Virus record (IMG/VR): IMGVR_UViG_3300036790_000815 | Coordinates: 1-37,696 of that record | DNA length: 37,696 bases | Origin: a virus | Direction: 5' to 3' (one strand) | Shown here: piece after piece, positions 1-37,696 of the stretch | Position numbering within the stretch: position 1 is the stretch's first letter | How the letters are laid out: every line of letters starts with the position of its first letter | Program-made: the position numbers and the translations under genes | The notes under the pieces: generated by a model | What the model was told of the DNA's origin: nothing | What the model saw: the letters and a program-made list of their open reading frames with translations, nothing else | Databases searched by the model: none

Positions 1-594
1 AAGGCGGCGTCCTCCGGCTACTACAGCACGGCGGCGTCCTCCGGCTACTCCAGCAAGGCGGCGTCCTCCGGCGACTCCAGCACGGCGGCGTCCTCCGGCG
101 ACTACAGCAAGGCGGCGTCCTCCGGCAACTCCAGCACGGCGGCGTCCTCCGGCTACTACAGCAGGGCGGCGTCCTCCGGCTACCACAGCAGGGCGGCGTC
201 CTCCGGCTACCACAGCAGGGCGGCGTCCTCCGGCAACTCCAGCACGGCGGCGTCCTCCGGCGACTACAGCAGGGCGGCGTCCTCCGGCTACCACAGCAGG
301 GCGGCGTCCTCCGGCGACTCCAGCACGGCGGCGTCCTCCGGCAACTCCAGCAAGGCGGCGTCCTCCGGCAACTCCAGCACGGCGGTTGCGAAAGGGAAAG
401 ATACGATCGCCATGTCGGCTGGGTTCGATTGCTTTGCCAGCGCCGGCGAAAACGGATGCTTTGCTCTCGCGTGGAACGACAAAGGCGCGAAGCGAACCCG
501 CATCGTTGTCGGCTACGTCGGTGAGGATGGCATCGAGGCCGATGTGTTGTACCGGCTCAACGCCAAAGGCAAGCTGGAGGAGGTGCGGAATTGA
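1..594 (+). CDS. DUF7666-like phage repeat protein, C-terminal part (5' end outside window)
   Basis: The frame is open from the first base to the TGA at 592-594, so the N-terminus lies outside the window. The first ~126 residues are tandem 9-residue repeats, (K/T/R)AASSG(Y/D/N)(Y/S/H)S. A conserved-looking C-terminal domain of about 70 residues follows, with Cys at two places and the ending YRLNAKGKLEEV. This organisation, many short Ser/Gly/Ala repeats then a small capping domain, matches phage proteins annotated as DUF7666, from memory of the family. The repeats probably form a beta-roll or beta-helix. The role is unknown. An alternative start inside (ATG 412) would give only the 60-residue cap, but the uninterrupted repeat frame argues for the long form. 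The next gene starts at TTG 591, overlapping the stop. Confidence 0.75.
   Translation, partial: KAASSGYYSTAASSGYSSKAASSGDSSTAASSGDYSKAASSGNSSTAASSGYYSRAASSGYHSRAASSGYHSRAASSGNSSTAASSGDYSRAASSGYHSRAASSGDSSTAASSGNSSKAASSGNSSTAVAKGKDTIAMSAGFDCFASAGENGCFALAWNDKGAKRTRIVVGYVGEDGIEADVLYRLNAKGKLEEVRN
3..380 (+). repeat. Tandem array of 14 copies of a 27-bp coding repeat
   Basis: Fourteen gap-free 27-bp units begin at 3, 30, 57 and so on to 354, followed by a decayed partial unit at 381. Each unit encodes nine residues of the DUF7666-like protein. Differences between units fall only at codon 1 base 2, codon 7 base 1, and codon 8 bases 1 and 2. No synonymous change is visible. There are no spacers, so this is not a CRISPR. 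The array reaches the window edge, so the true copy number is unknown, and assembly may have collapsed it. Confidence 0.95.
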
Positions 595-1055
595 CCCCGC
601 TCGCCCTTTCCCTCCACTGCGATCAGCTGGCTCCGATGGCATACATGCCGCCGGAGCTGGCCTCGCGGGTCTACAACACCCTGGCGGATAAGACGCTTCC
701 TCCGCCAGTGTTCAACACGCTGCTCGCGCTGTCGGAGCTCTGCGATCCGCACGGTGGCCCTATTCCCCTCGCCGAGATCCAGCGTTATTCCCGAGCGGTC
801 ATGCGAGTCGAGCTTAGCGATCGCACGGTGAAGGGAGCCGTCAAACAGTTGATCGAGCAGTATGGCGTCGCAATTGGAAGCGCCCGCGGCGCCGCGCGCC
901 ATGGATACTTCTTCATCCGCACGGACGAAGAGGCCACGGCTGCGGCCGCTCCACTCCTCGCCGAAATCCGAAGCCTCGCAACTCGCTGTCGGACACTCTC
1001 CCCCAAAAACCCATACATCCAGCATTTGCTTGGACAAATGGAGGTGCAGCTTTGA
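591..1055 (+). CDS. Hypothetical protein, possible helix-turn-helix
   Basis: A 154-residue protein not recognised by name. It starts at TTG 591, overlapping the upstream stop, with a strong GGAGGAGGTG ribosome-binding site just upstream. The middle region, about residues 40-105, reads as several short helices with a segment (LSDRTVKGAVKQLIEQYGVA) shaped like a winged-helix recognition helix followed by a small wing (GAARHGYFF). This suggests DNA binding of the kind seen in small phage regulators or replication accessory proteins. It sits in the compact early operon and is followed by an overlapping small Cys-rich gene. Function is inferred only from this weak resemblance. Confidence 0.7.
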   Translation: MTPLALSLHCDQLAPMAYMPPELASRVYNTLADKTLPPPVFNTLLALSELCDPHGGPIPLAEIQRYSRAVMRVELSDRTVKGAVKQLIEQYGVAIGSARGAARHGYFFIRTDEEATAAAAPLLAEIRSLATRCRTLSPKNPYIQHLLGQMEVQL

Positions 1056-1225
1056 GGCCCATCGTTTGCTCCGGATGCGCTCAGGTCTTCAGGGGCGGGG
1101 GTACATCGCGAATGCTGCGCTCTGTGCTGTTTCATTTCTGCCGAAAGTGCTGGCGCAACCCTCAGCGTTGTGAACAGCAGATGGTCGAGGCGACGGCCAG
1201 GGAGGTTGTCTACGTTGGGAACTAA
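1052..1225 (+). CDS. Small Cys-rich (zinc-binding-like) protein
   Basis: A 57-residue protein. It starts at TTG 1052, overlapping the previous stop, with GGAGGTG about six bases upstream. The sequence has two Cys pairs, CSGC at residues 6-9 and CRKC at 30-33, plus Cys40, a layout typical of small zinc ribbons that bind nucleic acid or stabilise a tiny fold. It ends inside the start region of the Gp37/Gp68 gene, so the two are probably translationally coupled. No family is recognised. The good ribosome-binding site, the tight overlaps on both sides and the paired cysteines support it as a real gene. Confidence 0.6.
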   Translation: MRPIVCSGCAQVFRGGGTSRMLRSVLFHFCRKCWRNPQRCEQQMVEATAREVVYVGN

Positions 1226-2189
1226 AACTGGAATCGAATGGACGGATGCAACGTGGAACCCCATCCGTGGCTGCACGAGGGTGAGCGAGGGTTGCAGGAA
1301 TTGCTACGCCGAGAAAGTTGCGTATCGCTTCAGCAAGCCTGGCTTGGCCTACGAAGGACTCGCTGTTCTGCGGAACGGCCACGCGAGTTGGACCGGCAAG
1401 GTCGACTTCGTCGAGAAGCATCTGCTCGATCCCGTGAAGTGGCGCACACCGCGGAAGATATTCGTCAACAGCATGAGCGATCTCTTCCATGAAAGCGTTC
1501 CGGATGAGTGGATCGACAAGATTTTCGGCGTGATGGCGCTTTGCCCACAGCACACCTTCCAGGTGCTTACGAAGCGCCCGCAGCGAATGTTCGACTACTT
1601 CAATGCGTCCGTCGGCGGTCGCCTCGACGTGCGAGGAGCTCTGATCGGATCACAGGCCTCACCGATTCATCTCAAGCGCACCGACAACCCGTTCCTCGAA
1701 TGGTCTGGTCTCCCGATGCCGAACGTGTGGCTGGGAGTGAGCGTCGAGAATCAGAAGGCAGCGGACGAGCGGATTCCGCTTTTGCTCCGGACGGCGGCCG
1801 CGGTGCGGTTCATCAGCGCCGAGCCGCTGCTCGGACCCATCAACCTCTGCGCGGTGCCAGACAGCAAAACACGGCCACAGGAGTTCTCGGCGAGGTACAC
1901 ACCCTGCGGCGACCTCGACTGGGTCATCTGCGGCGGAGAAAGCGGATCTGGCGCGTCTGTCCGATCCATGAAGGCTGCATGGGCGAGACAGCTTCGCGAT
2001 GAATGCGTCGACGCCGGAGTTCCTTTCTTCTTTAAGCAATGGGGTGAATGGGTGCCGACGGAGGATCCATCTGTAGCGGCCGCGCGCGGCGTCCCCCTCG
2101 AAGACTGCATGAGCTATGTGGGAAAGAAAGCCGCTGGCGCTCTGCTGGATGGCCGCGAGTGGCACCAATTCCCGGAGGTGCGTCGATGA
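1215..2189 (+). CDS. Phage Gp37/Gp68 family protein (DUF5131)
   Basis: The start is taken as TTG 1215, because the family's usual N-terminal motif (TGIEWTDATWNPIRGC) begins a few residues later and AGGGAGG lies upstream. An upstream ATG at 1170 would add 15 unlikely residues. The protein is about 324 residues, normal for the family. Three cysteines near the N-terminus (C-x6-C-x2-C) followed by YAE are the hallmark and resemble a radical-SAM iron-sulfur site, though the reaction is not established. Later motifs (VLTKRPQR, WLGVSVENQ, ISAEPLLGP, ICGGESG, FFFKQWG) are all present, so the protein looks intact. Members are common in phages and mobile elements. Confidence 0.92.
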   Translation: MGTKTGIEWTDATWNPIRGCTRVSEGCRNCYAEKVAYRFSKPGLAYEGLAVLRNGHASWTGKVDFVEKHLLDPVKWRTPRKIFVNSMSDLFHESVPDEWIDKIFGVMALCPQHTFQVLTKRPQRMFDYFNASVGGRLDVRGALIGSQASPIHLKRTDNPFLEWSGLPMPNVWLGVSVENQKAADERIPLLLRTAAAVRFISAEPLLGPINLCAVPDSKTRPQEFSARYTPCGDLDWVICGGESGSGASVRSMKAAWARQLRDECVDAGVPFFFKQWGEWVPTEDPSVAAARGVPLEDCMSYVGKKAAGALLDGREWHQFPEVRR

Positions 2190-2332
2190 GGGAACTCATT
2201 CAATCAATCATCCTGCTCGGACTCGCCTGGTACGCCTGGCATCACGGCCCAAAGCCCGCTGCGGTTCTGTGCGTCACAGCTCTGCTCTTGGGATTCTCAT
2301 TGTGGGCGACGCGCAAACGAGGAATCCGCTGA
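2186..2332 (+). CDS. Small membrane protein
   Basis: A 48-residue protein starting at ATG 2186, which overlaps the upstream TGA (ATGAG), with GGAGGTG correctly spaced upstream. It has two short hydrophobic segments, roughly residues 5-18 and 24-42, separated by a HHGPKP turn, and ends with a positive tail (RKRGIR). This fits a tiny inner-membrane protein with two helices. No specific function can be named. It lies in the early operon, so a role in lysis is unlikely given its distance from the lysis block. Confidence 0.6.
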   Translation: MRELIQSIILLGLAWYAWHHGPKPAAVLCVTALLLGFSLWATRKRGIR

Positions 2333-2333
2333 A

Positions 2334-3422
2334 ATGGCCAAACGTGGCGTCCTCGACCACCCGAAAAATCTGGACCTCGCACAGAAACTGAAGATCATGC
2401 CGCCATTCTCTCTCGGCGTGCTCGAGGCCTTCTGGCACTGGACTGGCAAATATCGCCCAACCGGCGACATCACCGGCACCGATCCCCACCTCTTTGCCGT
2501 CTCCATCCGCTATGCCGCCGACGCCGATGCTCTATGGAATGCTCTGGTCTCTGCCGGCTGGATCGAGCGGGATGGCGAGCGGATGCTCGTTCACGATTGG
2601 AGCGAGCATGCCGACGATGCCGTGCGGAAGTACCTCAAGCGGCGCGGAGAATCTTTCGCCGATGGATCTGGGCCATTTGACAGGAAGGTTGGACAAAGTC
2701 GCGACTCAGTCGTGCCGATGTCGCGACTCAGTCGTGCCGATGTCGCGACGGAGTCTGGACAAGGTGGGGACATAGTCACGACTGCGGCGTGCCTGCCTAT
2801 ACCAGTGCCAGTGCCAGAGCCTATACCAGTGCCAGAGCCAGTATTAAACCCTGCGCCGGCTATGCCAGCGCCGGAGCACGGGACAGGCTTCTTCGCGCCC
2901 GACGACTCGATTCAGAGCCGGGAACGAAGATTCGTGAACTTCAGGACGGCAGTCATCGCCTGGTGGCGTGACGCCAATGGCGGATCGATGCCTTGGGATG
3001 GCAGCGAGCAACGGCGCCTGAAGGAATTTCTGCAGGCGAATCCAGCGCTCACGATCGAGGAATTCAGGACTTTGCTGGAGAATCGCGGGCGGAGTGATGT
3101 GAACCTGGCCGAGCGCCCGCGCGCATGGCTGGCGACGCTCACCAACTACGCCAACGGCCGTCTCGACCGCTTTGGGAAGCCGGAACGGATCACGGGCGCA
3201 TCCCGCGCCGCGGATCCAGACGCCGGAACGTGGGATTTGATCCACTCTGCCGAGCTCGCACCGGAGTACGCGCGATGCGTCGACATCGAGTCTCGCGTCT
3301 CGCTCGTTCTCAAGCTTGCGCCGGATCACGTTCCGCGCGATGGCCTGGCCGATAAACTCCGCAGTCTCATCACGACCCGAGAACACTTCGTTTCCAACAG
3401 GAAGGAACCGGTGCCATGCTAA
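2334..3422 (+). CDS. Putative phage replication initiator/organizer protein
   Basis: A 362-residue protein. The N-terminal ~100 residues (starting MAKRGVLDHPKN, with motifs FWHWTGKY, ALVSAGWIERDG and LVHDWSEHADD) resemble the winged-helix N-terminus of phage replisome-organizer proteins that detect DNA and recruit host helicase. A low-complexity linker follows, made of alternating Pro, Val and Glu (around residues 155-182), then a C-terminal helical domain of about 170 residues ending with HFVSNRKEPVPC. The two-domain plan with a Pro-rich hinge is common in these initiators. No helicase or polymerase gene is seen in the window, so the phage presumably uses the host replication machinery. The exact family is not certain. 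Confidence 0.6.
   Translation: MAKRGVLDHPKNLDLAQKLKIMPPFSLGVLEAFWHWTGKYRPTGDITGTDPHLFAVSIRYAADADALWNALVSAGWIERDGERMLVHDWSEHADDAVRKYLKRRGESFADGSGPFDRKVGQSRDSVVPMSRLSRADVATESGQGGDIVTTAACLPIPVPVPEPIPVPEPVLNPAPAMPAPEHGTGFFAPDDSIQSRERRFVNFRTAVIAWWRDANGGSMPWDGSEQRRLKEFLQANPALTIEEFRTLLENRGRSDVNLAERPRAWLATLTNYANGRLDRFGKPERITGASRAADPDAGTWDLIHSAELAPEYARCVDIESRVSLVLKLAPDHVPRDGLADKLRSLITTREHFVSNRKEPVPC
2698..2749 (+). repeat. 22-bp direct repeat (2.4 copies) inside the replication gene
   Basis: A 22-bp sequence at 2698-2719 is repeated exactly at 2720-2741, and its first 8 bases again at 2742-2749. Because 22 is not a multiple of three, the copies are read in different frames and give different peptides, so protein repetition is not the reason for it. 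Short direct repeats inside an initiator gene are typical of phage replication origins bound by the initiator itself (as in lambda O). An origin here is inference. Confidence 0.55.
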
Positions 3423-3871
3423 CCGGCGTAACTGCAACGATGACAACCCGCGAAGTGCAGACGGCCGCCCATCGTCCGACTGTTGTTCCCGTGGCGCTGT
3501 CGTACTACCGGCGCCAGGATGAACTGGCTCTACACGCTGCGAAGCGGACTCGCAACGGCATTCCCACTGCCGGCGCGCTGCTCGAGCGCAGCTGGTTCGA
3601 AGCGCACTCCGAAGTCGGCTGGATGGGTTGGGAAAGCAGCTTTTCGAACATCTGCAAAATGCTCAATTGGGAAGAGGCCCCGACCCGGGCGGCACGCATC
3701 GAGGACATCGATCGCGTCTGGCGAAAATCGCTGCTGGATTGGGGTCGCCTTGAGCGTGACCGGCGGATGAGCGAACTGCTCGACCTGAAGATCATCGACA
3801 ACCCAGCATGGGCCCGACGGCACGCAATCCAGGAGGAACTGTCGCTCGACGAGACGGCCCTATGCACTTGA
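3416..3871 (+). CDS. Hypothetical protein
   Basis: A 151-residue, mostly helical protein, not recognised. The start at ATG 3416 overlaps the stop of the replication gene, with AAGGAA upstream; ATG 3440 is an alternative. The protein has several Trp residues and a run of amphipathic helices (around residues 30-125). Position right after the putative initiator suggests an early replication-accessory or regulatory role, by context only. Its TGA stop lies inside the -35 element of a candidate promoter. Confidence 0.65.
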   Translation: MLTGVTATMTTREVQTAAHRPTVVPVALSYYRRQDELALHAAKRTRNGIPTAGALLERSWFEAHSEVGWMGWESSFSNICKMLNWEEAPTRAARIEDIDRVWRKSLLDWGRLERDRRMSELLDLKIIDNPAWARRHAIQEELSLDETALCT

Positions 3872-3996
3872 CCGAAATCGTGCAAAAAGGGGTACTGTAT
3901 TGCGCCGCGGCGGAGTTCGTGTGGTTGGCGGCGAGGTCGATAACGCGCTGGATTCGGCGCAAACGGGCATGCAATTGTCGCTGCCATGAGGGGTGA
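3862..3996 (+). CDS. Possible small membrane protein
   Basis: A 44-residue reading frame beginning at ATG 3862, overlapping the previous stop. It has a hydrophobic stretch (about residues 10-25, GVLYCAAAEFVWLAA), then a basic segment (RWIRRKRA) and a Cys/His-rich tail (CNCRCHEG). This would fit a single-pass membrane protein with its basic end in the cytoplasm. No clear Shine-Dalgarno site is present, and a candidate promoter sits inside its 5' end, so it may instead be leader sequence for the next gene. Confidence 0.4.
   Translation: MHLTEIVQKGVLYCAAAEFVWLAARSITRWIRRKRACNCRCHEG
3868..3898 (+). promoter_or_regulatory. Candidate promoter, TTGAC-type, upstream of 3993
   Basis: TTGACC at 3868-3873, 19 nt, then TACTGT at 3893-3898. 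It belongs to the recurring TTGAC/TAC element of this genome, although here it lies in the early region and inside a small reading frame. It would transcribe the Cys-rich/HD/HNH cluster from 3993 on, with a leader of about 90 nt. Confidence 0.45.
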
Positions 3997-4451
3997 ACGT
4001 GAGCAGAAGAGAAGGGCGCGCGCCAAAGACACGGGCCGAGCGAAAGAAGACCAGTCACGCAAACAAATTGAAGCGCGGCGAGTGCCTAAACTGCTGCAAG
4101 TTAGCCGAACCCGATCGGCAACTATGCAAAGACCATCTGGAGAAGAGCAGAGAGTATTCGAGGACGCCGTCCGCCCGGGCTGCGGTTCGCGTGTCACTCC
4201 ACAAGCGCAAAGAGCGCCTGAAGAAAGCCGGGCTCTGTCAGGACTGCGGCCAGAACCCACCGTTCCCGAAGAGAACGCTCTGCATCGGCTGCCTCAATTC
4301 CCGCAAAGCGCGCGAGGCTGACCGGCGAACCCGGATTGCTTGCGCCTCCGATCCCATACCTCTTTTCCCGGTAGACGCCCAGGCACCGCTGCAGTCGCTG
4401 CGTAACAAGATTGCCTCATGGTTCCACCGCAAGTCGGAGGTGTTGCGGTGA
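3993..4451 (+). CDS. Double zinc-ribbon-like protein
   Basis: A 152-residue protein starting at GTG 3993 (a second GTG follows two codons later). The N-terminus is very basic (RREGRAPKTRAERKK). Two Cys-paired units follow: CLNCCKLAEPDRQLCKDH at about residues 31-48 and CQDCGQNPPFPKRTLCIGC at about 82-100. Each has the C-x2-C...C-x2-C/H form of a zinc ribbon or treble clef. Such basic Cys-rich proteins are frequent in phage early regions and probably bind nucleic acid. The stop overlaps the GTG of the next gene (GTGA), so the two are likely co-translated. No exact family is named. Confidence 0.7.
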   Translation: MNVSRREGRAPKTRAERKKTSHANKLKRGECLNCCKLAEPDRQLCKDHLEKSREYSRTPSARAAVRVSLHKRKERLKKAGLCQDCGQNPPFPKRTLCIGCLNSRKAREADRRTRIACASDPIPLFPVDAQAPLQSLRNKIASWFHRKSEVLR

Positions 4452-5020
4452 AGATCGGAACAAAAAGTGTTCTCTATGGCGCGCACTGCTTCTGTCTCCA
4501 TCCTTGGTTTGTCGCCGCGGGTTGGACGAAGTTATACGGTTTTCCGTTGGATCCGAGGCTATGGCTGGCATTCTTCGTGCATGACATCGGCTATCTCGGA
4601 AAGCCCAACATGGATGGACCGGAGGGAGAGCGTCACGTCGAACTGGGCGCTGCAATCATGGGGCGCCTGTTCGGAGACGAATGGCGCGACTTCTGCTTGT
4701 TCCATTCGCGATACTACGCAAAGGCTGCTGGCCATCACCCGTCCCGGCTTTGTTTCGCCGATAAGCTGTCATTTCCGCTCACGCCACACTGGCTCTATCT
4801 CCCAATGGTCAGCGCTACGGGCGAAATCCTCGAATATCTGAAGAACGCGCAAAATGCTACTTCCGCCCACTGGGTTCCTACCGGCTACGACAAGCGCAAA
4901 TGGCATTCGCAACTCTGTGAATACATGAGGCGCTGGGTAAACGAGCACATCGGTGGCGGCGCCGATACCTGGACAAGCTCCAATCGTCACGCCCGCACCG
5001 AAAGCGGTGTGTGGCAATGA
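4448..5020 (+). CDS. HD-domain-like phage protein
   Basis: Start taken at GTG 4448, overlapping the upstream stop, with GGAGGTG just upstream; it gives 190 residues. Possible metal ligands are arranged as in HD phosphohydrolases: His18, the His45-Asp46 pair in FFVHDIGY, His63, His86 (FHSRYYA) and Asp105 (FADKLSF). HD proteins hydrolyse phosphoester bonds in nucleotides, and in phages may act on nucleotide pools or signalling nucleotides. The substrate cannot be told from sequence. It is in the same operon as an HNH nuclease and a DNA methyltransferase, consistent with nucleic-acid metabolism. Confidence 0.7.
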   Translation: MKIGTKSVLYGAHCFCLHPWFVAAGWTKLYGFPLDPRLWLAFFVHDIGYLGKPNMDGPEGERHVELGAAIMGRLFGDEWRDFCLFHSRYYAKAAGHHPSRLCFADKLSFPLTPHWLYLPMVSATGEILEYLKNAQNATSAHWVPTGYDKRKWHSQLCEYMRRWVNEHIGGGADTWTSSNRHARTESGVWQ

Positions 5021-5628
5021 ACCACGGCAAAAAGTGCGAGAACGGCTGCGCACTCCCGGCAACCTGGCGCTGCGAACACCTCTTCTTCTGCGAAAACTGC
5101 AAAGAGGGGATCATTCGCAACGTCGGCATCGATCGTTACCAATGGGAACGGCTCAGCGAAGACGAGGACGACTTTTCCCGAACCGCCCATGGTGTTCGTC
5201 GGCGGTGGGGCTGTCCGGCGATCACCCGGGCTCGCATGGTTCGCGCTCACGCCACTTCAAAGTTTGAGCAGCTGGCCGGAATTCGCCGCATTCCTGACAA
5301 GACGAACCCCCGCGGCTATCGCGAAGTCTGCGTAACGACCACCGCATGGGAGAATCGCCGGGCATTTGTCTACGAGCGGGATAACGGCCGGTGCCGTCGA
5401 TGTGGATGCCTGGCGCCGCTGCACGGCCGGCTGCTGACTCCGCTGGAACCCGGACTTCCTCCGACCGCCGAACGCGCCGGCGAGGCCATGCACATCGCCG
5501 CGCGGAAGGCTGGTGGAGGATTCAGGGACGACCACCCCACCAATCTGTTGTGGGGATGCGCCACCTGCCACCGGCTGGATCCAACCTGCAAATTCCTGCA
5601 GCAGCAGAGAGAAGAGGTGTTCGCGTGA
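5017..5628 (+). CDS. HNH endonuclease
   Basis: A 203-residue protein from ATG 5017, which overlaps the previous stop (ATGA); GTG 5011 is an alternative. An N-terminal Cys cluster (C7, C11, C19, C25, C28) looks like a small zinc module. The HNH fold is in the C-terminal half: RRAFVYERDNGRCRRCG (about residues 114-130), then MHIAARKAGGG with His159, Asn176 in TNLLWGC, and the closing C181-x2-C184-H185. These are the metal-binding and catalytic positions of HNH nucleases. It could be a homing-type or DNA-processing nuclease. Phage HNH proteins next to terminase assist packaging, but this one is 4 kb from terminase and in the early operon. Confidence 0.88.
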   Translation: MNHGKKCENGCALPATWRCEHLFFCENCKEGIIRNVGIDRYQWERLSEDEDDFSRTAHGVRRRWGCPAITRARMVRAHATSKFEQLAGIRRIPDKTNPRGYREVCVTTTAWENRRAFVYERDNGRCRRCGCLAPLHGRLLTPLEPGLPPTAERAGEAMHIAARKAGGGFRDDHPTNLLWGCATCHRLDPTCKFLQQQREEVFA

Positions 5629-5673
5629 AGGGCGACTTTTCCGCCGGCGGCCGATCGATCTTGTGGGGGATGC

Positions 5674-6480
5674 ATGGCTAGCCGTGACGACTCAAGACAA
5701 TGGGAAATTCTTGAGGGCGACGCGCTCTCTCGTCTCAGGGATTTGCCATCTAATTCCGTGCATTGCGCCGTGACTTCACCGCCCTATTGGGGTCTGCGCG
5801 ACTACGGCATCGAACCTGTCCTCTGGCCTTCGGGATGGCGGGGCTGCTTCGGTCTCGAACCGACGCCGGAACTCTACCTCGAACATGCAGTCTTCATCTT
5901 TCGCGAGGTGCGCCGTGCGCTGCGCGCAGACGGCACTTGCTGGGTAAACATGGGAGATAGCTACTGCAACACGGATAAGTGGGGTGGCGGCAAGAACGGA
6001 AATACCGGAAAACATAGCATCGCAGAGGATGGCTCTGTGCCTTCATGGACAGTTAGATCAAAGAAGGATCCCATCCCCGGTATCAAGCCGAAAGACCTGG
6101 TGGGCATGCCATGGATGCTGGCTTTCGCGCTGCGCGCGGACGGCTGGTATCTGCGACAGGACATCATCTGGGCGAAACCGAATCCGATGCCCGAGAGCGT
6201 GCGGGACCGCTGCACCAAGGCGCATGAATACCTGTTCCTTCTCACCAAGAGCCAGCGCTACCACTACGACGCTGACGCCATCCGCGAACCATTGACTCGA
6301 CACCAGCGTTGCGCGACTCAGCCAAGATGTCGCCAGGCAGCGCGGCGGCGATCGGGTTCCCGGCAAGACGAACGGCACCATGAAAGCTGTGTCCCGTGGA
6401 ATGCGACGCACGGATTTGGAAGCCTTTGGCCTCACGCGCGGCACAAGCAACCCGTCCTGCGTCCACGAAAACGGAGCTAA
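5674..6480 (+). CDS. DNA methyltransferase, N-terminal part (gene frameshifted)
   Basis: This frame starts at ATG 5674 after GTGGGGGATGC. It carries the catalytic motif IV (TSPPYWGLRDYG, residues about 34-45), which places it among amino-methyltransferases that modify adenine N6 or cytosine N4. It also has GTCWVNMGDSY and the block WLRQDIIW-like plus HEYLFLLTKSQRYHYD typical of phage enzymes. After about residue 207 the translation turns into Arg-rich nonsense and stops at 6480. The proper continuation, including the AdoMet-binding motif, is in another frame (see 6302-6904). The order IV then I is that of the beta class. It probably protected phage DNA from host restriction, if a full-length protein is made. 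Confidence 0.85.
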   Translation: MASRDDSRQWEILEGDALSRLRDLPSNSVHCAVTSPPYWGLRDYGIEPVLWPSGWRGCFGLEPTPELYLEHAVFIFREVRRALRADGTCWVNMGDSYCNTDKWGGGKNGNTGKHSIAEDGSVPSWTVRSKKDPIPGIKPKDLVGMPWMLAFALRADGWYLRQDIIWAKPNPMPESVRDRCTKAHEYLFLLTKSQRYHYDADAIREPLTRHQRCATQPRCRQAARRRSGSRQDERHHESCVPWNATHGFGSLWPHARHKQPVLRPRKRS

Positions 6481-6904
6481 TAAGCGTTCGGTGTGGACCG
6501 TCGCGACAATGCCGTTTTCTGAGGCTCACTTCGCGACGTTCCCGACCAAGCTGGTCGAGCCATGCATCCTCGCTGGATGCCCCGAAGGTGGGCTGGTGCT
6601 GGATCCGTTCAACGGAAGCGGGACAACCGGGCTGGTGGCGACGCGGCTCCAGCGCCGGTACATCGGTATCGAGCTCAATCCGGAGTACGTGGCGATGTCG
6701 CGGCGCAGGATCACAGACGATGCACCGCTATTCAATTCAACCGCAAATGTTACGGAGAACCATGAGACCGAGAAAGAAAGTGCTGATCGTCACGCCGGAT
6801 CCGGTGAAGTCGTCGCTGGTGAGATTTCAAACGGATATTTGGGGATTCGCTCCGATGACGGCTGCCGACCCGGCAACGGCGCTGTACGCGCTTCGGCAAT
6901 ATGA
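6302..6904 (+). CDS. DNA methyltransferase, C-terminal part (other frame)
   Basis: This frame is open from 6296, after an in-frame TGA at 6293-6295. It begins with TSVARLSQDV and GDRVPGKTNG, then SVWTVATMPF, HFATFPTKLVEPCI and the AdoMet-binding motif LDPFNGSGTTGLVA, followed by YIGIELNPEYVAMSRRRI. These are the normal C-terminal blocks of a beta-class DNA methyltransferase. The join to the upstream frame is a +1 shift (one extra base) near 6296-6302. No convincing start codon with a ribosome-binding site exists here, so the piece is not expected to be made alone. The last ~45 residues overlap the next gene and do not look conserved. Confidence 0.82.
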   Translation, partial: TSVARLSQDVARQRGGDRVPGKTNGTMKAVSRGMRRTDLEAFGLTRGTSNPSCVHENGANKRSVWTVATMPFSEAHFATFPTKLVEPCILAGCPEGGLVLDPFNGSGTTGLVATRLQRRYIGIELNPEYVAMSRRRITDDAPLFNSTANVTENHETEKESADRHAGSGEVVAGEISNGYLGIRSDDGCRPGNGAVRASAI

Positions 6905-7160
6905 AATCGACGTGATGCTCCTTCTTTGCGTGGATGGCGCAAAGGATCTGATCGCGACAGTCCAGGATGATCACCCCTTCACCTCCGTTGTAACCCTCGG
7001 CCTTCCCCGAGACGAATTCAGCCGCGCGGACATGCAGTTGAGCGCCAGCGCCACAGCTGCGCAGATCAAAGAGACACTGCGCCAGGCATCCTGCAGAAAG
7101 AGGGGTCCATCGGCCGCGCGCATGGCTGCTCGGCAAGCTGAGGAAGGGGTAACGGCGTGA
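6762..7160 (+). CDS. Receiver-like (response-regulator fold) hypothetical protein
   Basis: A 132-residue protein from ATG 6762, with GGAG upstream and overlapping the end of the methyltransferase frame. The first ~110 residues follow the alternating strand/helix pattern of CheY-like receivers: KKVLIVTPD, then YEIDVMLLLCVDG and FTSVVTLGLPRDE. The acidic pocket and the phosphorylated Asp are not clearly conserved: the strand-3 position reads DVMLLLCVDG, with Asp only after the strand. The tail is basic (CRKRGPSAARMAAR). It may be a degenerate receiver that works without phosphorylation; many soil bacteria carry such proteins. The resemblance is moderate and the role unknown. Confidence 0.6.
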   Translation: MRPRKKVLIVTPDPVKSSLVRFQTDIWGFAPMTAADPATALYALRQYEIDVMLLLCVDGAKDLIATVQDDHPFTSVVTLGLPRDEFSRADMQLSASATAAQIKETLRQASCRKRGPSAARMAARQAEEGVTA

Positions 7161-7312
7161 GCGGCGAAGAAACGGTCGATACGCTGAAGGCCAAGCTGGC
7201 AATCGTCAATCGGGCGCTCGAAATCGCTGTCGACAAACACCTGGCGACGGTGGGAGAAGCGCTGTACCTGGCGGAAGTCGAGAGACAACGCGCTGGCCGG
7301 CTAATTGGATGA
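7157..7312 (+). CDS. Small helical hypothetical protein
   Basis: A 51-residue protein starting at GTG 7157, which overlaps the upstream TGA (GTGA), with AAGGGG upstream. The sequence is almost wholly helical with heptad-like spacing (VDTLKAKLAIVNRALEIAVD) and no Cys or membrane segment. It is not recognised. Its reality is supported by the stop-start overlap and by the composition, which matches neighbouring genes. Confidence 0.55.
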   Translation: MSGEETVDTLKAKLAIVNRALEIAVDKHLATVGEALYLAEVERQRAGRLIG

Positions 7313-7349
7313 AGTCGGCTCGCACTTCAACCTTTGAACTGGAGGGGAT

Positions 7350-7955
7350 ATGAGCGATGGAATTAGTGACAGCCATGAATACGCTTCTGGGCGCGCATTC
7401 ACGGCTGATAATCGGCGCACCGTGGTTGTGATGAGGGAAAGCCACGAAGCCGCCCAACTAAAGACGATAATCGGCTGGGTGTCTAGGCAGGGGCAGTTCT
7501 TCGGAGACGATGAGCGGACGGCGCGCTGGGCTGGATGCACGCATGAGCTATGTCCTGGCTGCGGTCAGGTAATCGAGCGCGGGTGGTGTAAGGCGTGTCG
7601 TGAGAAGAGGGATTTGGAGAAATGGGTTGCCGCTCCCCGCGAAACGTGGGACGGCACAACTCCGCTCTACTCGGACGCCTACGACAAGTATTTCTTTGAT
7701 GACGATTGGGAGGAGTATGCCGAAGCCGCCGGTCAGACTGTGGAGGATTTGCGCCTCTATATCTGCACGCCCCAGTATGGCCGCGAAATTGATTCGCAAT
7801 ATTTCGAGGACGAACTTCCAGAGGACGGCGAGGTGCCCGGCGGCATTCAGCTGGCCATGGACTCCTTAAACGATGCGATCCGTGAAGCCGGGCCGCTGTC
7901 GTGGTATCCCGGTGACAAGGTGCCTGTGTTCGACGCCGCATCAACCCAGCCTTAA
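7350..7955 (+). CDS. Conserved phage protein with Cys4 zinc knuckle
   Basis: A 201-residue protein from ATG 7350 with a strong GGAGGGG site. Residues about 42-90 contain WVSRQGQFFGDDERTARW followed by CTHELCPGCG...WCKACRE. The combination of this aromatic motif with paired cysteines recurs in many phage proteins of unknown role. A long acidic region follows (DDDWEEY, EDELPEDGE), which suggests interaction with a basic partner or mimicry of DNA charge. It is the last gene of the rightward early operon and is followed by a hairpin terminator. Confidence 0.75.
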   Translation: MSDGISDSHEYASGRAFTADNRRTVVVMRESHEAAQLKTIIGWVSRQGQFFGDDERTARWAGCTHELCPGCGQVIERGWCKACREKRDLEKWVAAPRETWDGTTPLYSDAYDKYFFDDDWEEYAEAAGQTVEDLRLYICTPQYGREIDSQYFEDELPEDGEVPGGIQLAMDSLNDAIREAGPLSWYPGDKVPVFDAASTQP

Positions 7956-7967
7956 ACCGAAAGGACG

Positions 7968-8000
7968 CGAGCCACACCTCAACCTTTGACGTGTGGCTCG
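7968..8000. terminator. Hairpin terminator between convergent genes
   Basis: A perfect 10-bp inverted repeat (CGAGCCACAC at 7968-7977 and GTGTGGCTCG at 7991-8000) with a 13-nt loop. It sits 12 bases after the rightward early operon and overlaps the 3' end of the leftward gene, so it could stop transcription from both sides. The U-tract is weak on both strands (TTCTCCTT rightward), so efficiency is uncertain. Confidence 0.65.
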
Positions 8001-8143
8001 TTCTCCTTAAAGATCTCGTCGTAGAGCCGGTTCATTCCCTGTCGAAACACTGCAGAGACGGAGCATCCGAGCTTTTCAGCAAGGATCTCTGCCTTTTTGC
8101 TTTCCTTTTTGGTCAGTCGAATGTGCAGCGTCTCGCTTCGCAA
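7979..8143 (-). CDS. Ribbon-helix-helix (CopG/Arc-like) DNA-binding protein
   Basis: A 54-residue leftward gene from TTG 8143 to the TGA at 7979-7981. The sequence begins MRSETLHIRLTKKESKK, an N-terminal strand with alternating polar residues, then helix A (KAEILAEKLGCS) and helix B (VSAVFRQGMNRLYDEIF). This is the ribbon-helix-helix pattern, with Ser at the helix turn. Such dimers bind DNA through the strand and act as repressors. GAGGA lies about 11 bases upstream of the TTG, a weak site, and no better start is in frame. Being divergent from xis/int, it is the best candidate in this window for a lysogeny or integration regulator, since no CI- or Cro-like gene is visible. Confidence 0.65.
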   Translation of the reverse strand: MRSETLHIRLTKKESKKAEILAEKLGCSVSAVFRQGMNRLYDEIFKENEPHVKG

Positions 8144-8197
8144 TTGCTGTGATTTCCTCGCCCCATCCTAACCTGAACTCCTGATAGCAGTTGCAGT

Positions 8198-8229
8198 TGT
8201 GTCCACATTGGGGTACAAATGTATCCACA
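8198..8229. promoter_or_regulatory. Pair of DnaA-box-like repeats in the divergent control region
   Basis: TGTGTCCACA (8198-8207) and TGTATCCACA (8220-8229) are spaced 22 bp start to start, two helical turns, in the ~200-bp gap between the leftward regulator and xis. The second matches the DnaA consensus TTATCCACA at 8 of 9 positions and the first at 7. They could be repressor operators or DnaA/Xis sites. Confidence 0.4.
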
Positions 8230-8271
8230 AGGTGCACACAAACGAGGGACATCTATAACACCCCCGTTATC

Positions 8272-8301
8272 TTGCACTGTTACCAACCGGCGGGATATAG
8301 A
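8272..8301 (+). promoter_or_regulatory. Candidate promoter for xis-int
   Basis: TTGCAC (8272-8277), a 17-18 nt gap, then ATATAGA (8295-8301) forms a sigma-70-like promoter about 40 nt upstream of the TTG start of the excisionase-like gene. It does not have the TAC-type -10 of the structural-region promoters, so it may be controlled separately. Confidence 0.5.
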
Positions 8302-8341
8302 TTGAAAAACCCACAATAAAACAATCTGTCCGGGGGCCCTG

Positions 8342-8545
8342 TTGGAGCGTTTGCTGAGTACCCATGAAGTCGCTGAAGCCTTGGGAGTTAAACCAGACAC
8401 AATCAGAGCCTGGCGTTCGCGCCGGGTAGGTCCAGAGTTTCACAAAGTTGGCGGTCGTCTGATTCGCTATCGCGAGTCCGACATTGAAGCATTTCTGCAT
8501 TTTGATGGGAGGGGGAATGGCGACGAGCCTCAAGCGGCGAGGTAG
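8342..8545 (+). CDS. xis: Excisionase-like MerR-type helix-turn-helix protein
   Basis: A 67-residue protein from TTG 8342. The motif LLSTHEVAEALGVKPDTIRAW followed by RVGPEFHKVGGRLIRYRESDIEAFL is the classic excisionase-family winged helix (helix_turn_helix 17/MerR-like): a recognition helix, then a wing, then Tyr/Arg-rich strand and a closing helix. It overlaps the start of the integrase, in the usual position for a directionality factor that bends attachment-site DNA during excision. It could alternatively be only a regulator of int. The family is clear; the excision role is by context. Confidence 0.82.
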   Translation: MERLLSTHEVAEALGVKPDTIRAWRSRRVGPEFHKVGGRLIRYRESDIEAFLHFDGRGNGDEPQAAR

Positions 8546-9704
8546 AGGCGGCGACGGCCTATATAAGAAGAGAGGCATTTGGTATTTCCGAATCATCGAC
8601 TGGAACGGCCGTCGCCGCGCGCTGAGCGCTCGTACGACCGTTTATGACGAGGCCCGCAAGCGCCGTGCAGCCTATCTCGCTGATCTGGAAAAAGGTGTCG
8701 ATGTCACGGCGTCGCCAAAACTGACGTTTGCCGCCGCGGCTGAGCGGTGGATCGATCGATGTGCCCTGGATCTCGCTTCTGGGACGATTCGCTGCTATCG
8801 CCAACGGCTGAAGAACATCAACGCTGCAATCGGCGGCATGCTGATCAGCAAGATCACGGCCGACACTGTCCGGCGCTACCAAATGCTTCGCGCACACATT
8901 CTGGAGGCCTCGACGGTAAACGCTGAAACCAAAGTGATTGCGGCTGTCCTAAAACAAGGCGGGTTTTGGCTTCGCGTCAAGCCAGAATTCCGATTTTTGC
9001 GTGAGCCAAAGACGCGCGCCCGAGCCGTGCGATCCGATGAACTCGAAAAACTGTTGCAAGTTGGATCGGAAAGAGCTTCTGATTCAATCATGTATCACGT
9101 ACTGCGGCTGTTTCGTGAAACCGGATTACGACACAAAGAGCTGCGCATGCTCCGCCGCCGGGATGTTGATTTGCAGAATCGCTGTATCTATATAAGTCGA
9201 ACCGCGACAAAGACGGATGCCGGCGAGCGGATATTCCCGTTGCTGGACGATGGACTCGACGCCATGCGAACCCTAATGAATATCGCTTCAGCGCAGGGAT
9301 CAGTTGATCCCAACCATTACGTATTTCCAGCGATTGATCTCGCTGCTGTGCATGGCTCTAAACACAAGAAACGAATAGCCAATCCAACCAAACCGCGCAG
9401 TGGCTTTGAGGATGCATGGCATACTCTGCGCCGCCTTGCGGATGTCGATCAAACTTTGCGATTGCATGACTTCCGCCATACGGTCGCCACGGATATGGGT
9501 GAGGCAGGCGTCCCTTCTGGAATCGCCATGGAACTCATGGGTTGGAAGACACCGGCAATGCGGGCGCGCTACGAACACTTTCAGACGAGTGCATTGCGCC
9601 GTGAGATCGACCGCGTCGGTGCCTTTCGTGCTGGATCTAAAGCATCTAAGCCAGAGCTATCCAAGTCGAATGTCGTTCCCTTCCGGCGTCCCGCTGCGCA
9701 GTAG
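8517..9704 (+). CDS. int: Tyrosine-recombinase integrase
   Basis: Start at ATG 8517 with GGAGGGGGA upstream, giving 395 residues; ATG 8484 lacks a site. N-terminal residues 1-65 form an arm-binding region (GLYKKRGIWYFRII). The core-binding domain spans about 70-165 and the catalytic domain about 170-365. Active-site residues are all visible: Arg205 (TGLRHKE), Lys232 (TATKTD), the box His317-x2-Arg320 (LHDFRH), Trp343 in place of the second His (MGWKT, an allowed variant) and nucleophile Tyr352 (ARYEHF). It inserts and excises the phage genome by site-specific recombination. It sits directly upstream of terminase rather than beside a lysogeny repressor. No attP core could be identified from this window alone. 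Confidence 0.97.
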   Translation: MATSLKRRGRGGDGLYKKRGIWYFRIIDWNGRRRALSARTTVYDEARKRRAAYLADLEKGVDVTASPKLTFAAAAERWIDRCALDLASGTIRCYRQRLKNINAAIGGMLISKITADTVRRYQMLRAHILEASTVNAETKVIAAVLKQGGFWLRVKPEFRFLREPKTRARAVRSDELEKLLQVGSERASDSIMYHVLRLFRETGLRHKELRMLRRRDVDLQNRCIYISRTATKTDAGERIFPLLDDGLDAMRTLMNIASAQGSVDPNHYVFPAIDLAAVHGSKHKKRIANPTKPRSGFEDAWHTLRRLADVDQTLRLHDFRHTVATDMGEAGVPSGIAMELMGWKTPAMRARYEHFQTSALRREIDRVGAFRAGSKASKPELSKSNVVPFRRPAAQ

Positions 9705-9714
9705 CCCTATCAAC

Positions 9715-9745
9715 TTGACTCGTTTCCTCGCTTCCGTGGTACAAG
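9715..9745 (+). promoter_or_regulatory. Candidate TTGAC-type promoter for the terminase operon
   Basis: TTGACT (9715-9720), 19 nt, TACAAG (9740-9745). The right half of the spacer (CGCTTCCGTG) is identical to that of the promoter before the capsid gene at 15475. It lies ten bases after the int stop and would transcribe the terminase genes with a leader of about 135 nt. Confidence 0.65.
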
Positions 9746-9823
9746 GTCATGGCGTGATGTGAAAGAGGGGTGCCGCTTGCCAGAGACCCGACGGGTCCTT
9801 CCCGAGCGGTTCGTCTTTGCGGG

Positions 9824-9839
9824 TTGCGCGCCGGCGCAA
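9824..9839. other. Short inverted repeat in the terminase leader
   Basis: TTGCGC (9824-9829) and GCGCAA (9834-9839) form a perfect 6-bp stem with a 4-nt loop between the promoter at 9715 and the small terminase gene. A second small stem (GACCC/GGGTC) lies about 40 bases upstream. No U-run follows, so these are more likely leader RNA structure, or part of a packaging or recombination site, than terminators. I see no gene in 9705-9884. Confidence 0.35.
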
Positions 9840-9884
9840 AATCGCTAGCGACAGGGTTTTTCAGGATCGGTTTCCGTTTCCGCG

Positions 9885-10442
9885 ATGGACGAGGGGCAAA
9901 AGTTCGGCGGACTGAACGCGCTACCGGTCGAAGATGTCGCAGAACTCCTCTCCGTCAGTCCGAAGACCATCCGCAACTGGCTCAATAAAGAAGACTTGCC
10001 GTGTCAGAGCGATGGTCGCCGCCGCGTCCTCGATTGGACGACCACCCTCGAATGGTACGTCCAGCGCCGCATCCAGGAAAGCGGAAAGCATGGAAACGAA
10101 CCGGAGGCCGGCTACTTGGTCGGCGAAGAAACCCTCGAGCAGGCGGAAACCCGGAAGACGATTGCCGAAGCTGACCTGAAGGAACTCAAGCTGGCTGAAC
10201 TCCGCGGGCAGATGGTGCCGGCGGATGAGGTCGGCCGCAATGTCGGCCAGGTTGCGAGCGCCATCAAGACGAAGCTCGACGCCATGCCCAACGCGCTGGC
10301 CCTTCGGCTCGTCGGGAAGAAGGACCGCGTGGAGGTCCAGAAGATTCTCCACGACGAGATCTACCGTTTGCAGCTGGAACTCGCCAATGTAGGGAAGCAA
10401 TACGAACCAAAGCGGATCGTCACGGACGAGGACGAGGAATGA
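9885..10442 (+). CDS. Terminase small subunit (Nu1 type)
   Basis: A 185-residue protein from ATG 9885. The N-terminus is a winged helix-turn-helix (LPVEDVAELLSVSPKTIRNW then a wing with RRRVLDW), the DNA-recognition domain of lambda Nu1-like small terminases. A long helical region follows (residues about 75-180), used for self-assembly and contact with the large subunit. It recognises the phage packaging site and hands DNA to the large subunit. The gene order (small subunit, 53-residue protein, large subunit) supports the call. Its stop overlaps the next start codon. Confidence 0.88.
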   Translation: MDEGQKFGGLNALPVEDVAELLSVSPKTIRNWLNKEDLPCQSDGRRRVLDWTTTLEWYVQRRIQESGKHGNEPEAGYLVGEETLEQAETRKTIAEADLKELKLAELRGQMVPADEVGRNVGQVASAIKTKLDAMPNALALRLVGKKDRVEVQKILHDEIYRLQLELANVGKQYEPKRIVTDEDEE

Positions 10443-10600
10443 TCGGGCCCCAGTTCCCAACTCCGGAAGAGCAAGAACGTCAGTTATTGGCGGCGCGTTG
10501 GAAGCGCATCCGCCGTGGCATTTATGAATCTCCGTTTGGGTCGTGGTTTCGAGGCCCCCATGCGGCCTGGCTCGTCGCCCATAAGTGGGGATGGTTGTGA
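10439..10600 (+). CDS. Small hypothetical protein between terminase genes
   Basis: A 53-residue protein from ATG 10439, overlapping the stop of the small terminase, and itself overlapping the start of the large one. It is basic and rich in Trp and Arg (RWKRIRRGIYESPFGSWF). Tight overlaps on both sides make it very likely translated. No family is recognised; location suggests a packaging accessory role, which is inference. Confidence 0.6.
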   Translation: MIGPQFPTPEEQERQLLAARWKRIRRGIYESPFGSWFRGPHAAWLVAHKWGWL

Positions 10601-12624
10601 AGCCGTTCGTCTGCTCCGACGAATCCAGGCAGGCTCTCCAGGTAGCCATCGCCGTCGGCCTCAACGTCTTCAGGCCAAAACCCCCGATGACGCTCTCGGT
10701 CTGGGCCGATGAACATGCCTACATCCCCGCCGGCTCCGCCAATCCCGGCAAGTTCTCAACATCGATCGCGGAATACGAACGCGAGCCGATGGACATCATC
10801 TCCGACCCTCACTACCGGAAGGTCGTCCTGGTGTGGGCATCGCAGACCGGCAAAACCCAACTGGGCCTGAACGCCCTCGGCTACTTCAGCCATCAGGAAC
10901 CCTCCTACATGCTGATGATCCAGCCGACGCTGGATCGCGCCCAGGAAATTTCGAAAACCCGCATCGCGCCCATGATCCGGGATTCGCCCGTCCTGCGCGC
11001 GCTGTTCCCTGACCCGAAGTCGCGGGACAGCGGCAACACACTCGAATTGAAAGAATTCCCAGGCGGCTTTCTGTCGCTGGTCGGCGCAAACTCGCCGAGT
11101 GGGTTGGCATCGAAGGCCATCCGGTTCCTTTACGCCGACGAGGTCGACCGCTTCCCGGAGTCCGCCGGTACCGAAGGCGACGTGCTCGATCTGGCCTATG
11201 TCCGTCTGTCGACGTTCTGGAACCGCATCGCCGTCGAAACCTCAACCCCGCTCATCAAGGGAACCTCCCGGATCGAGCACTCCTTCTCCGAGTCGGATCA
11301 GCGCTTTTACATGGTGCCCTGCCCGCATTGTGGCCTCGAACAGGTCTTGATGTGGCCCCGGCTGAAGTTCACGAAGGAGACGACACCCTCTGGCCAGACG
11401 CGGCCCACCGCCGTCTGGTATGACTGCGTAAACGACTGCCGGATCGAGGAATCCAGCAAGTATGAAATGGTCCGCCGTGGCCGATGGCAGGCGAGCGCAG
11501 AATCGCGTGACGGTCGCACCGCCGGCTTCCACCTGAATGCGCTCTATTCCCCATGGGTCGAGTGGACGGACCTGATCCTCGAATGGCTCTCCGCTCAGGC
11601 TGACCCGGAGAAGCTGCAGGTCTTCACCAACACGCGTCTGGTTGAAAGTTGGGAGCTCCGCGGCGAAGGTGCCGAGGAAACGGAACTGGAGAAGCGGCAG
11701 GAAATCCTTCCTACGGTGGCCGAACTGCCCGAAGGCGTGCTCCTCCTGACGATCGGTGTCGACGTCCAGCGCGATCGCATCGTCGCCAGCCTCGTCGGGT
11801 GGGGACAGGGTAAAGAGGGATGGATTGTCGACCACTTCATCCTCCGCGGCTCGCCGGCGCTCCCCGAAGAGAACCCCGACAGCCCCTGGCGGCAACTCGA
11901 CGAGCTGCGAGAGCGCCGGTGGAAGCACCCGTCCGGGAAGATGCTGCGCGTCTCCTGTACCTGCGTCGACTCCGGTGACCAAACGAAAATCGTCTACGAC
12001 TACACCCGTCGCCGTGAGCGTGAGCGGGTCTATGCGGTCAAGGGCGCGGACGGCTTTGGGCGCCCGCTGGTGAACGGCGGAACCCGTCCCGACAAAAACA
12101 AGACGCTGCTCTACCTGGTCGGCGTCGACACGGCGAAGGAACGCATCTACTCCGGACTCCAGCAGAAGACCCCGGGCGCTGGCTATATCCACATCCTGAA
12201 GGCGGAACACCTCGACCGCGAATACCTCGCCGAGTTGACCTCGGAGCACATCATCACCTCCCGGAAGCGAGGCAGGGCGGTGAAGCACTTCGAACTCCTA
12301 GCCGGTCGGCGCAACGAAGCGCTCGACTGCGCGGTCTACGCCTCGGCCGCGCGCGAGATCCTTCGCCCGAACTTCCCGAAGCTGTATGAGCGCATCTTCG
12401 GTCGGCCGCCCTTGCCGCCGGAATTGACTCCCCTGGTCGATGCGCTGAAGACGGTCGCCGAAGGCGTCCGCCAGGCATTCAAGGAAGAGACGAAAGAGCC
12501 GATTCCTGCGCCCGAAAATGCCGGCGCCGACCCGTTTGCAAACCTGCCCATTATTGGATCGTTCAAAAAGGTCAATCCGGTGCAAAAACCGGCATCCTGG
12601 CGCGATTCGTGGGAAATCGGCTGA
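10591..12624 (+). CDS. Terminase large subunit (GpA type)
   Basis: About 677 residues. Start candidates are GTG 10585, ATG 10591 and GTG 10597; ATG is given here, and GTG 10597 would match the stop-start overlap style of neighbours. The N-terminal ATPase has a Walker A-like motif WASQTGKT (about residues 82-89) and a Walker B-like LYADEVDRF. A zinc-like insert (CPHCG, later CVNDC) follows in the middle. The nuclease half includes IGVDVQRDRI and ALDCAVYASA, acidic positions typical of the RNase H-like endonuclease. It cuts concatemeric DNA and drives it into the prohead. GpA-type enzymes usually make cohesive ends. The protein appears intact. Confidence 0.96.
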   Translation: MVVKPFVCSDESRQALQVAIAVGLNVFRPKPPMTLSVWADEHAYIPAGSANPGKFSTSIAEYEREPMDIISDPHYRKVVLVWASQTGKTQLGLNALGYFSHQEPSYMLMIQPTLDRAQEISKTRIAPMIRDSPVLRALFPDPKSRDSGNTLELKEFPGGFLSLVGANSPSGLASKAIRFLYADEVDRFPESAGTEGDVLDLAYVRLSTFWNRIAVETSTPLIKGTSRIEHSFSESDQRFYMVPCPHCGLEQVLMWPRLKFTKETTPSGQTRPTAVWYDCVNDCRIEESSKYEMVRRGRWQASAESRDGRTAGFHLNALYSPWVEWTDLILEWLSAQADPEKLQVFTNTRLVESWELRGEGAEETELEKRQEILPTVAELPEGVLLLTIGVDVQRDRIVASLVGWGQGKEGWIVDHFILRGSPALPEENPDSPWRQLDELRERRWKHPSGKMLRVSCTCVDSGDQTKIVYDYTRRRERERVYAVKGADGFGRPLVNGGTRPDKNKTLLYLVGVDTAKERIYSGLQQKTPGAGYIHILKAEHLDREYLAELTSEHIITSRKRGRAVKHFELLAGRRNEALDCAVYASAAREILRPNFPKLYERIFGRPPLPPELTPLVDALKTVAEGVRQAFKEETKEPIPAPENAGADPFANLPIIGSFKKVNPVQKPASWRDSWEIG

Positions 12625-12637
12625 TAATCACGTATCT

Positions 12638-12667
12638 TTGACCATTTTTGAAGGTCCGATTTACTCT
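12638..12667 (+). promoter_or_regulatory. Candidate TTGAC-type promoter giving a leaderless start at 12673
   Basis: TTGACC (12638-12643), 18 nt, TACTCT (12662-12667), then 5 nt to the GTG at 12673. The start codon lies about where transcription should begin, and no Shine-Dalgarno sequence is present. It lies just after the large terminase stop. Confidence 0.68.
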
Positions 12668-12672
12668 CTCGC

Positions 12673-13299
12673 GTGAGCAGCTATCCCGGCATTCTGCCCG
12701 GTTGGATCATCTTTGACCTCGACGCGCCTCACCCGGAGCCGCTAGCCTTCAATGCCGGCGATTCGCTCGCGTGGAATCGCGGATTCGAGCAGTACCCGGC
12801 CTCCGGCGGCTGGACGCTGACTTACGTCCTCAATAATCAATCGCAGAAGTATGTCGTCAGCCCCTCCGATATCACCGTCGACGGTGACGGCTTCTCGGTG
12901 GCGATCCCATCGTCGGAAACCAAGACATGGACCGCTGGCGAATACCTCTGGCTCGCCGTCATGCAGAACACGGTCAATGGCGTCGCCGAGCGCTTCACTT
13001 GCGCGATGGGCCGCGTCGCGATCCAGGCCGACATTCTCGACGCTTCCGCTCCGGTCGATACCCGCGCCCTGGAGGAGATTGCGCTTGCGAACATCAAAGC
13101 GGTGCTCGCTGGCCGCGCCGGCGATGGCGTCCAGGAATACAAAATCAACGATCGCGAGCTTCGCCGCTACAGCATGGCGGAACTCTTCAAGCTGAAAAGC
13201 TACTTCGAGTCGGAAGTCAGGAAGATCCGGATCAAGCACGGCGAAACCGTGCTGCCCGATACCGTAGCCTTCCATGCGGATTGGGGACTTAATGGGTAA
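12673..13299 (+). CDS. gpW-like head-tail joining protein with extra N-terminal domain
   Basis: A 208-residue protein starting at GTG 12673, placed by the promoter geometry. The last ~75 residues (ALEEIALANIKAVLAGRAGD, VQEYKINDRELRRYSMAELF, then a helix FESEVRKIR) resemble lambda gpW, the small protein that seals the portal and lets tails attach. The order terminase, W, portal is that of lambda. The first ~125 residues are beta-rich with a FDLDAPHPEPL start and YLWLAVMQNT, and are additional to the usual ~70-residue gpW; they may be an added decoration or connector domain. The stop overlaps the portal start. The gpW match is moderate. Confidence 0.65.
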   Translation: MSSYPGILPGWIIFDLDAPHPEPLAFNAGDSLAWNRGFEQYPASGGWTLTYVLNNQSQKYVVSPSDITVDGDGFSVAIPSSETKTWTAGEYLWLAVMQNTVNGVAERFTCAMGRVAIQADILDASAPVDTRALEEIALANIKAVLAGRAGDGVQEYKINDRELRRYSMAELFKLKSYFESEVRKIRIKHGETVLPDTVAFHADWGLNG

Positions 13300-14836
13300 T
13301 CTCGTCACGCTGGACCTTACCGAAGCGAAGCATGCCGTCATGGAATCGCGCCTGACGCTTCCAGGGCCCGCGACGGGCAAGCGCGCGTATGACGCCGCAT
13401 CGTTCACCCGTCTCACTGAAGACTGGGCGACCTGGACGACAAGCGCCGACCTCGACCTGTGGGCGGATATCTACCGGCTTCGCGCTCGATCTCGCCGCGA
13501 ATCGCAGAACAACCCCATCGCCCGCAAGGGGATGAAGGTCTTCGTCAAAAACATCTTCGGCCCCGATGGAATCCGCCTGCGGATGAAAATCCCCATGAAG
13601 AAGGGGAAGAAGCTCAACGCCAAGCTGAATGAGCAGATCGAGCATCTGTTCCAGCAGTGGGGTCGCCGCGACTTCTGCACCGTCCAGGGCAACATGAGCT
13701 GGGAGCGCGCGCAGCGGTTCGCCGGCGTGCAGACCTGGCGCGACGGAGAGTGCTTCATCCGCCGCCGGTACGCGCCCAACAAATTCGGCATTGCTCTGCA
13801 ATGGATCGACCCGGATCAGCTGGATACCAACTATTTCCTGCAGCAATTGCAGAACGGCAATCAGATCCGCATGGGCGTCGAGGTGGATCCGGACGGACGC
13901 GCGGTCGCCTACCACTTCTGGGATCGCCACCCTGCGGAATGGTCGATGTCCAACCGCAACCGGATTCGCGTCCCGGCGGAAGACGTGATCCACCTGTACG
14001 ACCCGGAGCGGGTGATGCAGACCCGCGGCGTCTCGGAGATGGCGTCATCGCTGATGACCATGCACATGCACAACAGTTACAGCATGGCGGAAGTAGTAGC
14101 CGCACGGATCGCCTCGGCGAAGATGGGCTTCTTCGAGAAGACGGCCACCGATGCTGGCTTCGAGGGAGCTGAGCGCGACGAGGACCGCAACGTCAAAGCG
14201 AAGATGAACCCGGGCACCGTGGAAACGCTGCCTGAAGGCCTCACGTTCAAACCGTGGGATCCGCAGCACCCGACGACCGCCTTTCCGGCGTTTACCAAGA
14301 TGCTCCTCCGGATGATCGGCGCCGGCATGGATATCAGTTACGAGACGCTTGCCAATGATCGCGAAGGCGTCAATTACTCTTCCATCCGCGCGGGGCTGCT
14401 CGACGACCGCGACACCTGGCGGACGTGGCAGGATTATTTCTCCGATGAACTGACCGGCCGAGTCTTCAGCTGGTTCCTGGAGTCGGTCTGGCTCGCCGGC
14501 CTCGTGCAACTCGACGGAACTCCCGACGACTATGTCAATTACGCCGTCTGGACCGGCCGCGCATGGGCGTGGATCGACCCGCTGAAGGATGCGCAGGCCG
14601 CCACGCTGATGCAGCAAAACGGTCTCGAGACGCACACCGCCCAACTCGCCCAGCAAGGCGACGACTTCGAAGAGACGATGGAACAGTTCGCCTACGAGAA
14701 GGACTTCAAGAAGCAGCTGGGTCTCCAATTCGGAACCGACGTCCATGGCGTCGCCGACACGGCGGAAGACAATCCGGACGCCGAAGACGGCGCCTCCGGC
14801 GGCAAGAAGAAGCAGGGCGATGGCGACGGAAGCTGA
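13292..14836 (+). CDS. Portal protein (lambda gpB family)
   Basis: Start at ATG 13292 (upstream ATG 13274 is also possible), about 514 residues. The motifs WTTSADLDLWADIYRLRARSR, RKGMKVFVKNIFGPDGI, FAGVQTWRDGECF, IDPDQLD, VIHLYDPERVMQTRGVSEM and YETLANDREGVNYSSIRAG are the ordered blocks of the lambda gpB/HK portal family. It forms the dodecameric ring through which DNA enters and leaves the capsid. The C-terminus is acidic, then Gly/Lys-rich (DAEDGASGGKKKQGDGDGS), usual for portal tails inside the head. The end overlaps the next gene. Confidence 0.95.
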   Translation: MGNLVTLDLTEAKHAVMESRLTLPGPATGKRAYDAASFTRLTEDWATWTTSADLDLWADIYRLRARSRRESQNNPIARKGMKVFVKNIFGPDGIRLRMKIPMKKGKKLNAKLNEQIEHLFQQWGRRDFCTVQGNMSWERAQRFAGVQTWRDGECFIRRRYAPNKFGIALQWIDPDQLDTNYFLQQLQNGNQIRMGVEVDPDGRAVAYHFWDRHPAEWSMSNRNRIRVPAEDVIHLYDPERVMQTRGVSEMASSLMTMHMHNSYSMAEVVAARIASAKMGFFEKTATDAGFEGAERDEDRNVKAKMNPGTVETLPEGLTFKPWDPQHPTTAFPAFTKMLLRMIGAGMDISYETLANDREGVNYSSIRAGLLDDRDTWRTWQDYFSDELTGRVFSWFLESVWLAGLVQLDGTPDDYVNYAVWTGRAWAWIDPLKDAQAATLMQQNGLETHTAQLAQQGDDFEETMEQFAYEKDFKKQLGLQFGTDVHGVADTAEDNPDAEDGASGGKKKQGDGDGS

Positions 14837-15464
14837 ATGCGATTCGAAGCCCATCTATGATGCACGCCTCGCCGTTGCTCTGGCGCAGGTCGACAGGTAT
14901 GCTCTGGGCGCTCTCCGGCGCCTGCGCGGCGAAGAAGAGCCGACCCTGCAGCAGCCCCGCAAACGTGTCCCAAAGATGGGCGATCGCATCGTCCAACGAA
15001 AGCCAGACCCCTTTTATCCGTCCGGCGCCGAATGGTTCTATGGCCGCTGGTGCGCGCTTGAATGCTCGCACCTCTGGACCCCGCCGGCAGTCGTCCAGCA
15101 CTACCTTGAGACTGGCGATCCGCAGCTGGCTCAGTCCGGGGCCAATGAAAGCGCTCCGCGGGAGACGGCGGCCAGCGCCTCGTCGCTGCATTCAACCTTC
15201 CAAGGCGCTGATTCCCCACCGATCGGGCCAGGCTGGCATGCTGCATGGAGCGCCATGTACGCCGCCACCGGCCATATCGCCGGAGCGGCGGAGTGCGCCA
15301 TCGCCGCCCTCGCCCATGCAGCGGCCGAAGCAGCTGCCAAAGAATCTGGAGGCCGGTTGCCGCCGGATGAACATCTCGCCGTCTACCTTGCCGCCCGCGC
15401 GCGCCTGCAGATCCACTTCGCCGAGGCTGCTCGCGAAATCATGGAAGGCGAGCATGCCGCCTAA
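14820..15464 (+). CDS. Hypothetical head-region protein
   Basis: A 214-residue protein from ATG 14820, overlapping the portal stop region. It is Ala-rich and helical in the second half (about residues 135-205), with conserved-looking aromatic motifs (FYPSGAEWFYGRWCALECSHLW) in the first half. It lies between the portal and the protease-capsid gene, where lambda-like phages place scaffold or minor head genes, so a role in head assembly is plausible. No family is recognised. A long overlapping frame (14563-15522) on the same strand has poor composition and is treated as a shadow. Confidence 0.65.
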   Translation: MATEAECDSKPIYDARLAVALAQVDRYALGALRRLRGEEEPTLQQPRKRVPKMGDRIVQRKPDPFYPSGAEWFYGRWCALECSHLWTPPAVVQHYLETGDPQLAQSGANESAPRETAASASSLHSTFQGADSPPIGPGWHAAWSAMYAATGHIAGAAECAIAALAHAAAEAAAKESGGRLPPDEHLAVYLAARARLQIHFAEAAREIMEGEHAA

Positions 15465-15474
15465 AACACGGCAT

Positions 15475-15505
15475 TTGACAGCATTTTTCGCTTCCGTGCT
15501 ACCTT
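15475..15505 (+). promoter_or_regulatory. Candidate TTGAC-type promoter, capsid operon, near-leaderless
   Basis: TTGACA (15475-15480), 19 nt, TACCTT (15500-15505), then 9 nt to ATG 15515. Its spacer shares CGCTTCCGTG with the promoter at 9715. No ribosome-binding site fits between it and the ATG, so the capsid mRNA should have a leader of at most a few nucleotides. Confidence 0.7.
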
Positions 15506-15514
15506 CTCCGCGCA

Positions 15515-17515
15515 ATGAGTAAGCGAGAACTTCCGAAGTCTTTGCCGATGGGTGAACGCATCGTCCAGGTGCGAGCGCAGAAGCGCGCCGCAGGCGAGGC
15601 CCCGGCTTATCCTCTGACCATCGCGACCGACCAACCTGTCCGTCGCGGTGGCTGGTACGGCTGGTATTACGAAGTCCTCGGCCATAACGCCGGCGAAGTG
15701 ATCACCGACCGTCTTGCGAATGGCGTCTCGCTGCTCGTCAATCACGATCCCAATCAGCGCGCCGGCCGCATTGAAAACGGCCAGGTTGCCGATGGCAAGA
15801 CGACCGGCGAGGCCCGTTTTGGTACGACCGACTTTGCGCGCTCCGTTCAGCAGGAAGTGGACGACGGCACACTGACTGACATGAGCGTCGGCTATCTGGT
15901 GCACGAATATCAGCGCGTGGCGGACTTCGATCCAGACGATGACGAGGACGAAGACTACATGGGCACGTATCGCGCCGTGAGCTGGGAACCCGTCGAAGGT
16001 TCGCTCGTCGCGATCCCTGCCGATCCCGCTTCCGGCGTCGGCCGCAATATGGAGTCCGACAAAAATCTTCCGCAGTACCCGGTTCGCTTTATCGGCGCTC
16101 CGGCAATTTCTCCCGTAACCCCGGGAAAACAGGAGCAACGCACAATGGCTTCCGTAGCCGTCGTACCCGAAAACACCGCAGCCCCGGTCGTCACGGTGGG
16201 CGCCGATCAGATGAAAGCAGAGCGGATGCGTACCGCGCATATTGCCCTCCTGGCCCGGCAGTACCCGGATATTCTCACCCGCGAAAAGGCGGACGAGTTC
16301 ATCGCCAATGGCAGCGAAGGCTCCGTGGTCGGCAACTTCGTCCTGGAGCAGCAGCGCGCCAAGCAGGTCAACCTCCACTCCGGCTCGCCGGTCACGCTGA
16401 CGGACAAAGAGCGGCGCCAGTATTCCGTGGTGCGCGCAGTTCGGAACATGATCGCCTCGCGCGAGACCGGGAAAGATGAGGGCTGTTTCGAGCGCGAAGT
16501 CTCGCAGGAGATCAGCAAAGTCCTCGGCCGCGACTCCGCCGGTCTCTTCATTCCGACGAATGAGCCGGTCTTCCGGCTCACTTCGCAGGAGATCCAGCAG
16601 CGCGCCCTTTACACGGGCACTTCCGGTGCCGGTGGCGCAACGGTGGCGACGGAGTTGATCAGCTTCCTCGACGTGCTGCGGCCGGCGGTGAAGGTGTTCA
16701 AGCTGGGCGCGGAGTTCATGGGCGGGATGACATCCAACTTCAGCCTGCCGAAGCAGCTTACCGATTCCGACTTCAACTGGGTGGGTGAGAATCCCGGGTC
16801 CGACAACTCGGATATCGATCCGGCCTTCTCCCAGGTGCCATTCACGCCGAAGACGGCCACCGGTTCAACCGCGTGGTCTCGCCAGTTGTTTGTGCAGTCC
16901 TCCGTCGACATCGAAGCAAGGGTCCGCAATTCGCTGGTGCAGCGTGCGGCCATCGCCATCGACAAGGTCGCACTGCAAGGGACAGGCTCCTCGAATCAGC
17001 CCAAAGGCATCCTGAATGCGACGGGTGTTACGGTGCTCGCGCTCGGCACCAACGGCGCGGCCCCAACCTACCAGAACCTGATCGACATGGCGATGGATCC
17101 GGCGACCTTCAACGCCGACCAGCTGGGCGAGATCCGGTATCTGATTACCCCGGAAATCTCCGGCTACCTCCAGGGTGTCGCGAAACTGAGCAACCAAATT
17201 GCGCTTCCCATCTGGACTTTCGGACCGGACGGCCAGGGCTACATCAATGGCCTGAAGGCGGACTGGTCGAACCTCCTGCCCAAGACTCTGACCAAGGGCA
17301 CGGCCTCGGGCGTTTGTCACGCCGGCATCGCTGGCGTCTTCAATGCGCTCACGGTTGCCGAGTGGGGCGCGCTGGAAATCATGCTCGACCCGTACACGGG
17401 CGCGAAGCAGGCGTTGGTGAAGATCATCGCGAACATGATGATCGACGTCGAGCCGACCTATGCGCAGGCCTTCTCCGTGTACCTCGACGCTCTGAACACG
17501 ACCTCCGAGCCTTAA
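15515..17515 (+). CDS. Prohead protease fused to HK97-fold major capsid protein
   Basis: A 666-residue protein. Residues about 15-190 are a caudovirus prohead protease: the block YYEVLGHNAGEVITDRLANGVSLLVNHD holds the catalytic His77, and TDMSVGYLV holds the catalytic Ser124. An acidic/Pro-rich junction follows. Residues about 230-300 are a helical scaffold-like delta region, and the rest is an HK97-fold capsid protein (PVKVFKLGAEFMGG-like, WVGENPGSDNSDIDPAFSQV, FVQSSVDIEARVRNSL, LQGTGSSNQPKGIL). One gene thus supplies protease, scaffold and shell. An internal ATG at 16145, preceded by AGGAG with a 9-nt gap, could give a separate capsid protein of 456 residues. Transcription probably starts just upstream (15475 element). 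Confidence 0.95.
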   Translation: MSKRELPKSLPMGERIVQVRAQKRAAGEAPAYPLTIATDQPVRRGGWYGWYYEVLGHNAGEVITDRLANGVSLLVNHDPNQRAGRIENGQVADGKTTGEARFGTTDFARSVQQEVDDGTLTDMSVGYLVHEYQRVADFDPDDDEDEDYMGTYRAVSWEPVEGSLVAIPADPASGVGRNMESDKNLPQYPVRFIGAPAISPVTPGKQEQRTMASVAVVPENTAAPVVTVGADQMKAERMRTAHIALLARQYPDILTREKADEFIANGSEGSVVGNFVLEQQRAKQVNLHSGSPVTLTDKERRQYSVVRAVRNMIASRETGKDEGCFEREVSQEISKVLGRDSAGLFIPTNEPVFRLTSQEIQQRALYTGTSGAGGATVATELISFLDVLRPAVKVFKLGAEFMGGMTSNFSLPKQLTDSDFNWVGENPGSDNSDIDPAFSQVPFTPKTATGSTAWSRQLFVQSSVDIEARVRNSLVQRAAIAIDKVALQGTGSSNQPKGILNATGVTVLALGTNGAAPTYQNLIDMAMDPATFNADQLGEIRYLITPEISGYLQGVAKLSNQIALPIWTFGPDGQGYINGLKADWSNLLPKTLTKGTASGVCHAGIAGVFNALTVAEWGALEIMLDPYTGAKQALVKIIANMMIDVEPTYAQAFSVYLDALNTTSEP

Positions 17516-17536
17516 TCGGGAGGTTAGTAACCCGCG

Positions 17537-17558
17537 GGGGCCGGCGGAATCCGGCCCC
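17537..17558. terminator. Strong GC hairpin after the capsid gene
   Basis: GGGGCCGG (17537-17544), loop CGGAAT, CCGGCCCC (17551-17558): a perfect 8-bp GC stem 22 bases after the capsid stop. No U-run follows, so it may stabilise the capsid mRNA 3' end or partly attenuate transcription into the connector genes rather than terminate fully. Confidence 0.55.
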
Positions 17559-17590
17559 ACCAAACTTCAGCGAGCGAGGATGAAACGTAT

Positions 17591-17797
17591 ATGGCGATCG
17601 AACTGTTGCAACCGAAGCAGGAAAAGCTCCGCGCAATCGAGATTCTGCGGTCGGTCCTGGTGCAGGGCCAGCCCCTCACGAAAGGCAAGCAGGTCCGGGT
17701 GCCCGAGGCTGAGGCGTACGACCTGGTGCATAACGGGCAGGCGAAGTTCATCACGCCGGCGGATGTGAACGCGCCCTATGGCGGCGTCAAGAAGTAG
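17591..17797 (+). CDS. Small head-region protein
   Basis: A 68-residue protein from ATG 17591, with GAGGATG about 11 bases upstream; ATG 17580 is in another frame. It has the strand pattern LVQGQPLTKGKQVRVPEAEAYDL with VHNGQAKF, like small capsid-associated or connector proteins with a single beta-barrel (a DUF-type found after capsid genes). No specific name can be given. It directly precedes the head-tail connector genes. Confidence 0.65.
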   Translation: MAIELLQPKQEKLRAIEILRSVLVQGQPLTKGKQVRVPEAEAYDLVHNGQAKFITPADVNAPYGGVKK

Positions 17798-18097
17798 ATG
17801 GCTTTCGGCGACGCCGACCTCGGGGTGTTTACGGCGGACTTCGGCGTAACTGTCGAGTTCGGCGGAACCTCCGCGCTGGCGAATCTCGATCAGCCGCAGA
17901 AGATGTTTCTGGGCGATCACGGATACGCAGGCGTCGATGTTGCGGTACCGGCGATCAGGCTTCCTTTTAACGCCTTCTCGCCGATGCCGGAAGAGGAAGA
18001 CACGCTGACCGTCGACGGTGCGGATTACGTCGTCGGTTGTGTCGAGGCTGAAGGTGATGGCGGGTTTGTGCGGATTGATCTGAAGGCGGCGTCATGA
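17798..18097 (+). CDS. Head-tail connector, gpFII-like
   Basis: A 99-residue protein whose ATG follows immediately after the previous stop. It is beta-rich (FTADFGVTVEFGG, then DTLTVDGADYVVGCVEAEGDGGFVRIDL), with a length and position like lambda gpFII, the head-completion protein that docks the tail tube. The stop overlaps the next start (ATGA). The call rests on size, order (capsid, this, tail terminator, major tail) and beta pattern. Confidence 0.7.
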   Translation: MAFGDADLGVFTADFGVTVEFGGTSALANLDQPQKMFLGDHGYAGVDVAVPAIRLPFNAFSPMPEEEDTLTVDGADYVVGCVEAEGDGGFVRIDLKAAS

Positions 18098-18540
18098 CGA
18101 GTCCCAGCGTGCAGTCGAATGTGCTCGACGCAATCGTTGCATTGCTGGTGGCAGTGAACTCGGGGTGGGGCGCTCACAGGTCGAGAATCATCCCGTTCAG
18201 GGCGGATCAGTTGCCGGCCTTCAACGTGATTCCGGAAGAGGCGCCGGCAGAGTACGTCGGAGCGTATTCCGGGGCTGTGAACTGGCGGTTTCGTTACAAC
18301 GTCCGGTGCACAGTCGTTGGAACGGATGGGGTCGATAAGCTGGCCGATCCCCTCTATGTTGCAGCGTGCCAAACAGTCCTTGCGGACCCCACGCTGGGTG
18401 GACTTGTGCTCACGACGCGCGTTGTCGGCGCGAAGTGGGAGAAGGAAGGCGAAGGACTGGAAGTGCCTTTGGCGCTGGTCGTCACCTTCGAAAGCGAATT
18501 TGCCACGTCCCGGAGCGATCCGAGCGTGAGTGTTCCGTAA
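18094..18540 (+). CDS. Tail terminator protein, gpU-like
   Basis: A 148-residue protein from ATG 18094, overlapping the connector stop. The pattern of an N-terminal helix (VQSNVLDAIVALLVAVNSG), then strands with RIIPFRADQLPAFNVIPE and a central RYNVRCTVVG, and a long helix with LADPLYVAACQTVLADP, is that of the gpU/tail-completion fold that caps the tail tube at the correct length. Order relative to the major tail protein supports this. Confidence 0.75.
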   Translation: MTSPSVQSNVLDAIVALLVAVNSGWGAHRSRIIPFRADQLPAFNVIPEEAPAEYVGAYSGAVNWRFRYNVRCTVVGTDGVDKLADPLYVAACQTVLADPTLGGLVLTTRVVGAKWEKEGEGLEVPLALVVTFESEFATSRSDPSVSVP

Positions 18541-18557
18541 GGGAGGAAGTAGATTTT

Positions 18558-19019
18558 ATGACTGGCCCAACTGTAAGCCGCCTGACCGGTGACCTCGCGC
18601 AAACCAGCGTGGGGCTAACCGGAGCGCAGACCCAAGTCTTAGGCTTAACCGACTGGGAAATCAACCGGAAGCTGAAGACGGTCGATTCGACCACCACCGA
18701 CGACGCCGGCGACGAAACGGCGCTGCCTTCCACGCGCAGCTGGACCGCGTCGGCAAAGTATGCCTATCTCGATGCGGATCCGAGCCAACTCGCCCAGATC
18801 CTCAACGCGATCAGTTCCGCGCAGACGGCCGTGCAGTGGAACTTCTTCCCCGATGCGGTTCTCGGCCGCGGCGCCTGGTCCGGCAAAGCTTTCGTCGACA
18901 GCTACAAAATCGGCGGCGGCGTCGGCAAGATCTTCGCGCTCGACGTGACCCTCAAGGGCACTGGCGCTCTGACTTTCGGCGCGCAGTTGGCGCCCTCCTC
19001 GGGTGTGGCTGAAGAATAA
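18558..19019 (+). CDS. Major tail (tube) protein
   Basis: Start at ATG 18558 with GGAGGAAG upstream, giving 153 residues; the reading frame extends further upstream but overlaps the tail terminator gene. Features of tail-tube proteins are present: LGLTDWEINRKLKTVDSTTTDDAGDE near the N-terminus (the usual strand and acidic loop), then ALPSTRSWTASAKYAYLD and the final strands KIFALDVTLKGTGALTF. It polymerises as rings to make the tube of the tail. It is followed by an intrinsic terminator, a usual place for this highly expressed gene. Confidence 0.85.
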   Translation: MTGPTVSRLTGDLAQTSVGLTGAQTQVLGLTDWEINRKLKTVDSTTTDDAGDETALPSTRSWTASAKYAYLDADPSQLAQILNAISSAQTAVQWNFFPDAVLGRGAWSGKAFVDSYKIGGGVGKIFALDVTLKGTGALTFGAQLAPSSGVAEE

Positions 19020-19063
19020 ACCTCAAGGCGTTCCATGGTTGTCACTCCTGGCCCCTTCAAACC

Positions 19064-19095
19064 CGGCCCCGCCTTAAAAACGGGGCCGTCTTTTT
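19064..19095 (+). terminator. Rho-independent terminator after the major tail gene
   Basis: CGGCCCCG (19064-19071), loop CCTTAAAAA, CGGGGCCG (19081-19088), then TCTTTTT (19089-19095). A perfect 8-bp GC stem with a U-tract, 45 bases after the major tail stop. It closes the capsid-to-tail-tube transcript; transcription resumes from the element at 19246. Confidence 0.9.
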
Positions 19096-19108
19096 CCTGA
19101 GGACGCCA

Positions 19109-19249
19109 ATGGATCCAAAGATTCGCGAACTCTTTGTGCAGTTACTCATCCTGGTTCAGGAGTCGGCGGACGTCGGCGCCGGCCTGATGCCCCGTGCCGA
19201 GCTCACCACCCACGTAGAGATGGTGAGGCAGGCAATTGACAAGCTTTGA
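19109..19249 (+). CDS. Small helical hypothetical protein
   Basis: A 46-residue protein from ATG 19109 with GAGGA upstream, entirely helical (IRELFVQLLILVQESADVG, then VEMVRQAIDKL). It lies between the terminator after the major tail gene and the promoter for the tail chaperone. Its TGA is part of the TTGACC -35 element. No function is known. A promoter for it is not obvious, so it may depend on read-through of the terminator. Confidence 0.5.
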   Translation: MDPKIRELFVQLLILVQESADVGAGLMPRAELTTHVEMVRQAIDKL

Positions 19250-19275
19250 CCGAAAGCCCGCAAGTGAGGTACGAC
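19246..19275 (+). promoter_or_regulatory. Candidate TTGAC-type promoter, leaderless start at 19281
   Basis: TTGACC (19246-19251), 18 nt, TACGAC (19270-19275), then 5 nt to ATG 19281. The TGA of the upstream small gene lies inside the -35. GAGG lies 11 nt before the ATG, too far for a good ribosome-binding site. Confidence 0.65.
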
Positions 19276-19280
19276 ACTGC

Positions 19281-19733
19281 ATGGTTGCCGATCCGGTACG
19301 CGCGCACATTCCCATCGATCTCGATCGGAAACGCATTTTGTGTTTCGATCACCGCGCCACGTTTCTACTGATGCAGCGCTTCGGGTTTCGGCCCATGGCC
19401 TCTCTCTATTGGCAGGTTGCGGATCCGGATGACCCCAAAAAGAAGATATTGCAGATTCGCTCGATCGACGCGCTGCTTTATTTCCTCTGGGCTGGATTGC
19501 AGCGGGACGCGGACGACGCCGGCGAGACGCTGTCTCTTGAGCAAATACAGGAATTCGTCAATCCGCTCACCATCGAATCGATCTTCCTTGCGCTGATCGC
19601 AGCGTTGAATCGCCCATTAAAAAAAAAGGTGACCGCAGAGAACGCCGGAGCAAGCGCGCCGGCCGAGCGCGAACCCAGCACGAGTTCGACTGGGAGGCAG
19701 CACTTCGATTCGCCTGCGGAAGGATCGGACTAA
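19281..19733 (+). CDS. Tail assembly chaperone, gpG-like
   Basis: A 150-residue protein. ATG 19281 is chosen because of the promoter geometry; the frame also contains an upstream start at 19236 that would overlap the previous gene. The sequence HIPIDLDRKRILCFDHRATFLLMQRFG, with IRSIDALLYFLWAGLQ and EQIQEFVNPLTIESIF, is typical of tail assembly chaperones encoded just before the tape measure. The last part after the A9 run (KVTAENAGASAPAERE) is low complexity, as in the short product of such gene pairs. The slippery sequence at 19622-19628 lets a fraction of ribosomes enter the next frame. The chaperone coats the tape measure during tail assembly and is not in the virion. Confidence 0.82.
   Translation: MVADPVRAHIPIDLDRKRILCFDHRATFLLMQRFGFRPMASLYWQVADPDDPKKKILQIRSIDALLYFLWAGLQRDADDAGETLSLEQIQEFVNPLTIESIFLALIAALNRPLKKKVTAENAGASAPAEREPSTSSTGRQHFDSPAEGSD
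19622..19628 (+). other. Slippery heptamer for -1 ribosomal frameshift
   Basis: In a run of nine A (19619-19627), the heptamer A AAA AAG is read in the zero frame as AAA-AAG. This is the most efficient class of -1 slippery site known in E. coli. A -1 slip enters an open frame that encodes the conserved tail-chaperone extension. Confidence 0.85.
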
Positions 19734-20011
19734 CGCCTGAAGCGTTCTGGCGGCTGATGCCCTGGGAGTGGTCGCTGATCGCTGACGGCTATCGTGAGCA
19801 GCGCGAAGAGCGCACGCGGCAGGAAGCTGGCTACCTGGCGATGATATTGACGGCGCAGTGCGGCAAGCCGATTACGGCGGCGCAGCTGCTGGGCGAGGAA
19901 ACAGCGGAACAGACCGAAGGGCAGAAGCTGTCGGCCGGTGAGCGGCGGATCTCCGAAATGAAGCGGAAGTTGAAGCGGCTGAAAAAGAAGAAGGGAAAGT
20001 CGAATGCCTAA
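19628..20011 (+). CDS. Tail assembly chaperone extension, gpT part of gpG-T fusion
   Basis: Reached by -1 slippage at 19622-19628, this frame continues GDRRERRSKRAG and then EFDWEAALRFACGRIGLTPE and AFWRLMPWEW, a block characteristic of the C-terminal part of tail chaperones. The last part is Lys-rich (KRKLKRLKKKKGKS). The fusion with the upstream frame is about 243 residues. ATG 19757 exists inside but would discard the conserved FDWEAAL and FWRLM blocks, so it is not the natural start. The end overlaps the tape-measure start. Confidence 0.8.
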   Translation, partial: GDRRERRSKRAGRARTQHEFDWEAALRFACGRIGLTPEAFWRLMPWEWSLIADGYREQREERTRQEAGYLAMILTAQCGKPITAAQLLGEETAEQTEGQKLSAGERRISEMKRKLKRLKKKKGKSNA

Positions 20012-22370
20012 CGGTATTGTGATCCAGATTCAAGGCGACGGCGCCGGGGCGGCCGAGGCGCTGCGGACGATCGAAGAGAAGATGCGCCAGTCCGCCGATG
20101 CTGGTCGCGAAATGGGCGCCACGTTCGGTGAAGTCGGGGAGCGCATTCAGCGGGCATTGGAGTACACGGGCATTTACTTCGGCATCCGAGAGATGACCGA
20201 AGGCATGAAAGACGCCATTTCTTCCGCTGCCGAATTTGGCGAAACGATCGAGCATGCAGCCCTGAAAACGGGGATGAGCGCTCAAACGCTGTCGGTACTT
20301 CACTATGCCGCCGATCTCACCGGAAGTGATTTTGAACAGTTGGTAAAGGGTGCGACGCGACTCGGTAAAACACTTTCCGATGCAGCTGACGGAAATCAGC
20401 GCTTAAGTCTCCTCTTTCAATCGATGGGGATTAACGCGAAGGATTTGGCATCCCGATCTGATGGCGTCGAAATTGCTCTGCGTAAGATTGCAGAACGCCT
20501 CCAGGAGGGTGAGTCCCCGGCCCGCCTCAATCAACAGTTAATGGAGGCCATGGGTAGGTCTGGCTCCGAGCTTGCTCCGGTACTGGTTAGCCTGGCGGAA
20601 CACTTTGATGAATTCGCCGCCGGAGCGAAAGAGGCTGGCGTGTACATGGACGATCTATCAGCTGGCAAGCTGATGGAGGTGAACGAGCAGATCAAGCAGC
20701 TCAAAGAGAGTTGGACCGGGCTAACTCTGGAACTGACAGAAAGCTTCGCGCCTGCCATCAAGGCAGCGTTGCAAGACTTTAGCGGACTCCTGCAGATCAC
20801 TCGCGAGAGTCCCGTGGGTAGCATGAAGGCTTTTCTCGGGAGCGCTTTGGGCATCCCATCGCTGGAAAACTCTGGTATCAGCGATCTCGTCAAAGCTCAC
20901 GACGCCGCCATGAATGCGGTCTCTAATCCAACAAAACCCACGAAGTATGGCGATACCGGTACCGAGATGGACCCGACGATGATGGCGCGGTTAAACGTGC
21001 AATTATCGGCGGACCGGCGTCAACTCGACGAGGCCAAAGCAGCTTCTGAGGCCATGCTCGCCATTTTGCAGGCTCAGCATTCCGCCGGACTCGTCTCCAC
21101 ACAGGCGTTCTATGCTGAAAAGCTCGGGATCGAGGAAGACGCCATTCAAGCCGAAATGCGCTCTCTCATCAAGGAGCGTGATCAAATCGCTTCCGCCGCC
21201 AAATCCGCGCCTTCCGGAAGCAGCCAACAGTATGAAATGAAGGCAAAATTAAACCAGGTAGAATCCCAACTCGATCAGCTTCAGGAGCGTCGCCGGTCGA
21301 TAGAGGGTACGCTTGCGGCGGAAAAGACTGGCGCCCTTCAAACAGATGCTCTAGCCCAACTGCGCTTGGAAACAGAGACGAGCCGCGCCGCTATTGAGTT
21401 CGAGAAGAATAAGGCCTCGGTTATTATGGCCCTCCTCGATTCCCAACACGAGGAAGGGCTTTTGAGCGACCGCGAATTCTATAATCGGCGACTCTCGATC
21501 CAACAGGATGCCCTGGATGCCGAGGCCGCAGCGATCGGTCGTCAGGCGGCCGAGTTGGATGCGCAACAGCGGCAACTTCCAGCCGACAGCCCGAAACAGA
21601 TTCAATTGAAAGAACAGCAAGTTCAGCTTGAAACAGAATTGCAGAGGTTGAGCGCCGAGTATGCGAAGAACGAGTCCGACGCTGCTGAGGCTCAATCGAA
21701 ATCCATACAACAGTCTGCGGCAATCCTCGCCAGCACGAAACGCCATGCCACTGGTGGATCTGGAGATAACGAGGATGCGAAGTACCTGAAAACTCAAGGC
21801 TATGATATGGCCACGTCGGAAACGCAGGACTTTCTTCATGGAATCGAAGACCTGAGCGGCAAACATCCGCTGCAACGTCTGGTCGATAACATGATTCAGG
21901 ACCTGGATCGCTACGCCGATGCAATCATCGAGCACGAATTCATTGGTCCAATGCTGCAACAGATTTTCGGGCTGAATTCGCTTGCCGCTCAGAATCCTGG
22001 ATGGCTGCAGTCGTTGAACGCTTCGACGGCTGGACTGCAAACACAGTCGCCCGACCTAACGGAAACCATTCCAGGCTTTTCCGATGGTGGAGAACCTGAC
22101 GGCCTGTCGATGGTCGGCGAAGCGGGGCCGGAACTCTTCATGCCGAAGGGGCCCGGGACCATCCTCCCGAATGATCTGCTGAACTCAATCGCCGGTGGCG
22201 GCGGGGCGCCAAATGTCACGATTAACAACGTGAACAACAGCAGTTCGCCGGTAACGATGAAAGCGCCGCAGGTCAGTTATGACGCTCAGGCGAAGCAGTT
22301 TGTCATCCAGACGGTGATCGAAGACATGCAGGGCGGCGGACCGATGAGTCAGGCGCTTCGAACTGGTTGA
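20004..22370 (+). CDS. Tail tape measure protein
   Basis: A 788-residue protein starting at ATG 20004, overlapping the chaperone frame. It is predominantly helical with long coiled-coil-like stretches (residues about 325-580, many Gln/Glu/Ala and LDQLQERRRSIE). The C-terminus has the usual GFSDGGEPDGLSMVGEAGPE then LFMPKGPGTILPN signature. At about 0.15 nm per residue the tail would be roughly 120 nm long (inference). The N-terminal half includes AEFGETIEHAALKTGMSAQ, the usual start of the central domain. The gene's last 22 bp overlap the inverted Imm gene, tail to tail. Confidence 0.93.
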   Translation: MPNGIVIQIQGDGAGAAEALRTIEEKMRQSADAGREMGATFGEVGERIQRALEYTGIYFGIREMTEGMKDAISSAAEFGETIEHAALKTGMSAQTLSVLHYAADLTGSDFEQLVKGATRLGKTLSDAADGNQRLSLLFQSMGINAKDLASRSDGVEIALRKIAERLQEGESPARLNQQLMEAMGRSGSELAPVLVSLAEHFDEFAAGAKEAGVYMDDLSAGKLMEVNEQIKQLKESWTGLTLELTESFAPAIKAALQDFSGLLQITRESPVGSMKAFLGSALGIPSLENSGISDLVKAHDAAMNAVSNPTKPTKYGDTGTEMDPTMMARLNVQLSADRRQLDEAKAASEAMLAILQAQHSAGLVSTQAFYAEKLGIEEDAIQAEMRSLIKERDQIASAAKSAPSGSSQQYEMKAKLNQVESQLDQLQERRRSIEGTLAAEKTGALQTDALAQLRLETETSRAAIEFEKNKASVIMALLDSQHEEGLLSDREFYNRRLSIQQDALDAEAAAIGRQAAELDAQQRQLPADSPKQIQLKEQQVQLETELQRLSAEYAKNESDAAEAQSKSIQQSAAILASTKRHATGGSGDNEDAKYLKTQGYDMATSETQDFLHGIEDLSGKHPLQRLVDNMIQDLDRYADAIIEHEFIGPMLQQIFGLNSLAAQNPGWLQSLNASTAGLQTQSPDLTETIPGFSDGGEPDGLSMVGEAGPELFMPKGPGTILPNDLLNSIAGGGGAPNVTINNVNNSSSPVTMKAPQVSYDAQAKQFVIQTVIEDMQGGGPMSQALRTG

Positions 22371-23017
22371 GGCGTGTTGACTTCGCCACCGGCCGCCCAC
22401 GCAAGAGCCACCACCCAACCAATTATGGTCCACCCTAGAAATAAGTTGAGAACAAACACTCCTCCACTCGCCTTGCACTTTCGGTGGGTCGCCACTGCAA
22501 CCGGAACAAAATAAACCAATAGGCAAAAAAAGAAGATGATTAGGGTGCCCACAGCTTCCCCATTCGGGGCTGAACCCGGCGTGGCATATGCCGCCGTGGA
22601 TGCTTCCGTATCCGCTATGCGAACCCTTTGGGAGGCTGGCACAGAGATGGAAGCATCTCGCATTGCAAGCGTGGTCGCTCCACATGGAAGATAGCGCTTA
22701 ATCTGCGCTGGACCCAGAGTGTCATCGCCTTCCGTCCTGAAGGCCGACGTATAATCCCAAATTGGTCCGGACTTGTTAGGGCCGAGAAACCACACTTCTA
22801 CGTGTCTGTTGGCATATATAAGCTTTCTTTGCCAATAGTAGACGGGGTTCGAGACTGTTCCCTGGTTTACAGTTTCTAGCAAATCAGAACTCGGTAGTCC
22901 GCACGCGTATATAAGCGCCCGCGCATCGTCCCGATTGGCCCATTCTGAAAAATGCTGAGCCTCAGCCCAATAGCTAGATAAGACGAGCAAACTAGCCGCG
23001 ACCAATCGTTTCTGCAT
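22349..23017 (-). CDS. Secreted superinfection-immunity protein (Imm-like)
   Basis: A leftward gene of 222 residues from ATG 23017, with GGAGGGG just upstream. The N-terminus is a signal peptide (MQKRLVAASLLVLSSYWAEA). About 110 residues of an outside domain follow, with two Cys (YACGL, YLPCG). Residues about 155-210 are two membrane segments with the Imm_superinfect signature: LLVYFVPVAVATHRKCKA, then FVLNLFLGWTIIGWVVALAW. Imm-type proteins, first known from phage T4, sit in the inner membrane and stop a second phage from injecting DNA. Local base composition is lower in GC than the neighbours, and the gene is inverted within the tail module, both typical of a moron acquired by transfer. It has its own promoter. 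Confidence 0.85.
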   Translation of the reverse strand: MQKRLVAASLLVLSSYWAEAQHFSEWANRDDARALIYACGLPSSDLLETVNQGTVSNPVYYWQRKLIYANRHVEVWFLGPNKSGPIWDYTSAFRTEGDDTLGPAQIKRYLPCGATTLAMRDASISVPASQRVRIADTEASTAAYATPGSAPNGEAVGTLIIFFFCLLVYFVPVAVATHRKCKASGGVFVLNLFLGWTIIGWVVALAWAAGGEVNTPQPVRSA

Positions 23018-23037
23018 AACCCCTCCGAAACGCGATC

Positions 23038-23065
23038 AGTGTACCGCTTGTGGCCACAAAGTCAA
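23038..23065 (-). promoter_or_regulatory. Promoter of the Imm gene with internal palindrome
   Basis: On the minus strand: TTGACT (plus-strand 23060-23065), 16 nt, TACACT (plus-strand 23038-23043), a good sigma-70 promoter about 20 bases before the start codon. The perfect palindrome TTGTGGCCACAA (23048-23059) fills most of the spacer and is a candidate operator. It resembles the TTGAC/GGTAC elements of the plus strand but with a shorter spacing. Confidence 0.65.
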
Positions 23066-23102
23066 TATCCCACTTGTGAGGGATAGTGCCTCATTCTATC
23101 GC

Positions 23103-23846
23103 TCAGAGCTTAACCCGGACTCCGCTCCCCCGCAACAGGTCATTCGCGATCGTCTCGGTGGCGGCCTTACTGAAGTTACTCGGGAAGTTGGCCTGGGCGG
23201 TCCGCTGAACCTCCTCGAAAGCTGGGAAGATAGCCGGGATGTGGGCGGAGCGGATGAGCATATACATCGGCATCGCATCGCGGGAACCCAGCGCGCGCGC
23301 CATGATCACCTTGTTTCCGCTCTTCAGGGTCGCCGCGAAGAAGACATGCCCCATGGTGACAAACCCTCGCACGGTCGGGCCCTCGGGCCCACCGCGCCGG
23401 CGACTCCCGCGGCTCTTGATGTTCTGCAGAAGCTGTTGCGGCCTGGCCCAGCCCGGGATGATCTGGCCGACGAGCGCCGTCAGATATCGGGTCGGAACGC
23501 CAATGTAAGCGCCGCCATCGACGACCACCCGGCCGGAGGGCGTCTTCGTCCCGCTGTCCTCCTGCCGCGGCAGGTAGTCGGGGGCCCCGGTGCGGCGGTT
23601 GGCGGTGTCGGTGTAGACGGCGGCGGTTAGATCCTGCTTGGTCGCCATCCGGGTCAGGGTGCGGCTTCTGGTCCAGTCGTTCCGCAGTTTGAAGACCCGC
23701 TCCTCGAGAGTGCGCGTCTGATTCCGCGCGTCGATGGCGGTCATGGTGAGCGCCCGGGCGATGGTGAACGGGATCTGGTTCTGACGCAGGTCCGCGAAGG
23801 CGCGCAGAGGACCGTCGATGTCGACCTTGGCGGAGAGCACTGGCAT
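23103..23846 (-). CDS. Putative minor tail protein (gpZ-like), leftward
   Basis: A 247-residue leftward protein from ATG 23846, with GGGGGA about nine bases upstream. The N-terminus (AKVDIDGPLRAFADLRQNQI then FTIARALTMTAIDARNQ) is like the start of phage minor tail/completion proteins of the gpZ type, and the end (AFEEVQRTAQANFPSNFSKA) is also common in them. The middle has MGHVFFAATLKSGNK, GSRDAMPMYMLI. The opposite strand has poorer protein-like composition. In lambda-like phages this gene reads with the structural genes, so its inversion here, next to the Imm moron, is unusual. The family match is moderate. Confidence 0.65.
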   Translation of the reverse strand: MPVLSAKVDIDGPLRAFADLRQNQIPFTIARALTMTAIDARNQTRTLEERVFKLRNDWTRSRTLTRMATKQDLTAAVYTDTANRRTGAPDYLPRQEDSGTKTPSGRVVVDGGAYIGVPTRYLTALVGQIIPGWARPQQLLQNIKSRGSRRRGGPEGPTVRGFVTMGHVFFAATLKSGNKVIMARALGSRDAMPMYMLIRSAHIPAIFPAFEEVQRTAQANFPSNFSKAATETIANDLLRGSGVRVKL

Positions 23847-23864
23847 ACGCCATCATCCCCCGAT

Positions 23865-23894
23865 TTGACCGAAATCGGCAATTGGGGGCACCTT
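23865..23894 (+). promoter_or_regulatory. Candidate TTGAC-type promoter (variant -10) inside an inverted repeat
   Basis: TTGACC (23865-23870), 18 nt, CACCTT (23889-23894), a variant of the TAC core. The -35 sits in a perfect inverted repeat, CCGATTT/AAATCGG (23860-23866 and 23872-23878). It lies in the gap between the leftward gene at 23846 and the rightward tail genes, and could serve 23912 onward. Confidence 0.5.
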
Positions 23895-23911
23895 GCGCGC
23901 GGCCATGGGGG

Positions 23912-24118
23912 GTGAAGGTGGAACTCAACATTTCAAGACAGGGCTACCGCAAGGTCAGCGCGGATCAGCTTGTGGAGTCGGCGCTGCTCCTGAACGACTA
24001 TGCATCACTGCTCAGTCGCCTCGGCCTCGGTCGCGCGGCCGGCCTTGCTGCGGTCGTATCGTTTGGTCTTTTGCAGTCGCCAGAACTGAAACAGCCGGCA
24101 AAGGTGGTGCGCCGGTGA
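23912..24118 (+). CDS. Small tail-region hypothetical protein
   Basis: 68 residues from GTG 23912, or 66 from GTG 23918, which has a better-placed GGGGG. The N-terminal half (VELNISRQGYRKVSADQLVE) is strand then helix, followed by a helical and mildly hydrophobic part (GRAAGLAAVVSFGLL) that may touch the membrane. It is the first rightward gene after the inverted island. No family is recognised. Confidence 0.5.
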   Translation: MKVELNISRQGYRKVSADQLVESALLLNDYASLLSRLGLGRAAGLAAVVSFGLLQSPELKQPAKVVRR

Positions 24119-24288
24119 ACGGCTGCAAACACAATCCCGAGCACCCATGTTGGGTCTGCCGCCGCCTTCGGGAGCATCCGTTGATCATCCTGAGGTCACC
24201 GGGGGCTCCGATCGAGCCACGCTATTGGCAAGACCCGCCTCCCGATAACCGCGAACGCGATCTTCCCGCCAGTCTGAAGACGCGATGA
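24115..24288 (+). CDS. Small Cys/His-rich protein
   Basis: 57 residues from GTG 24115, overlapping the previous TGA (GTGA). The start GCKHNPEHPCWVCRRLREH offers Cys and His ligands (C-x1-H, H-x1-C, C) for a single small zinc site. The rest is Pro-rich (GAPIEPRYWQDPPPDN). Function unknown. It ends within the ATGA overlap with the ASH-domain gene, so the three genes are probably co-translated. Confidence 0.5.
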   Translation: MNGCKHNPEHPCWVCRRLREHPLIILRSPGAPIEPRYWQDPPPDNRERDLPASLKTR

Positions 24289-25001
24289 AGCGCGGGATCC
24301 TCTCCGTCGGTTTGGCGCTCTACGGCAGTCTGTTGCTGCTCGCCCTGATTTGCTGCGCCCCTATCGGCTGCGTCGGCAAGTTCGGTACGGCGCCTCGGCC
24401 AGTGCCGGACCCAGCTGTTCCAGTGGCAGCCGCGCAGTCGAGCGTACTCGCGGTCACGCCGTCCAGCGTGGCCTTTGGCTCCGTCCTTGACACCAACATC
24501 GAAGCGCGGTCGGTGACGTTCACGAATCCTGGGACAACCGCGGTGACAGTTTCGGCGGTCGCCGCCACTGGCAGCGATCAGTTTGTAACTTCGGAGACAT
24601 GGCCGGTCAATGTACTCCCGTTTACGCTTGCCGCGGGTGCGTCAAAGAGCGTGCTGGTGATCTTCGCGCCGACCGCGTCGGGCTCGTTCTCTGCAACGTT
24701 CACGGTTGGCGGTGCGGTGCTCACGATGAGCGGTACCGGCGTACCCCTCGGCCCGTCCTATGAGGTGGGACTTACGTGGGATGCTCCTGCCGTCTCAACC
24801 GATCCGGTCGTGGGTTACAACGTCTACCGCGCGCCGGCCGCCGGTTCGTATCAGCTGCTGAATGCCTCGATCAACGTGCCGACCACTTTCACCGATGCCA
24901 CCGTGATGTCAGGGCGTAGCTATAGCTACGAGGTGACCAGCGTGGATGCGTTTGGAGTGGAAAGCGTGCCATCCAACGTGTATGTGGCGGCGATTCCCTG
25001 A
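24285..25001 (+). CDS. Exported ASH/choice-of-anchor plus fibronectin III protein
   Basis: A 238-residue protein from ATG 24285. The N-terminus is a signal peptide (residues 1-29, hydrophobic LLLLALICCAPIGC). The Cys at the end of the segment could be lipidated, though the box is imperfect. Residues about 50-150 form an ASH/choice-of-anchor-type beta sandwich (VTPSSVAFGSV, VTFTNPGTTAVTVSAV, LAAGASKSVLVIFAPTASGS). Residues about 155-238 are a fibronectin III domain (YEVGLTWDAP, VVGYNVYRAP, YEVTSVDAFGVES). This arrangement is typical of acidobacterial surface proteins. In the tail module it may be a virion adhesion protein or a lysogeny-time surface protein; which one cannot be decided here. 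Confidence 0.8.
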   Translation: MKRGILSVGLALYGSLLLLALICCAPIGCVGKFGTAPRPVPDPAVPVAAAQSSVLAVTPSSVAFGSVLDTNIEARSVTFTNPGTTAVTVSAVAATGSDQFVTSETWPVNVLPFTLAAGASKSVLVIFAPTASGSFSATFTVGGAVLTMSGTGVPLGPSYEVGLTWDAPAVSTDPVVGYNVYRAPAAGSYQLLNASINVPTTFTDATVMSGRSYSYEVTSVDAFGVESVPSNVYVAAIP

Positions 25002-25180
25002 TGCCTGCCCCTCAGCTGTCCCGCGCAACCCTGGAGAAGGTCCGCGCTGCGATTGTTCGCAGTGAGCGTTCCCTGCAGGTCGTTGCGGAGAGGGCGAAGT
25101 TTCTGGCGGACACGCGCTCCGCAATCGAGGCCTCGCAGTCGAGGCTCTACGCCATCCTCGCAACGCAGCCGGTCAATTGA
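25001..25180 (+). CDS. Small helical hypothetical protein
   Basis: A 59-residue protein starting at ATG 25001, overlapping the upstream TGA by one base. It is a single long amphipathic helix pattern (LEKVRAAIVRSERSLQVVAE then RSAIEASQSRLYAIL), likely a coiled coil. Its TGA stop is part of the -35 of the next promoter. No family is recognised. Confidence 0.5.
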   Translation: MPAPQLSRATLEKVRAAIVRSERSLQVVAERAKFLADTRSAIEASQSRLYAILATQPVN

Positions 25181-25206
25181 CCGAATCCGCTGAAGTGGGG
25201 TACTGA
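25177..25206 (+). promoter_or_regulatory. Candidate TTGAC-type promoter, leaderless start at 25212
   Basis: TTGACC (25177-25182), 18 nt, TACTGA (25201-25206), then 5 nt to GTG 25212. The spacer begins GAATCC, as in the promoter at 26426. No usable ribosome-binding site lies between it and the GTG. Confidence 0.7.
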
Positions 25207-25211
25207 TTCGA

Positions 25212-25616
25212 GTGCCTACCCCGTCCTTTCCGGAGCTGACCCGCGCCTTTGCATTGCGCCAGACCGAAGATCCGGTCGATCCCACGTTGCGCTCCCCCAT
25301 GGAGAACGGCATGGAGGAGACTCGGCCGCGCTTCACGCGCAACCGGCGAACCTTCCAGGTGTCGATCGATCTCCTGAGTGCCTCGGACAAGGACGCGCTG
25401 GACAGCTTCTATCAGGATTGCTCCGCGGCGGGTGCAGCCTACGGCGGCCAACCGTTCACGCTGCTCGATCCGCGCAACCTCGACAATCCCCAAACCCTGA
25501 CCGTGCGCTTCGCCGCCCTGCCGAAGTACTCCGACGCCGGCTGGATCGGCGCCGACGATAAAGGCAACGCCGCGGGCTATCGCTGGAACTGCCAGTTTCA
25601 AGTGAGGGAAATGTGA
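25212..25616 (+). CDS. Minor tail protein, gpM-like
   Basis: A 134-residue protein from GTG 25212. Motifs RSPMENGMEETRPRFTRNRR, FQVSIDLLSASDKDALDSFY and GGQPFTLLDPRN, then LTVRFAALPKYSDAG, match the beta-sandwich minor tail protein that precedes gpL in lambda-like tails (gpM or DUF2460-like neighbours). It forms part of the tail tip. Overlap with the gpL start (GTGA) supports coupling. The exact family name is the less certain part. Confidence 0.75.
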   Translation: MPTPSFPELTRAFALRQTEDPVDPTLRSPMENGMEETRPRFTRNRRTFQVSIDLLSASDKDALDSFYQDCSAAGAAYGGQPFTLLDPRNLDNPQTLTVRFAALPKYSDAGWIGADDKGNAAGYRWNCQFQVREM

Positions 25617-26305
25617 GCACGGTCCGGCCGCCGCTCTCGCTGCTCTCTGTCGTCGCCAATATCGAACGCCACAACCTGGCGAGCGGTGATCCGTGGATCC
25701 TGCTCATGGATGTCGAGTGGCCTGGGAATTCCGCCAGCGATCCCGGCGTGACCCAGCAACACGTCAGGCTGGCGCGCAATCTCGATCCGATCACCTTCGA
25801 CGCCAATGACGGCAATGGTCCATGCGTCTACGAGCCCTTCAACTTCGAAATGGGCGAGTTCAACATCAGCTCCAACGGAAGCGTGCCGCAACTGGAGATT
25901 CAGGCCTCCAATGTCATGCGGGTGCTGCAGAGGCTGATTGAGCAGTACGCCGGCGTGGTCGGTGCCAACCTATACCTCTACGTCGTGAACACCGCAAACC
26001 CGGACGGTGAACCGGACCTGACGCTGCAATTCACGATCCTGGGCAGCACCTCGGATGCGAAGCTGGTTCACCTGAAGCTGGGTGCGAGTTCTCCGATGCG
26101 CCGTCTGTTCCCGCTGCTCATGTACTGGCCCAACTTCTGCATCTGGAAGTACAAGTCTCTCCAATGCGGCTATACGGGCGCGCTTCCGACCTGTAGCCGG
26201 ACGCTCGACGGCACGACGGGTTGCGAGGCCCACAACAATCAACTGAGATTCGGCGGGTTCCCGGGGATCGATACAAACGGCGCACAGGCCGCGGGGGTGG
26301 TGTGA
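25613..26305 (+). CDS. Minor tail protein L (iron-sulfur tail-tip protein)
   Basis: A 230-residue protein. The C-terminal part has four cysteines, C176, C185, C194 and C204, in the pattern FCIWKYKSLQCGYTG, PTCSRTLDG, TTGCEAH, followed by NNQLRFGGFPGI. This is the signature of lambda gpL, in which the four Cys hold a [4Fe-4S] cluster. The N-terminal beta domain (residues 20-150) matches too. gpL connects the tail tube to the tip protein J. The protein appears intact, and its order (M, L, K, J) is that of lambda. Confidence 0.92.
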   Translation: MSTVRPPLSLLSVVANIERHNLASGDPWILLMDVEWPGNSASDPGVTQQHVRLARNLDPITFDANDGNGPCVYEPFNFEMGEFNISSNGSVPQLEIQASNVMRVLQRLIEQYAGVVGANLYLYVVNTANPDGEPDLTLQFTILGSTSDAKLVHLKLGASSPMRRLFPLLMYWPNFCIWKYKSLQCGYTGALPTCSRTLDGTTGCEAHNNQLRFGGFPGIDTNGAQAAGVV

Positions 26306-26442
26306 TGGGGATTAATTGGGATTGCACGCGGGCCCCGAAGGGTTGGTATTGCGCGCGTGTCCGAGGACACCAAGGCCCTTGCGCCGCTTGGCCTCGCTGG
26401 TGGAAGCGGCTGCAACTCTGGTTCTTTGACCGAATCCCCTGA
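26305..26442 (+). CDS. Small phage protein with GW-C-GH-GPCA motif
   Basis: A 45-residue protein from ATG 26305, overlapping the gpL stop. The core DCTRAPKGWYCARVRGHQGP followed by CAA is a short Cys/His motif seen in many tiny phage proteins of unknown role. A Trp-rich tail follows (WPRWWKRLQLWFF). It may bind zinc through three Cys and one His. The -35 of the next promoter lies within its last codons. Confidence 0.65.
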   Translation: MGINWDCTRAPKGWYCARVRGHQGPCAAWPRWWKRLQLWFFDRIP

Positions 26443-26455
26443 AACGCGGTACTTA
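26426..26455 (+). promoter_or_regulatory. Candidate TTGAC-type promoter, leaderless start at 26461
   Basis: TTGACC (26426-26431), 18 nt, TACTTA (26450-26455), then 5 nt to GTG 26461. The spacer begins GAATCC as at 25177. No Shine-Dalgarno sequence is present upstream of the GTG. Confidence 0.7.
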
Positions 26456-26460
26456 GACGG

Positions 26461-26934
26461 GTGCCAACCCTCGCCCAAACGGGCTTCGCACCTGTCCCAG
26501 CGAAGAAGCGGAGCGCGCTGCCCATCCGGAAGCCGCCCGCGCTGTCGCCCGCCCTCTTCTCTGATCTGATCGGCAAGCCCTTCGTCGACGGCGGCCGCGG
26601 CCCCGCAAATTACGACTGCGTCGGTCTGGTGATCGAGGTGGCCAAACGCCTCGGCAAAACCCTCCCCGACTACCTGAGCAGCGAAACCGAATTTCATGCG
26701 CAGATGGCCGCGGACGGTGCAGCCCTCGCCGACCTGCCGCGTGTCGGCGCCGCGACGGCTGGAGACATCGTCCTCCTGCGCACCGGTCCCGCTGAGCATC
26801 ACGTCGGAGTCATGGTCGATCGCTGGCGCATGATCCATGCCTGGAAAGGCATTGGCGTGCTGGTCGAGCGCATCAACTCGCCGCTCTGGCTGCGCCGCAT
26901 CCTCGGCTTCTATTCGCTCGGGGCTGCGAAGTGA
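26461..26934 (+). CDS. NlpC/P60 tail peptidase, gpK-like
   Basis: A 157-residue protein from GTG 26461. NlpC/P60 catalytic residues are visible: Cys53 in NYDCVGLVIEV, His114 in EHHVGVMVD and His126 in MIHAWKG. In lambda, gpK has this domain and is part of the tail tip; such peptidases can cut the peptidoglycan stem peptide to help the tail cross the wall. This protein carries only the peptidase and not the N-terminal JAB-type domain of lambda gpK. The stop overlaps the J start (GTGA). Confidence 0.88.
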   Translation: MPTLAQTGFAPVPAKKRSALPIRKPPALSPALFSDLIGKPFVDGGRGPANYDCVGLVIEVAKRLGKTLPDYLSSETEFHAQMAADGAALADLPRVGAATAGDIVLLRTGPAEHHVGVMVDRWRMIHAWKGIGVLVERINSPLWLRRILGFYSLGAAK

Positions 26935-29900
26935 TCCGCCTGATCTGGATCCGGAATCCCCTGCAGCCCTCGAGCACCCGTGAAATCCGTGAGATCGCGC
27001 CAGTCGATGGCCAGCATTTGCTCGGCTGCATTTCCCATCACCTCTACCACGACGGAATCCCTCCGTCTGAGATGGTGATTTCACTGAACGGCAAAATTGT
27101 TCCCACGGAAGAGTCGACCAGGTTCTTCCCGCGCGATGGGGACTGCATCGTCGTGGCGCCGCTGTTGAGTGGCGGAAGCGTCTGGCGGACGCTGGCGCAG
27201 GTCGCTGTCATGGCGGCTTCTGTGGCGATGATGGCCGTCCCCGGCCTTCAACTTCCCGGGGTCCTTGGAATGTCGGCTGCGCTGACGACGAGTATCGCGG
27301 CCGGTGTCGTCTCGATCGGCGGGAACATGCTGATTCAAACCTTCCTGCCAGCTCAGCCGAACACGAAGGCGCAATCGGCCAGTTATGCCTTCGACGGCCC
27401 TCAGTCCCTGGCGCAGTCGGGCACGGTGATCCCGAAGGGTTACGGGAAGTTCATGTCGGGCGGCAACATCATTTCCAGCTTTGTCGATGTCGAGGGTTCT
27501 GATCAGTACATCAACGCCTTGATTTGTTTCGGCTTCGGCCCCGCGCGGACCATCGCCGATATCGAGATCAACCAAAAGGCCATCAGCACCTATCAGAACG
27601 TGTATTACTACACCCGCGCCGGCACCAACGCCCAGGAGCCAATCGCCGGATTCAACCGCATCGTGAACGGCTATCCGCAGGATGTCGAGGTGACCTGCGC
27701 TGGTGGGCCTGTCGTCGTGCCCGGGACCGGGACGCAAACCCAGGCGCTGCAGGTCGACGTGCAGTTCCCGGAGGGCGTCTATTACGTTTCCGGCGATGGA
27801 AACGACCTGCCCTGCGCGATCATCTACAAGGTCGAGTACTCCATTTCCGGACTGAACGCATGGCAACCGGTGCTGCAGCCGCTTGAAACTCAGTCGGTCA
27901 TCGTCTACAACGGCGACGGAACAGTAAACCCCTTCGCCAGCCCCGCCTGGGTTCTGATTCCGAACAATCTCCCGGCCGGAAGCGGCGTCTGCATCGACAC
28001 CTCCGGCAATGGTTCCGACCCGAACCCTGCCGGCCTCCACGCTGGTCAGGCGGGGTCGACCACGTCGAACATTACCACCGTCGATCCGGATGGAACGACG
28101 CACACCGTCTCGCAAACCTTCTTCGGTGAATGGCAGCCGGTCGATCTCACGCTGCCCTTTGTCGAGGTGCTGAGCTGGACCAACGGCTGGACGAAATACG
28201 TCGCCGACACAACGCAGGTCTGCTACAACCGCGTGTCGATCTATGGACTTCCGGTCAATAAATACGACGTGCGGGTGACGAAATACGGGTCGAACAATGC
28301 CAGCAACACGGTCAGCCCCGGAGACTATTTCAGCCCGAAGCGCGGTCAGGATGTCTGGATCCACACCGTCAACGAGATCACCTATCAGGATCTCGCCTAT
28401 CCCAACATGATTCTGGTGGGCGTGCGCGCGCAGGCGACCAACCAAATCCAGGGCGCCAATCTGAACGTCACGGCCGTGATCGAATACGGCCTGCGGACTC
28501 TCGACAACAACGTGCTGCCGGCGGCGTTGCAGGTCTTCGAGGAGGACAATCCGGCGTGCGTCGCGGCGGATATGATGCTCGACGACCTCTACGGCGGCGG
28601 GGAGTGGCCCGGGATCGCGGCGCCTAACATCGAGCGCTTCATCGATGAGTGGGTCTCATGGGCGGAGCTCAACGACGAACTGGTCGACGACGGCAACGGC
28701 AATTCCATCCGGCGCCACGTCTTCAACGGGATCTTCGACAACGAAGACAATCTGTGGAATCAACTCAATGCCGTGGCGCAGATGTCGCGCGCGGCCATCA
28801 TTCCGATGGGGCTCGATTATGGAGTCTTCGTCGATCAGGCCGATACGCCGGTGCAGCTGTTCTCCATGGGAAACATCATTCAGGACAGCTTTCAGGAGCA
28901 CTGGATGATGCTCGACGACCGCGCCAACCAAATCGAGGTGCAGTTCGCCGATTCCACGCGCTACTACCGGCAGGACAATCCCATGGTCTATATCGACCCG
29001 GCGGACATGGCCTCCGGCGCGATCATCAAGAACGTTCGAATCAACGGGAAGGGAATCACGCTGCCCGCGCAGGCCTGGCATTTCGGCCGGTTCAAAGGAC
29101 TCTGTAATAAGCTTCTGCTCCGCCTCGGGCAATTCCAATGCGATGTCGACGCGATCGCCTGCCGGCCGGGGAATCTGATCATCCTGCAGCATGACGTGCC
29201 GCAATGGGGATGGGGCGGACGGCTGCTGACCGGAAACTCCGTCGACTCCATCGGCGTTGATCGCTCGGATCTGCCGTGGGACGGAACGACTGCGTATAAC
29301 GTGGTCGTCCTCTTCGCCGCGGTGAAGCGCTACGTCGGGACGGTCACCTCGGTCGCAACCGATGTCGATGGCACCGGTCTGACGATCGGGACGACGGTGG
29401 GCCTGTCCTTCTTCGACAATGCCAACCGGGTGACGCGCGCCGTGATCAATGGGAAGGATTGCACTATCCTGTCGGCAACTCCCTCCTCGATCCTCGTGAC
29501 GGTTCCACCGGGATTCACGCCAACGACCGGGCAGCCCTACGCGCTCTATGACACCGACGTTCTGGAGACTGCGACGGTCTCCGGTGTCACTCCGGGGCCC
29601 GAGGGAACGCAGGTCGTCAAGCTTGGAACGCCCTTCAGTCAGGCGCCCGACGACTATGCGACCTATTTCTACGGCGTTCCGGGTTCCCAGAAGATTGTCC
29701 GGGTGACGCGCATCGCGAAGGCCAGCGACATGCGGTCGACGATCGAATGGATCGATTATGACCCCGGCTGCTATATCGACGCCACGCCGATTGTCGGCGA
29801 GACGAGCGCCCAGGTAACGACCAATCCCGGCGTGACGAACCTCCAGGCAGTCGAGCAATTCGAAGTGCAGAGCAGTGGAAGCTACGAGGACTTCATCAAC

Positions 29901-31346
29901 GTGACGTGGATCCCCGGCATCAACACGGCCGGCGTCGGCATCTACGGCTCTTTCGGCCAGGCAACGCCGCAAATGCTCACTCGGATCGAGGGATATCAGT
30001 CGAGCTGGCGCTTCCAGGTGAGTCCGGGAGTGACATGGAAGATTTGGGTCGTGGGCTTCGACGCCAACGACAACTATCAGGCTTGGTCCGCGGCGCCCAA
30101 TGTGACCATCACAACCGAGGGAATCACGACCAACCTGCTCGCTGACTCGAGCTTTCAGAGCGGTTTCGTCTATTGGAATCTGACCCCGCGCGCCGGCGAC
30201 ACGCTGGTGCCGACCTTCCAGAATGATGGCGAGGCGCAATACGCGGTCGCCGGTTCCACGCTGGCGGCCGCAACGCCCATCCTGAATCAGGTGGTCTCGC
30301 CTTCCAACTGGCAGGTCGGCCACGATCTGATGCTCTCCGCCTACTTTGAAACCACGGGAACGCCCTCGGGGAACTTGGTCGCGGACATCGCCTTCTACTC
30401 CGACGCCGGCATCACGCTGATCAGCGCCGCCCGCGCGGTGCTGGTGATGGCTGGCGCAGCTCAGACTCTCGTCCGCGTCTTTTGCGCTTCGACCGTAGTT
30501 CCCATGGGAACGGCGCAGGTCCGGGTAAGGGTGCTGGTCGACGGAACGGTGAGCATTCCCGTCGCATCGGGCTTTACGGTGAGCCATCTCCTGCTCGAGG
30601 CTCCGGCGGTCGGGCAGACGGTTCCCTCGGTCTGGGCGGACATCGACGACACCGGGCGCGTGACCGACGTCTTCCAGTTGGGCAGTAGCAGCGCGATGCG
30701 CGCTCAGGCCTCGGCTCTGCCGGTCGGGACGGGCAGCTTCCCCTTTTCCTACACCGACACGACCGTCACGATGGATTGGAGTGGGCTTCAGATCCAGTGG
30801 CCCGATGGCGGCGTGACGGAGATCGTCAACGGGTCGGAAGCGGTCACCGGCCTCACCGCCATGACGAATTACTTTGCCTATCCCTACTTCGACATCGTCA
30901 ATGGCGGAGTGAAGTTTGTCGCGCCCGCGGCGCCCGTCGGCTCGCCAGCGCTTCTCACGACGGTGCACGACCCCGTCGCTGATGCCGCTTGTAAGTTGGA
31001 TGGACGTGTTCCCCTCGCGCCCGGTGGCCTCTCGGTCATCACGGCGGCGAGCGGTGGAAGCGGGTCTGGCTCCGGCGGTGGAAGCGGGTCTGGCTCAATC
31101 AACGTGAGCGTGACGCCCAACCCCGGACACCTCTCGGGATTGCCCAGCGTCACGGCATTTACAGCCACCGTCACCGGCACCGCCATGACCGCTGTGGTCT
31201 GGAGTTTGGGCCCGGGGTCGGTGGGAACGATCAGCGGCGGGGGAAGCTGGGATCCGGGATCGCCACCGACGCACGGTTCCGCGACAATCATCGCGACGAG
31301 CGTCGCCAACAGCGCATGCCAGGGGTATGCCTCCGTCAGCTGGTAA
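26931..31346 (+). CDS. Tail tip/host-specificity protein J-like
   Basis: A 1471-residue protein from GTG 26931. The first ~80 residues (INPLQPSS-like start, LISLNGKIV-like, DGDCIVVAPLLSGG) look like a ubiquitin-like gpI/J N-terminal region. A hydrophobic helical hairpin (residues about 80-145) and the classic J segment with VIPKGYGKFMSGGNIISSFV and INALICFGFGPARTI follow. The middle holds the tip-ring domains, then fibronectin-like and lectin-like beta domains. Near the C-terminus is a Gly/Ser linker (around residues 1372-1390), then a bacterial Ig-like domain (VTPNPGHLSGLPSVTAFTAT, TAVVWSLGPG) that looks acquired from host surface proteins. It binds the host receptor. The long leftward frames inside it are shadows. 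Confidence 0.93.
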   Translation: MIRLIWIRNPLQPSSTREIREIAPVDGQHLLGCISHHLYHDGIPPSEMVISLNGKIVPTEESTRFFPRDGDCIVVAPLLSGGSVWRTLAQVAVMAASVAMMAVPGLQLPGVLGMSAALTTSIAAGVVSIGGNMLIQTFLPAQPNTKAQSASYAFDGPQSLAQSGTVIPKGYGKFMSGGNIISSFVDVEGSDQYINALICFGFGPARTIADIEINQKAISTYQNVYYYTRAGTNAQEPIAGFNRIVNGYPQDVEVTCAGGPVVVPGTGTQTQALQVDVQFPEGVYYVSGDGNDLPCAIIYKVEYSISGLNAWQPVLQPLETQSVIVYNGDGTVNPFASPAWVLIPNNLPAGSGVCIDTSGNGSDPNPAGLHAGQAGSTTSNITTVDPDGTTHTVSQTFFGEWQPVDLTLPFVEVLSWTNGWTKYVADTTQVCYNRVSIYGLPVNKYDVRVTKYGSNNASNTVSPGDYFSPKRGQDVWIHTVNEITYQDLAYPNMILVGVRAQATNQIQGANLNVTAVIEYGLRTLDNNVLPAALQVFEEDNPACVAADMMLDDLYGGGEWPGIAAPNIERFIDEWVSWAELNDELVDDGNGNSIRRHVFNGIFDNEDNLWNQLNAVAQMSRAAIIPMGLDYGVFVDQADTPVQLFSMGNIIQDSFQEHWMMLDDRANQIEVQFADSTRYYRQDNPMVYIDPADMASGAIIKNVRINGKGITLPAQAWHFGRFKGLCNKLLLRLGQFQCDVDAIACRPGNLIILQHDVPQWGWGGRLLTGNSVDSIGVDRSDLPWDGTTAYNVVVLFAAVKRYVGTVTSVATDVDGTGLTIGTTVGLSFFDNANRVTRAVINGKDCTILSATPSSILVTVPPGFTPTTGQPYALYDTDVLETATVSGVTPGPEGTQVVKLGTPFSQAPDDYATYFYGVPGSQKIVRVTRIAKASDMRSTIEWIDYDPGCYIDATPIVGETSAQVTTNPGVTNLQAVEQFEVQSSGSYEDFINVTWIPGINTAGVGIYGSFGQATPQMLTRIEGYQSSWRFQVSPGVTWKIWVVGFDANDNYQAWSAAPNVTITTEGITTNLLADSSFQSGFVYWNLTPRAGDTLVPTFQNDGEAQYAVAGSTLAAATPILNQVVSPSNWQVGHDLMLSAYFETTGTPSGNLVADIAFYSDAGITLISAARAVLVMAGAAQTLVRVFCASTVVPMGTAQVRVRVLVDGTVSIPVASGFTVSHLLLEAPAVGQTVPSVWADIDDTGRVTDVFQLGSSSAMRAQASALPVGTGSFPFSYTDTTVTMDWSGLQIQWPDGGVTEIVNGSEAVTGLTAMTNYFAYPYFDIVNGGVKFVAPAAPVGSPALLTTVHDPVADAACKLDGRVPLAPGGLSVITAASGGSGSGSGGGSGSGSINVSVTPNPGHLSGLPSVTAFTATVTGTAMTAVVWSLGPGSVGTISGGGSWDPGSPPTHGSATIIATSVANSACQGYASVSW
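31051..31097 (+). repeat. 24-bp direct repeat encoding a Gly/Ser linker
   Basis: Two copies of a 24-bp unit, at 31051-31074 and 31075-31097, identical over 22 bases, encode a flexible Gly/Ser linker between the J body and a C-terminal Ig-like domain. Identical DNA copies, not just similar protein, point to recent duplication at a domain junction. Confidence 0.8.
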
Positions 31347-31347
31347 G

Positions 31348-31377
31348 TTGACCTGTTTGGCGAAATCGTCATAGCGT
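31348..31377 (+). promoter_or_regulatory. Candidate TTGAC-type promoter for the fibre gene, near-leaderless
   Basis: TTGACC (31348-31353), 18 nt, TAGCGT (31372-31377), then 9 nt to ATG 31387. The -10 core is a TAG variant. It begins just after the J stop, and no Shine-Dalgarno sequence is present. Confidence 0.6.
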
Positions 31378-31386
31378 GCTGGCGCT

Positions 31387-34300
31387 ATGCTACGTCGCCG
31401 CCTGCCCCTTTTTGTCCTGCTCTTCCCGTGGTTCGTCTTTCCGAACGGCCACTGTCAGTTTCTCAACCTGACGGCTTCCCACATCCAGGACCCGTCGGGG
31501 AGCGCACTTACGGGGTCTTTGTGCGTTCGGCCCGTCAACAATAGCAATTTGCCTCTGCAGGCGGTAGCGGCGGGAAGCGGTGGAGGGCAGCTCTCGACAA
31601 ATGAGATTTGCTCGCCCGTGACTAGCGGCTACCTGCCGGGAACCTGGCAAACACTCGATCCCTCGGCGGGTGGAACGAATCTAACGCCAGATCCGGTGAT
31701 TACTGGATTCACGACATGGACCCAGCCGGGCTCATGGCTGACCACGCCCGTTTCTTCACTGGGACTTCCCAGCCCGGTGAACGCGTTGACGGCACCGTCG
31801 AGTTCCAGCGGCACAACGCAGGGATCGTCGAGCGCTGCAATTACGGTTGTCCCCGGCCAAACCTATACCTTCAGCGCGGGCATTAACGCCTCGGGATCTG
31901 GCGTGACCGGCGCTTCGCCGGAATGGCTCATCTCGTCGAATCCAAGTGGCACGGTCAATTATGCATTCATCGCCGTCAACGCCGGGACCACGGCTACTAA
32001 GACAGTGCAGTTCACGGCCCCGGCGGGCGTGACGCAGGTCTATATTCGGGCCAATGTCAATTCCTCCACAATTGGATCCGGGGCGGACATCTTCTTTTAT
32101 GAGCCGCTGCTGCAGGCCGGCTTCAGCCAACTCGCCGATACCTCGATCGCGAATCCGGCCAATATGTGCTATCGCTTCACATTGCGGAATGCGACCGGCG
32201 CCGCGATTTATGCGGCATCCTGCGCGCAGCCATCGAATGCCACCGCGAATAGCGGCGCTCAGGCCTACTGGTGTTCAACGGTCTCCGGTGCCACGACCTG
32301 CAACTACGATCTGTTTCAGCCGCCATCGACCCCGCTGACGGTGACGAGCAACACGGGTCCGGTCGGCGCCACCGGACCAACCGGACCAACCGGGCCTACG
32401 GGTCCAGCCGGCAATGCCAACTTTAGCAGCACCACGACCGGGCAATACATGAAGGCCACAAGTTCAACGACTGCGGTCGGCGTCAACACGTCGCAGGTCT
32501 TGCTTGATATCAGTGGCGCACCCTCGACGAGCGGCCTCACGACGCAGCTGCCCCTTACAGGCTGGACGGCGATCCACGTCCACGACGACTCCTGGGGCGC
32601 ATGCGTAGGGGCAACGGGCGGCAACGGGAACTGTTACTGGGGTCTGCTGGCTACGGATCTCGGCCTGTCTTTTACCAGCAATGTCACCAACTATAGCCTC
32701 GGCGGCGACGAGATGGCCGACATGACCAACAAGATCTACCAGGACGAGAATCCCGGCGCGGCCACGACGACACTGACGCTGATCGGCAACACGGTCAATG
32801 ACGCGAACAACGCCGGCGGCAACTATTATCAGGCGAGCGGGGGACTCGGCCGGTGGCAGGGGAAATATTCAGCGGCGTTTCAGTCCGCGATGATCGAGTT
32901 GTCGATTCCTTCGACGTACAAAACGATTCCGACGGCCACCACGGGATGGAGCAGCGACACCACTTATGCCGCAAACCACGGCGTTTCCTGTACTGGTGGC
33001 AGCGGCGGCTGTGCGGCTTTGGTGCTCAATTACACGACGAGCAGCGTCGGGCAGAGCCTCGCGATAGCGTTTCGCGCTATCAATGGCAACCTTGGGACGA
33101 TGACCTGCACGGATTCGGGGCTGAGTGATGGAGCGACGGTCTATCTCGCCAACACAATGACGCCGTGGGTCGCGACGGCGAACGGGACCAACGAATTCCC
33201 GATGGTCTATGTGTGGAATGATGCGACTCGGCTTTCTGGAAGCCATTCGATTACCTGCAATGTGACTTCCGCCAGCGGTCAGACGAACAGTGTCCTATGG
33301 TCTGCTCCGATGCCCCCGACTGCCGGCGCCAATCCGCTGTGGGTGTGGGGCGCGCCGCCTCAACTCAACGATTCAAAAAGCATGGTGACGCAGGCTTACA
33401 ACGACATCGCCGCGAATGCCGCGGCGGACGTTCAGGCGATGGGGCTACCTGTCAACTGGATAGATCTACGGAATTGCCTCTATGGCACCGCGGCTCAGGC
33501 GGCTGCTTCCCCGAACCAGCAATTGCATCTGAATAACAGTGGATATGCTGCCCACGAAGCCTGCATCAAGGGTACGCCGCGGCAACCTCATCAGAAGCTG
33601 ATTGATACCAGCCGTCACGCGCCCTTCGCGCGCGTGACCGCGGCCGCCGATGCCGTCTCAGCTGCCGATCGGGGGTTTGCGATTTTCTACAACAATTCGA
33701 GCGGCGTCGCGGTGACTTTGCTGCCGAATTATATGTCGACGGTCCAAGGCGCCACGTCGGGCACGACTGAATCGGGCCCGGGTAACTCCGTTCGGCTCTT
33801 CAATGGAGGCACCGGGCCGGTGACGATCACCGGAGCTTCAGGGACGACCCTCGTCGGCGTGGCGGGAAATCTTGTCCTCAAAGCAAATGCCTGGGCCGAA
33901 TTAACTCCTCTCTATCAGGGTCCGTCCACCTTTTGGGTAGTCACCGGTGCAAGTCCTGGGCAGGGAATCATCATCTACAAGCTTGTCACCGGTACCACAT
34001 ACACGGGTACCTGCACGGACAACGGTCTCCTCTTCAACGGAGCGAGCCCTGTATACACTCTTCCCACCGCTTGCCAGAGCGCCGGCGCAGGAGGAGGCGG
34101 TGCACCGACGGTCAATATCATGTTTGTCGGTACAGGACTTCTCACGACCTCGGGAGATTCGACCGGCAATGTCAAAAACCTCGTGATGCAAAGTGGAGAC
34201 GACGCCACGATCTGGCCGTACGCGGCTAGCCAGTGGTTCACCTCAGCGCGAAGCGGATGGAATAACTATCAGGGAGTGAGTCCCTCGGCGATGGTCTTGG

Positions 34301-34944
34301 GTAGCACGCTTTCAACGGCCGCCTTCATCATGCCGACCAGCAATACGGTCCCTGGATTCTATTTTGCTTCTTCCACCTCAACTAATGTGTGGGCCACAGT
34401 GCTGAATTGGTCCAGCAGCACGGTCGATTTAGGGCTAGCTCCCTGCGGTAGTGTGACCTCGATCACCACGCCATCCGGTTGCGTCCATGAATACACCTGG
34501 AACAGAAATGCGACCAACATCACGGCCGGATTCGGGGTGACCTTCACCACCGACAATCTAACGGCCAGCGCCACTTATATCTATCCCAACACGGCAGGCG
34601 CTTCGTACCACATCGGAACGGCGAGCGGTTCTTACACCTCCGGACACCTACCCGTAGCGAACAACACTACCGGGAGTCCACTCGTCGATTCCGGGATAGT
34701 TGCGGTGAAAGTCGTCGCGAACTGCGGCACGATCGCCCCTACGGCGTCGGCAACGACCACTGCGCTGGCCGTCACCGGCTACACCGCCACGGGGATTGCC
34801 ACATTGACGCCCACCAGCGCCACGGCGGCGACCCTCATGCTGGCCAAGTACTATGTGACCAAAGCCAGCGGCACGATCACCTTCAACTGGACCGGGGTCC
34901 CGGCCGGCACGGAAACCTTTGATGTCGGTTGCAGCCTCCAGTAA
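31387..34944 (+). CDS. Large fibre/spike with signal peptide, collagen-like segment and SGNH hydrolase domain
   Basis: A 1185-residue protein from ATG 31387. Residues 1-24 are a typical signal peptide (RRRLPLFVLLFPWFVFP, then HCQ). Residues 95-245 look like a carbohydrate-binding beta sandwich. Residues 324-342 are collagen-like Gly-Pro-Thr triplets, a trimerising shaft. Residues about 392-730 fit an SGNH hydrolase: Ser402 in HDDSWGAC (block I), Gly440 in SLGGDEM (II), Asn468 with ND 471-472 in GNTVNDA (III) and His714 in LHLNNSGY (V). Such domains remove acetyl or other ester groups from surface polysaccharides. The last ~400 residues are Ser/Thr/Gly-rich beta repeats. A signal peptide on a phage fibre is unusual, since tails assemble in the cytoplasm. 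Confidence 0.8.
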   Translation: MLRRRLPLFVLLFPWFVFPNGHCQFLNLTASHIQDPSGSALTGSLCVRPVNNSNLPLQAVAAGSGGGQLSTNEICSPVTSGYLPGTWQTLDPSAGGTNLTPDPVITGFTTWTQPGSWLTTPVSSLGLPSPVNALTAPSSSSGTTQGSSSAAITVVPGQTYTFSAGINASGSGVTGASPEWLISSNPSGTVNYAFIAVNAGTTATKTVQFTAPAGVTQVYIRANVNSSTIGSGADIFFYEPLLQAGFSQLADTSIANPANMCYRFTLRNATGAAIYAASCAQPSNATANSGAQAYWCSTVSGATTCNYDLFQPPSTPLTVTSNTGPVGATGPTGPTGPTGPAGNANFSSTTTGQYMKATSSTTAVGVNTSQVLLDISGAPSTSGLTTQLPLTGWTAIHVHDDSWGACVGATGGNGNCYWGLLATDLGLSFTSNVTNYSLGGDEMADMTNKIYQDENPGAATTTLTLIGNTVNDANNAGGNYYQASGGLGRWQGKYSAAFQSAMIELSIPSTYKTIPTATTGWSSDTTYAANHGVSCTGGSGGCAALVLNYTTSSVGQSLAIAFRAINGNLGTMTCTDSGLSDGATVYLANTMTPWVATANGTNEFPMVYVWNDATRLSGSHSITCNVTSASGQTNSVLWSAPMPPTAGANPLWVWGAPPQLNDSKSMVTQAYNDIAANAAADVQAMGLPVNWIDLRNCLYGTAAQAAASPNQQLHLNNSGYAAHEACIKGTPRQPHQKLIDTSRHAPFARVTAAADAVSAADRGFAIFYNNSSGVAVTLLPNYMSTVQGATSGTTESGPGNSVRLFNGGTGPVTITGASGTTLVGVAGNLVLKANAWAELTPLYQGPSTFWVVTGASPGQGIIIYKLVTGTTYTGTCTDNGLLFNGASPVYTLPTACQSAGAGGGGAPTVNIMFVGTGLLTTSGDSTGNVKNLVMQSGDDATIWPYAASQWFTSARSGWNNYQGVSPSAMVLGSTLSTAAFIMPTSNTVPGFYFASSTSTNVWATVLNWSSSTVDLGLAPCGSVTSITTPSGCVHEYTWNRNATNITAGFGVTFTTDNLTASATYIYPNTAGASYHIGTASGSYTSGHLPVANNTTGSPLVDSGIVAVKVVANCGTIAPTASATTTALAVTGYTATGIATLTPTSATAATLMLAKYYVTKASGTITFNWTGVPAGTETFDVGCSLQ

Positions 34945-34974
34945 TTGACCGGAACCGGGGTCTTGCGGTACTTA
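34945..34974 (+). promoter_or_regulatory. Candidate TTGAC-type promoter for the lysis block
   Basis: TTGACC (34945-34950), 18 nt, TACTTA (34969-34974). It begins directly after the fibre stop. Unlike the leaderless cases, the next start (TTG 35004) lies about 30 nt downstream and has its own GGAG site. Confidence 0.68.
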
Positions 34975-35003
34975 TCTGTACCGCGAACCCCGGAGATTAT
35001 GCG

Positions 35004-35243
35004 TTGACGGACCACGAATTCCAGTTGAAGGTCATTGAATCGCTAAGTCGGCTGGAAACAAAAATGGATGCCCTCGTAGGCGAGGATGGCAATGGCGGCT
35101 GGAAGGCTGCGATTACTCAGCAAGTTGAGGATCTGGAGAAAGACAAATGGAAGCGCTCAGGCGCATCCGGCATCCTCGGCGCTCTGTTCGGCGGCCTCTG
35201 TCAGTTCGTTGGCCACTACGTCTTTTCCGGAGGGCGGCATTGA
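35004..35243 (+). CDS. XhlA-like coiled-coil membrane protein (lysis block)
   Basis: Start chosen at TTG 35004, with GGAG eight bases upstream, giving 79 residues; a longer frame from 34929 would overlap the fibre gene and the promoter. The first ~50 residues are a charged coiled coil (FQLKVIESLSRLETKMDALV, VEDLEKDKWKRSG), followed by one membrane segment (GILGALFGGLCQFVGHYVF) and a short basic tail. This is the plan of haemolysin XhlA-type and related accessory lysis proteins that sit in the membrane near the holin. It overlaps the endolysin start. Confidence 0.65.
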   Translation: MTDHEFQLKVIESLSRLETKMDALVGEDGNGGWKAAITQQVEDLEKDKWKRSGASGILGALFGGLCQFVGHYVFSGGRH

Positions 35244-35707
35244 TCACTCCGGAGCAGCAGGCCTTCCTCGAGAAAGCATATGCCGCGGCCGTCAAGGCCG
35301 CCCACGTCTTCCCAGCCATGGCCGCCAGCGAAGCGGCTCTCGAATCGACGTGGGGAACCTCCCAGCTCGCCCTCCTGGGCAACAATCTCTTCGGCGCGAA
35401 ACAGCAAGTCCATCCAGAGTTCGCCACGATCCACCTTCCAACGCGCGAATTCCTGAATCACGCATGGACCACGGTCGACGCCGCCTGGTGCTCCTACCCG
35501 GACTTTGAGACATCGTTCTTCGCGCGGATGGATACGCTGCGCCGTCTGGCACCCACCTACCCGCATTACGCCTTCGCGGTCGAGGCGAAGGATCCATGGG
35601 CCTACATCAACGAAGTCTCGCAGAGCTGGTCGACGGACCCCGACCGCGCCTACAAGGTCGGGCAAATCTATAGGTTGCACGCCGCAAGTCTGGAGGCAAC
35701 TGCTTGA
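35240..35707 (+). CDS. Endolysin, glucosaminidase (FlgJ/GH73-like)
   Basis: Start at TTG 35240, overlapping the previous TGA, with CGGAGGG upstream; 155 residues. FPAMAASEAALESTWGTSQL holds the catalytic Glu region and is followed by LLGNNLFGAKQ, the glucosaminidase (GH73/FlgJ) signature. Later blocks WCSYPDFETSFFARMD and YAFAVEAKDPWAYINEVSQS match the same family. It cleaves the glycan backbone of peptidoglycan to release progeny. No signal peptide is visible, so it relies on a holin. The stop overlaps the next start. Confidence 0.88.
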   Translation: MITPEQQAFLEKAYAAAVKAAHVFPAMAASEAALESTWGTSQLALLGNNLFGAKQQVHPEFATIHLPTREFLNHAWTTVDAAWCSYPDFETSFFARMDTLRRLAPTYPHYAFAVEAKDPWAYINEVSQSWSTDPDRAYKVGQIYRLHAASLEATA

Positions 35708-35979
35708 GCCAATTAAAGCTCGCTGGTCAACCATTCGATCTCGCGAGGGCGGTGACACAGACCGTTCGCCTGAAAACCGCTCTCGACAAAACTCCGGCAG
35801 ACACGATCTACCGGGCGGACGAGTTAGCTAAAGTGTCCGGAGTTCGGGAGAAGGACATCCGCCAGACCAGCACGTTCGGCCATTCGCTGCTTTCTGGATA
35901 TTCGGCGAAGGTCGGTGCCACCCGTTTCTGGGGTAACCCGAAGGCAATCAAAGAACTGCTCCGCCAGGTGGGCCGATGA
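35704..35979 (+). CDS. Hypothetical protein, possible DNA-binding
   Basis: A 91-residue protein from TTG 35704, overlapping the endolysin stop (TTGA). It reads as a helical bundle with a possible helix-turn-helix (YRADELAKVSGVREKDIRQT), then aromatic GATRFWGNPKAIKELLRQV. No family is named. It is coupled to the metallophosphoesterase gene downstream (overlap ATGA), which begins with its own helix-turn-helix, so the two may act together on DNA. Confidence 0.6.
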   Translation: MSQLKLAGQPFDLARAVTQTVRLKTALDKTPADTIYRADELAKVSGVREKDIRQTSTFGHSLLSGYSAKVGATRFWGNPKAIKELLRQVGR

Positions 35980-36974
35980 AAATCCAGGAAGCGAAACATG
36001 CAGCAGAACTCGAACTGACCGAAAGCCTCAAAGTGCTGCTGCGCAAAGCGCCGCGCACGGTCCCGGAAATCGCGGCGGAGCTTGGCTGCCCGGCGCGCAC
36101 CGTCGAGCGCACCCTGCGCGCCCTGAAGGCGGAAGGGTCGATGATCCACGGCTTTGTTGGCGGCAAGTTTGGCTTTACCGATGCGGTGACGCTCGACAAA
36201 GGCCACCTCACGCTGAAGGCGGATCGCGACGGCGAGCATCGCTATGGGTTCGTCACGGACACCCACCTCTGCAACATGCATTCGCGGCTGGACGTGCTGA
36301 ACGAAGCCTACGACTTCTTCGCGTCGGAGGGCATTACAAAAGTGCTCCACGCCGGCAACATGGTCGACGGCGAGATGCGGTTCAACAAGACGGAGCTCAT
36401 CGTCGCCCCGGGCATGCAGAGCCAGATCGATTACGCGGTCCAGGAGTATCCGGCGCGCAAGGGCGTCAAGACGTACTTCATCGACGGCGACGACCACGAA
36501 GGCTGGTATTACCAGCGGGAAAAGGTTCAATTCGGCAAGCTTCTCCAGAATGACGCGAAGGCGGCCGGCCGCGACGACCTGGTCTATCTCGGCTATGGCG
36601 AGGCGGACATCGCGTTGGCCTACAACGGCCACGAAGCTGTCGCGCGGCTGGTGCATCCCGGCGGCGGTTCTGCGTATGCGATCAGCTACACCGATCAGAA
36701 GCGAGTCGAGTCGTACCAGGGCGGCGAGAAACCGCAGATCGAATGGGTCGGCCACTACCACAAATTCAACTATGGCTACCCGCGGGAAGTCCACACGCAT
36801 CAGGGCGGCTGTACCTGCGATCAGACGATGTTCCTGCGCAAAAAGCGCATCCAGGCAATGGTCGGGTTCAACACGATCGGGATCACTCAATCTTCGGAAG
36901 ACGGCTCGATCATCCGGTACGCACCGGAATGGTTTCCGAGGTTTGACCGCGGCTACTACGAGAAGCGGTTTTGA
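35976..36974 (+). CDS. Metallophosphoesterase with N-terminal winged helix
   Basis: A 332-residue protein from ATG 35976. Residues about 15-60 are a winged helix (VPEIAAELGCPARTVERTLR, then ALKAEGSM). Residues about 85-330 are a calcineurin-like phosphoesterase. Metal ligands appear in order: Asp and His in VTDTHLCN, the next block LHAGNMVDGE (with Asn where Asp is usual in GD), GDDHEGWYY, and VGHYHKFNY near the end. A DNA-binding module joined to a phosphoesterase suggests a nuclease or DNA-repair enzyme of the Mre11/SbcD type, but without a partner ATPase. It sits unusually in the lysis region. Confidence 0.85.
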   Translation: MKIQEAKHAAELELTESLKVLLRKAPRTVPEIAAELGCPARTVERTLRALKAEGSMIHGFVGGKFGFTDAVTLDKGHLTLKADRDGEHRYGFVTDTHLCNMHSRLDVLNEAYDFFASEGITKVLHAGNMVDGEMRFNKTELIVAPGMQSQIDYAVQEYPARKGVKTYFIDGDDHEGWYYQREKVQFGKLLQNDAKAAGRDDLVYLGYGEADIALAYNGHEAVARLVHPGGGSAYAISYTDQKRVESYQGGEKPQIEWVGHYHKFNYGYPREVHTHQGGCTCDQTMFLRKKRIQAMVGFNTIGITQSSEDGSIIRYAPEWFPRFDRGYYEKRF

Positions 36975-37066
36975 GCTGTGGACGATTTTGCCTTCGAAGA
37001 AGATAGCGCCTCGGACTGGTGGGGCGATGTGCGTAGCATTCTTGTCTTTAATCGTGGGGAGGGTAA

Positions 37067-37327
37067 GTGGCCGGCACGCAAACGCTCGAGGCGTTCTTTG
37101 ACGAAATCCGCAGTTCCTGCGGCGAACATGCAGAACGCAAGGGATACCTGCAGGACGGGCGGAACGTCCTCGGCGAAATGATGAGTGGGGCGGGAATCGA
37201 AGGCCCACATGCAGCCGGTGAAGTCTTCACCAAGGCGCTGGAATATACCCGCGCGCCGCGGCGCCTGCTCGCTGTGAAGATTGCAGGGTGGGCATGGCGG
37301 ATGTGGTTGGCGGCAGATAAAGACTGA
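37067..37327 (+). CDS. Hypothetical protein
   Basis: An 86-residue protein from GTG 37067, with a strong GGGGAGGG upstream. It is helical (QTLEAFFDEIRSSCGEHAER) with a Trp-rich end (VKIAGWAWRMWLAAD). No family is recognised. The 92-base gap before it contains only a weak GTG frame that overlaps it. A promoter-like element follows its stop. Confidence 0.6.
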   Translation: MAGTQTLEAFFDEIRSSCGEHAERKGYLQDGRNVLGEMMSGAGIEGPHAAGEVFTKALEYTRAPRRLLAVKIAGWAWRMWLAADKD

Positions 37328-37331
37328 GGAT

Positions 37332-37362
37332 TTGACCGCTTCTGCGCCTTCCATGCTACTTT
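37332..37362 (+). promoter_or_regulatory. Candidate TTGAC-type promoter upstream of the holin-like gene
   Basis: TTGACC (37332-37337), 19 nt, TACTTT (37357-37362), with the spacer pattern GCGCCTTCCATGC close to the CGCTTCCGTGC class. It precedes a leader of about 140 nt before the ATG at 37511; nothing else is seen in 37363-37510. Confidence 0.65.
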
Positions 37363-37510
37363 CCTGCGCACCGAAAACCCTCCGGCGCTGGCCTGGTGCG
37401 GATGCTTGAACTCTTGTAGCCGAATTTCTGTCGCACCTTCTCGGGCACAGCTAGCGGCTCGTTCCTGTACTCCGCACCGCGCCATACAAGCTTCTTGGAA
37501 AGGTTGGGTT

Positions 37511-37696
37511 ATGGAAGCCATTAACTCTCTGATTCCAGTTCTCGGGCCCTATGTCATTCTCGCCGCCGGCGTCGCCCTGGTGATCCATGGCCACTCCGAC
37601 TCGGGCCTGGTGACCGGCGCCTTCGCTCTGATTCAGGTGGCGAGCCGCCCTACCAGGGACAAGTCGGTGGTTCAGTCGGACCCAAAGCAAACGTAA
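37511..37696 (+). CDS. Small membrane protein, holin-like
   Basis: A 61-residue protein. ATG 37511 is preferred over upstream starts in the same frame because of GGAAAGG about nine bases upstream and because the preceding residues look untranslated. Residues about 6-45 are hydrophobic (LIPVLGPYVILAAGVALVIH, then a short polar turn GHSDSG, then LVTGAFALIQVA), fitting two membrane helices with a basic, polar tail (RPTRDKSVVQSDPKQT). Size, topology and proximity to the endolysin suggest a holin, but it is 1.8 kb from the endolysin and could be another small membrane protein. The stop codon is the last three bases of the window. Confidence 0.6.
   Translation: MEAINSLIPVLGPYVILAAGVALVIHGHSDSGLVTGAFALIQVASRPTRDKSVVQSDPKQT

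Follow-up and report, generated by a model that had tools for sequence, protein, structure and literature searches.

Head and tail genes of virus record IMGVR_UViG_3300036790_000815 are preceded by short cassettes in which a sigma-70-like promoter runs at a fixed distance into an ATG or GTG. These cassettes are best explained as combined start units for transcription and translation, which very probably give rise to leaderless mRNAs or to mRNAs with leaders of 3-4 nt. Support for this reading is strong at the starts 12673, 15515 and 25212 (rigid spacing, in-frame indels after the start, no Shine-Dalgarno (SD) site, only ATG or GTG), comes from one close relative each at 26461 and 31387, and does not extend to 19281, which is not conserved. 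The window, that is the whole viral record of 37,696 bases, is the genome of a siphophage (Table 1). No cultured phage is close, the portal being ~34-36% and the capsid <30% identical among the matches listed. Neither a prophage nor a close relative in culture came up in scans of genome contigs, in integrase searches of plasmids and phages, or in searches with capsid, tail and fibre.

Table 1. Genes, cassettes and other promoters of the window (d, distance in nt from the first T of the -10 element to the start codon)
Feature	Position	Strand	Layout	d	Remark
Integrase	8484-9704				
Terminase	9885-12624				
Head-tail joining gene	12673-13299	+			phrog_5774
Portal	13274				
Protease-capsid fusion	15515-17515	+			
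Tail protein	19281-19733	+			
Tape measure	20004				
Tail tip genes	25212-31346				
Virion structural protein	25212-25616	+			phrog_384
Minor tail protein	26461-26934	+			
Putative tail fibre, long gene	31387-34944	+			
Glucosaminidase-type lysin	35147				
Cassette	12638..12675	+	TTGACC-N18-TACTCT-N5-GTG	11	head-tail joining gene 12673
Cassette	15475..15517	+	TTGACA-N19-TACCTT-N9-ATG	15	capsid fusion gene 15515
Cassette	19246..19283	+	TTGACC-N18-TACGAC-N5-ATG	11	tail protein gene 19281
Cassette	25177..25214	+	TTGACC-N18-TACTGA-N5-GTG	11	virion structural gene 25212
Cassette	26426..26463	+	TTGACC-N18-TACTTA-N5-GTG	11	minor tail gene 26461
Cassette	31348..31389	+	TTGACC-N18-TAGCGT-N9-ATG	15	fibre gene 31387
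Cassette	23844..23881	-	TTGCCG-N18-GATGAT-N5-ATG		gene 23846-23103, minor tail protein
Weak candidate	23865..23907	+	TTGACCGAAATCGGCAA, ATG 40 nt on		plus half of the minus-cassette element
Leadered promoter	34945..35006	+	SD CGGAG, then TTG 35004		SD energy -6.6
Leadered promoter	23015..23065	-	SD GGAGG, then ATG 23017		SD energy -10.0; superinfection-immunity-type gene 23017-22349

Promoter-to-start distances in the window

According to the sequence-only reading, six late operons begin with leaderless start codons 11 or 15 nt from a TAC-type promoter element. All six distances prove exact when counted from the first T of the -10 element to the start codon; for the fibre gene this element, at 31372, is TAGCGT, not TAC. 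TTGAC-N18/19-TA sites number 10 on the plus strand, against a mean of 1.23 (maximum 6) in 1000 dinucleotide-preserving shuffles, and none lies on the minus strand of the window. Seven plus-strand sites have an ATG or GTG at T+10 to T+16 (0.23 expected from the shuffles), and in six of the seven the frame runs for 100 codons or more (mean of 0.02 and never more than 1 in shuffles). The same reading had denied these starts a good SD site. This holds for the conserved families, where SD energies are zero or at background, and has to be qualified for the window's own 19281 (GAGGT) and 25212 (GGGGT). Each of these is preceded at ~10 nt by a G-rich run with a nominal SD score of -8.1 and -7.2 kcal/mol, respectively; the run overlaps the -10 region and would be absent from the mRNA.

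A further plus-strand site is a weak candidate. It opens ORF 23905-24288, for which d is 16 if CACCTT is taken as the -10 element and for which no homologue was found in the set of relatives.

Not every promoter of the phage is of the fixed-distance kind. Strong SD sites had been noted at other genes of the genome, and leadered promoters with good SD sites are indeed found at 34945 on the plus strand and at 23065 on the minus strand. The latter serves gene 22349-23017, which encodes a superinfection-immunity domain (PF14373; phrog_1039) and is likely a moron within the tail operon. Near the right end, at 37332 (+), a promoter resembles that of the capsid gene (GCTACTTTCCTGCGCA) and has no start codon at the fixed place. 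Another promoter, at 9715 (+), with the sequence TTGACTCG...GTGGTAC, lies ahead of the terminase genes. In three relatives (L005 3685, L006 503 and L012 2549), a short inverted repeat rich in G+C (GAGGGCC...GGCCCTC-like) comes after the terminase promoter and may be a terminator or a 5' hairpin.

Conservation in related phages

The fixed distances hold in related phages and are deeply conserved for 12673, 15515 and 25212; the relatives behind all cassette counts are phylogenetically dependent. Searches with the capsid yielded 28 loci, with identities between 78% and ~30%. Thirteen capsid genes (at least 54% identity) have the promoter and then ATG at equivalent spacing, the ATG of L036 being read from the sequence in place of the automatic start pick; the block is TACCTTCTCCGCGCA-ATG in the window and TAACAATCTACGCGAC-ATG in a more distant group. 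The head-tail joining gene is preceded by the cassette in 10 phages, with GTG or ATG 11-13 nt past the start of the -10 element. SD energy is 0 at 11 of the 13 capsid starts and at most of the 10 head-tail starts, so that random ATG/GTG codons (median -2.85) score stronger than the majority of them. Outgroup capsid genes (VP882, RcCronus, S-LBS1 and a Roseomonas prophage) show no TTGAC within 60 bases upstream. Long frames located within 60 nt of TTGAC-N18/19-[TC]A number 37 in the window and its relatives; 31 of them start 11-16 nt after the -10 element and none 25-60 nt after it. These frames are non-independent, since some source phages are closely related.

Two relatives carry insertions between promoter and gene. 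In L003, two short frames separate the promoter from the head-tail gene. The first, of 18 codons, begins with the GTG at the leaderless position and leads by a GTGA overlap to a 25-codon frame, and this in turn leads by another GTGA overlap to the head-tail gene. In L006, with an insertion ahead of the capsid gene, the leaderless ATG opens 14 codons that end in TGAATG at the capsid start. Such overlap chains, seen in these two cases, are expected if ribosomes enter at the 5' end. L005 is an exception, in which the gene apparently begins ~10 nt into the predicted transcript; read by eye, the 299-codon frame opened by the GTG next to the promoter seems spurious, and another frame starts with an ATG 22 nt past the -10 T.

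The profile search for gene 25212 gave 42 loci; the distinct relatives compared number 29, at about 40-99% identity. GTG stands at the same aligned position in 28 of the 29, 35-37 nt after the -35 element, and the majority sequence is TTTGCCCGAATCCGGCAATTTGCGGGATAATCTCGCG-GTG. In-frame indels, 3, 6 or 9 bases long, begin directly after the GTG, while the block before it barely varies in length. The median SD energy at these starts, -3.3, equals background, and that of the next gene in the operon is mostly -7 to -12, its start having been picked among ATG/GTG codons near the stop, which biases somewhat towards strong sites. This comparison constitutes an internal control within the same phages and the same operon. 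The codon of this family (A2, L052-L092) is never ATG in the 28 relatives, and that of the divergent partner gene is mostly ATG. An interpretation of the block as coding sequence of an upstream gene was rejected, no reading frame being conserved through it, and the short frame that recurs upstream of the block sits opposite the divergent minus-strand gene.

Conservation is more restricted at the three remaining starts. The cassettes of 26461 and 31387 recur in L034, the nearest relative possessing these genes, where the former is the same and the latter retains TAGCGT with an identical 15 nt; the remaining homologues of 26461 start differently. Homologues of 19281 start at other places, in several cases following a normal SD, and its cassette is possibly due to chance or to recent gain.

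Divergent starts 54-56 bp apart

A seventh fixed-distance start, missed in the first reading, is the minus-strand ATG 23846, located 35 nt after TTGCC on its own strand. Its gene belongs to phrog_1924 (E 1e-26). In 20 sequences of this family, the window included, the start lies 35-37 nt from TTGCC, with 16 ATG and 4 GTG codons and a median SD energy of -2.2. In many relatives the gene adjoins the 25212 gene in opposite orientation, and the two starts are 54-56 bp apart in 20 of 23 placed pairs (54 once, 55 in 11 and 56 in 8 pairs). A palindrome-like TTGCC-N6/7-GGCAA has the two -35 boxes as its halves, and thus each box lies inside the spacer of the other promoter. This motif has 28 strand hits in the 25212 family (14 sites, both strands) against 6.6 in shuffles. 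A full palindrome over the 55 bp is weak, with 9-base arms averaging 6.3 matches against 5.3 in shuffles. In the window, the divergent genes are ~1.3 kb apart with other genes in between, and each retains its own cassette. One gene in this stretch, 24285-25001 (+), has ASH/Cep192-type domains, which may be taken as a weak hint at an Acidobacteriota host.

These features suggest a nested divergent leaderless promoter, in which TTGCC-N6/7-GGCAA may be bound by a dimeric regulator of the phage and a single 55-bp element would set transcription, its direction and both translation starts. The proposal is tentative, being plausible and somewhat short of probable.

Proposed mechanism and alternative explanations

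Compared with the sigma-70 consensus (TTGACA, 17 +/- 1 bp, TATAAT), the -35 element of the window, TTGACC, is close and the spacer is 18-19 bp. In the -10 boxes of the cassettes, the second-position A is nearly invariant and the last T often kept. Many relatives have TTGCC or TTCGCC as the -35 element, and several have weak -10 boxes. The cassette would be described as a sigma-70-like promoter (TTGAC/TTGCC, 18-19 bp spacer) fused to ATG or GTG. Such boxes point to transcription by the host RNA polymerase, and no sigma factor or polymerase occurs among the proteins searched. RNA synthesis would begin at the start codon where the distance is 11-13, and 3-4 nt before it in the capsid and fibre genes (distance 15-16). 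With promoter and start codon fused, the first gene of each virion operon would be read from a leaderless mRNA, its 5' AUG or GUG probably being recognised directly by the ribosome, and later genes of the operon would rely on SD sites or stop/start overlaps. Gene content suggests late timing of the cassette operons. The weak -10 and -35 elements of many relatives, together with the conserved spacer, allow the conjecture that an activator acts at the cassettes.

An unlikely alternative is that the promoters are real and the translated mRNAs originate further upstream, with SD-less initiation by way of S1, low structure or coupling with the preceding gene. SD-less genes do occur in many bacteria, and the late genes mostly point in one direction, which makes read-through likely. 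Yet such mRNAs leave unexplained why the promoter-start distance is precise to one base while a strong SD precedes the following gene of the operon, and for the divergent starts the gene upstream lies on the opposite strand. Still less probable is that the conserved block is an operator or another DNA element instead of a promoter, its distance reflecting repression or coding overlap. The TTGCC-N6/7-GGCAA half-sites of the 25212 family would suit an operator, but the lack of a conserved frame through that block speaks against coding overlap, the hexamer spacing and the -10 A fit a promoter, and the head-tail and capsid blocks keep the same layout without any palindrome. Chance or mis-called start codons, conceivable in DNA of 60% GC where ATG and GTG are frequent, are contradicted by the shuffles and by conservation across dozens of phages; they have next to no likelihood overall and are excluded for 12673, 15515 and 25212.

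If the cassettes are indeed units for leaderless initiation, a route of translation often deemed minor appears to carry the head and tail genes of an uncultured phage group, among them that of the capsid, a protein required in large quantity. As a regulatory element, the 55-bp divergent unit would be unusually compact. The cassette is also a strict, searchable signature, with which gene starts and hosts of uncultured phages could be predicted better.

Comparison with known leaderless systems

Leaderless genes are widespread, accounting on average for 13.3% in Acidobacteria (3 of 3 genomes) and 39.4% in Deinococcus-Thermus (PMC3160421), and tests in Deinococcus have addressed the -10 element immediately ahead of the ORF (PMC12340547). 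Among the nearest parallels are the TA-led genes of Actinobacteria, Deinococcus-Thermus and Acidobacteria, with a -10 element ~11-12 bp before ATG/GTG and no SD (PMC3160421, PMC12340547). The geometry has its precedent there, the first T of TANNNT lying ~12 bp before the start. In the phages, the -10-like element is 11-13 nt from the start (15-16 for capsid and fibre), SD energies are zero or at background in the capsid, head-tail, 25212 and minus-strand families, and only ATG and GTG, never TTG or CTG, occupy the fixed position in these four families. Unlike the TA-led genes, which are cellular, the cassettes are used repeatedly in phage virion operons, have a strong -35 element and a conserved spacer, and are kept over dozens of phages.

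Among phages, the Cluster O mycobacteriophages (Corndog) have SigA-like promoters PL1, PR2 and PL2 with predicted leaderless mRNAs, of which PL1 and PR2 are divergent (PMC4351075). In contrast to the present pair, the Corndog divergent region is AT-rich, and the accessible text of that source describes no 54-56-bp cassette with mutually nested -35 boxes. Leaderless mRNAs known in E. coli from lambda, P2 and Tn1721 (cited in PMC4633059) likewise stem from mobile DNA and have the start codon at their 5' end, but the cases are few. Leaderless GTG is reported to give <10% activity in E. coli; conservation of leaderless GTG in the present phages implies that the host of the window phage should read 5' GUG well, and initiate efficiently on it as on AUG, if the proposed mechanism is true. 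A literature search, which covered few subscription papers, found no report of conserved systematic leaderless starts of virion operons or of a nested divergent cassette. Leaderless genes as such are already known, phages included; what is new is their conserved and systematic use in virion operons, together with the nested divergent cassette.
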